The position numbers and the translations under genes were made by a program. From Chlorophyllum brunneum (lineage: Eukaryota > Basidiomycota > Agaricomycetes > Agaricales > Agaricaceae): DNA of 59,189 nucleotides. The notes beneath the pieces are model-generated. The model worked only from the letters and a program-made list of their open reading frames with translations, was not told where the DNA came from and searched no databases. The stretch is from contig OY756152.1 of NCBI GenBank assembly GCA_963576785.1, positions 1 through 59,189 on the forward strand, in the 5' to 3' direction. Positions 1 to 59,189 of the stretch are shown one piece after another. Every line of letters begins with the position of its first letter. Positions within the stretch are counted from its first letter, which is position 1.

Positions 1-72
1 GCCTCGGTTGCTTAGTGGTCAAAGCGCTATACTGAAGATATAGATATGGAAGTTCGATTCTCCCCCGAGGCA
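1..72 (+). tRNA. trnF: tRNA-Phe(GAA)
   Basis: Cloverleaf with acceptor GCCTCGG/CCGAGGC, D arm GCTT..AAGC, and anticodon loop CTGAAGA giving GAA. The T arm has one A-C mismatch. The window starts on its first base, which suggests a circular map cut here. Confidence 0.93.
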
Positions 73-301
73 TTTACCTGCCTGGCTATAGTAGCGAATG
101 CTAGCATTCGCTAATAACTGCGTTATAGCGTACGCTAACTTCGTTACTCTAACAAATAAAGTAACAAAGTTACTACGCTATTCGTTAGTAATTTACTTTA
201 AATTATAAGATATTTTATTATAATAAGCTAGATTTAATTATTAACCCTTCCAAACCTTAACTTATAGTCTTGCTGCTACGTTAGCTATAAGTTAGGCTAG
301 T

Positions 302-587
<286 letters not shown>

Positions 588-962
588 TTTATATTTTTAT
601 ATTTTTATAAAATATTTATAAGGATGAAGTAGTGTACGCTACAGCAATATAAATTTTATTAGTTAAAGATAAGCTAACATCCGGCAAAGTTATAAACTTC
701 GCCGGATGTTAGCTTCGCTAGCCTAAACAAAGGTTACCAGCCAAAGGCAAACTTTGTTAGGCTAGCTATTGTTAATTTAACTGCCCCCTTAATTATAATA
801 TAATATAATAGTCGTGTAGTAACATTGTCACTAACTTCTAACGAAGTTTGCCTAAGTGTGTCACAAAGTTAGCGTACGCTACTAACTAAGTTAATAGCTT
901 GGCTACTACTATCCGTTATTGTATATTATAAAGCGATAGTAATTAAGTTATAAAATTAATTC
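588..962. other. spacer atp9-trnL: hairpin elements, C-run motif
   Basis: No gene. An AT-rich stretch is followed by GCGAAG/TAACG hairpin elements and the C run CCCCCTT at 784-790, 197 nt past atp9 on its strand. Confidence 0.7.
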
Positions 963-1044
963 ACGAGTATGCCGAAATAGGTAGCCGGGTGGGTTTTAGG
1001 TACTCATAATTTTTATTGTAAGAGTTCAAGTCTCTTTACTCGTA
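963..1044 (+). tRNA. trnL: tRNA-Leu(TAG)
   Basis: Acceptor ACGAGTA/TACTCGT with discriminator A, anticodon loop TTTAGGT (TAG, CUN codons), and a long variable arm as expected for leucine. Confidence 0.92.
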
Positions 1045-1584
1045 ATTTATAGCTACTAGTAGTAGCATTCGCTACGCAAGGCTATACTTGCACAGCAGTA
1101 AGTAGCTACTAACTTCGTTATTCTAGCGAAGCTGGTCTAGCTACTATAAAGTAAAGGAGAATGCATATTTAATAAATCAATAAATTAAAGAAATGTAGCC
1201 TAACAAACTTATAGCGCCCTCTAGCGTATGCTAATCTGGTTTAGCAACGCTAACTTCGTTATAGCATACGCTATAGTAGCGTATGCTAGGAAGCCGAAAT
1301 AGCGTAGCCTTGCAAAGCTACTATAACTTAAATATATTCTTAATAATGTGACTATTACTAGCCGAGTAACGAAGTTAGCCTTCGCTAGTAAAGATAAAAG
1401 CCCAGTAGCGAAGTTAGCTTATTACTAACGAAGTTAGGTGCCAATATTCGAGTCGATATTAGCTAACTGTAGTTTAATAGCTAATAGTAGCTACGCTAGC
1501 TACGCTATTATAGTTACCTTCGGTATCTAGAAGCCACTACTAGTAGCTACGCTAGGCTGCGTTAGTGCGCTATACTAGGCTTAA
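1045..1584. repeat. spacer packed with hairpin elements
   Basis: No gene. Tandem mini-hairpins such as TAACGAAGTTA, TAGCGTATGCTA, GTAGCATTCGCTAC and TAGCTACGCTA fill most of the interval. Confidence 0.7.
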
Positions 1585-1658
1585 ACATCTTTAGCTTAAT
1601 TGGTTATAGCATGTGCCTTCGAAGCATACAAGTATTGGTTCGAATCCAATAAGATGTC
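1585..1658 (+). tRNA. trnR: tRNA-Arg(TCG)
   Basis: Acceptor ACATCTT/AAGATGT, anticodon loop CTTCGAA (TCG, CGN codons), T arm ATTGG/CCAAT. The discriminator base is C as folded. Confidence 0.9.
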
Positions 1659-1882
1659 AATTAAAATAGAGCTTAATAATAACTTAAGGTGGAAGTAGCT
1701 ACGCTATCCTAGTTACCGTAGTAGCAAAGCTACTACACTGTAACGAAGTTACTACCACTCCTAGGGATTATAGCACTAGCAATACCACCCTGACGAAGTT
1801 AGTAGCGAATGTTAGCAATCGCTACTAACGGCTACCGCTACTACTATTTTATAAATTTACTTTTCAAAATTTTTCTACGAAA

Positions 1883-1954
1883 GGAAGCAGAACTCGAGTG
1901 GTGGAGTGTCCCCCTTTTAAGGGGAAAGTTCTGGTTCGAGCCCAGGTGTTTCCA
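1883..1954 (+). tRNA. trnK: tRNA-Lys(TTT)
   Basis: Acceptor GGAAGCA/TGTTTCC, anticodon stem TCCCC/GGGGA and loop CTTTTAA (TTT). An open frame across this gene is spurious. Confidence 0.93.
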
Positions 1955-2772
1955 ACTTTTTGTTTTTTGTTTTTTGAGTCGAATTCAACCTTAGTAATAT
2001 AATTACTACTAACCTAACAAAGTTATTAGCTACTAACCTAGTTTGGCTAGGGCTAAATAAAATAGTAACGAGGTTAGCGAACGCTACTCTAAAAGAGAAT
2101 TAGGATATCTAAAACTGAATTACAAAATAGAATAGTAGTATAATAGTTACCGAAGGTTACTATAACGATGTTAGCAATCGCTAGTAACTAGTTTAGCTTG
2201 GCTAGCGTACGTTATATTAGTATACTATTTAAAGGTAATTAGGAAAATCAGTAGTATGTATAAGGTATAATATTTATACTTGTAGTAAGTATAAGAGTAG
2301 TAATAGAAGTAGTACGAATGCTAACTTATAGTTACCAAAGGTTACTACACTACTACTAGCGAAGCTAGTACTAGCATTCGCTAGTAGTGCGATATACTGT
2401 GCTATAGCGTAAGCTATAACTAAGTTACTATAAAAATAGTAGGAAAAATTTAATATATTTATAATATAAAAAAAAAAATGAGAAAGTTTTAGTTATTAAA
2501 TATTTTATAGCTCTAAATAATAATAAAATTATTAGCCTGCGCTAATTTAGTGATTTATTTAACTAAATTAATGTCGGGCTGGTGCAAAATGAAATTATTT
2601 AATAATAATATTAGTAAGCTAATACCTATACCTATGCTTAAAAATATTTAGATAGATCAGTTTTAGCAAAGCTATTCTAACTTAAGATTATATATAAATT
2701 AATCAAGGTGAAAATTAAAACAAAATCTGAGTTATAGGTACGCCTAATTCCCCTTTACTGTCACGTACGCTA
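1955..2772. repeat. long spacer, T-rich tract and hairpin elements
   Basis: No gene. It opens with a run of TTTTTTG units, continues with many TAGC/GCTA and TAAC/GTTA hairpins, and ends in unique AT-rich DNA (about 2440-2760). Confidence 0.65.
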
Positions 2773-2845
2773 GCTGATATAGTTTAAAAGGTTAAAACAT
2801 GCCATTCATGACGGTAAAAAAAAGGTTCAATTCCTTTTTTCAGCT
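2773..2845 (+). tRNA. trnM: tRNA-Met(CAT), copy 1
   Basis: Acceptor GCTGATA/TTTCAGC with one T-T mismatch and anticodon loop TTCATGA (CAT). One of three CAT genes. Which one is the initiator cannot be settled from this fold. Confidence 0.85.
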
Positions 2846-3016
2846 TATTTCCTATAAAACATTTATATCTTGGATCTGGTAATCAGCAACGTGAAGTTTA
2901 GTAATAGCGAACGCTACTACGTATAGTATACGCTACCAAAAGGTACTAGCCTATTTGGCTGCTAGCTTCGTATATTGTTAGCAAATTTATAAAAACTCTT
3001 TTTTTTGAATAAAAGA

Positions 3017-3091
3017 GGTAAAATTAGTTTAATTGGTTAAAATGACGTCTTGTGGCGACGATGTTCAGAGTTCGAGTCTCTGATTTTACCC
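3017..3091 (+). tRNA. trnH: tRNA-His(GTG)
   Basis: Acceptor GGTAAAA/TTTTACC, anticodon loop TTGTGGC (GTG), T arm CAGAG/CTCTG with one unpaired A before the acceptor strand. Confidence 0.9.
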
Positions 3092-3422
3092 TAATAAAAC
3101 TTCAATCCTTTAAGGTCTAGCCTAATGGCCCTTCAATAGTATAATTTAACTCAGCTGTATCACAGGTAGGAGTAAAAGGGGCTTACCGTGTCAGGCTACT
3201 TATAGCTACGCTACTAAGTTCGGGTACTAGTATAGCAACGCTACTAACAGTGTAATGAAGTTTGGCCACTATAACTTCGTTAGGCTACTAGTAGTAGGCT
3301 AGCGAAGTAACTATTGTTAGTAGCAAATGCTATACGTAGCCTTAGTTATATCGTTATTAGCTGCGCTATTCTAACGAAGTTAGGTTACTATAATTTACTT
3401 TTTTCTTAGTAATTATTAAATA
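3092..3422. repeat. spacer of hairpin elements
   Basis: No gene. Mini-hairpins of the dispersed family (TAACTTCGTTA, TAGCAACGCTA, TAACGAAGTTA) occupy most of it. Confidence 0.65.
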
Positions 3423-3494
3423 AGCGAAATAGTGTAAAGGTTTGCACAACAGTCTCATGATCTGTTAGATTGGGTTCAATTCCTAATTTCGCTA
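3423..3494 (+). tRNA. trnM: tRNA-Met(CAT), copy 2
   Basis: Acceptor AGCGAAA/TTTCGCT with discriminator A, D arm GTG..CAC, anticodon loop CTCATGA (CAT). Confidence 0.9.
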
Positions 3495-3530
3495 AATCTA
3501 GTCAAGATTTTCGGCAGTAAATTTTATTCA

Positions 3531-3602
3531 GGTCCTTTAGTATAGTGGTTCGTACTACTCCCCTTCAAGGAGTCAGGATCAGTTCAAATCTGATAAGGAT
3601 CA
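3531..3602 (+). tRNA. trnE: tRNA-Glu(TTC)
   Basis: Acceptor GGTCCTT/AAGGATC with one G-T pair, anticodon stem ACTCC/GGAGT, loop CCTTCAA (TTC). Confidence 0.92.
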
Positions 3603-3617
3603 GTGTAAGGTACGCTA

Positions 3618-3700
3618 GGAATAATTGTCATAGGTAAGACTAAGCAATTGCTAATTGTTAGGGTTAACAACTCTTGGACGTTCGACTCGTCCTTATTCCG
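3618..3700 (+). tRNA. trnS: tRNA-Ser(GCT)
   Basis: Acceptor GGAATAA/TTATTCC, anticodon stem AGCAA/TTGTT, loop TTGCTAA (GCT, AGY codons), long variable arm, discriminator G. Confidence 0.9.
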
Positions 3701-4031
3701 TATTAAAATATCACTAAAATTTTAGATGTTAAGGTAAATATAACTTCTGGTTTAGCTACGCTAGTAACTAAAGGTTAGCTTTAGTAGCATTAAATTTATA
3801 TTTTCAATTTAAATTTTTAATAACAAATATAGTTCATAATCCTGAATATTTAGCTTTTTATATATAAATTATAGAGCTTAAAACAAACTATTAACGGTCT
3901 AATAAGGGCAATATAACTTATTAGACTAGTAGCGAATGCTAGCCTACGATAGAATGGCGCAGCTAGTTACTTCGTCTACAATAGTAACCGGAGTAGTAGC
4001 GGGTGCTATAGCTTAGTGTTTTGCGTCAGTA

Positions 4032-4716
4032 TTTAACGAAAGTTTTATTTATGTTAGATTGTAACAAATTAATAATAAAAAAAGCAAATTTAACTAAAAG
4101 TAGTTAAGTTTAAAAATTATTATTTAAATGCAAGCCTAGCTTATTTATAGTAACCGAGGGTTGGTATAGCTTAAGTTAACTAAGTTATAGTAGCATTCGT
4201 TACTAACTGTGTTAGGCCTCTACAAATTTTAAGCAAAGGCTACTAGTACAAATTAAGTAAAATTTATAGCCCTAGTAGTAACGAAGTTAGCTACTACTTG
4301 TAATACCGGACATTACTAGTAGCCGTTATTAGCTAATGTTTATACAGTTTGTAGCCTAGTATAGCGAAGGCTAAACCGAACTATTACTAGCCTAGTATAG
4401 CAACGCTAGTAGTAACTTTGTTACAACTATTCTAGTTACCCTTTGCGATTACTAGATGTTATAGCGCACGCTAGCATTCGCTACTAGCCTTAGGCTAGAA
4501 TAGTATAGCGTACGCTATTCGGTAGCAATAGCTACTACAGCTATTTGTTAGTAGCTACAAGCCTAAGGCTAGAAATAGCAAAAAGTAAAATAAAGAAAAG
4601 CTCATAATTTAAAGGTAGAATAATTTCTTGATGAGGAATCTGTAGAAGTTCAAATCTTCTTGGGCTTAAAATTCCAAAATTAAATTAGTTATAGTGTTTA
4701 TTGTTAATATTAGTAG
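4032..4716 (+). repeat. 685-bp inverted repeat, arm A
   Basis: This arm is the reverse complement of 13010-13694. Both arms are exactly 685 nt, and every stretch I compared, including both ends, matched. It carries tRNA-Ile and several hairpin elements. The pair encloses cob, cox2, nad3, nad2 and ORF remnants. Recombination between arms would invert that 8.3-kb segment. Confidence 0.93.
4598..4668 (+). tRNA. trnI: tRNA-Ile(GAT), copy in arm A
   Basis: Acceptor AAGCTCA/TGGGCTT, anticodon stem ATTTC/GGAAT, loop TTGATGA (GAT), T arm AGAAG/CTTCT. An identical gene lies in the other repeat arm. Confidence 0.92.
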
Positions 4717-5673
4717 TAAAAGCGTTAGTAGCTATACTAGGCAACTAGAAGTTATAATGTATACTATTTATATTTTAGTGTAAATTAATAAATATAAACT
4801 AGCGGTATCCTTTTCAAAGGATAAAGTATTCCCTTTAGCTAATTAAAGGACTAACTAGTAACCTCTGGTTAGCAGAATAAATAAGGCTACATTGGCAAAG
4901 GCGTAGTAACTGCGTTAGAACAATACTAATATCCGGTAGATAGCAGCCTTAGCTTTAGTTACTAACTTAATTACTACAGCTTTAGCTGGCTTGAGTTAAC
5001 ACAAACTGACTAGGCTGCTAAAATTAAATATAACTAATATAAGATATTATATCTTTGGCTTAAAATTAGCGAGTAACAATAAAATTAGAAAAGCTAATAA
5101 ATTTTTATTTTCCAAGATATTAGCGTACTAGCTTCGCTAGGAGTTACTAATTCAATAGAATTAATAACATAGAAAATTTTTATAAATGCAATCTAGCTGA
5201 CGCTATTTTAGTACTTTGTACGCTTACATTGTTATAGCGAACGCTACTAGTAGTAGTAACTAGCGAATGCTAGTTACTACCTTCGGTTTAGCTACGCTAA
5301 CTTCGGTTACTACAACTTATTTGTTTAGTTTATAAATTATAATAAATCAAGAGTAGAATAGCGTACGCTATTCGGTAGCATTCGCTACTACTAAAGCTTA
5401 AGCTTTACTTCAGGAGGTTAAACTTATAAGTCTGTAATAGCAAAGGGTAACCAGAAGTTAGCTTATTTTAAGTAAACTACAAAAAATTTTATTAAATTTT
5501 TATAGCCTACTAAGATTAATAAATTATTAAACCTGCTAGAAGCAAATATAAAGCCTCTTCATTTAAATGTTGTAATATTAGGCTAATATATAATTATATT
5601 AAAACACAATAAAATTAGATTAGCTTAAAAATTAAGCAGTAACAAATGAGATAAAAAAAAATTAATATAAAAA
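4717..5673. repeat. spacer before cob
   Basis: No gene found. Hairpin elements (TAACTGCGTTA, TAGCGTACGCTA, GTAGCATTCGCTAC) alternate with unique AT-rich DNA. The last 150 nt before cob are AT-rich leader. Confidence 0.65.
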
Positions 5674-6837
5674 ATGAGAATATTAAAAACCCATGTACTT
5701 CTTAGATTTGTTAATTCATATATAGTAGATTCACCTCAACCGGCTAATATAAGTTATTTATGGAATTTTGGTTCATTATTAGCTACATGTTTAGTTATAC
5801 AAATATTAACAGGAGCTTTTTTAGCTATGCATTATACACCTAGTGTAGATTTTGCATTTAATAGTGTAGAACATATTATGAGAGATGTTAATAATGGTTG
5901 GTTAATTAGATATACACATGCTAATGTAGCTTCATTTTTCTTTATTTTTGTTTATATGCACATAGGTAGAGGATTATACTATAGTTCATACAAATCACCT
6001 AGAGTTTTAGTTTGGTCAATAGGAGTAATTATTTTAATTCTTATGATGGCTATAGCTTTCTTAGGTTATGTTTTACCTTACGGTCAAATGTCTCTATGGG
6101 GTGCTACAGTTATTACAAATCTATTATCTGCAATACCAGTATTTGGACATGATATAGTAGAGTTAATCTGGGGAGGATTTAGCGTAGGAAATGCTACATT
6201 AAATAGATTCTTCTCTTTACATTATTTATTACCTTTCTTATTAGCTGCTTTAGCTGTAGCTCACTTAATTGCATTACATGAACACGGTTCAGGTAATCCA
6301 AATGGAGTTACTTCTAGTGGAGATAGATACGCAATGCATCCTTACTTTATCTTTAAAGATTTAGTTACTATATTTGCATTCTTCTTAGCTTTATCTATAA
6401 TGGTGTTCTTCTACCCTAATGTTTTAGGACATTCTGATAATTATATACCCGCTGACCCTATGGTAACTCCTGCTTCTATTGTACCTGAATGGTACTTATT
6501 ACCTTTCTATGCTATATTGAGATCTATACCTAATAAATTATTAGGAGTAGTAGCTATGTTTGGATCATTATTAATTTTATTAATATTACCTATAACAGAT
6601 TTATCTAGAATTAGAGGAAATCAATTTAGACCTGCTATGAAATTTGCATTCTGGTTCTTTGTTGTAGACTTTATTATATTATTATGGATTGGAGCTCAAC
6701 ACCCTGAAACTCCTTATTTAGAAATAGGTCAAGTATCTACTGCTTTATACTTTGCGTGGTTCTTAATTATAGTACCAGTAATAGGTATAGCTGAAAATAC
6801 TTTATTAGATGTGGCTACAAGTAGAAGCCAACGTTAG
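5674..6837 (+). CDS. cob: cytochrome b (complex III)
   Basis: This 387-aa subunit carries both b hemes and the quinol sites of the bc1 complex in the inner membrane. The axial histidines pair as H82/H183 and H96/H197 with the usual 13-residue spacing, and the PEWY quinol-oxidation motif is at 271-274. The N terminus ([12 protein letters not shown]) is typical of fungi. There are no introns, whereas many fungi have several here. The TAG stop runs straight into a hairpin element (CAGCGTTCTAGCTTCGCTAG). A CCCCCTT run lies 118 nt downstream at 6955-6961. The gene lies inside the segment bounded by the 685-bp inverted repeats. Confidence 0.99.
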
Positions 6838-7667
6838 CAGCGTTCTAGCTTCGCTAGAAGTTAGTATAGTAACGGAGCTAACTAACATTCGCTACTACTA
6901 GTTAGCTACGCTAGAATAGCTTTGCTGCAACAGCTAAAGCTTAATTAGCTTTATCCCCCTTCAATATTTTGGGCCTAGCATTCGCTAGGACAACTACAAT
7001 TAATTAATGTAAATTATTATTAATTAAATATAACAATTTAAAATTTAAACTACTTAAAAGTGGTATACTAGCGAAGCTAGCAAAGGGTAACTACTAGCGA
7101 TTGCTAGTATACTAGGCTAGTAACGAAGTTAGCGTACGCTATTAGCTAGTAATATCTAGCAATCTAACAAAATTACTACTAGATTAGCTTCGCTATAAAT
7201 GCGCTACAAGTTCTAGCAGCGCTACCCTGTGATTGCTTGGGTTAACAGCAAGAAAGTAATAAGATGAGTCTTAAGATGTCTAGCAGTTGATCTGCTCTGC
7301 GTTTAAGTTTTAGATTAAAGTTAATTAATAGTTGCCCAACCTAGTATAGCGTAAGCTACAGTAACATACACTAGAAACAGCGTTAGTACGCTAGCAACGA
7401 AGTTAGCGTACGCTACTAACTTCGTTATAGCTTATGCTAGTAGCGATTGCTACTGTACTAGTTACTAGCTAAAGCTACTAGTAGCCTTGGCCAGTACTAT
7501 ATTGTTTACGTCCGCTAGGCTAGTGTAGCGCAGCTAGAACTTTAATAGCGTACACTAACTTCGTTACTAGCCTTTATCTACGCTAGGTTACTAAGGTGCA
7601 ATATTGCCTAAGCTTAAACTATTTATCTAAAACCAGTAAATTAAGATATAAAGATATTAAATTTTAA
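6838..7667. repeat. spacer cob-cox2
   Basis: No gene. It holds the C run at 6955-6961, dense hairpin elements, and a non-repetitive, less AT-rich island at about 7205-7330 with self-complementary CAGCAG/CTGCTC-like pieces. I cannot assign that island. Confidence 0.6.
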
Positions 7668-8438
7668 ATGATAAATTTAGCTAGTTTAACTAATTTAATT
7701 TTAACTATATACAATGATGCTGCTCAACCTTGGCAATTAGGTTTCCAAGATAGTGCTGCTCCAGGTTACACAGGTATTGTTACATTACACAATACTATAG
7801 GTTTCTATTTAATAGTAATAAGTATTACCGTATTCTGGGCCTTATTTACTCTAATGTATTACTACAATTCAAGTAAAAACCCTATTGCACATAAATATTT
7901 AACACATGGTACAGTATTAGAATTAATTTGGACTATCACACCCGCTTTAATCTTAATTGCTATTGCTTTCCCTTCATTTAGATTATTATATTTAATGGAT
8001 GAAGTAATATCTCCTACATTAACAATTAAAGTTGTAGGTCATCAATGGTATTGGTCATATGAATATTCTGATTTTATTACTGATACAGGAGAATCTATCG
8101 ATTTTGATTCTTATATGATACCTGAATCAGATTTAGAGTTAGGACAATTTAGACTATTAGATGTAGATAATAAATTAATTGTACCTGTAGATTGCCACAT
8201 TAGATTAATTATTACAGGTGCTGACGTAATACACTGTTTCTCTGTTCCTTCTTTAGGTTTAAAATTAGATGCTGTACCAGGTAGATTAAATCAAGTTTCT
8301 TTCTTAGCTGAAAGAACTGGTACATTCTACGGTCAATGCTCTGAAATCTGCGGAGTATGGCACGGATTTATGCCTATAGTAGTTGAAGCAGTATCTTCAC
8401 CTGATTTCTTAGTTTGGGTAGATTCAGCTTCTGAATAG
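7668..8438 (+). CDS. cox2: cytochrome c oxidase subunit 2
   Basis: This 256-aa subunit receives electrons from cytochrome c through the binuclear CuA centre on the intermembrane-space side. Two N-terminal membrane helices (about 44-66 and 84-106) precede the cupredoxin domain. The CuA ligands are H189, C224, E226, C228, H232 and M235 ([12 protein letters not shown]). The aromatic patch QWYWSYEY at 126-133 is the electron entry region. The start is the ATG of MINLASL. A CCCCCTT run lies at 8557-8563. No introns are seen. Confidence 0.99.
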
Positions 8439-8994
8439 TTAAATATAACTAAAATTAGTAGCTTAAGGCTAAATAAAATTTTAGATATTTTAGATGAAAA
8501 GCTGCTTTAGTTAACTTCGGTAACTATAAGTTTGTTTATTTGATCTAATTAATTTACCCCCTTCTTAGTTTGAATTTTATGTAATTAGATTGCTTCGATT
8601 ACACTGCTACTTATTGTTTTGTTATTTCTGGCATGTATGATATTTTTGTTTAGATTAAATTTTAAAAACAAAAAACAAACAAAAAACAATTAAAAATAAA
8701 TTAATAATAAATTAATAATAAATAATATTTTAAGTTATATTAAATATAGCGAAGCTACTCTAGTAGTAACAACCGGTAATTAGAGCTAGTGTAGTTAGCA
8801 ATCACTAGCATTCGCTAGTAACTTTGCTAGTAGCCTAGTAACGATGTTAGCGTACGCTACAGAAATAAAAATTTTAATTTAAGGGAGGGGGGTAACTTCG
8901 TTACTATGTTAGCTTATTTAAATAAAGTAGCGCACTAATATACTAGTAGTGGCCCTCCTGTTGCTATTAGCTTCTAACGAAGTTAGGCTGTTAC
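8439..8994. repeat. convergent spacer cox2/nad3
   Basis: The spacer between tail-to-tail cox2 (+) and nad3 (-). It holds a plus-strand C run (8557-8563) for cox2 and a minus-strand CCCCCCTCCCTT (8883-8892) for nad3, with ACAAAAA-type repeats and hairpin elements between them. Confidence 0.7.
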
Positions 8995-9375
8995 TTAATT
9001 AGATTTATTATTTGCACTAGTATCAAAATTAGTTAGTGCTATAGCACCTGATCCTATTTCTAATACAAACCCTATTGTTAAAACAATAAAGAAAATGATA
9101 GCAATAGAAAATCCGAAAGTAGATACCTGGTAAAGAGTTACAGCTACAGGGAATAAAAGTAAAATTTCTAAATCAAAAATTAAGAATAACATAGCTACTA
9201 TATAAAAGTGAATTTGGAAAGTTGATCTAGTTTGACCTACAATAGCTTGGAAACCACATTCATAAGCAGACACTTTTGCTTCATCAGGTCTATGCACCGC
9301 AAGTAAAACATTTAAAGCTAATAAAGCTAAAGCTAGAATAGGTACTAAAATAAATAAAAATAATAAATTATTCAT
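8995..9375 (-). CDS. nad3: NADH dehydrogenase subunit 3
   Basis: This 126-aa membrane subunit of complex I has three predicted helices and the conserved loop YECGF (near residue 40) that takes part in the quinone/active-deactive region. The ATG at 9375 overlaps the nad2 TAA by one base (TAATG), the standard nad2-nad3 arrangement in fungi. An upstream in-frame TTG (9381) lies inside nad2 and is less likely. It is co-transcribed with nad2. Confidence 0.96.
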   Translation of the reverse strand: MNNLLFLFILVPILALALLALNVLLAVHRPDEAKVSAYECGFQAIVGQTRSTFQIHFYIVAMLFLIFDLEILLLFPVAVTLYQVSTFGFSIAIIFFIVLTIGFVLEIGSGAIALTNFDTSANNKSN

Positions 9376-11150
9376 TACCAATTAAATAGGGATAAAGATA
9401 GTAATTGTGTACTATTTAAGATTAAAGAAGGTTTTAAAATAAATAATAATAAAGATAAAGTTAATACAGATATTAAATAGCTATGTACATTACTTAAATA
9501 ATTATTTTCAGAAATTATTAGCCGAAGGCTAGAAGCTACTGTATCTTGACTTTTTTCATTATTAGATATTAGTAAGCTGCTATTATTATTTTCTTGTTCT
9601 TCTCTAGAGCCTTCGGCTAACGAAGTTGGGCTACTAGTGTAAAGAACTTTAACTATTTTTAAATAATAAGAAGCACTTATAACACTTACTAATATAGCTA
9701 TTATAGATATAAAATAATACCCATTTTGAATTGCAGAATATAATACAAATTGTTTACTAAAGAAACCAATTAAAGGAGGTATACCGGCCATAGAAAACAG
9801 GCAAATAGCTAAACTTAAACTTAGTATAGGATTAGAAATGAATTTTCCTTTTAGTTCTGAGATATATCTAATATCTTTAATTTCTTTAATTTCGCCTAAG
9901 GCTTTAGATGCTGAGCTAGCAGTTATATAACTTAAACCTATAATAATTAAGAATACATTTAAATTAGTTATAGTATATTGTATTATATAGAAGATGAAAG
10001 AATCTATAGAAGATTCACTATTTATAGCTAAAGCTAATAAAATAAATCCAATATGTGATATTGTACTATAAGCTAATAGTCTTTTTATCCTACTTTGAGC
10101 TAAACCTACTACAGTTCCTACTATTAAAGATAATAAAGAACTAATTAATAATAAATTTTTGAATAAAGAACTACTAGCTTCGCCTGCTATCGGATTAGCT
10201 ATAATATTAACTAAATTAGATATATTTGTAGGTGTTTCTAATAAAGCTTCTTTTGTTATCATTGTAAATCCATAGTATTGTAATTCTAATAATAATACTA
10301 ATATAGCTATTTTAGGTATTATTGTTAACCATATTGTTACTATTGTAGGTACTTCATCGTAAACATCAGGGCTCCAATTATGTAAAGGAGCTGCAGCAAT
10401 TTTAAATAAAAACCCTATAAAAATTAAGATTAAACCTAAACTTAAACCTTGTACAGCTAGATTATAGCTTAAAGAAACAGAATTATTAGCTGACACAGCC
10501 TGATCTAAATAAATTACTGAATTAGAAGTAGATATTATACTATATATAGATTCAAAATTAGTTAAACCTGTATAAGAATAAATTATACCACAACCTAATA
10601 ATATTATACAAGAAGATAAAGCTCCTAATAAAAAGTATTTTAAACCTGCTTTAGTTGATGATTCAGAATCTCTGTATAATGTAGATAAAACATATAATCC
10701 AAAAGATTGTAATTCTATACTAATATATAGAGATATTAAATCAAAACTAGAAATTAATAAACAGGATCCTAAACTACTAAATAATACTATTAAAGAATAA
10801 TCTTGCCCGTGACCAGAATATTTTTTAATATTCTTTTGCCAAAGGCTAGTTTTAAATTTTAAGCTTGTATTAATATATTGATTAATATTAGGCCAAGATA
10901 TTAATATTAAAGAACCTATTATTAATAAAAATGACTCTATTAATACAGATACTTGAGTTATTTGAAATAATCCATTATATATACCTATACCTGATCCAAT
11001 TGACTGAATATATAAAGTATTTAATGATAATACTCCGGCATATAAAAATATTATAGAGGATATTCTAGTAAAATAAATTGAAGGTAAATTTTTATTTATA
11101 GAAGGTAGGGCCTTAGCCACTATTAAAATTAAAATAGATGTAAAAATCAT
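9375..11150 (-). CDS. nad2: NADH dehydrogenase subunit 2
   Basis: This 591-aa antiporter-like subunit of the complex I membrane arm has more than a dozen hydrophobic helices. It shares a one-base stop/start overlap with nad3. Near the C terminus the frame carries two insertions matching dispersed hairpin elements: one around 9605-9635 (TAGCCGAAGG and AACTTCGTT units, coding SSPTSLAEGSR) and one around 9518-9534 (TAGCCTTCGGCTA, coding SSLRL). They keep the frame open and lie in a polar, asparagine-rich loop between helices, so the protein is probably functional. Confidence 0.96.
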   Translation of the reverse strand: MIFTSILILIVAKALPSINKNLPSIYFTRISSIIFLYAGVLSLNTLYIQSIGSGIGIYNGLFQITQVSVLIESFLLIIGSLILISWPNINQYINTSLKFKTSLWQKNIKKYSGHGQDYSLIVLFSSLGSCLLISSFDLISLYISIELQSFGLYVLSTLYRDSESSTKAGLKYFLLGALSSCIILLGCGIIYSYTGLTNFESIYSIISTSNSVIYLDQAVSANNSVSLSYNLAVQGLSLGLILIFIGFLFKIAAAPLHNWSPDVYDEVPTIVTIWLTIIPKIAILVLLLELQYYGFTMITKEALLETPTNISNLVNIIANPIAGEASSSLFKNLLLISSLLSLIVGTVVGLAQSRIKRLLAYSTISHIGFILLALAINSESSIDSFIFYIIQYTITNLNVFLIIIGLSYITASSASKALGEIKEIKDIRYISELKGKFISNPILSLSLAICLFSMAGIPPLIGFFSKQFVLYSAIQNGYYFISIIAILVSVISASYYLKIVKVLYTSSPTSLAEGSREEQENNNSSLLISNNEKSQDTVASSLRLIISENNYLSNVHSYLISVLTLSLLLFILKPSLILNSTQLLSLSLFNW

Positions 11151-11670
11151 TACTAAACCTCTTTTATTGTGGTATTACTGCTGCCATACTGTAGTTAGAA
11201 TAGTAGCGAATGCTAGTTACCGATGGTTACTAACCTACGGTAACTAGTATAGCTACGCTATTCGGTAACTAGCATTCGCTTCTAGCTTCGCTAGAATAGC
11301 TACGCTACGCTAACTTCGTTATAACCGATGGTTACTACAAAGCTATTCTAACTTAGTTAGATACCAGGCTACTATAACATACAGTTGTAATTAGAATAGC
11401 GCAGCTAGAAGTAGATGAAAGCTAACTTCTAGTTGCGTTTGCTACTTCAACAAATATAAAACTATCCGCTGCTATTTAATTAAATTAAAACAGGTAAGGG
11501 GGTAATTTCGTTAATATTCTATAGCGTAAGCTATAACAAAGTTACTACTAAATTTGTAGAAAATGTAAAATAAGGGCTTGGTATTTTATAAATTATAAGG
11601 GAATTGTTATATGACTATAGACAGATTTACTAGCAGTTAGTTGAGCTAGTACTAGTTTAAGCTAGTAACA
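11151..11670. repeat. spacer with hairpin elements and C run
   Basis: No gene. Hairpins such as GTTACCGATGGTTAC and TAGCTACGCTA are dense. A minus-strand TACCCCCTT (11496-11502) lies past the ORF fragment ending at 11671. This stretch is also the nad2 leader. Confidence 0.65.
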
Positions 11671-12027
11671 TTATTTTATTAAAGAAACACACAATACTAT
11701 ATTTAATATAATAACTGAAGATAAAAATGTAAATCCAATAATGATTTCTACGATAATAAAGAAAATTGAAGACTTTTCGTAAAAACTTATTAATCTTTTT
11801 AATTTAGGGAATTTTTTATCTAATTCGAATCTAGGAATTAAATATAAAGAAAAAATGTAACCAAATACATTAATAAAACATACTAAAACTATTACACATA
11901 ATATAGTTATAGCTGATAAATATTGAACTAAAGGTTCAGACTCACTTGATATATCGCCGCCTAATTTATTAATTACTAGTGGTAATAAGAAAGATGATCT
12001 ATATTTATATACATTGTTAAAGTATAT
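11671..12027 (-). pseudogene. C-terminal fragment of a membrane ORF family
   Basis: An open frame of about 118 codons without an ATG, with a stop just upstream. The visible protein has two transmembrane helices separated by a basic segment (RFELDKKFPKLKRL). This layout and spacing match the C terminus of orf253 (LETKYPKISGFIKWRIKF between two helices). I read it as the tail of a related gene that lost its head. The function is unknown. Similar two-helix ORFs of unknown role are common near plasmid-derived genes in fungal mitogenomes, so a plasmid source is my inference. A C-run motif follows at 11496-11502. Confidence 0.6.
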
Positions 12028-12130
12028 TTATTTAATGTGTTATTTAGTTTAGCACTTTTAGTATATATATTATTTATTGTTACCTGTATTATTTGTATTT
12101 GCGCTAGGCTTTTTATTATTCTGATCATTA

Positions 12131-12412
12131 TTATTTTTTTTTTTTATTTTTATCTTCATTTTTATTATTACTGTTAGATCCACTGTTCGATCCGCTATTA
12201 GAATTACGATATTTATCCCTTATATTTAAGGTAGCATCTATACCACTTGCTAGAGTAGCTGCACCAATAGCTGCTTTTCCAGCTTTTGTAACTACATCTA
12301 TAACTCTCTTAGAATAATAGACTAAAATAACAAACCCAGCAAAAACAGTACAACATAAAATAAAATTAAGGAATTCAAACAGAGAATAAAAAAGTTCAAA
12401 TATAAAAATCAA
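12131..12412 (-). CDS. orf93, small membrane protein with frameshift-prone tail
   Basis: A hypothetical 93-aa protein starting with an alternative (non-ATG) codon. A hydrophobic helix (about 10-32) is followed by a K-G-A rich helix (VVTKAGKAAIGAATLASG) and a low-complexity S/N/G tail ending KNKKKK. The tail is coded by a long A run (minus strand, near 12131-12145), and one base fewer would extend the frame with another asparagine-rich stretch to about 12070. The helix-plus-AG pattern resembles orf76 (KLAGLAASG). No function is assigned. It may be the head of the same broken locus as 11671-12027. Confidence 0.5.
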   Translation of the reverse strand: MIFIFELFYSLFEFLNFILCCTVFAGFVILVYYSKRVIDVVTKAGKAAIGAATLASGIDATLNIRDKYRNSNSGSNSGSNSNNKNEDKNKKKK

Positions 12413-13009
12413 TCTAATCTTTTTAAACTTAAAATTTATTAGCGGAGGCTACAACATTTAATGTAAAGGCTTTATATTTGCACCTAGTCTAGCCTCAGCT
12501 AGATATAAAAAATATCAGACTAGTAACGAAGTTAGCGTCAGCTAGCCCACCTTAGATAGGCCTGCTAAGATTTTATTAGTTAATTATACAGCTAGCAATT
12601 ACAAAGCTTTAAAGATGTAGCGAAGCTAGTCTAGCGTACGCTAATAATTAAAATTTATAAGCTAAACAAAAAAAATAACACACTTAGCTAGCTTCGCTTA
12701 GCTGCTCTATTCAAACTTATAAAAAAAATTTTTTGTTTTTTTACTTTTTACTTAGTAATTAAATAATTAACTAGTAACCTCTGGTAACCAGAATATTTTT
12801 GATACTAATTCTTTTCTGACTTTCTAAGTTTAAGCCAAAGATATTATATCTTATATTTAATAAATTTAAAACTGCAGTTTTAAAATTTTTGTGGGGCCTT
12901 GTTTATACTTAAACCTTTACGACTAGTAACTGCGTTAGTAACTATAAATTTGCCGCACAGTTCAGCTACGGTGTTAATACCTCTTTTTAAACTTTATTTA
13001 AAATGGTAC
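12413..13009. other. spacer before inverted repeat arm B
   Basis: No gene. A few hairpin elements, a self-complementary AAAAAATTTTTT tract near 12720-12735, and unique AT-rich DNA. Confidence 0.55.
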
Positions 13010-13694
13010 CTACTAATATTAACAATAAACACTATAACTAATTTAATTTTGGAATTTTAAGCCCAAGAAGATTTGAACTTCTACAGATTCCTCATCAAGA
13101 AATTATTCTACCTTTAAATTATGAGCTTTTCTTTATTTTACTTTTTGCTATTTCTAGCCTTAGGCTTGTAGCTACTAACAAATAGCTGTAGTAGCTATTG
13201 CTACCGAATAGCGTACGCTATACTATTCTAGCCTAAGGCTAGTAGCGAATGCTAGCGTGCGCTATAACATCTAGTAATCGCAAAGGGTAACTAGAATAGT
13301 TGTAACAAAGTTACTACTAGCGTTGCTATACTAGGCTAGTAATAGTTCGGTTTAGCCTTCGCTATACTAGGCTACAAACTGTATAAACATTAGCTAATAA
13401 CGGCTACTAGTAATGTCCGGTATTACAAGTAGTAGCTAACTTCGTTACTACTAGGGCTATAAATTTTACTTAATTTGTACTAGTAGCCTTTGCTTAAAAT
13501 TTGTAGAGGCCTAACACAGTTAGTAACGAATGCTACTATAACTTAGTTAACTTAAGCTATACCAACCCTCGGTTACTATAAATAAGCTAGGCTTGCATTT
13601 AAATAATAATTTTTAAACTTAACTACTTTTAGTTAAATTTGCTTTTTTTATTATTAATTTGTTACAATCTAACATAAATAAAACTTTCGTTAAA
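13010..13694 (-). repeat. 685-bp inverted repeat, arm B
   Basis: Reverse complement of 4032-4716 with identical length and the same tRNA-Ile. The ends are sharp: identity stops at 13010 and 13694, where flanking bases differ from arm A. Confidence 0.93.
13058..13128 (-). tRNA. trnI: tRNA-Ile(GAT), copy in arm B
   Basis: The same sequence as 4598-4668 on the opposite strand. The second copy exists only because it lies in the inverted repeat. Confidence 0.92.
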
Positions 13695-14042
13695 CCTAAG
13701 CCCCTAATTATTAAGTTAAATCCAGGCTAGCGCAGCTATAACTTATTGCAAGCGAAGGTTACTAGTAGCATTCGCTAACTTCGATACTACATCCAGTAAC
13801 TTTATAGATCTTAACAAGATAAACTACTAATAGCGTACGCTACATAAAGATTAAAATTTAGTTGTAACGAGGCTAACCAACTACTAACGTACGCTACATA
13901 AATTAAATTTCTTATTTAAGGGAGGGGGTAAATTAAAATTTTCTACTCGCTATAGCTAGGCCTTTGCCCTTAAAATAGGAGACTAAGCTGGAATAAGCCA
14001 ATTACAGGCTGCAGTTCTATAAACTTATATATTTTGTAAAAA
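13695..14042. repeat. spacer downstream of atp6
   Basis: No gene. Hairpin elements, plus a minus-strand TACCCCCTCCCTTAAAT (about 13914-13930) nearly the same as the one after nad3. Confidence 0.65.
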
Positions 14043-14810
14043 TTAGTGTAATTCTATTGCATCTCTTAAGTAAGAGCACACTAATAGTGTGAATACGAAA
14101 GCTTGTATTAGAGAAACGGCTAATTCTAAACCGATTAAAGCTAAGAATATTGTGAAAGGAACTAAAGTAATAATAGCTACAATTAAACTACCTGTGAATA
14201 ATTTATATAAGTAAGTAGATAGGATTTTCAATAATGTGTGACCCGCAACTATATTAGCAAATAATCGAACCCCTAAAGAAACAGCTCTAGCTAAATAAGA
14301 GATTAATTCAATTAAAACTAATAAAGGCACTAAAGCTAAAGGAGTACCCGCAGGTATGAAGAAAGCGAAGAATTTTATCCCGTGTATAGATAAAGCTAAG
14401 ATAGTTACCCCTATAAAAATTGTTACACTTAAGCCTAATGATACAACACCACTAGCTGTTACAGCAAATGAATACGGTACATTAGATACTAAGTTACCTA
14501 TTAGTATGAAGAAGAATAATGAATATACAAATGGTAAATAAATTTCACTTTGTACTCCTATTTGTTCTCTTACCATAGAACTTAAACTAGCATAAGATGA
14601 TTCTAAAGAAATTGACCATTTACTAGGTATTAAGTTTGATTCATTATTACCTAAGTAGTGTAAACCTAATATTACAAATACTACAAATAAAGAATATAAA
14701 CCTAAATTTGTTAAAGTTAAATTTAAGTGACCTAAAACAGGAGCATTTAATCCAATTAAGCTTGTAACTTCAAATTGACTTAGGGGAGATAAGATAAATA
14801 ATGTTTTCAT
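14043..14810 (-). CDS. atp6: ATP synthase subunit 6 (subunit a)
   Basis: This 255-aa stator subunit forms the proton half-channels against the c-ring. The essential arginine is R182 in SLGVRLFANIVAGHTLL, with R175 before it. Six helices are visible. A short N-terminal extension (MKTLFILSPLSQFE) is usual in fungi, where it is often trimmed. ATG at 14810. A T-rich AATAATTTT leader lies upstream. Confidence 0.98.
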   Translation of the reverse strand: MKTLFILSPLSQFEVTSLIGLNAPVLGHLNLTLTNLGLYSLFVVFVILGLHYLGNNESNLIPSKWSISLESSYASLSSMVREQIGVQSEIYLPFVYSLFFFILIGNLVSNVPYSFAVTASGVVSLGLSVTIFIGVTILALSIHGIKFFAFFIPAGTPLALVPLLVLIELISYLARAVSLGVRLFANIVAGHTLLKILSTYLYKLFTGSLIVAIITLVPFTIFLALIGLELAVSLIQAFVFTLLVCSYLRDAIELH

Positions 14811-15406
14811 AATTTTATTTTGTTTATTTGACTGAAGATTATTACATTTGATACAAGCAGTAGTTACTTCGTTACAGTAGTAACTTCGTTAGAATAGCGC
14901 AGCTACTAACTTCGTTACACTAGCGTACGCTAACTTCGCTACTAGGCTACTATAACCGCCCTGCTTAAAAGCAAGGTTGAGTAATAAAGCTTAAATTTTG
15001 CTTTGGCTGACAAGTATCCAATTATTATATAAACTATCTCAACCTTAAAAAGGCTGTAGTAACCGAAGTAGCAACTAGCATTCGCTAGTAACTACTACTA
15101 GTTTTATAAAAATTGTTGTAATCAAATTTATTATATAATTAGGCTAATATAGTTACTTAAATAAAGCTCAGTGGTAGGTTAGCTATATCTGTTTCTAGGC
15201 TTAACAAAGTTATATTTACCGAAAGTTACTAACGAAGTTAGTAACAAAGTTAGTACACTATTCGTTAGAATAGCGCAGCTATACTATAACCGAACTAGTC
15301 GTGGCCTAGTAACGAAGTTAGCGTACGCTAAACCAGAGTAGCTTTGCTAGGCCACTACTAGTTAATCTACATATCTATAAATATAGCTTATAAAACTGAA
15401 AATTTT
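14811..15406. repeat. spacer atp6-trnY
   Basis: No gene. Strings of TAACTTCGTTA, TAGCGTACGCTA, GTAACAAAGTTAC and AATAGCGCAGCTATT hairpins, with short unique AT-rich pieces. Confidence 0.65.
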
Positions 15407-15490
15407 TGAGCAGTAAAGGAATCGAACCTTTTACGGCTATTAACCAATTCTTTTACAGAGAACCACCATTACCAATCGGATCACCTGCCC
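15407..15490 (-). tRNA. trnY: tRNA-Tyr(GTA)
   Basis: Acceptor GGGCAGG/ACTGCTC with a mismatch at the last pair, anticodon loop CTGTAAA (GTA), long variable arm, T arm AAAGG/CCTTT, discriminator A. Confidence 0.9.
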
Positions 15491-15971
15491 TATTTATTTG
15501 CTTTTATTTTGGCTCTAGTTAAGCTAGTTTAAGATAAAACTAATAGTACTAGCCTAGCTACGCTACCACTACTATGTTATGGTAGCGTACGCTGGTCTAA
15601 TTTTGTTACTCATACTATGAATTATTTAATAAGCATCCCAGGTAACTTCGTTACTAATGTTACATCTCTTTTAGATTAAATTAATTTAATAATTGAAGTT
15701 TAAAACAAAGATAAACTTTTAAACTAGAAAATTTGAGCTTAAATAAAACCTAGGCTAAGCTAGACTAGCTTACGCTAACGAAGTTACTACTTCGTTTACT
15801 ATTTGTTAGTTGCAAGGCTATTCTGGTTTAGCTCCGTTATACAAGGCTAACTTCGTTAGAAGCTAATACCTTAAGACGGAGCTAGAAGGGGGTATAAAAT
15901 ATATTATTAACGAATTGTTGCATCAGCTTTAAATCGCTAGCAAAAAAAGAAGTAAACAAACAAAAAAATAA
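15491..15971. repeat. spacer downstream of nad1
   Basis: No gene. Hairpin elements and a minus-strand TACCCCCTT (15886-15892) 80 nt past nad1. Confidence 0.65.
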
Positions 15972-16991
15972 CTAGTAAGGGGCTATATCAAAGGCTACCA
16001 ATATGCTAGGTACTAAAATAATGAAAGCTACGGCTACTGGTAATAAATTTAACCAGCATAAATCTATTAACTGGTCGTATCTTAATCGAGGTAATGTTGC
16101 TCTGAACCATACAAAGAAGAAACAAAAAATACAAGTTTTTAAACCTAATATAATTGATTGTATATTAAAAATAGAATCATTAATAAAGATTTCAGGTAAA
16201 TTATACCCTCCTAAGAATAATATCGCTGTTATACAACTAAATAATACGATAGATGAATATTCACCTAAAAAGAAGAAAACAAAAGGTACTGATGAATGTT
16301 CAGTGAAGAATCCTGCAACTAATTCAGATTCAGCTTCTTGTAAATCAAAAGGAGTTCTAGATGTTTCAGCTAATATAGCAATGAAATAAAAAATAAATAT
16401 AGGCAATAAAGGTACTATAAACCAAATAGCTTGTTGACTTTCTATTATAGTAGTGAAATTTAAAGATCCTGTTAATAAAATTATTATTAAAATTGCTGAA
16501 CTTAAAATTAATTCATATGATATCATTGCAGCTGTTGATCTTAAACTCCCTAAGAAAGCATATTTAGAATTAGCTGACCATCCTGCTAATAATACCCCAT
16601 ATACTCCTAAAGAAGATAAAGCTAAAGTATATAATATACCTAATGAAAAGTCTGATAAAGATAAACCTTGACCAAAAGGTATTATTCCCCACCCTAATAA
16701 ACTAAATATTAATGTAGATACTGGAGCTAAATAGAATAATACTTTATTAGATTGAGAAGGTATTACTGTTTCCTTTACTATTAATTTTAAAGCATCTGCA
16801 AATGGTTGTAATACTCCATAATATCCTACAGTATTAGGACCTACTCTTCTTTGATGAGCGGCTAATTGTTTTCTTTCTATGATTGTCATAAAAGCTACTG
16901 CTAATAAAACAGGTAAAATTACAGATAATACATCTATTAAATTAAAGACTACGCTAAATATACCTAGTCCGTTTGTACTTATTCCAGACAT
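15972..16991 (-). CDS. nad1: NADH dehydrogenase subunit 1
   Basis: This 339-aa subunit forms the quinone tunnel of complex I with eight or more membrane helices. The conserved ERKQLAAHQRRVGPN motif (residues 39-53) and the loop ETSRTPFDLQEAESELVAGF (about 210-229), which line the quinone cavity, are intact. Length is normal, with no introns and no hairpin insertions. Open frames on the opposite strand here are antisense shadows. Confidence 0.98.
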   Translation of the reverse strand: MSGISTNGLGIFSVVFNLIDVLSVILPVLLAVAFMTIIERKQLAAHQRRVGPNTVGYYGVLQPFADALKLIVKETVIPSQSNKVLFYLAPVSTLIFSLLGWGIIPFGQGLSLSDFSLGILYTLALSSLGVYGVLLAGWSANSKYAFLGSLRSTAAMISYELILSSAILIIILLTGSLNFTTIIESQQAIWFIVPLLPIFIFYFIAILAETSRTPFDLQEAESELVAGFFTEHSSVPFVFFFLGEYSSIVLFSCITAILFLGGYNLPEIFINDSIFNIQSIILGLKTCIFCFFFVWFRATLPRLRYDQLIDLCWLNLLPVAVAFIILVPSILVAFDIAPY

Positions 16992-18857
16992 TTTTTTGTA
17001 AAAATAATTTTTTTATTATTTCTCATCTTTACTTTTTAGCTTATTAAAATATAACTTGTGGTTTAGCTACGCGAGTTACTAGCGAATGCTAGTAACTACT
17101 AGTAGCTAATGCTATAGCCTAGTATTAAATAAGATTAGTAGTAGCGAATGCTACCGATGGTTACTACTAGCATTCGCTAGTAACTAACCATCGGTAACTA
17201 ACCTCCGGTAAATAGAATAGTAGCATTCGCTACTAGCGTAACTTCGTTAGAATAGCGCAGCTACTATAACTTCGTTAAATTAAACAGATTAAATCTGAGC
17301 TACCAGCCTGAAAATGGGAAGTTGCAGTAGCATAGCTAACTTCGTTATAGTTACTAGCATTCGCTAGTAACTATTCTTATTACTTGTGAATATTTTACAA
17401 GTAATTGCTTAAAATAATAATAATTTAATAAAAAGTTTAAATGAAAACAACTGTATATATTATATAGTGATTATCTAAGTTAAAGATAAACTATTTGTTC
17501 TAATTGGATTATAATGAAGTTAACCTAGTACAGCGACGCTAGTTACTACTAGCGAAGGCTATAACTTCGTTATTAGGCAACTAGGGTAGTTACGTCAGTA
17601 AAACTGCTTCTAATGAAGTTACTATCGCTAGTAGCAAAGCTATACTAGTAGCATTCGCTAACTTCGTTACTAATTTAAATTTAAAACTAATTTAATTCAT
17701 ACAGTCTAAGTATAATACTTAGTAGTTGCAAAGTTATTCGCTATAGTAGCGAAGCTAACCTCTGGTAGTGGGTTATAACAAAGTTACCACTACTACGCTA
17801 TTAGGTTAAGCCAACTTCGTTACAATTTTAAACACTTAACCATCAAACGCTTATAGATTATCTGATAGTTTAAGCTTAAAACAAACAAAAAAAAAAGCAC
17901 TAAATTTTGCCTCTTTTTGTTTTATCTAAAAACAGATTACTAAATTAAGCTTTTTACCTAAAAGCCTGGCAATTTAAACACTATAACTAAATTGAATTAA
18001 ACTTGATAGGTTAACATTATTTTTTTAAACCTTCCCAGCTGTTTACAGTTATTGCTTATTACAAATTGCAAAGGTAGGCTGCAGCTTTGTTTTTTTTTAT
18101 TATTTTTTTATAAACATTTATTTATTAGTAGCTACTAGTAGCGATTGCTAGTTACTAGCATTCGCTAGTAATTAAACCAGAATAGCTTTGCTACTACTAG
18201 CAATCACTACTAAGGTTTAGTAGCCGAAGGTAGCTTCGCTACTAGTGCTATGTTATTTAATATTTTGCTAGCTAAGATATAATTAATTATATACTTTATT
18301 CTAGACTAGATTAATTTGTTAAACTTAACTACTTTTAATAATTAAACGCCTCAAAACTATACTATAATACTAGTTGTTCCCAGTAACTAGTCTAATATAG
18401 CGTAGCTAAACTATAATAGCGTCCGCTAGGATAACTTCGTTAGTAGTAGCATTCGCTACTAGTTAATTATAATATTTCATTAAACTAATTAAGGAAAGTT
18501 AAATTTAAGCAAAATAATTTTATTAAAACTATGAAATGTTGAACTATTATTTAGTAGCTCACGCTAACGATATTAATAGGCAACTATTAGCTTTTAAATA
18601 GTAAAAATAAAACAGCAACGAAGTTAGCGTAGCGAATGCTATTCTAGTTTAGCTACGCTAAGGGGGGTATAGCTAAGCTAGCCTTGTTATAGTAGTAGCG
18701 AATGCTACCGAAGGTTACTATAGCCTAGCGTACGCTAGTAGTAACTAGAATAGCTTTGCTACTACCACTACTAACTTAACTACTACATCAACTAACGAAG
18801 TTAGCGTAGCGAATGCTATTATAACAAATAGTAACTACTAGTTCTTTTTAGATAGGT
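16992..18857. repeat. largest spacer, nad1-nad5
   Basis: 1.87 kb without a gene I can support. Hairpin elements are dense at 17060-17350, 17520-17830, 18125-18260, 18400-18470 and 18610-18840. Between them are unique AT-rich pieces and poly-A/T runs near 17885 and 18090. A minus-strand ATACCCCCCTT (18660-18669) lies 190 nt past nad5. Confidence 0.6.
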
Positions 18858-20864
18858 TTAAGCAGCTTTTATTAATAACCAGAGACTAGAAGCTAAATAA
18901 ATAATAACTAATCTAATTTCAATGTTACTAATTATTTGCCAAGAGCTATTATCTACAATAGTTAAGGCTGGGGCAAATACAATAAATAATAAAGAAAGTA
19001 AACCTATTGTGATATATAAAGAGTAAGTTGTTATAACACCGGTATCTAATTTAGCTATATTAATACCAGTACCAGTTAATTTATTAGTTAAACCATAAGG
19101 TCCTAATAATTCTATAGCTCCTCTATCAATATTTTTAGATATACTATAACCAAGTTTTAATCCACTTTGTACTAAATAATGATTATAAACTACATCAAAA
19201 TAATATTTACCATTCAAGAAACCATATAATTTTCTTCCTAAAGAATTACTTACTAAACTATTTAAGAATCTAGGTTGTAAATGATATAAATAAAGAGCAC
19301 TTGTTGCACCAAATAAACTTAGTATTGCCGGTAATAATTTAACGATAGGACTTAAAGAGAATTCAGCTTCAATTAAAGGATTATTATCCGGTCTTATAAA
19401 TAAAGAGTTACCAAAGAAATCTGAACCTACTCCTACGAATAAATCACTAGCCACATAACCAAAGAAAATACTAAATACAGCTAAAATAAATAGAGGAATA
19501 ATAACAGGTAATTTAGATTCATGTGAATTTAAATAAGATTGTTTTGGACCATTAGCTGTACCTAAGAAAACTAAACTTATTAATCTAAAACTATAGAAAG
19601 CAGTAATACCTGCTGTAATAGATCCTAAAGTATATGCATACATACCACTAAAACTATATTGTCCGTATGCTAATTCTAAGATTAAATCTTTACTGTAGAA
19701 TCCTGTTAAGAAAGGTGTAGCTAATAAACTTAATGAACCGGCTAACATAGCAGAATAAGTAAAGGGTAAGAATTTAATTAATCCACCCATTCTTCTAACA
19801 TCTTGTTGATCTTGAAATGAATGAATTACAGCACCAGCACCTAAGAATAATAAAGCTTTAAAGAAAGCATGATTTACAGTATGCATTAAAGCAACGTTAT
19901 ATTGACTTAAACCTATAGCCATCATCATATATCCTAATTGAGATATAGTACTGAAAGCAATTATTCGTTTTAAATCATTACCTAATAAACCACAAGTACC
20001 AGCAAAGAAAGCTGTACTTGATCCAATTATTACTATTACTAGTAGTGCATCTGGACTATATTCTAGAATTGGTGAGCTTCTTAGTAATAAATAAATACCT
20101 GCTGTAACTAGTGTTGCAGCATGTAGTAAAGCACTAACTGGTGTAGGAGCTTCCATACTTCCGGGTAACCAAGAATGTAAAGGTATATTAGCACTTTTAG
20201 CTAAAGCACCTCCTAATAATAATAAAGCAATAATACTAATTGCTAACTCATTCATATATGGCACTAAAGTAAATATTTGAGAATAATTAAATGTCCCAAA
20301 TAATGCAAATATAGCAAAGAACCCTATACTCATTAACATATCTCCACCTCTATTCATTGTAAAAGCTAATATTGCTGCTTTATTTGCTTGTATTCTTGTA
20401 AAATAGAAATTAATTAATAAATAAGATACTACTCCTATTGCTTCCCATCCTACAAACATTACAAAAAAATTACCTCCACATATTAGTACTAACATACCTC
20501 CTGTAAAGGCTGATAAATATGAGAAGAATCTTTGAATATGAGGATCAGAAGAAAGATAATCTATAGTATAGATATGTATTAATGTTGAACAGTATATTAC
20601 GGCTAATCCTAAAGATACAGTTAATTGATCAAAATAGAATTCCCATGATATTTGTAATATCTCTGAATCTAACCAAGTTCCTAAATTAATATAAACCGGT
20701 GATCCACATAATCCTACTTCATAAAATGCTACACTTATTAAAATTGAACAGATTATTAAACTACCGCAAGTTACTATTTGTGATCCTTGAACTCCTATTT
20801 TTCTACCTAGTAAACCTGAGACTAATGAACCTAAAAATGGTAATACTATAATTCCTAAATACAT
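18858..20864 (-). CDS. nad5: NADH dehydrogenase subunit 5
   Basis: This 668-aa antiporter-like subunit sits at the far end of the complex I membrane arm. The conserved core around GWEAIGVVSYLLINFYFTR, LHSWLPGSMEAPTPVSALLHAATLV and HAFFKALLFLGAG is intact, with the key lysine and histidine residues of the proton path. The ATG directly follows the nad4L stop (TAAATG, no overlap), so the pair is co-transcribed. Length fits fungal nad5 and no introns are seen. Confidence 0.98.
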   Translation of the reverse strand: MYLGIIVLPFLGSLVSGLLGRKIGVQGSQIVTCGSLIICSILISVAFYEVGLCGSPVYINLGTWLDSEILQISWEFYFDQLTVSLGLAVIYCSTLIHIYTIDYLSSDPHIQRFFSYLSAFTGGMLVLICGGNFFVMFVGWEAIGVVSYLLINFYFTRIQANKAAILAFTMNRGGDMLMSIGFFAIFALFGTFNYSQIFTLVPYMNELAISIIALLLLGGALAKSANIPLHSWLPGSMEAPTPVSALLHAATLVTAGIYLLLRSSPILEYSPDALLVIVIIGSSTAFFAGTCGLLGNDLKRIIAFSTISQLGYMMMAIGLSQYNVALMHTVNHAFFKALLFLGAGAVIHSFQDQQDVRRMGGLIKFLPFTYSAMLAGSLSLLATPFLTGFYSKDLILELAYGQYSFSGMYAYTLGSITAGITAFYSFRLISLVFLGTANGPKQSYLNSHESKLPVIIPLFILAVFSIFFGYVASDLFVGVGSDFFGNSLFIRPDNNPLIEAEFSLSPIVKLLPAILSLFGATSALYLYHLQPRFLNSLVSNSLGRKLYGFLNGKYYFDVVYNHYLVQSGLKLGYSISKNIDRGAIELLGPYGLTNKLTGTGINIAKLDTGVITTYSLYITIGLLSLLFIVFAPALTIVDNSSWQIISNIEIRLVIIYLASSLWLLIKAA

Positions 20865-21131
20865 TTAATTTCTTAATGAAATTGTTCCTCTTAATCGATA
20901 ATATGCTACTAAAATACTTAAACCTATAACAGACTCTGCACCTGCTATTGATATTATATATATACTAAATGTTTGACCGACATTATCATCAAACCCATAA
21001 GAACTTATTAATACTAATAAAGTTACGGCTAATAACATTATTTCTATGGCTATGATCATAAGTATTATATTTTTTCTATTTAATATAAACCCTAAGATTC
21101 CTATTAAAAATAATAATATTGATAAATTCAT
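20865..21131 (-). CDS. nad4L: NADH dehydrogenase subunit 4L
   Basis: An 88-aa three-helix subunit of complex I. The membrane glutamates are visible (AIEIMLLAV, AGAESVIGL). Its TAA abuts the nad5 ATG with no gap, a slight variant of the one-base overlap seen in many fungi. Confidence 0.97.
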   Translation of the reverse strand: MNLSILLFLIGILGFILNRKNIILMIIAIEIMLLAVTLLVLISSYGFDDNVGQTFSIYIISIAGAESVIGLSILVAYYRLRGTISLRN

Positions 21132-21465
21132 TGTTTTAGTTCTATAACTAACATTATTGTTTACATTTAATAATTGCTTAAATTTTTAAATAGGTATAAC
21201 CATCCTAGTAGCGTACTAACGCAGTGACTAGAAGTTACTTTAAGTTAACCTAGCTTCGCTATAACTGCGTTAGTACGCTATTATAGCGAAGCTAGGTTGC
21301 TATAACGAAGTTAGCCTACGTTACTAGGGTACGCTACTATAAAATTTATAGCTATAAATTTTCATAGCGATAGCTAATTTCGTTACTAGGCTGCTAAAAT
21401 CAACACTTGTGTTTTTGTTCTTTTTTATTTGTTTACTTAAAGACAACAGTTATTAATTTTAATAA
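21132..21465. repeat. spacer nad4L-trnA
   Basis: No gene. Hairpin elements with TAACTGCGTTA and TAGCGAAGCTA arms, then T-rich DNA. Confidence 0.6.
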
Positions 21466-21536
21466 TGGAGAAAGATAGATTCGAACTATCATATTTGTAG
21501 TGCAAGTACAACTGATTACCATTATCAGATTCCCCC
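21466..21536 (-). tRNA. trnA: tRNA-Ala(TGC)
   Basis: Acceptor GGGGGAA/TTTCTCC with G-T pairs, anticodon stem TTGTA/TACAA, loop CTTGCAC (TGC), discriminator A. Confidence 0.92.
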
Positions 21537-22098
21537 TTTAAATTTAAGTTTTATTATAGAGTAGTAGTAACTTCGTTAGAAGGCTACTATAGCCTTAGCT
21601 AGTTACTAGCCTAACTTTATTATAGTAGCTACTATAACTAACGGTAACTAGCGAAGGCTATAGCGTACTCTACTACCCTAAGTACTATCGCATGCTAACT
21701 TCGTTACTAATATTTGGTCCGCTATACAGCTAGTTAGACCTCTAGACCCTTAGAAACTATTAGTAGTAACCTTATATCGTACGCTAACTTCGTTACTAAT
21801 CTCTAACTCTTTTATAGAGTTACGTTATACTAGCCTAGCGTACGCTAGTAGTATAAACAAAGTTAGGCTAGCTGAGCTCCTTCACTGACTATCTAACTTT
21901 CGCTAGTTGTAGCGTATGCTAAATGGGGGTTAGCTGCAGCTGCTTAGCTTTTGAGAGGGCGGCCTAGTAACAGTTGGTTTAGTTTCTAACGAGTAGCGTT
22001 CTAGCTTCGCTAGAATAGCGTCCGCTAGCCTAGGTTACAACTTTTATCCTACAGCTGCTAATGGGTTTAAAATACAAAATTAACTTTAAATAATACAA
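21537..22098. repeat. spacer trnA-cox3
   Basis: No gene. Many hairpin elements, and a minus-strand C run (AACCCCCATT, about 21923-21931) downstream of cox3 that is less like the others. Confidence 0.6.
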
Positions 22099-22914
22099 TT
22101 AAGTATTACCCCAGAAATATACAGCTATAAATAAGAATAGCCAAACTACATCCACAAAATGCCAGTACAATATACTAGCTTCAAAGTTAAAGTGGTGTTT
22201 TGTAGTACTGTGATAGTTAATTATTCTAGTTAAAGCTACAACTATAAATATTGTTCCTACTATTACATGTAATCCGTGTAATCCTGTACTAGCATAGAAA
22301 GCGGATCCGTAAACACCATCTGACATTGTAAATCCAGCTTCAGAATACTCAAAATATTGTAAAGCAGTGAAAACTATAGCTAATATTATAGTAAAGATTA
22401 CTCCATCTATAGTTCCTTTTCTATTTCCAGCTATTAAAGCATGGTGTCCATATGTAATGAAAGCACCACTACTTAATAATAAGAATGTATTTAATAAGGG
22501 TATAGCAAATGGATCTAAGGGTGTTATACCTAAGGGAGGCCAAGAACCTCCTATTTCTACAGCAGGTGATAAACTAGAATGAAAAAATGCCCAGAATATA
22601 GATAAGAAAGCAAATACTTCACTTACGATAAATAATACTATACCTAACATTAAACCGTTTTTTACTTCTTTTGTATGGTGACCTAAATATGTACCTTCTA
22701 TAACTACGTCTCTAAACCATAATACCATTCCAAATAGTGTTAGTATAAATCCTGAGGTTAAAATATATCCACCATAAGGATAACCATGCATATAGCTTAC
22801 AGCTCCTATGGTTAAATTTAATAATGAAAAACTAGTTAATATTGGCCAAGGTGAAGGATCTACTAAATGAAAAGGAAAATGTTGAAATTTGTTTATAACA
22901 TTAGTTTGTAACAT
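22099..22914 (-). CDS. cox3: cytochrome c oxidase subunit 3
   Basis: This 271-aa structural subunit of complex IV has seven membrane helices. Typical blocks are visible: HPFHLVDPSPWP at the N terminus, FWAFFHSSLSPAVEIGGSWPP, and HFNFEASILYWHFVDVVWLFLF with the conserved glutamate near the C terminus. Length and start (MLQTNVINKFQ) are normal, and no introns are seen. Confidence 0.98.
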   Translation of the reverse strand: MLQTNVINKFQHFPFHLVDPSPWPILTSFSLLNLTIGAVSYMHGYPYGGYILTSGFILTLFGMVLWFRDVVIEGTYLGHHTKEVKNGLMLGIVLFIVSEVFAFLSIFWAFFHSSLSPAVEIGGSWPPLGITPLDPFAIPLLNTFLLLSSGAFITYGHHALIAGNRKGTIDGVIFTIILAIVFTALQYFEYSEAGFTMSDGVYGSAFYASTGLHGLHVIVGTIFIVVALTRIINYHSTTKHHFNFEASILYWHFVDVVWLFLFIAVYFWGNT

Positions 22915-23446
22915 CTTGTGTTTTTTGTTATTTTAATTAATCTTTAATATTCTATTATCAACCTTTGTTTTACCTGTTTATAATTAAATTTAGCTACTTA
23001 ATAAAACTTAAGTTGGACTCTGTTAAATAATTTTACAGCTTAAGCTACAGTATAACTTCTAGTTACTATGTAAGTACGCTACTAGTCTAATCCGAAGCTA
23101 ATAAGAATTGCTTAATATATACTAATACATACTATAAGCATTATACAATGTATTAATATATTTACTATTCTTATATAATCAACATATTTAAGATTATATA
23201 TGCCTCCCTCGGAGGTTACCTAGCGTACGCTAACTTCGTTACGGTAGTATTCGCTACTATATAATATCTACTGCCGAGGCTAGATTAATTGAAGATCTTA
23301 TATATAAATTGATTGCATTAAATTTTAATTAATCTTTAATTAAAAGGGGGATTTAATTTACCTACCGTATAGGTAGCTACGCTATTCGGTAGTCAAAAAA
23401 GTTACTTATGCTAACGACCTTTAGCGCAGCTACTATAACTTCGTTA
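22915..23446. other. spacer cox3-atp8
   Basis: No gene. Unique AT-rich DNA (22920-23200) with imperfect inverted repeats, then hairpin elements and a minus-strand ATCCCCCTT (23344-23350) 97 nt past atp8. Confidence 0.6.
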
Positions 23447-23605
23447 CTAGTTTTTTTTACTTAATTTAGTAATATATAATCTTATAACTTGTTGAAATGT
23501 GAATGAAGGTAAAATATATTTCGAGAAAACAAAGATTATAGAGAATAAAACAGCAAATGCAAATACTAATTGATTAAAGAAATAAAATGGTATTAGTTGT
23601 GGCAT
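23447..23605 (-). CDS. atp8: ATP synthase subunit 8
   Basis: A short gene I translated by hand: 52 aa starting [18 protein letters not shown]. It has one membrane helix (about 10-30) and a basic tail. This is the classic fungal Atp8, a stator component of Fo. The C terminus is ITKLSKKN, then TAG. The stop is the first codon of a hairpin-element string (TAGTAACGAAGTTATAG), so element insertion may have set the end of the protein. It lies between cox3 and nad6 on the minus strand. Confidence 0.96.
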
Positions 23606-23949
23606 TATATTTAATATATTTGTTTAGGTTCTAACTTTATTACCCTAACTTTGTTAGGCTATAATATTTTTAAGAACTATCTCTGCTTAATTTAAGCTTA
23701 TATAGTACTAGTAGCGTACTATCGCACTGACTAGAAGTTATACTAGCCTGACATAACAAAGTTAGGCTAATTACTAATTTAAATACTATAATATTAATGA
23801 GATATTGAGGCTGTATTTACTTAATTGCTTTTCTAAGATTACTATATAATTTGCTAGTATATTTAAAAAAGTTTTACTGTAAAATTATAGTATTAACTAA
23901 GGCCTTTAGCCTTAGAGCAATTTTGTTTTAATGTAAAAACGAAAAAAAA
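23606..23949. other. spacer atp8-trnG
   Basis: No gene. A few hairpins (CTAACTTTGTTAG and others) in AT-rich DNA. Confidence 0.55.
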
Positions 23950-24021
23950 TACGAGTAGCCAGGTTCGAACTGACAACCTCAACTTGGAAGGCAGAGATTA
24001 TACCAATTTAACTATACTCGC
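23950..24021 (-). tRNA. trnG: tRNA-Gly(TCC)
   Basis: Acceptor GCGAGTA/TACTCGT, anticodon loop CTTCCAA (TCC), discriminator A. Confidence 0.91.
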
Positions 24022-24535
24022 CTATAAAAATTATAATAATCTATATTTTATTGCGGCAATTTTTATAACTATATACTCTTTTAGTCTAGCGAATGCTAGG
24101 CTAGCGAATGTTAGTAGTAACGAAGTTAGTAGCGAATGCTACCGAAGGTTACTATAGCATCCGCTAGTTACTATAGCATCCGCTAGTTACTACTTCGATT
24201 ACTACTAACCACCGGTAACTATAAGGCTATTTTTATATATGTTAGCTAAAATAGTCTTCAAATGTAATATAATTAATCTTATAGTAACAAAGTTACTACG
24301 CTACTTTAGCATTAACTGAATTAAGACCCTTTTAACTATATAATTAAAGCATCAATTTTGGTTTTAAACTCAAATTAAATTGAGCAGGGGGGTATAACGA
24401 AGTTAGCATACGCTATAAGTATCTTATAAATTGAGTTGTTGAAAAAATATTTAGCAGCCAAAAATAAACAATAATTTAACTTGAGCCATTTCAAATATGG
24501 TACTAGTTTTATATACTGATTTTCTAATTATAAAC
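24022..24535. repeat. spacer trnG-nad6 with direct repeat
   Basis: No gene. Hairpin elements, the 48-nt direct repeat copy at 24266-24313, and a minus-strand ATACCCCCC run (24387-24395) past nad6. Confidence 0.65.
24266..24313 (+). repeat. 48-nt direct repeat flanking nad6, copy 1
   Basis: Identical to 25237-25284. It starts AATATAATTAATCTTATAG and contains GTAACAAAGTTAC. The two copies bracket nad6 in the same orientation. Confidence 0.93.
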
Positions 24536-25210
24536 TTATCTAGTATTAACTTTAGATATAACTATTGTAGCTAACATAGCTAATAATAATATTACACTTA
24601 AAGTTATTAATAAAACAGCACCATAAGTATATAAACTATAACCTAATGCTTCTATTTGTTGGAAATCACTAATAATTACATCACTACTTTGAGTTGTAAA
24701 AATAGGAGCTAAATTATTATTAGTTACAATAGAGTTAATTAAATCAATAGAAACTACGTTATAGCCTCCGCTACAATTAATAGCTGAGCTATTACTACTA
24801 CCTGATAAAATAGTATTTAAATAGGTAATTTTATCTAAGAAAATAGAAATAGCTGGAACATTATTAAAGTTAAATGGTATAATACTAAATATTATAAAAA
24901 TAAACAATGAACCTGTTGCTACAGCTAAAGGTAAGTTTTTAGTATACTGACTACCTGTTTCTAAAATATCAGTTAGTTTAATATTAACCATCATGATAAC
25001 AAATAAGAATAAAACAGCAATAGCACCAACATATACTATAATATAAGATATACCTACAAAATTAATACCTATTAAGATTAAATATCCAGCTCCGGATACG
25101 AAAGTGGAAATTAAAAAGATTACAGAAATTACAGGGTTTTTTGACGTGATAGATAATACACTAGATAATAATGTAGCAAAAGCTAACACATTTACAAATA
25201 TTGTTGTCAT
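24536..25210 (-). CDS. nad6: NADH dehydrogenase subunit 6
   Basis: This 224-aa complex I membrane subunit has the conserved helix FVGISYIIVYVGAIAVLFLFVIMM (residues about 49-72). In the poorly conserved loop near residues 144-152 a hairpin-element insertion (GTAGCGGAGGCTATAACG on the minus strand, about 24757-24774) codes CSGGYNVV without breaking the frame. ATG at 25210. The gene is bracketed by 48-nt direct repeats. Confidence 0.97.
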   Translation of the reverse strand: MTTIFVNVLAFATLLSSVLSITSKNPVISVIFLISTFVSGAGYLILIGINFVGISYIIVYVGAIAVLFLFVIMMVNIKLTDILETGSQYTKNLPLAVATGSLFIFIIFSIIPFNFNNVPAISIFLDKITYLNTILSGSSNSSAINCSGGYNVVSIDLINSIVTNNNLAPIFTTQSSDVIISDFQQIEALGYSLYTYGAVLLITLSVILLLAMLATIVISKVNTR

Positions 25211-26230
25211 TTTTATTAAAAAAAAATAAACCTAGCAATATAATTAATCTTATAGTAACAAAGTTACTACGCTACTTTAGCATTTGCAAGTAACGAAGTT
25301 ACGGTAACCTCGTTATTAGCTGCTATTAGCTAATAAAAAGATTAAATTAAAATAAGCTAGCCACATTTAGTGGATGCCTTCACATAAGAATAAACTAACT
25401 ATCTACATAGTTTATAAAATAAAAGGCAAAGACTAATCAGAATAAAAGATTTAATACTACTAGTAGTTACTTTGTTTCTCCGGCTAATAGTAACCTAGGG
25501 TAACCACACGGAATAGCTTAGCTACTAGCGAATGCTACTGTAGGTTACTAGTAGCTAAGCTACAACTAGGCAACCAATAGCCTTAGGCTATTAAATATAA
25601 AACATATAAACTTTTATTAAATTAGTGGGTTTAACCTAGAATTAGTGACCTTAAACTAATTAGTTTTAAAACCAATATTTATTACATTTGCCAAAGGGTA
25701 ATCTTAAATTTTAAGTTTAGCTACGCTAACTTCGTTGCTAGTCGCGTACGCTATCCTAGCGTACGCTAGTAGTGGCCTAGCAAAGTTATTCTGGCTATAG
25801 TAGCGTACGCTACTAACCTAACTAAATTATAGTAGCTGAAGTAACAAAGTAACTATACCAAATTAGGCTAACTCCGTTAGAATAGCGCAGCTAATACCAG
25901 TTAGGCTAATAAAAACTAGAATGGGTTGGACTAACTAGAGCAATACAGCAGTTAACATATAAAACCAAATAGCAATATTAAGAAATTAACTGTACAAATA
26001 AAATTATTATTGGTTTCAAACATTTAAACTTAAGGCAGGATGACTTAGCATTCTATGGGTAGCTAACTTAATTATAGCAGCGCTATTACTAGTTACTAGC
26101 GAAGGCTATAGTAACTAGTATTCTAACGAAGTTAGTTACCACTACTAGTGTAGCGAAGCTACTAGTATATAAGTTAGTACGCTAGTAACGAAGTTAGTAA
26201 CAAAGTTACTACGCTATGTTAAAAACATAA
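25211..26230. other. spacer nad6-nad4 with unique islands
   Basis: No coding gene. It contains direct repeat copy 2 (25237-25284), hairpin elements (25440-25590, 25715-25920, 26060-26220), and three non-repetitive islands at about 25325-25455, 25620-25710 and 25920-26060. The last can fold on itself (CAGTTAA with TTAACTG, AAACCAA with TTGGTTT). A structured RNA is possible but unproven. I see no C-run motif after nad4 here. Confidence 0.5.
25237..25284 (+). repeat. 48-nt direct repeat flanking nad6, copy 2
   Basis: Identical to 24266-24313. It lies in the nad6 leader. Confidence 0.93.
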
Positions 26231-27694
26231 TTAAGCTACAGTATACAGTAAAGCAGATGTAGCAGTATGTAAAGAAGTTAAAATAACATTAGGTAATATA
26301 CCGAATATTACAGTAGGTATCAATAAACTAATTAGAAGATAGTATTCTCTTCTATTAATATCCTTAGCTATAGGTGGCATAGAAGGAGATAAGTTACCAT
26401 AAGATAATCTATTATACAAGAAGATAGAATAACAAGCAGATAAAACAATACCAGTTGCACCTAAGCAAGCAATAATTGGATTTTTTTGCCATATACCAAT
26501 TAAAGATAATTGTTCACCTAAGAAGTTTAAACTTAGAGGTATACCTGTGTTACATAAAGTGAAAATAAAAAATAATATAGTAAACACTGGCATATATGTA
26601 GCTAATCCTCTAATATAATTAATAATTCTTTTTCCAGTTCTATCATAGATTATACCTCCTACACAAATAAATAGAGCAGGTGATACAAATCCGTGAGCTA
26701 AAGCTAATAGTATACCACCTTCAATACCTTGAATTGTATTAGAAAATAAACCTAATACAACAACACCCATGTGAGCAATACTACTATAAGCAATTAATCT
26801 TTTTGTATCTTGTTGTATGATAGTAGAGAAACTAGCATATATTATAGCTATAATTGCTATAGTTTGTACTAATGGATTAAAGTAATTTGTAGCATCTGGT
26901 AAAAAATTAATTAATACTCTTAAATATCCATATGTAGCTAATTTCAAAATTGTAGCTGCTAGAATTATTGAACCTGCTAAAGGTGAATCAGCATGAGCTT
27001 TAGGTAACCAAATAATAAATGGATATAATGGAGTTTTAACTGCAAAGGCTAAGAAGAATCCTAACCATAATATTTTTTGGCTATCTAAACTTATAGAATA
27101 TAATGAAATTAATTGGAAATCAGTTGAACCTATATAGCTATATATCATTAATATACATAATAACATAGGTAAACTACCAGCTAAAGTATATAAGAAAAAT
27201 AAGAATGCTGATCTAAATCTATCATTACCGTGTCCAAATATTACTATTACTATAAATAATATTGGTAATACACTTTCGAAGAAAATATAGAATAATAATA
27301 AATCTAAGGATACAAAAGCACATATTTGTAATGTTTCTAGTAATAAGAATGAGATTAAAAAGAATTTTAGATTTTTAGTTATATTAGTATAATTGGATAG
27401 TAATGCAACAGGTGTTACAAATGTAGTTAATAATACAAAATATAAAGATATACCATCAATACCAAAATTTAAGTTACAAAAGTTTCCGCCTAGGGCAGGA
27501 TTAAATTCAGATACAAATTGATACTGTGTTTGACTTGAATCAAATTGATACCAAATAAACAATGAAATAAAGAAATTAATTAGAGATGTTGCCAAAGCTA
27601 TTTTTTTCATTTGATTTTGACTCTCTATATTATTAGACATAGGTAGAATTATTAAACTACCTAATATAGGTATTAATAGTAATAAAGTTATCAT
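26231..27694 (-). CDS. nad4: NADH dehydrogenase subunit 4
   Basis: This 487-aa antiporter-like complex I subunit has intact conserved blocks: FESVLPILFIVIVIFG with its glutamate (about residue 139), WLPKAHADSPLAGSIILAA, and IAYSSIAHMGVV. Length is normal, with no intron or element insertion. There is no C-run motif between nad4 and nad6, so the two may share a transcript ending after nad6. Confidence 0.98.
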   Translation of the reverse strand: MITLLLLIPILGSLIILPMSNNIESQNQMKKIALATSLINFFISLFIWYQFDSSQTQYQFVSEFNPALGGNFCNLNFGIDGISLYFVLLTTFVTPVALLSNYTNITKNLKFFLISFLLLETLQICAFVSLDLLLFYIFFESVLPILFIVIVIFGHGNDRFRSAFLFFLYTLAGSLPMLLCILMIYSYIGSTDFQLISLYSISLDSQKILWLGFFLAFAVKTPLYPFIIWLPKAHADSPLAGSIILAATILKLATYGYLRVLINFLPDATNYFNPLVQTIAIIAIIYASFSTIIQQDTKRLIAYSSIAHMGVVVLGLFSNTIQGIEGGILLALAHGFVSPALFICVGGIIYDRTGKRIINYIRGLATYMPVFTILFFIFTLCNTGIPLSLNFLGEQLSLIGIWQKNPIIACLGATGIVLSACYSIFLYNRLSYGNLSPSMPPIAKDINRREYYLLISLLIPTVIFGILPNVILTSLHTATSALLYTVA

Positions 27695-28721
27695 TTTTTG
27701 TTTTGTTTTAGCTAAATTATCTTTATTTTGACAATCTTATTAGGAATAGCTGCGCTATTCTAACGAAGTTAGTAGCGAATAGCTATAACGAAGTTAGCGT
27801 AACTTCGTTAGTAGCTACTACTACTCTTAATATCATTCCTTATCTGTGTAGTAGTTATAGTATAGCGTACGCTATACGGTAACTAAACGAAGTTAGTATT
27901 AGCTATAGTTACCGAAGGTAGCTTCGCTACTATAACGAAGTTACAACTATTCTAGAATAGTGTAGTGGCCTAGCTTACAATAAGGAGAGACTTATTAAAT
28001 TATATATTAAATTAGGTTAAATTAATTATTATACTTAATAGCTGAAGCAGTAACGAAGTTAGTATAGCGAATGCTAGCCTAGGCTACTACGCTATACTAG
28101 CCTGACAAAGTTATTAGCTTCGCTAGTCTAACGAAGTTAGGTTACTAGGCCTAAACACTACACTACGTCGTTAGTACCGTTAGCTATATTAACTTCAGGT
28201 AACCGAAGTAGGAGTAGAGAAAAAAAGTTACTCAGGCTACGTAAAGTAGCTACGCTACACTAATTATACACTACTTATACGTATAGCTACGCCAGTATCG
28301 ATTGCGAATACAGCCTAGCGTACGCTAGTAGTAACTACTACCAGGCAATAACGCTAAACTAACTTCTAATTTTTCTAATAGAAGGTAATAAAATACAATA
28401 AAAAGGGGGTAAATTAAAAATTTTCTAGCAGTATAGGCTACCTAGTGTAGCGTAGCTAGATATTGCGCTGCAGTGGCAACACCTATCTTTGCTATAGTAG
28501 CGAAGCTAACCAACGGTAACTAGAAGTTATTAGTTACCGAATAGCTATGCTACTATTCGCTAACTACTACTAGTAGCGTACGCTATAACTTTGTTACTAA
28601 CTTCGTTAGAATAGTTACGCTACTAGAAATAAAAGGTATAAGCAAAGCTATTCTAGTGTACAGATTTGTTATTGATATTTTTTAACTTAATTTATTATAA
28701 CGTAGTGAAAATGAGCTACTA
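27695..28721. repeat. spacer cox1-nad4
   Basis: No gene. Almost wholly hairpin elements, including one copy of a 53-nt composite (28051-28103) also found at 40392-40444. A minus-strand TACCCCCTTTTT (28402-28411) lies about 310 nt past cox1. Confidence 0.65.
28051..28103 (+). repeat. 53-nt composite hairpin repeat
   Basis: It starts TAACGAAGTTAGTATAGCG and ends CTATACTAGCCT, and is identical to 40392-40444. It is also the reverse complement of part of 40104-40179. This shows that strings of several mini-hairpins can move or duplicate as a unit. Confidence 0.9.
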
Positions 28722-38346
<9,625 letters not shown>

Positions 38347-38765
38347 TGTACTTTGCTATTGGGCTAAGTCGTCTTAACTTGAACTATGCTCTAGAAAATA
38401 TTCTGTAATACAGTTTATAAATTCCAAACATTAGATTAGCGTACGCTAGTGTAGCATAATACAGTTACTACATCTTCTTTTAATGAAATATTTCATAAAT
38501 TTAATTCTTTAAATTATTTTAAAAACAAAATGGGGTAGTGGCCTAGCAAAGCTATTCTGGTTTAGCAACGCTAACTTCGTAATAGCTGCGCTATTACTAG
38601 TTTCTTTAAATGAATTAGTTTTTAAAGATTTATCTGCTTCTCCAAAGTAAAATTTTTTAATTTATTATTACCTTAATCAGTTACCCTAGGATCAATAGCA
38701 CTATCAATAGAACTGGAACCTGTAGCTTAACGAAGTTATAGTAGCTGCGCTATTCTAACGAATAG
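38347..38765. repeat. spacer upstream of cox1
   Basis: No gene. Unique AT-rich leader next to cox1, then hairpin elements. A four-C run (38531-38536, minus strand) is the only trace of the C-run motif after orf76. Confidence 0.55.
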
Positions 38766-38996
38766 CTACGCTACGCTAACTTCGTTACTACTATTATTTT
38801 CAATCCGATTATTAGATATAATAGTACCTGAAGCTGCTAATCCTGCTAATTTAACAGTATTATCAAATATTATTTGATTATTAGAGAAATGAATATAAGA
38901 TAATATAGATAATAAAAATATAGAACAAATAAATATTACTGATATAATATCATTTATTAAATCCAGTAATCCTATATATTTTGCAGTTATAATCAT
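38766..38996 (-). CDS. orf76, membrane ORF with atp9-derived start
   Basis: A hypothetical 76-aa protein. The leader and the first codons come from atp9: CTGCAAAATATATAGGA is shared and gives AKYIG at residues 5-9, as in atp9. A transmembrane helix (about 16-40) follows, then KLAGLAASG, which resembles the AG-rich helix of orf93. The tail NEVSVA and its TAG stop are made of a hairpin element (AACGAAGTTAGCGTAG). Function unknown. The captured leader suggests it was or is expressed. Confidence 0.6.
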   Translation of the reverse strand: MIITAKYIGLLDLINDIISVIFICSIFLLSILSYIHFSNNQIIFDNTVKLAGLAASGTIISNNRIENNSSNEVSVA

Positions 38997-39065
38997 TATT
39001 AATATGATAAAGTTAATTTTAAGTGATAGTGTCTAACAGATTATTTTTATGTAATACTCTGTTAG
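38997..39065 (-). promoter_or_regulatory. diverged copy of atp9 leader before orf76
   Basis: It reads CTAACAGAGTATTACATAAA and then TGTTAGACACTATCA before the orf76 ATG. It clearly derives from the atp9 leader but has more changes than the orf253 copy, so it is probably the older capture. Confidence 0.75.
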
Positions 39066-39518
39066 TAGTAGCGAAGCTACCTTCGGTTACTACTTCGGTT
39101 ATAACGAAGTTAGCGTATGCTACTACTACTATAAAGTAACCACTATAAAGCAAACACACAAAAATACAAAACAAAAAGCTCTCTCAAAACATGTTTTCCA
39201 CGGTTACCTTTATTTAACTACAAAAATAGACTGTAAGGTTAAATGCTTTACTTGGGCGGCGAAACGTAACCACCTTAACTTAAAGTGCAAATCCTCCTTA
39301 TCTATGTAGAGATAATTAAATCTTAATCTTAGCTTTAAATTTTACTGTGTAATTCACAGCCTTGCCTTTAATTAACTGCTACTAACTTCGATAAAGTAAC
39401 AATCTGCAAATAGCTTAGCTAGACTAGTTGTAACTTTGTTACTACTAACTTCGATTAGCTACGCTATACTAGGCCACTTGAAGTTCAGCTACAAAGAATA
39501 AGTTAATTTTATGTAAAA
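39066..39518. repeat. spacer orf76-trnS
   Basis: No gene. Hairpin elements at both ends, and a unique stretch in the middle (39180-39370). Confidence 0.55.
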
Positions 39519-39606
39519 CGGGCACTGTGAGATTCGAACTCACGACTTCTTTAGGAAGTACTCGTTTTCAAGACGAGCGCCTTAAACCAGACTCGACCAA
39601 GTACCC
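39519..39606 (-). tRNA. trnS: tRNA-Ser(TGA)
   Basis: Acceptor GGGTACT/AGTGCCC, anticodon stem CTCGT/ACGAG, loop CTTGAAA (TGA, UCN codons), long variable arm, discriminator G. Confidence 0.94.
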
Positions 39607-39886
39607 TTTAATTTTAAATTTCTTACATTAAATTATCTGTCTAAATGAAACTTATTGCAGCGAAGCTAGCCTAGCGTCCGTTAATCTAGTAGTAGCATTC
39701 GCTACGCTAGGCTTCGCTACTACGCTAGGCTAACGAAGTTATAATAGCTTTGCTAGCCTAGCGAAATTAGCTAGTTGTAACTTTGTTACTACTAACTTCG
39801 TTATAGCATTCGCTACTATTATTTAATCTAACATTAAACCTCGACACCTTTAGGTTAGGCGGCAAAAATAGTTTAATTAAATAGTA

Positions 39887-39959
39887 TAAGACCTAAGGGA
39901 TTTGAACCCTTATAATATCCATTATGAGCGAACTGCATTAACCATTATGCTAAAGTCTT
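39887..39959 (-). tRNA. trnM: tRNA-Met(CAT), copy 3
   Basis: Acceptor AAGACTT/AGGTCTT, anticodon loop CTCATAA (CAT), T arm AAGGG/CCCTT. Unlike copies 1 and 2 it lies on the minus strand. Confidence 0.9.
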
Positions 39960-40103
39960 AAATTAAGATTTAATCTTGGAAAATTTTAACTTACTTAGGC
40001 TGCTGTAGCTTCGCTATAAGTTAGTAGCAGTCTAGCTTCGCTAGAATAGCGTACTAACGCAGTGACTAGTGGTTGCTAGTGTAACGAAGTTAGCTGACTT
40101 TGT

Positions 40104-40179
40104 TACAAATAGCCTAGTTAGGCTAGTATAGCGTAGTAGCCTAGGCTAGCATTCGCTATACTAACTTCGTTAGTAATAA
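40104..40179 (+). repeat. 76-nt inverted repeat around trnV, left arm
   Basis: Perfect reverse complement of 40385-40460, with 205 nt between the arms that hold tRNA-Val. Made of several mini-hairpins. Confidence 0.93.
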
Positions 40180-40230
40180 TTTAGTTAAGCTAAAAAACAG
40201 CTAGACTAACTAAGTTATAATAGCCTTAAT

Positions 40231-40302
40231 TAAGGAGTAGAGTAATCGAAACTCTGTCTGTAAAGTGTAAATTTACTGCTAAAACCACTCAGCTAACCCC
40301 TT
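40231..40302 (-). tRNA. trnV: tRNA-Val(TAC)
   Basis: Acceptor AAGGGGT/ACTCCTT, anticodon stem GTAAA/TTTAC, loop TTTACAC (TAC), T arm AGAGT/ACTCT. Confidence 0.93.
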
Positions 40303-40384
40303 AATACAATTAAATAATTAAATTTACTACCTCAAACTTAGGCTAACTTCGTTAGAAGCTATTCTAGCCTAGCGTACGCTATTG

Positions 40385-40460
40385 TTATTACTAACGAAGT
40401 TAGTATAGCGAATGCTAGCCTAGGCTACTACGCTATACTAGCCTAACTAGGCTATTTGTA
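40385..40460 (-). repeat. 76-nt inverted repeat around trnV, right arm
   Basis: Perfect partner of 40104-40179. Its core (40392-40444) recurs at 28051-28103. Confidence 0.93.
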
Positions 40461-40602
40461 GCCTGCGTATAGCGTTGCTAAACCAGGCCACTATAAGTTA
40501 GTTAGGCTACTTCTATCGCACTTACTAGTAGTAGTGACCTTCTATTACTACTACGCTTAACTAAATAAGCGTCCGCTACAGGGGGGTATACATTGAAATA
40601 TT

Positions 40603-42645
40603 TTCCAGCAGCACCTTCCAGTACGGCTACCTTGCTATGACTTTTGAGATGTTACTCAGAAGGGTTAACTGAAACTAATTAGCTAAACAAATTTGTACTA
40701 GATAAAAACAAATAATTTATATTTAGCGCTAGCTTAGCTAGCCTATAATTATAAACTTTTTGTTTGCAAGCCAAAGGTTTTCGGCCAAAGGCAGTTGCAG
40801 TCATAATTAAAGAGCTAAGATTTGTTGTAGGTTATAATTGAGGGCAGTTTCCCCCGATCCAAGCTTCTCCCCAGCGACAGACAGTTAGTTCATCCCGAAT
40901 GCTATCTTCACCGTTGCGCTAGTGATCAACGATTACTCGAAATTCCTTCTTCATGTTGCCGAATTTCAGGCAACAATCTGCTCAAATTAAATATAATTAA
41001 CTTTCTTTAATGATTAGCTCTTCCTTTTTTTTAATTAATTTAGTAGCGAATGCTACTATAACTTAGTTAAGGTTTCGCTTCACTTTGTAAAAGTTTTGTG
41101 TGGCACGTCTATAGCCCAGTTCGTTAGAGCCATAACGACTTGTCTTAGCCCCAAATGAAAATATTTAAAATTCATAAATTGTTAAGTATAAATTAACAAC
41201 AGGGATTGCGTCCGTTAGTGGAGTTAACCTCACTTCTTAAAATACGGACTGACGACAGCCATGCAACACCTGTAAACTCCTTTCTAGTATAAATAGAATA
41301 ACCTAATAGCATACGCTAGGCAAGAGTATATGCAAGAACTGGTAAGATTTTACGCGTAGTTTCGTATTAAATAACATGCTTCACTTCGTTTGCTCCGAGA
41401 CCGACTAATTTTTTTGGTTTCAGTTTTGCAACCGTACTCGCAAGGCGGAATGGTTATCGCGTTAACATCGTTACTAGTTTATTTTAAAACTAACAACCAC
41501 CATTCATCGTTGACAGTGAGAGATATCTGGGTCTCTAATCCTATTTTCTATTCTCACCTTCGTTCCTCAGCGTCAATCATTATTAGATAAAAGTTTTAAC
41601 CTTTAGTATTCCATTTAGTATCTCCGGATTTCATCCCTACTCTAAACATTATTTGGCTTATCCTCTTTTTGATTCTAGCTTTAATTCATTATTAATTAAC
41701 TATTGTAACGAAGTTACTTTTACTTATGTGCTGCTAATAGTAGCGTAAGCTATACTAACATAACGAAGTAGCCTAGGCTAGCCTTCGCTAGTAACCGTTT
41801 GTAGCGTAGCTATACAATTACAGCTACACTAGTTAGGCTACAAAAATTTCTAGAGCTTTCTAATTAATAACTTTCAAAGCAGCCTACTTACCCTTTACGC
41901 CTGATTAGGACGACTAACGTTTGCGTTTCTGGCGTTACCGAGTCTTCTGGCACCAGTAAAGTTGGACAACACTCATAGTAAGGTACTATCAAATTTTTCC
42001 CTTACGTTATCTCAAGTATCAATTTTAAATGATCTTAAGATTTCAGTTAGCTAGTTCACTCTTGCGAGCATTGACTAATATTCTCGACTGCTGGTAGATT
42101 ACTCTACTTGGGGCTTTTCATTCCCAATGTGGCCATCTGTTCTATCAAACTTGGCTATTGATCGTAGGCTTGGTAGGCTTTTATCCTACCAACTACCTTT
42201 AAACAAAATAAATCGATTCTTATAGTGGGTTGCCTTTTATATCTAGTAGTTGCTGTAGTAGCGAATGCTACAAGAAGTTAGCTATACTATTTTATATAAA
42301 AAGCTTTCCTTTATTATAAATAAGCTAATTTATGCCTAACTATTATAGCCCTCTAGTAATAATAGCTACTAACCACCGGTAACTACTGGGCTATTTTAAT
42401 TAAACTATCCCCTATTCGTGAGGTCTATAAAGTATCTAATTTATCATTACTCACCTTTACACCATGTCCTAGTGGACGCTGCTCTAAGTCGTTAATATTA
42501 ATTATTTGAATAACTAATCAAAAGAAGGTTACCTTCCCTACTCGTCAGATATAGCGTACGCTATACAAAGATTCGCATGTCTTAAAACTACTGAATAACG
42601 TTCAATCAGAGCCAAAATTAAACTCATACTGAGAAATTTGATCAA
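40603..42645 (-). rRNA. rns: small subunit rRNA
   Basis: Conserved 16S-type blocks lie in order on the minus strand: GAGTTTAATTTTGGCTCTGATTG at the 5' end (about 42600-42635), the 530 loop (rc of 41895-41945), the 900 region GTACGGTTGCAAAACTGAAAC (about 41425), and GTCATAGCAAGGTAGCCGTA at the 3' end (about 40621-40645). Ends are estimated from these blocks to within about 15 nt. Variable regions near 41700-41840 and 42240-42390 contain hairpin elements. A minus-strand TATACCCCCC (40581-40588) lies just past the 3' end. Confidence 0.95.
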
Positions 42646-43454
42646 AGTTTTTTACAGCTGAAGTAACTAGCTTTGCTAGGCTAGCTTAAGCTAACTTCGT
42701 TATAGCTGCGCTATTCTAACGAAGTTACTTCTGCTAGTAATTGCGTTAATATTCAGACTAACTTCGTTAGTCTGACTTAACGTTTGATATTATAGTTAAG
42801 CTACTGTAATATACTAGTTTGCTATTAACTTAGTCTTATTTTATTTGCTTATGCAATTTGTCTATATCTCTTTTATATCCAAATTCTAATTTCTATTCGC
42901 TTATGAAGATTAAGTTCTTAATCCTAATTCCATCTAATAATAAATCTTATAAAAATAAGATACAAAACTCCCGTGGAGTTGTTATGCAAATATTCCACTA
43001 GCTTACGCTAGGTACAAGTGAACCTTCGTTTATTAATCATTACACTGATTACTTCAAATACTTCCACTGTGTTTGTAACGCTGTTACTTACGTGTTTATT
43101 ACTATCCTTATTACATTAGTAATCGTAACTGGGCTACTACAACCTAGCGAATGCTACTAGTAGCCTTGGCCACTACTCTAACGTTATACTTTACCTTACT
43201 CTAGCGCGGCTATACTATTACGGATAGTACTATTGATCTACTTTAAATATTATAGCCTAGGCTTTATTGATGCTAATTTATTGTATCGATTGCTAGTAGC
43301 GAATGCTACACTAGTTACACTTACGTACTTATTACTAAGTGTAGTATAGCTACGCTAGTATAGCCTAGCAAAGCTACTGCAATTGAGATCTCAACAGCAG
43401 TAGTAACTTCGTCAGATATAGCGTACGCTATACTAGTACTAACTTCGTTACTAG
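42646..43454. other. spacer upstream of rns with 63-nt direct repeat
   Basis: No gene I can assign. It holds direct repeat copy 1 (42714-42776), hairpin elements, and a unique stretch (42840-43130) with a short plus-strand frame starting MKIKFLILIPSNNKS that I do not recognise and that is soon stopped. It may be more plasmid debris. Confidence 0.5.
42714..42776 (+). repeat. 63-nt direct repeat bracketing dpo remnants, copy 1
   Basis: Matches 46590-46652 at 61 of 63 positions. It ends GACTAACTTCGTTAGTCTGAC, itself a strong hairpin. Confidence 0.9.
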
Positions 43455-43960
43455 AATAACTAAGAGTAAATTTAAGAGTCAATCTAACTTGAAACAGTAG
43501 TATACCGACACTGATAGTCTCTATACAAACTTAAATCCAGATGAAATGAATGATTTATATTCTAATATAGTAGTAGCCTTGGCCACTAGTTACTAATTAA
43601 CTAGTATAGCGAATGCTAGCCTAGGCCACTAATTAAAATTAGAAACTATCTCAGATAAGGCTTTTTTCATAGCTCCAAAAGTTTATTATTTAAATACAAT
43701 TGGAGGTGAAGTAATTTGTAAGGTTAAAGGGTTAAATAAATCTGTCTGGTTACCAGAGGTTACTAGTTAGTGTAGCGAAGCTAGGATAGCGTACGCTAAC
43801 TTCGTTACTAGCGAAGCTAGTAGTAGCCTTGGCCACTAGCCTATTATATAAAGATAAATATATAAATAAAAATCAGGATAAATGGTTTAAGTCATAAGAC
43901 ATTGTAACGAAGTTAGAACATCTAATCATCAAAATTATAAACACTATAAATTACCTATTA
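43455..43960 (+). pseudogene. dpo: family B DNA polymerase remnant 1 (C-terminal part)
   Basis: Translated pieces match the end of a protein-primed family B polymerase: KSKFKSQSNLK, a stop codon, then YTDTDSLYTNLNPDEMNDL (motif C, TDTDS), then SDKAFFIAPKVYYLNT and KDKYINKNQDKWFKS. Each has a counterpart in remnant 2, so these are two separate gene copies and not one split gene. Hairpin elements at about 43565-43630 and 43760-43840 interrupt it. Polymerases of this type come from linear mitochondrial plasmids of fungi. Confidence 0.8.
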
Positions 43961-44334
43961 CTATAGATCCCTAAAAATATGGTAACTTGCTTTATATCGA
44001 TAAGCAATTAAATATGTATATTGTACAGGTTACTAGCCTTTGGCTATAACAACTGCTAAAGTCTTTGTTAAAAAAGATGAGAACCATGTAGAAATCATTA
44101 GATCAGGTAATGTAGTTTTATCTTATAAAGATAAAATAATAAATAGTAACTCGTTTGAACGATTTATAGATGCTAATCACTATATCTGTGTTAAAGAAGG
44201 TGATGAGTATAAATTACAGTTATTTAGTGTTAAGAAACCTGTCAGATTCATTGAACCTAAAAAAGTAGACAAAGCCCCATGTAGTAAAATAATTACAATG
44301 GATCTTGAAACACTCAACACTAATGGTAAAATGA

Positions 44335-44361
44335 GTGTAGCGTACGCTAACTTCGTTACAC
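44335..44361 (+). repeat. 27-nt hairpin element translated in frame within dpo
   Basis: It begins GTGTAGCGTACGCTAAC and ends TTCGTTACAC, is nine codons long, and reads SVAYANFVT in dpo. Nearly the same element is translated in rps3 (about 48444-48468) in the same frame. Confidence 0.85.
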
Positions 44362-45489
44362 TATCATGGTTCGATGGTGACATCATCAAATATTATTTCC
44401 GATCAGATTTTAATAGTTCTGATGATTTGATTATAAAAGCAATCAGTGTAGCGTACGCTATAACTAAGGTAAAGTATCGATCATATAAGATTTATTTACA
44501 CAATTTCTCTAATTTTGATGCTGTATTTTTTTATTAAAGATACTAAATAAATTAGGAGTAGTAAACCCCTTAATACCTAAAGGTAGAATTATTAGTGTAT
44601 CATTAAGTTATAGTAGCTGCGCTATCAAGTTATTCTAGATCATATACAATTCATTTCAGAGATAGTTACCAAATACTATTGGCTAGTCTGAAAAAATTAG
44701 CTAAATATTTTAGAGTAAGTACTAAAAAAGGAATATTCCCTCATAGATTCGTTACTAATGATAATTTAAATTATGTAGGAGCTGTACCTGCTTTTTAATA
44801 TTTTGATTATATTCGTCAAACAGAATATAATGAATACTCTAGCTCATTTAACTATAATTGGAGCTTAAAACAGGAATCTATTAAATATTGTGAAAAAGAT
44901 TGTATCAGCTTATATCAAGTGCTTAATGTATTCAATAAAATGATATTTGATAAGTATCAGATTAACATTAATAAATATCCTACATTAACTGGATTAAGTT
45001 TTGCTATATTTTTATAGCGTACGCTACACTATTTGAAAAAGTGTAAAATACCTATGATTTCAGGACAAATCTACAATAATATTAAACTATCTTATACTGG
45101 TGGTGCAACTGATATGTATATACCAACTAATGAAAGTAAAGAATTAGTATATGGTTATGATGTAAATTCATTATATCCCTTTATTCTGATTAAATATCCA
45201 ATGCCTATTGGTAATAAAACTTATTTTGAAGGAGATATTAGAAAAATAGATCCGAATGCATTTGGTTTCTTCTATTGTAAAATAACTACACCTGGAAATT
45301 TAATTCATCCTAGCAAAGCTACTTCAAACTCATGTAAAGACTAAATCAGGTATAAGAACCATTGCAGGTTTAGGTTGTTATAATGATACGATATTTTCTT
45401 CTTCTAAGGATAATGCTATAAATTTTGGATATAAATTCGATATTTTGTGGGGTTATACTTTTGATAAAGGTTATATTTTTAAAAAGTAT

Positions 45490-45507
45490 GTGTAGCGTAC
45501 GCTACAC
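45490..45507 (+). repeat. 18-nt perfect palindrome inserted in dpo
   Basis: GTGTAGCGTACGCTACAC interrupts dpo between a KKYV-like end and a new frame. A clean example of the shortest complete element. Confidence 0.85.
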
Positions 45508-46310
45508 TGTATAAAATGAGATTATATTACCCTAAATCTGATCCTATGAATTATATTGCTAAAATTAATTTAAACAGTCTTTATGGTAAATTTGGTATGA
45601 AAGATGAATTCGATAAAATCAAAATAACCACTGCCAAAGAATTTAAAAATATCAATTCAGAAAACAAAGTAAATTTAATTACTGAAGTTATAGTAGCTTT
45701 GCTATGATGATCATTATTTGATTTAATATAAAGATACTACAAATAAATTTACACCAGATAATTTAAATGATAAAGATTATAAAATTAATGTTGCTATAGC
45801 ATCTGCTGTTACTAGTTATTCTAGAGATTATATGTCTCAATTTAAAAATAATCCTAAATTAAAATTATTTTATACAGATACTGATAGTATTTATACTAAT
45901 TTAAATCTTAAAGAATTAGGTAAATTGAATAGCGCAGCTAGAATCCGTTTCAAATAAAGCCATTTTCATAGCTCCTAAGGTTTATTATTTAAACACTGTA
46001 GATGATCAGGAAATTGTTAAAGTGAAAGGTAGCTTCGCTACACAAAAATATACCATTAACAGAATAGCGCAGCTAGACTAACGAAGTTAGCGAAGCTACT
46101 TTACTAATCAAAGATACATCAGTAGTTAAATCACCAGACAAATGGTATAAATCATTAGCTGATGCTTCTATAGAAATTAAACATCAATTATATACCTTAA
46201 CACAGACTGATAACAAAAGATCAATTAAATATCATTCTAATGGAAAGATGATTGATACAAAACCATATATTTTATTAGATAAGAAATTAGTACCCCCTTT
46301 GTAGCGAGGC

Positions 46311-46698
46311 AACCAACAAAGGTTATATTAGCATACGCTAGAAAATCATAATCACAAATTCCCCAAAAATCGAAAACGTAAAACAAAATAAAAAACACAA
46401 TCAAAATTATAATTACTAGCCTGAACAAATATCTGTTATAATAGGTGCTTTTAATAGGTAGTAGCTAAATACGTTAAATTATCGCCTCTGATACTTTTTT
46501 TGGATTTCACAAATCACATCAGCCTTACAAATTCATAGTCTCAAAGTTAGTAGCGAATGCTAGTAACGCTAACAAATACACCAAAAGCGTTCTAACGAAG
46601 TTACTTCAGCTAGTAATTGCGTTAATATTAAGACTAACTTCGTTAGTCTGACGGTCAACCTTATATCGCTAAAGGGGGAACACTATCTTTGAAACAAT
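46311..46698. other. spacer dpo-trnL
   Basis: No gene. It holds unique AC-rich DNA, direct repeat copy 2 (46590-46652) and a minus-strand CCCCCTT (46670-46677) past trnL. The short minus-strand frame at 46237-46428 overlaps the dpo tail and is unsupported. Confidence 0.55.
46590..46652 (+). repeat. 63-nt direct repeat bracketing dpo remnants, copy 2
   Basis: Partner of 42714-42776 in the same orientation, 3.8 kb away. Confidence 0.9.
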
Positions 46699-46781
46699 TA
46701 CGAACAAAGAGACTTGAACTCTTACGGGTTTTCACCCACTCCTTCTTAAGAGGAACTTGTTTACCATTACAACATGTTCGC
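46699..46781 (-). tRNA. trnL: tRNA-Leu(TAA)
   Basis: Acceptor GCGAACA/TGTTCGT, anticodon stem TTCCT/AGGAG, loop CTTAAGA (TAA, UUR codons), long variable arm. Confidence 0.93.
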
Positions 46782-46933
46782 TATTTAATTAAATGCTTTA
46801 ATAAGCATAAATATTATCTCTTTTAAGTTAATAGTAGCAGCGTATATTACCGAAGGTTAGCATTCGCTAGTAACGAAGTTAGCCTTGTTTTAAGCTATTC
46901 TAACTTCGTTACAATAAACTGCAACTGGTAATT

Positions 46934-47007
46934 AGAGTTAAGAAGGAATTGAACCTTAAGTGTTAGACTTTGCAGGTCTACTACAGAACCATCTGTACAC
47001 TTAACTC
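46934..47007 (-). tRNA. trnC: tRNA-Cys(GCA)
   Basis: Acceptor GAGTTAA/TTAACTC, anticodon stem TAGAC/GTCTA, loop CTGCAAA (GCA). Confidence 0.91.
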
Positions 47008-47319
47008 ATGTTTAACGTAGCGTACGCTAACTTCGTTACAACTTCATTAATAGCAGTAGCGAATGTTAGTAGTAGTAACTTCTAACTAAGCTAGAATGCT
47101 ATAATAAAGCTAAACTAGCTTAGCGAATGCTAGTTGCATTGTGGATATAGCGTAGTGTAGCGTAGTAGCTGCGCTATTATAATGAAGTTAGTACTATTGC
47201 TTAATTATAGTAGCATTTGCTAGTAACGAAGTTAGCGTACGCTATTCGCTACTATAACGAAGTTAGTAGCTATAACAAAATTAAAAGGGGGTTACGGCAG
47301 CAAAAGGCGGCAGGGGGGG
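47008..47319. repeat. spacer trnC-rps3
   Basis: No gene. Hairpin elements throughout. Two minus-strand C runs (47285-47292 with ACCCCCTTTT, and seven Cs at 47313-47319 touching the rps3 stop). Confidence 0.65.
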
Positions 47320-48588
47320 CTAGAAGTTTTGTCCAGATTTTACTGTAATTGTAAATGCACCTTTTCTATTTTTATTTGTAAATCTTGCAACATCTGAATA
47401 ATTAATTTTACCTTTAGCAGTAAATCCTTTTTCAAATTTTTTAGTTGTTAATCTAGGTATAATTGGTTCTCTCATTAATCTACCACTAATTTTTATATTT
47501 AAACCCGATAAATGTGCTAGGCTAACGAAGTTACTATTAATTAAAGGATTATAAATATAATCAATACTTGCCTGTGGCCAATTATTAAAGTGCCCTAGTC
47601 TAGTATTGCGTACGCTAATATTGCCACTAGTAGCCTGATTACTAGTATAGCGAATGCTAGTAGCCGCCTTGGCTGGGCTACTATTAATAATATTACTATT
47701 ATATAATCTATGAATACAAGCACCTATGTTTTTTTTATTTATAATTAAAGCTAAGAAATTAACTAAAATATTACTATCAAAATAGGGCTGATGTAATCTA
47801 ATTAATTCTAATTCTACAGGTTTATTAAAGAATTTACTTAAAATAGTACTTATTAATTTAAATTTTTTAGGATAAACTTTAGTTAAATTACTTTGAGCTA
47901 AATTATTTAATTTATTTCTTTTTAGCCCTATTAAAGCACCTTTTTTATTGGCCTCTAGATTTTTATTAGTTATAACTTTAGGTATACATATAAAATAAAA
48001 CAATTGAATTTTGATTTTATCTGGAGTTGTTATAAGCACAGGTTTACTAATTAAACAATACATAGATTTAAAAAAATTGAATAATAATTTATAAACATTA
48101 TTAATAATAAGTTTATTTACATTATTTACTGTATTATATTTAGTTGCGTAATTATTAAAACCTTTGGCTGGAAAACTATAACTTATAATATTAGGGTTAG
48201 ATGTTTGACTACCCTTTTTAGGTATGTATACTAGTTGTTTCCGAAGGCTAAAAGCTAGTCTAGTGTACGCTATACTAGCGTAGCTATTCAACGGTTTAGC
48301 TTTAAAAAGGTTTAGCTGCTGTAGACGAGTAGAAAGTGTTATATTAGGCAACACTGAGCTAACATCTAGTAACTGCAAGCTCGATTTTGCAGCCTTAGAG
48401 CTAGGATTATTAAATAATGGAACTAGTTGCCCACTAGCTACTTGCCTAACGAAGTTAGCGTGCGCTACACTAGAACCTGCCCCTTGGTTAAGATTTAGGT
48501 GCCAACGGTTGCTACCTTTAGCTTCCTTTATATGAGATACAGCCAAAGGGCTGTAGGCAGAGATATTATAATTTTTTAAAATAGTCAT
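47320..48588 (-). CDS. rps3: ribosomal protein S3
   Basis: A 422-aa mitochondrial small-subunit protein, fast-evolving in basidiomycetes. Support comes from the conserved C-terminal part (SGRLMREPIIPRLTTKKFEKG, ending AFTITVKSGQNF), its basic and N-rich composition, and its position among tRNAs. At least four hairpin-element insertions are translated: around 48440-48470 (SVAHANFVRQ), 48265-48290 (SIAYTRLAF), 47600-47660 (SIRYTSNQATSGNISVRNTRL) and 47519-47535. All keep the frame and all sit outside the conserved block. ATG at 48588. The length is inflated by these inserts. Confidence 0.9.
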   Translation of the reverse strand: MTILKNYNISAYSPLAVSHIKEAKGSNRWHLNLNQGAGSSVAHANFVRQVASGQLVPLFNNPSSKAAKSSLQLLDVSSVLPNITLSTRLQQLNLFKAKPLNSYASIAYTRLAFSLRKQLVYIPKKGSQTSNPNIISYSFPAKGFNNYATKYNTVNNVNKLIINNVYKLLFNFFKSMYCLISKPVLITTPDKIKIQLFYFICIPKVITNKNLEANKKGALIGLKRNKLNNLAQSNLTKVYPKKFKLISTILSKFFNKPVELELIRLHQPYFDSNILVNFLALIINKKNIGACIHRLYNSNIINSSPAKAATSIRYTSNQATSGNISVRNTRLGHFNNWPQASIDYIYNPLINSNFVSLAHLSGLNIKISGRLMREPIIPRLTTKKFEKGFTAKGKINYSDVARFTNKNRKGAFTITVKSGQNF

Positions 48589-49111
48589 TTAATTTATTTA
48601 AATTTGATTGTTCATTTTAATAAATTGAACTTAGATGTCAAAATTTTTAGTTTATAAATAATTCTATTAAAATAATACTGGCTAGCTTCGCCACTAATAA
48701 TTGCCTATAACAATTTTATAGGCCAATAGATTTTTTTTATAACCTATAATCGCGTAGGCTAGCTTCGCCACTAATTTAATCGCCAGCCTTATTGACTCAG
48801 ATAATTGAATAGCAATTCTATTAGCTACTATAAATTTAACCAATTTGGTATACATTCGTTCCAATATAGGTTTTTATATTATAATAAAACTAATAGTAGC
48901 GTACGCTAACTTCGTTAGGCTGCTGTGATTTCGGACAACGTACGCTAACTTCGTTATAGCTGCGCTATTATAACCGAAGGTAACTATTGCTACTAGTTAC
49001 CCTTTGCTAGAAGCTAGCAAATGCCAGTTACTGAAGGTTAGTTACCGAAGGTTAGTTACTAGCGAATCCTAGTAGTAATCATCGGTAGCATTCGCTACTA
49101 CTATTAATGTT
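48589..49111. repeat. spacer rps3-trnR
   Basis: No gene. Includes two copies of GGCTAGCTTCGCCACTAA (about 48681 and 48757) and many other hairpin elements (GTAGCATTCGCTAC, GTTACCGAAGGTTA). Confidence 0.6.
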
Positions 49112-49184
49112 AATTCTCTTTTGGACTCGAACCAAAATCCGCACTTTAGAAGAATGCTGTTTTAACCAGTTGAACTAAGAGAAC
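49112..49184 (-). tRNA. trnR: tRNA-Arg(TCT)
   Basis: Acceptor GTTCTCT/AGAGAAT, anticodon stem GCATT/AGTGC, loop CTTCTAA (TCT, AGR codons). Confidence 0.92.
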
Positions 49185-49659
49185 TATAAAAATATTAGCT
49201 CTATCTTCCTCCGCTGTAGTGGCGAATGCTACTATAACGAAGTTAGCGTACGCTAGTGGCTTATAACGAAGTTAGCGAAGGTTAGCAACCGCTACTCGAA
49301 TAGCGAACTAGTGCAGTTACTACAACTCAAAAATCTAAAGTTTCAGCTGGTTAGAAGAATAGTAGTAGTGAATGCTATAACGAAGTTAGTAGTAACAAAG
49401 TTACAACTAGCCTTGCAAAGCTATTATAACTTCGTTAGATGCTAGGCTACTATAGCATTCGCTAGTAACTAGCGTACGCTAGCCTAGGCTTCTACAATCC
49501 GAGACCGCAAATAATCTGCTAGCTGGATTCCACCGTAAGGCTCGACTAACTTCTAGTAGCGAATGCTATGGTAGTAACTTCGTTAGAATAGCGCAACTAT
49601 AACAAAGTTATAATATACTAGGCTAGATTAGCGTAAGCTAGAAAATTTGAATATAAAAA
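49185..49659. repeat. spacer trnR-trnD
   Basis: No gene. Nearly continuous hairpin elements. Confidence 0.65.
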
Positions 49660-49732
49660 CGAGCCCTTCCAGATTTGAACTGAAACCGCTCTAATTGACA
49701 ATTAGATACTCTACCTTTTAAGCTAAGGGCCC
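49660..49732 (-). tRNA. trnD: tRNA-Asp(GTC)
   Basis: Acceptor GGGCCCT/AGGGCTC, anticodon stem TCTAA/TTAGA, loop TTGTCAA (GTC), discriminator G. Confidence 0.93.
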
Positions 49733-49884
49733 TTTTAAGTTGGAATAGCCTACGCTAGTATAGCGTAGGCTATTCGCTACTAGATGTTAGTAGTAGCGTA
49801 CACTAGTAGCAAAGCTATACTAGTAGCGAACTTACGCAGTTACTACCACTAGTCGCCTATGCTGCAACTTAATTTATACAGCAC

Positions 49885-49956
49885 CAAGAGTGAGGTGGCT
49901 CGAACACCTTCCAGTGATTTTGGAGATCACGATACTACCGATTATACTACACTCTT
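49885..49956 (-). tRNA. trnW: tRNA-Trp(CCA)
   Basis: Acceptor AAGAGTG/CACTCTT, anticodon stem GTGAT/ATCAC, loop CTCCAAA giving CCA. This is the only Trp tRNA found. A CCA anticodon reads UGG but not normally UGA, whereas fungi that use UGA as Trp usually carry TCA. Confidence 0.93.
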
Positions 49957-50093
49957 TACCTAAATTATTAGCTTAAATTCAGCAGCAGTAACTTCGTTAG
50001 AATAGCGCAGCTATAGAGCCCTAGCTTCGCCACATAAGCGTAGTTATAGCATCTGTAATAGTAGCCTAGCGCAGCTAGTTACTACTAATTTAA

Positions 50094-50166
50094 CTGAGTT
50101 GACCGGATTCGAACTGGTATAAGCCATTACCAAAAAATGGTGTTTTTCCAATTAAACTACAACTCA
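50094..50166 (-). tRNA. trnQ: tRNA-Gln(TTG)
   Basis: Acceptor TGAGTTG/CAACTCA, anticodon stem CCATT/AATGG, loop TTTTGGT (TTG). Followed by an ACAAAAA short tandem repeat at about 50165-50195. Confidence 0.93.
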
Positions 50167-50415
50167 AAAAAACAAAAAACAAAAAACAAAAAAGTAACAA
50201 TAATAGTAGTAGCGAATGCTAGTAGTAGTTACTAGCGAATGCTAGTAACTATAGCATCCGCTAGTAACTAGAATAGTAACGCAATTATAGCATACGCTAG
50301 TAACTAGAATAGTATAGTAGCATTCTAGCTTCGCTAGAATGCTACTATAACTTTGTTAACTTAAGCTAACTTCGTTACAACTATAACTATATTAGGCGAG
50401 TTAAAATAAGTTATT

Positions 50416-50487
50416 TGCCGAAAACTGGACTTGAACCAATATTAAAATCTTACAAGGAGTCCGTTTTACCAATTAAACTATCTCGGC
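50416..50487 (-). tRNA. trnT: tRNA-Thr(TGT)
   Basis: Acceptor GCCGAGA/TTTCGGC, anticodon loop CTTGTAA (TGT). The anticodon stem has one C-T mismatch. Confidence 0.88.
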
Positions 50488-50680
50488 TAGCTTCGCCACT
50501 AATTATTTGCAGGTTTTGCTTTTTATATCGTTTTTATAAACATAACTAACTAAAATTTAAGCTACAATAAAGGTATAGCCTCGTTGTAACGCAGTTAGTA
50601 GTGAATGCCAGAGGCCTAACTCCGTAAGGCTAGTAACTAGAATAGCGCAGCTATATTAGGTGCTACTACTAATAAATTAT

Positions 50681-50757
50681 AAAGGCCTTAAGGGGGTTCG
50701 AACCCCTGTAAAAAGTATTAACAGTACCTCGCTTAAACCACTCAGCCATAAGACCTT
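50681..50757 (-). tRNA. trnN: tRNA-Asn(GTT)
   Basis: Acceptor AAGGTCT/AGGCCTT, anticodon loop CTGTTAA (GTT), T arm AGGGG/CCCCT around TTCGAAC. Confidence 0.9.
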
Positions 50758-50784
50758 AAATCTTTATTTCCTAACGCCTATTTT

Positions 50785-50859
50785 TGGGGGAAGCGAGACT
50801 CGAACTCGCAAATCCTTACTCCCAGGGTAAGTCCCTTACCAAATTAGGTCTATTCCCCC
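50785..50859 (-). tRNA. trnP: tRNA-Pro(TGG)
   Basis: Acceptor GGGGGAA/TTCCCCC, anticodon stem CTTAC/GTAAG, loop CCTGGGA (TGG). Confidence 0.94.
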
Positions 50860-51547
50860 TACTGCCGTAGGCTGCTTAAATCAAACTAACGAAGTTATAG
50901 CGTACTAACGCAGTTACTAGCGTAAGTCACAAAGTTATAGCGAACGCTACTAGTAGTAGCAAAGCTACTACGGTAACTAGAATAGCTACGCTAGCTTTCG
51001 CTACTATAACGGAACTACCCTCACCCGCCTTAAACTGACACGGGTCTAGCTAAACTACTATGATATTTTGTTAATCCTCAACATTCAGTTTTTTTATAAA
51101 TTAGTACTGCTAAACTAAATACTTTACAGTACTTTCATTTGCAGCCTATCTAGAAATGTTCTATTTCTCAATTAAGGTTTATAAATAAACCATTTAGTAT
51201 CTAGGGGTTAGATTCTTGCTTGATAGACATTCAGCACTTATCTATTATGTTTGTGGCTACCCAACTATGCGTTCATTATTTTTTGTAGCTACTAGAAGTT
51301 ATAGCATACGCCACTAACTTCGTTACTATAGCAATTAATAATTAAAAACAATTGGTACACTAGAGAAACACAGCCTATTGGTCCTTTCGTACTGGAAGGT
51401 CTGCCCCTTTTTACTAATTGCCCCTCCAGAAGATAGGGACCATACTGACTCACGTCGTATTAAACCCAACTCACGTACCCTTTTAATCGGCGAACAGCCG
51501 AACCCTTCCAAGCTTCTTCCCCCGGAGGATAGGATGAGTCGACATCG

Positions 51548-53241
51548 CAATTATTACTAATAACTCACTACAAATTAAGTAATACTCTTAACTTTTCAGC
51601 TAAGTTTAGACTATATCTTCAACCAGCATAAGAATACAATTATGTAGCTTCTGGTTGTTGGCGTGTAGTCGTTGAAGGGTTAAGATTTTTTTAACAGTTG
51701 CTTTAACCTAAAATTTTAACTTCCCTGCTGATTGTCCAATCTTTAAAATTTTTACTTGATTTTTCTAGTAGTAGCGAACACTATAATAGTTGTAGTTGTA
51801 ATAGTTGTAGTAACCTTCGGTAACTATTCTAACGAAGTTACTATAATTACAACACTACTAACTGCGTTAGAACTAGCCTTTGGCTATAACTGCGTGACTA
51901 TTACTACAGCTACTACTAGTTATAGCCAAAGGCTATGGCTACTAGCGTACACTAACTTCGTTACACCCTCGATTGAAAAGGGGGGTAGAGATAAGAGTAC
52001 CGGCAATCAAAGATTAACCATAGGTTACCCTTCAGTTATAATAGGGGCTAGCAGTTACTAGGCCTAGAAAATTTAAGTATTTAAAGCTCTAAGGATGTTC
52101 CAGCATATAGCCAACTTCTAATCTAATATTACTATTAAAAATCCCCGTTGTTTGAACTTAAATCTATGTCTTTATATGAAGTAACTGATGCAGAATTTTC
52201 ACCCGTTATGGTTTATGGAGTTTCATTAATTTTATAACAAAGTTAGCATTGAATAGTGCATATGTTCTTTCAACAAAGGTTTAGTTACCGAAGGTTACTA
52301 CACCATCTAATGATTCTTTATTTATGTAAATTCTTTCATATTTTGAATCATTTTTGCCTTTTTTATTGTGAATTGAAGAACTAATATTAAATTTATCTAA
52401 TAAGGCTTTTCTAAGTAAACTAATCTCTGAGTTATAAAAACTATATAGCTACGCTACACAATGTCTAGTAACCTTCGGTAGCATTCGCTACTCCTCTTTT
52501 TACTTGTAGTTACCGTTGTAGCAAAGCTACTACCATCGTCCATAATCCAAAAAGCTAAACTTATCGGAGTTAGATTAGTTACTAGCGAATGCTATATTTT
52601 TTTTTTACCTTCATTATTTAGGAACAAGTCAGCAAAAGGTTTAGTTACCGAAGGTAACTACTAGCATTCGCTACTAGAGAATGAGTTCTAAAATATAAAG
52701 ATTCATTAATTTTGTAACGCAGTTAGTAGTAACCTTCGGTAACTAACATCTGCTCTTGTATAAGTTTTAAGTTCTTCTAATTCGAAACCAATTTCTAAAG
52801 TCAAATTATATAGATAAGTAATATACTCTAGCTGCACTATTCTTTTTTGATTGCTCAAAAGTAATGTATGCTTTATCTAATCCGGTTTTACCTATATGAG
52901 CATCACCTAATAAAACTCCAACTAACATCTCTTTGTATGCTTTATTCATCCTTAGAATAAGCTTTATGCGATAGCGTCTAACATTATCTATTAAAGGTAG
53001 TAGCTTCTAGTATAGCTGCGCTATTCTAATGGAGTTATAGCTACTAACAGCGTTATAGCCAAAGGCTAGTAACCCTTAGTTTTAGCTTTCGGCTACTACT
53101 AGATAACCAGTTCGATCTTTTACATCAGATATAAACTTGATCAAATATATTTATATTAGATGGTGAATAACTCACACACTATCTTTGAAACAATTTAATT
53201 TTTGTGAGATACTTCCTTAATGATTTAAGTTATATTTTTCA
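51548..53241 (-). mobile_element. rnl group I intron 2 (near E. coli 2500)
   Basis: It splits GGCACCT/CGATGTC in domain V. The P7-P3 motif AGACTATATC (51608-51617) and P4 motif TTCCCTGCTGATTG (about 51720) lie near the 3' end. The 5' junction is uncertain by one base. Confidence 0.88.
52150..52990 (-). pseudogene. shattered LAGLIDADG endonuclease in rnl intron 2
   Basis: Pieces of a LAGLIDADG_2-type enzyme remain: MLVGVLLGDAHIGKTGLDK (ATG at 52928) with the first motif, a YITYLYNLTLEIGFELEE stretch, LAFWIMDDG with the second motif (about 52545), and a C-terminal part around KSKYERIYINKE-like sequence. Between them are many hairpin elements (GTTACCGAAGGTTAC, GTAGCGAATGCTAC, GTAGCTTTGCTAC), most breaking the frame. 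A minus-strand CTACCCCCCTTTT lies at 51978-51988. The intron must now rely on other factors for mobility. Confidence 0.8.
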
Positions 53242-54077
53242 AGGTGCCAAACAGCCGAGACAATGTGTACTCTCGTCGGCTATCAGCCTGTTATCCCTAG
53301 CGTAACTTTTATCAATTGATCCTCGTCTATCCCATTTTATAGCGAGGGGTCACTATGCCCTACTTACGTATCTGTGCGACTTTTGAGTCTTTCAGTTAAG
53401 CATGCTTACCGCCATTGAACTCTGCGCAACCCTTCACTGGTTGATTGATCTCCATTCAATTTCTAGCTATACCTTATAAAGTTTATGATTATTTTATAAC
53501 TAAAATTAAAATCGCTCTAGTAACTAGAATAGTTGTAACAATTTTACTACTAGTAGCTTACGCTATAACTTTGATAACTTTGTTACTAACGCAGTTACTA
53601 TAAGTTAGCCTAATCTTGAGCTATTTTATTTGTGAGTTTTACTTAAAAACATAAAAATATGAAAAAGTAAAATACTTTTTTAAAAATATTTGGTTGTACT
53701 TTGCTACTTTATTAAAGACGACCGCCCCAGTCAAACTGCCAATTAGTCAACTATCCCTTTCGTTAGAAGGTAAACACAAACCCAACCCTAATTGTAAGGT
53801 TCCCAATATTTGTCCTAGATTCAGTTGCAACCAAAGGTAGCTTCGCTACTAGTGGAGGCTATTCGACTTCCCTATTCTCTCTTAACTAAGATTGTTCTAG
53901 ATTCGTATGATAACTAATTACAGTAAAGCTGCATAGGGTCTTCCCGTCCCCCTGGAGGTAACGCGCATCTGCACGCGTAATTCAATTTCACTGAGCAAGT
54001 TGTAGAGACAGTGAGACCATCGTTACATTATTGATACCGGACCACATTTAATGGCCAACTGATTTTGCTACCTTAGG

Positions 54078-54818
54078 CTAAAAGCTACTCTACATATTTC
54101 TATGCAGTTTGGACTATATCATCAAATATTAATATATTTGCTCAATTATCTAGTCTCTGAGGGCTATAGCTTAGTTATAGCTGCGCTATTCTAATATTAA
54201 CAACCTAACGAAGTTATCGGCAGCCACTAAGCTTAAGTATATTAGCTTAATTTAAGGGGTAGCTATAAATATAAGCTTAATTTACAGGCCAGCAGCTGAA
54301 CTATTCAACTAAAGTTAATTCTTCTTTATTGAAGAAAGAATTCTTATCCTTAATAATTCCAAGTATATAAAATATAGTAACTTTGTTACTACCTTTCCCT
54401 TGAAGCTTATAGGATAGTTTAACCATTTCAATTAGATCTTCTTTGTTTTAGCGCAGCTATCCGAAGATAACATTACAATTTCCTTAAAGATAGAATATTC
54501 TTCTTTTTTACAACTAAATGGTTTAGCTACGCTACATAAGTTTCTAAAAAGGGTATTACATATTTAATTATTTGCTTATAACCTTTCAAAGTATAAACAT
54601 AAACATCAGGAGATCCAGTTTAGTTACCGAATAGTAACTTTGTTACTAACGAATAGCGTACGCTATACTATATTCCCTGCTGATTGTCCATTGTAGTATC
54701 TTTAAGATTTTCACTTAATGTGTAGCAAAGTTATAGCGAACGCTACTAAGTACTTAAAGCTTTAGGATGTTCCAGCATATCATCGAGTTTATTGAGGACC
54801 CTATAGGTTTTTAATCAA
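54078..54818 (-). mobile_element. rnl group I intron 1 (I-CeuI-like site, about 1923)
   Basis: Joining TAACTATGAGGAT to CCTAAGGTAGC restores the 23S sequence at the same length as E. coli (TAACTATAACGGT/CCTAAGG). Core GGACTATATC at 54111-54120, P4 TTCCCTGCTGATTG at about 54675. At 741 nt it is short for an ORF-bearing intron. Confidence 0.9.
54300..54620 (-). pseudogene. LAGLIDADG C-terminal relic in rnl intron 1
   Basis: Minus-strand pieces such as GSPDVYVYTLKGYKQIIKYV, then IFKEIVML and DLIEMVKLSYKLQGKG, look like the C-terminal half of a LAGLIDADG protein. Hairpin elements (TAGCGTAGCTA, TAGCTGCGCTA, GTAACAAAGTTAC) break it. No catalytic motif remains. Confidence 0.55.
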
Positions 54819-57264
54819 ATCCTCATAGTTAAGACCGCTATTAACCAGATTTTCGATCAGTCACTTGTATTAATGACCTTTCTTATATTAATGGCATCGG
54901 GCAAATTTCACACAGTATACTATCATATTAATGATTGCACTGTGTTGTGTTTTTAGTAAACAGTCGGGGCCTCCGATTCTGTGCCACCGCTCTAATTTAC
55001 AGCCGAGGCTGAAAATTTATGCGGTACCTCTTATCGTCTAACTTAGGAGGTGAACTTGCCGAGTTCCTTAACAACTTTTAGCTCTACGCCTTAGTATACT
55101 CTACCTACGAACCTGTGTCGGTTTAGGGTACGGTAGTATCTATAAAATATTAATTTCCTGGTCTAGCGAAGCTAGAAGCTAGCTAGACTTTCTATTTTAT
55201 ACTCATCAGTCACAGCTTTAGCTATTATCCTTAGAGGCCGCATTAAATCAAAGTGGATTAACCTTTCTTTTTTTGAAACCCTTTCGTATTCGGCGAGAAG
55301 TATTATAACTTCTTTTTACGTTACTCATGTCAGCATTATCTCTTCAGTAACCTAAAATACAATGAAACACTGTACTATCATTAGTTTGACTGAATGTTCT
55401 ACTACCTAGATTAACTTTATTATAATAAAATATTAAAGATAACCAACACGATATCGGTTGATTGTTTAAGACCCGTTAAATTTTCGGCGCTAGTATCTAT
55501 TTTAGTAGCCTTGTTTAGCTACGCTAACGAAGTTACTAGACTGCTGATGCGTTGTTACAAACGTTCATTATAAGTAGCGACTGCCAGGCTCACTTAACAG
55601 CTGTATACGATAATCATACGTCCTTAATTTCACTTAACAATCATTCGGGACCTTGATCAGTGTTCTCGGCTGTTTCCGTCTTGACTGCCCAACTTAGCTT
55701 GAGCAGTCTGAATATCTACCATCAATTTATGTAATTCCGAGATTCGCTTCCAAAGGTAAGATTTTCTAGGTCCCCGCAACCTAAACGCATAAAAATTAAT
55801 AGCCTAGTAACTAAAATAGCTACGCTATAGTTACTTTGTTACTATATCTTTTTACTTGTTGGGAATTGCCTTGCTGTACCTCCATAAATCTATATAGGTA
55901 GATGTCATACTTAAATATGTTTCGTAGAAAACCAGCTAGCACCAGGTCAGATTGGCATTTCACCGCTTACTTAAACTCTTCGGAGAATTATGCAACATTC
56001 ACCCGTTCGATCCATTATAATCTGGTCTAAGTAAGATCACCTGGCTTCGGGTCTAATAGTAGTAACTTATCCATCATTGTTTAGCGGCCTAACAAAGTTA
56101 GGCTACTAATACTATATCCAGTCGCTTTCGCTAGGGCTTTTAACCTTGCTACTACTATTAAGTTGCTGACCCATTATGCAAAAGGTACGCCGTCATTCTG
56201 TTGTAAGAATTCCGACTGCTTATAGAGTTACTAATTCATGATCTATTTCACCAATTCTAGTTTTGCTAATATTTTAATTATTATTAGCAAAGCTATTAAA
56301 TTTTAGGTATACTACTCGCTTTTCAAACTTTTCCTTCACAGTACTTTTTCACTATCGCTAAATTTACAATACTTAGCCTTAGAGGATGGTTCCCCTGTTT
56401 TCCGACAAGTTATCTCTCATCGTACTTATTTTAGTAGTAACTAGCATTCGCTAGTAACTACTTCGGTTACTAATAACTAGCTTCTCCACTAGATTAGCTT
56501 CTCCACTAGTTATTATATTATGATATAAACCTACAGGACTTTTACTTTTTACCTTTTTTAGTAATAGCATTCTAACTTTGTTACAATATAATTATTGTTG
56601 TAGTTACTAGCATTCGCTAGTTACTACCATCGGTTATAACGAAGTTAGCGTACGCTACTATAATTTTTCAATTTATATTTTAATATATTAGCAGGCTAGT
56701 CCGATTTCACTCACCATTACTTTCGGAGTCTCGGTTGATTTCCTTTCCTTTCCCTACTGAAATGTTTTACTTCAGGAAGTAATTAATTAATAAGGTTTAC
56801 CTTAGGATCGCTTAAATGTATTAAATACCTTAATACTTAAGATTATTTTAAGCTTTTGGGTTGTACCCTCCTTATATGTATAAATTTGCCTTAGTTTTCC
56901 TTAATAACCCCTTTAATTAACTTTAAATTAAATTTAAAATGATGAGACTATATTAACATCGATACTTTTATGGTATCCGAATATAAACTGTTTTTAAATA
57001 TAATGCTAGCGTACGCTAACTTCGTTACCATAACAAAGTAAGTAACAAAGTTACTACGCTAGTCTAGCGAAGCTAGAATGGCGCAGCTAGTAGCTACTAC
57101 TCCCTTATACACCCTTGTAGTAGCAAAGCTATTTTTAAATTTAAAAAATCCCCAAAACGTAAAAAAGGCCTGTCCTAGAGTAACTTCGTTAGAATAGCCC
57201 AGCTATTCTAGTTAAGCGAAATAAAACCCCAAAAACAGCTTCTCTATCTACTTTGATATTTAAA

Positions 57265-57328
57265 CTAAAAGAGTATTATGTAAAATAATATGTTAGACAC
57301 TATCAATTAACTTATTTTAAAACAAATA
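57265..57328 (+). promoter_or_regulatory. captured atp9 leader before orf253
   Basis: 64 nt matching 302-365 at 63 of 64 positions, ending at the ATG. The similarity drops sharply upstream of CTAAAAGAG. Confidence 0.9.
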
Positions 57329-58090
57329 ATGTTCGAAACTTTTAAAAGCAAAATAAATAGGAGCTTAAAAATTATTACAACGGGAGCTACTCTATTAACC
57401 TACAAATCCTGGTTTGAAGCTAAAGAAGAAAGTAACAAATTAAAAAATCAAATGTTAGATATAAAAAATGAAATAAGTAATCTAAGCGAAACAGTAAATA
57501 AGGATGTTATAGATAATTCTATTAAAAACAAAATAATAGAAGAAATTCAACCGTTGAAAGAATCTTTTAGCAAAATAGAAATCTTAGAGCAAAAGGTTGA
57601 TTCAATTATAGAACAAACTCAAATGTTTAAATCTAAACCTGATTCAGCTATTATGACAGAGATTCAATCCTCTAAAGAAGAAATAGGCAAAATACTTTCT
57701 AAAACTATTACTAAATTAGAAGAACTAGAAAAATTTTTAGAAGAAAATGAGTGGACTAAAAAACTATCTGATGATAATTTTCTATTTAATCTAATCAAAG
57801 AATATAAAGACTATTTATCTACTTTATCTGTTGAAGAATTATGTATTTTAATGAATCTATTAGTATGTGTTTTTATTTTAACTTGTTTAATAACTATAAT
57901 ATTTGCTTTCTATGGAAACTATTTTATAAACAAATTATCTTTAGAAACAAAATACCCTAAAATAAGTGGGTTTATTAAATGGAGAATAAAATTTCAACAC
58001 TACTATATTATAGTAAATTCTATTTACATAGTAGTAGCTTTAGGCCTAATCAGTTATGTAAATTTTGTGACTTTATTTGTTATTAGTTAA
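57329..58090 (+). CDS. orf253, coiled-coil protein with two C-terminal helices
   Basis: An intact 253-aa hypothetical protein. Residues 1-12 lie in DNA that still resembles atp9 (AAAATAAATAGGAGCT against AAAATATATAGGAGCT). Residues 30-150 are strongly charged and predicted coiled coil (NKLKNQMLDIKNEISNLSE, LEQKVDSIIEQTQ, KLEELEKFLEENE). Residues about 170-195 and 222-250 are membrane helices joined by LETKYPKISGFIKWRIKF. The C-terminal layout matches the fragment at 11671-12027. No enzyme motif is present. A TACCCCCTT run follows 22 nt after the stop. It is probably expressed, given the captured leader and intact frame. Its role is unknown, perhaps as a membrane-anchored plasmid-type protein. 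Confidence 0.8.
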   Translation: MFETFKSKINRSLKIITTGATLLTYKSWFEAKEESNKLKNQMLDIKNEISNLSETVNKDVIDNSIKNKIIEEIQPLKESFSKIEILEQKVDSIIEQTQMFKSKPDSAIMTEIQSSKEEIGKILSKTITKLEELEKFLEENEWTKKLSDDNFLFNLIKEYKDYLSTLSVEELCILMNLLVCVFILTCLITIIFAFYGNYFINKLSLETKYPKISGFIKWRIKFQHYYIIVNSIYIVVALGLISYVNFVTLFVIS

Positions 58091-58665
58091 CTAATAAGTA
58101 TGGTTTTATTACCCCCTTAGCGTACGCTAACGAATAGCTACTAACTTCGTTACTCTAATTTAAGCTGAAAAGGGACTAAGTTACACTAACGAATAGTATA
58201 GCGTACGCTATTCGGTAGTAACAAAGTTACTGTGCTAACGTAGTTACTACTGACACACGCTATCATTCGCTACTAATATTAAACAGAGTAACTGCGTTAT
58301 AGTAACGAAGTTAGCGTACGCTATACTAACGAAGTTACTACGCTATTCGTTAGAATGCTAGAAAGCTAAAATTTTATTGTTAGTTCATATTTAAATATAA
58401 AATATGCTGCTCCTAACAGTTATACGTAGGTTTACCGTAAGATCTAAAATTTGCCTTATTTCAAGTAAAACCTAGGATAGCGTACGCTAGAAAATTCAGT
58501 TTTAACAATATCTATTTAGTAATAGTAACCTCCGGTAGCATTCGCTACTAACTTCGTTGTTCTGAGCCAATTTAAATTACACACCTGAAAATTTGTATCT
58601 CTTAATCGTAGTAACTTCGTTAGTCCGCTAGCTTTTAATAGCTAAATCTACTACTAGTTATTGTA

Positions 58666-58706
58666 AAGTAGCGTACGCTTTAACGCTGTTAAAGCGTACG
58701 CTACTT
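58666..58706 (+). repeat. 19-bp perfect hairpin with GCT loop
   Basis: AAGTAGCGTACGCTTTAAC, triloop GCT, then the exact complement. The longest perfect single hairpin I found, built on the TAGCGTACGCT core. Confidence 0.92.
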
Positions 58707-58875
58707 GTAGTAGTAACTTCGTTAGTCCGCTACTGCGGCTACCGCTACTACAGTACGCTATTAGCCTGCGTTACTAGACTAACGAAGTTACTGCCTATAA
58801 AGAATAAAATTTTAATACACTTATTACTAAAAGAAGATTAAGTTTAAAACAAAAATTGTTTTGTGTGTGCATCCG

Positions 58876-58950
58876 CAATAAGAAGCCTTTTGGCTTATTA
58901 TTGTAGCCTGTATCAAATTAAGGCTAATACTTTTATGACTTAATTTGATA
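58876..58950 (+). repeat. pair of adjacent hairpins unlike the dispersed family
   Basis: Hairpin 1: CAATAAGAAGCC, TTTT, GGCTTATTATTG (58876-58903, one mismatch). Hairpin 2: TATCAAATTAAG, 16-nt loop, CTTAATTTGATA (58911-58950, perfect 12 bp). A double-hairpin shape just upstream of trnF on the circle. Confidence 0.8.
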
Positions 58951-59189
58951 ATAGCTTAACGAAGTAGTAGTAACTTTGTTAGTGTGCAAGTAGTGTAAGC
59001 TAACATCGCTACAACTTCCACTTCCAGTAGAACTACAACTACAAGTAACTCTGTTATAGCAAGGATACTATAAACTAACGGAGTTACTATCTTAAGATTG
59101 TTAAATTTAATATTTTTCTAGCGTATTAACTTCGTTAGAAGCGGTCGCTAACTTCGTTAGGCGATCAAGAAAATAAGTAATAAAATGTA

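Follow-up and report, generated by a model that had tools for sequence, protein, structure and literature searches.

The hairpin family of the mitochondrial contig

The window analysed here, positions 1 to 59,189, is the mitochondrial contig (C14) of the 38.9-Mb Agaricaceae-like genome of Chlorophyllum brunneum. It holds the rRNA genes rns and rnl, an intron-bearing cox1 region, the conserved protein genes, rps3 and nad6, and the relic of an organellar DNA polymerase. Within and between these features (Table 1) lie 466 small hairpins with TARC/GYTA arms: 169 TAAC-n3-GTTA, 122 TAGC-n3-GCTA and 175 TAGC-n4-GCTA, each 11 or 12 nt long. With a 4-nt loop, the TAAC/GTTA arms occur in two copies only.

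Table 1. Positions of features of the window that bear on the hairpin family
Feature	Position	Strand	Basis
Chain of five units, some with common terminal TA	92..146		pattern scan
Unit TAACGAAGTTA	1426..1436	+	7 nt missing from two overlapping nuclear fragments
Spacer with paralogue at 50210-50270	24102..24173	+	paralogue comparison
Length-variable stretch SSAINCSGGY of nad6, two units with uncommon loop	24762..24791	-	pattern scan, protein comparison
Spacer beside nad4 and start of cox1 region	28095..29435		old nuclear copy L043/L077
Unit TAGCGTACGCTA	28316..28327		old nuclear copy has TA-TA, central 8 nt missing
Expansion segment of rns, 159 nt versus 20 in bacterial model, five units	41699..41857	-	model comparison
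Relic of organellar type-B DNA polymerase (PF03175 at 45033-45344)	44040..45344	+	Pfam
rps3 (VAR1/uS3m, 422 aa), five in-frame units at 47523, 47648, 48276, 48447 and 48456	47320..48588	-	pattern scan
Perfect palindrome, 17-nt arms around unit TAGCTTCGCTA	50313..50349		sequence reading

The original prediction had listed a set of arm and loop combinations for a family placed from position 588 on. The family is real, but the list collapses to the single plan TA-R-C-loop-G-Y-TA, whose loops, read on one strand, are in the main GNA or GNAN; the doubled-C arms TAACC and TAGCC with 3-nt loops are present but minor (3 and 8 copies), and units also lie before position 588, for instance in the first chain of Table 1.

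The density of the family is about 30 times that of shuffled sequence, the comparison by which it had been proposed to judge the family: 466 units of both arm classes stand against a mean of 14.5 and a maximum of 25 in 200 shuffles, and for the commonest unit types the numbers are 286 observed against 0.93 shuffled, with a maximum of 5 in 200 shuffles. For hairpins in general, with 30 dinucleotide shuffles in 500-nt blocks as baseline, those with arms of at least 7 nt number 60 against 12.5 for loops of 3 nt, 36 against 12.2 for 4 nt and 17 against 9.2 for 5 nt, and the excess is gone at 6 nt (9 against 9.0). When all 256 four-nt arms are scanned with loops of 3 and 4 nt, only TAGC (122 + 175, the expectation being about 9.9 for each loop length) and TAAC (169 + 2, with 6.4 expected) rise far above the rest; GCTA has a slight excess (46 + 16).

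Stem and loop rules

At stem position 3, units with 3-nt loops have matched A-T in 165 and G-C in 121 cases and mismatched A-C in 12 and G-T in 8, and the stems of this class co-vary. In the 4-nt class the same position barely varies (2 A-T, 170 G-C, 8 A-C and 16 G-T) and its covariation is not significant (P = 0.23), which counts against the explanation favoured below. Stems are conserved and loops variable, as in the broad class of mitochondrial hairpin elements: single variants of TAACGAAGTTA number 26 over eight stem positions versus 56 over three loop positions, and those of TAGCGAAGCTA 9 in the stem versus 77 in the loop.

The loops follow a rule of their own. Counted on either strand, 202 of 291 3-nt loops are GNA (window background 10.7%; 8 of 41 in control arms closed by C-G), and 135 of 177 4-nt loops are GNAB (background 6.9%; 0 of 44 in such control arms), while the RNA-type GNRA accounts for 10 of the 177. 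GNAB is a class of stable DNA tetraloops; among the matches listed in our literature search there is no paper on it in that capacity. Since AAA is so common (48 of 291, second among 3-nt loops) and loop position 1 of the TAAC class is more variable than position 2 (37 versus 14), the loop bias may in part reflect descent from a few founders.

Arm and loop length are also coupled, in that the weaker TAAC arm occurs almost only with 3-nt loops and the TAGC arm with loops of 3 or 4 nt. DNA mini-hairpins in which two or more G-C pairs carry a GNA or GNNA loop are described as extraordinarily stable, GCGAAGC having a Tm of 78 C (PMC4686876). The TAGC units fit this description; the TAAC units have one G-C pair instead of the two needed, which counts against the explanation favoured below. 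The DNA energy model has no bonus for GNA loops, and isolated TAAC 11-mers have no stable fold in it, two further points against that explanation. Folding energies decide nothing here.

Longer arms are ruled out for the commonest unit, in which the bases directly outside the arms pair less often than expected (25 of 105 versus 40). Some TAGC units do have extra outer pairing, e.g., TAGCGAATGCTA with 28 versus 19.1 at k = 1.

Placement in genes and orientation

Units were assigned to the genes delimited in the window, with the cox1 region taken as a whole, exons and introns together, and with atp8 and nad4L outside the set. By this assignment 399 of the 466 lie outside genes, 22 in the cox1 region, 23 in rnl, 12 in rns, 5 in rps3, 3 in nad6, and one each in nad2 and atp9, these last two with loops outside the common types. 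Ten conserved ORFs (10,392 nt, nad6 and rps3 excluded) hold 2 units, neither of a common type; atp9 had been named as free of units. The open frame 44040-44537 within the polymerase relic has no Pfam match of its own and holds three units.

All five units of rps3 lie in stretches that are missing or shorter in the closest relative (P0002) when the proteins are compared. The nad6 stretch exceeds that of the closest relative by 5 aa, yet in some relatives it is equally long or longer.

Could the units be functional RNA or DNA signals that selection maintains, as with the tRNA-side palindromes of Neurospora, and that act in transcript processing or mark nucleoid or replication sites? Their conserved stems and their concentration outside genes would suit such a role. 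Signals, however, are hard to reconcile with hundreds of copies in both orientations, with their presence in rRNA expansion segments and in protein genes, and with units that are optional in the comparison with nuclear copies below, and we consider this reading highly improbable.

The two orientations are roughly balanced, with 115 versus 130 among the 245 oriented units; beyond 8.9 kb the counts are 102 versus 103, and between 1 and 8.9 kb they are 13 versus 27. These counts mean that there is no preference for the sense strand, as might have been seen if unit transcripts were reverse-transcribed and inserted, a route proposed for MUSE1 of Podospora (as cited in PMC2670323) and for GC42 of yeast (PMC4478555). 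Apart from these precedents, an RNA route agrees with the units found in rns, rnl and the intron-bearing cox1 region. Against it, none of the 26 window ORFs of at least 100 aa has a Pfam match to a reverse transcriptase (E <= 0.001), a nuclear-encoded enzyme lying outside this scope, no group II intron reaches the gathering score in the window, and GNAB loops far outnumber the RNA-type GNRA (135 versus 10). Spread through RNA is thus quite unlikely.

Spacing, joining and flanks

Among 465 gaps between neighbouring units, 38 are of -2 nt, i.e., the units share their terminal TA, and none is of -1 nt. Gaps of 3 nt turn up just as often as a shared TA (37 of 465); this counts against the explanation favoured below and has no account in it. 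When units at most 8 nt apart are joined into clusters, 229 of 329 clusters are single units.

Longer repeats are also present, some of 40-76 nt with several units, and one a perfect inverted repeat of 685 nt; 335 of 363 recurring tracts of at least 24 nt contain a unit. The hairpins might, then, be passengers of longer spacer tracts copied by ectopic recombination or gene conversion, or be hot spots of recombination themselves, in keeping with the position of MUSE1 at recombination junctions in Podospora (PMC1864894). Of 104 TAACGAAGTTA units, 61 to 63 have, on one side or both, a 15-nt flank in common with another copy (at least 12 of 15 letters), in part because a neighbouring unit fills the flank. 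Against such spread, only 2 of the 104 have both flanks in common with one partner, and 41 have neither. With most clusters being single units, and with nuclear-copy differences at units mostly of 6-22 nt, except for one gap of 45 nt, we regard passenger spread as an improbable account.

The flanks have no consistent excess of direct repeats for k >= 2 that would indicate target-site duplication, the largest being 6 versus 3.3 (TAGCGTACGCTA, k = 2); the k = 1 excess of the TAACGAAGTTA class (52 versus 35.4) is not counted as duplication. Duplication of a TA target is ruled out by these flanks and by the empty sites, which read T..TTA, T..GCTA and TA..TA, not a single TA.

Ends of repeat tracts fall at unit ends (tolerance 3) in 322 of 670 cases versus 105 in shifted controls, and in 8 of 32 for the 16 longest tracts. 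As joined units make up most of the short tracts, the coincidence is not independent evidence, and it was dropped as proof of switching. Overlapping matches to split units number 177, many of those listed being joined units with common letters, and this number was not used as a statistic of nested insertion; at least one clear insertion at a palindrome centre is found, at 50318.

Presence and absence of units in nuclear copies

Relatives were compared as proteins only, with outgroups for rps3 alone; the contrast within the species is provided by nuclear copies of its own mtDNA. About four clear pairs of filled and empty sites emerge, one of them between paralogues within the mtDNA. Of the unit at 1426-1436, 7 nt are missing from two overlapping nuclear fragments with differing ends (L039 2942-3017 and 6332-6474). 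Compared with the spacer at 24102-24173, its paralogue at 50210-50270 is missing 5 nt from the middle of one TAACGAAGTTA unit, and a TACC-GAA-GGTT hairpin there is 6 nt short. In all such pairs the empty site retains outer arm letters: T..TTA, T..GCTA, TA..TA or TA..GTTA.

Of the 13 spacer units compared with the old nuclear copy (L043/L077), 8 are gapped in that copy, where gaps placed at random would hit 1.9 on average (P = 0.0002). On the other side, 7 of its 13 spacer gaps touch no unit, and five stretches of 9-138 nt are lost in coding nad4 as well, which means that some gaps are nuclear deletions. In the younger nuclear copies the gapped units number 3 of 99, and one site seen in two fragments accounts for two of these; 7 of the 11 indels of at least 3 nt in these copies involve no unit, which again counts against. 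A change in the presence of units, which in the nuclear-copy cases may be gain or loss, is supported. Together with the rps3 stretches missing or shorter in the nearest relatives, it agrees with the earlier expectation that copies are not at fixed places.

One may ask whether units arise where they stand, imperfect palindromes being perfected or created by fold-back (quasi-palindrome) template switching, with no dispersal. Insertions templated by stem-loops are known among repair outcomes (PMC11292364), and the palindrome at 50313-50349 has the right form: it is perfect in the mtDNA, and the nuclear copy that starts inside it (L039 1308-1431) has another 3' arm, with 6 extra nt that make a further unit-like hairpin. 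However, the extra letters at 1426-1436 include the family loop and its closing pair, neither of which is available at the empty site, and no other arm comes near the counts of TAGC and TAAC. Origin in place is accordingly very unlikely.

Searched for in the whole assembly, one longer composite of units occurs in the mitochondrial contig only, at 3 places, and another at 13 places there and at one in the nucleus, inside an mtDNA fragment. Scans of viral contigs by pattern, rps3 and nad4 found no mtDNA of relatives. Among genome contigs, a cox3 scan picked out a single mitochondrial contig of fungal kind, which is filed under Streptomyces and has 1 TAGC-type match of atypical loop and 0 of TAAC type.

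A proposed model for spread at the DNA level

The explanation we favour, and to which we give about an even chance, is that the units are ultra-short, non-coding invasive hairpins that spread in mtDNA at the DNA level by template switching. The switching, and hairpin stability as its driver, are the parts of the model that we infer.

To exemplify, consider a unit on mtDNA that is single-stranded during replication or repair. It would fold into a compact hairpin, mostly with a C(GNA)G loop. A stalled or broken 3' end could then jump to another unit via terminal microhomology of a few nt (T, TA, TTA or GCTA), copy the centre of that unit and return, leaving one extra unit and no target-site duplication. 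Units with perfect stems and compact loops would be copied preferentially, so that stems remain complementary and loops drift. Insertions that break conserved genes would be purged, and spacers, introns, rRNA expansion segments and tolerant protein stretches, as in rps3, would keep their units.

A bolder form of this model would make the unit a minimal DNA replicator, in which the selected trait is the foldability of 11 nt of single strand into a C(GNA)G or C(GNAB)G mini-hairpin and the arm and loop rule is the fitness landscape. If true, this selfish element would get by without a gene, an enzyme of its own or an RNA stage. We hold it to be unlikely, the more so because the TAAC units have no second G-C pair.

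How organelle hairpin repeats spread, as DNA or RNA, by an enzyme or by replication error, is described as unsettled for yeast GC clusters, Volvox and sponge (PMC4478555, PMC2670323, PMC2800124). The present family is an unusually clean system for this question, with a single grammar, hundreds of copies and nuclear fossils; no resident reverse transcriptase was found among the window ORFs, and the loops point to stability of DNA rather than RNA. It also gives an example of a ribosomal protein and rRNA expansion segments lengthened by such elements.

Relation to known elements

In kind, the units are mitochondrial repetitive hairpin elements, sharing presence/absence variation and both orientations with that broad class, and the TARC-loop-GYTA family is a fresh variant of it; its members appear to be among the shortest selfish DNA known. 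No description of such a family came up in the open-access literature searched.

The resemblance that had been drawn to yeast GC clusters and double-hairpin elements holds in kind, the units being optional and palindromic with more variation in loop than in stem, but fails for double-hairpin architecture, GC-cluster length and target duplication. The double-hairpin elements of Allomyces presumably have two hairpins per element, whereas the clusters here are mostly single units. Those elements are likewise mobile mitochondrial hairpins, but GC-rich (Paquin et al. 2000). GC clusters of yeast such as GC42 are also optional and palindromic, with loops that change more than stems and with merging units; GC42 differs in its 42 nt, its GC-richness and a putative AG target duplication (PMC4478555), and the clusters in general, at 30-80 nt, exceed units of 11-12 nt.

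Closest in size and copy number is MUSE1 of Podospora (Koll et al. 1996), which the original prediction did not name, an ultra-short element of about 11 bp with more than 100 dispersed copies (PMC7218506, PMC1864894, PMC2670323). Compared by its description only, MUSE1 differs from a family of 466 units with two arm classes, a loop series, stem covariation, TA joining and units in rps3; for the group II intron reverse transcriptase that is proposed to move MUSE1, the window's ORFs of at least 100 aa and its introns offer no counterpart.

The hairpin elements of sponges share the conserved stem and variable loop, tandem joining, scattered positions and insertions into nad genes without frameshift, but their types, 'blue15' and 'yellow18', differ from units of 11-12 nt with a GNA/GNAB bias and nuclear fossils (PMC2800124). 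The organelle palindromes of Volvox have loops of 3-5 nt, both orientations, mutual insertion, many copies in spacers and introns and copies in nuclear DNA, but average about 50 nt with TTTA/TAAA loops (PMC2670323). Other short palindromes of fungal mtDNA, likewise dispersed or optional, are those of Heterobasidion, which resemble GC clusters (PMC10234125), and those of Fusarium, which are (A)n-(T)n structures (PMC7218506).

Structure and Number of the Hairpin Units

Hairpins with loops of 3–4 nt are more frequent in the window than in block dinucleotide shuffles, and those with loops of 5–6 nt show little or no excess. When all 256 four-letter arms are surveyed, two strong classes remain, TAGC/GCTA and TAAC/GTTA; the long arm list of the original prediction did contain these, and is largely reducible to the single plan TA-R-C-loop-G-Y-TA. 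The predicted density above that of shuffled sequence was borne out, with 466 units observed against a mean of 14.5 and a maximum of 25 in 200 shuffles. With one copy of the 685-nt inverted repeat masked, 456 units over 5,106 bases remain.

TAAC arms enclose 3-nt loops in 169 units and 4-nt loops in 2, and TAGC arms take both (122 and 175). Read on either strand, the 3-nt loops are GNA in 202 of 291 cases and the 4-nt loops are GNAB, a DNA tetraloop class from in vitro selection, in 135 of 177, while other arms closed by C-G, taken as controls, give GNA in 8/41 and GNAB in 0/44. The main exception to the GNA rule is AAA (48/291), and RNA-type GNRA loops are scarce (10/177). At stem position 3, the 3-nt class has 165 A-T and 121 G-C matched pairs versus 12 + 8 mismatched (Fisher P about 5e-60, for copies that are not independent). 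The same position is nearly invariant in the 4-nt class (170 G-C, 2 A-T, mismatched 8 + 16), where covariation has no support (P = 0.23). Single-letter changes of TAACGAAGTTA and TAGCGAAGCTA fall mostly in the loop, and the commonest unit has a sharp boundary at TA..TA. Neighbouring units have a TA in common in 38 of 465 gaps, and a 3-nt spacing is as frequent (37/465). The GNA loop is on the + strand in 115 and on the - strand in 130 of the 245 oriented units.

Location of the Units

Scored against genes as delimited in this analysis, 399 of the 466 units lie outside genes; the others are in the cox1 region (22), the rRNA genes (35), rps3 (5), nad6 (3), nad2 (1), and atp9 (1). Ten conserved ORFs, 10,392 nt in all, contain two units, each with an uncommon loop. 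When rns is placed on the bacterial model over about 41586–42633, seven of its units fall inside and the other five outside, and all seven lie within or border on three stretches that are far longer than in the model.

Five units are in frame within rps3, where TAACTTCGTTA encodes the peptide NFV and two joined units encode VAHANFV. When rps3 is aligned with 12 relatives, each of the five falls in a length-variable stretch, and the closest relative (63%) has gaps or a shorter stretch at these sites. Since Agaricus bisporus rps3 is equally short at the NFV site, a gain in the C. brunneum lineage is the simpler reading of the aligned sequences. In nad6, two units with uncommon loops lie inside a length-variable stretch that falls 5 aa short in the closest relative; as several others equal or exceed its length, nad6 is a weak case of unit gain. 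Relatives P0003, P0006–P0008, and P0012 have repeated peptides of their own (poly-Ala, QVELA) in the length-variable stretches of rps3, which may point to further repeat families in sister lineages.

Nuclear Copies as Fossils

The nuclear genome carries many fragments of C. brunneum mtDNA. Their alignment comprised 118 matches at 20 loci, and nine further small loci, of which eight gave a listed match, had no indel above 1 nt. Counted per fragment, 99 mtDNA units are covered by younger copies: 80 are identical, 16 have letter differences, and 3 are gapped. Two of these three are the site 1426–1436, which is absent from two overlapping nuclear fragments; because the fragments have different ends, deletion in the nucleus would require two events. 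The remaining gapped unit belongs to a 45-nt gap, and among the 11 indels of at least 3 nt, 7 involve no unit. One nuclear fragment has a unit-like hairpin absent from the mtDNA, which is there a perfect palindrome with 17-nt arms. C-to-T and G-to-A account for 165 of the 244 differences between younger copies and mtDNA.

The old copy of the nad4–cox1 spacer has gaps at 8 of 13 units, where random placement of gaps gives a mean of 1.9 (P = 0.0002). Counted by gap, 6 of 13 affect a unit versus 1.9 expected (P = 0.006). Coding stretches have also been lost from this copy, from which it follows that mitochondrial gain does not explain every gap. The fragments of a nuclear mosaic, L039, are drawn from all over the mitochondrial genome, and perhaps represent one capture event.

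Possible Mode of Spread

In the readable filled/empty pairs, the empty site retains the outer letters of the unit, the filled site adds the family's own centre, and there is no target duplication. This is what is predicted if template switching via short terminal homology were to add the centre of a unit to a site. According to PMC4686876, DNA hairpins are extraordinarily stable when a GNA or GNNA loop sits on two or more G-C pairs. Precisely this core is present in TAGC units whose loop is GNA, and TAAC units have one G-C pair only. None of the 26 ORFs of at least 100 aa in the window has a reverse transcriptase match, and the window has no group II intron at gathering score. Judged from the pairs, the loop types, and the negative results for reverse transcriptase and group II intron, template switching has about an even chance of being the mechanism.

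Comparison with Known Elements

By published descriptions, the units are like Podospora MUSE1 in their size and number of copies. They share with sponge RHE the pattern of stem and loop conservation and the in-frame inserts (in nad genes in the sponges), with Volvox palindromes the nesting, the orientation, and the presence of nuclear copies, and with GC42 the optional presence. GC42 is longer and GC-rich, with a putative target duplication not seen in the units. The units are classed here with the mitochondrial ultra-short or hairpin elements, outside every named family by the descriptions compared. A search largely confined to open-access literature found no description of this family.

The Mitochondrial Contig and Its Larger Repeats

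The assembly has 14 contigs (38,908,447 nt), of which the window is C14 (59,189 nt), with fungal mitochondrial protein genes, rns, rnl, group I introns, and tRNAs. The best named relative of rps3 is from Macrolepiota fuliginosa (58%), and named relatives of nad6 include Leucoagaricus and Coprinus comatus; a position in or near Agaricaceae is likely. Because the copies of the inverted repeat are 100% identical, conversion or flip-flop recombination is suggested. One extra copy of the atp9 leader now runs into a 253-aa open frame (57329–58090) with no match in Pfam or PHROGs.

Features and their locations (G000, genome assembly; hyphens in unit sequences separate the parts of a filled site)
Feature	Location or sequence	Remarks
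Filled/empty pair	T-AACTTCG-TTA	
Filled/empty pair	T-AGCGCA-GCTA	One letter change in nuclear copy allowed
Filled/empty pair	TA-GCGTACGC-TA	
Filled/empty pair	TA-ACGAA-GTTA	Paralogues
rns units in aligned part	41706–41812, 42259, 42552	Five at 41706–41812
Old nad4–cox1 nuclear copy (L043/L077)	G000 C5:3124091-3127007	Interrupted by ~1 kb that does not align
Nuclear mtDNA mosaic (L039)	G000 C1:1890294-1897585	7 kb; dozens of short fragments, mostly 94–100% identical
Perfect inverted repeat, 685 nt	4032–4716, 13010–13694	tRNA-Ile(GAU) in both copies
atp9 leader and start region	302–395, 57265–57365, 38970–39065	Two extra copies (88%, 77%)
Part of fungal-type mitochondrial cox3	Foreign contig L097 1–5787, NZ_BMRP01000034.1	58% identity; 30% GC stretch

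The cox3-bearing foreign contig, titled Streptomyces albospinus, is likely a contamination or chimera.
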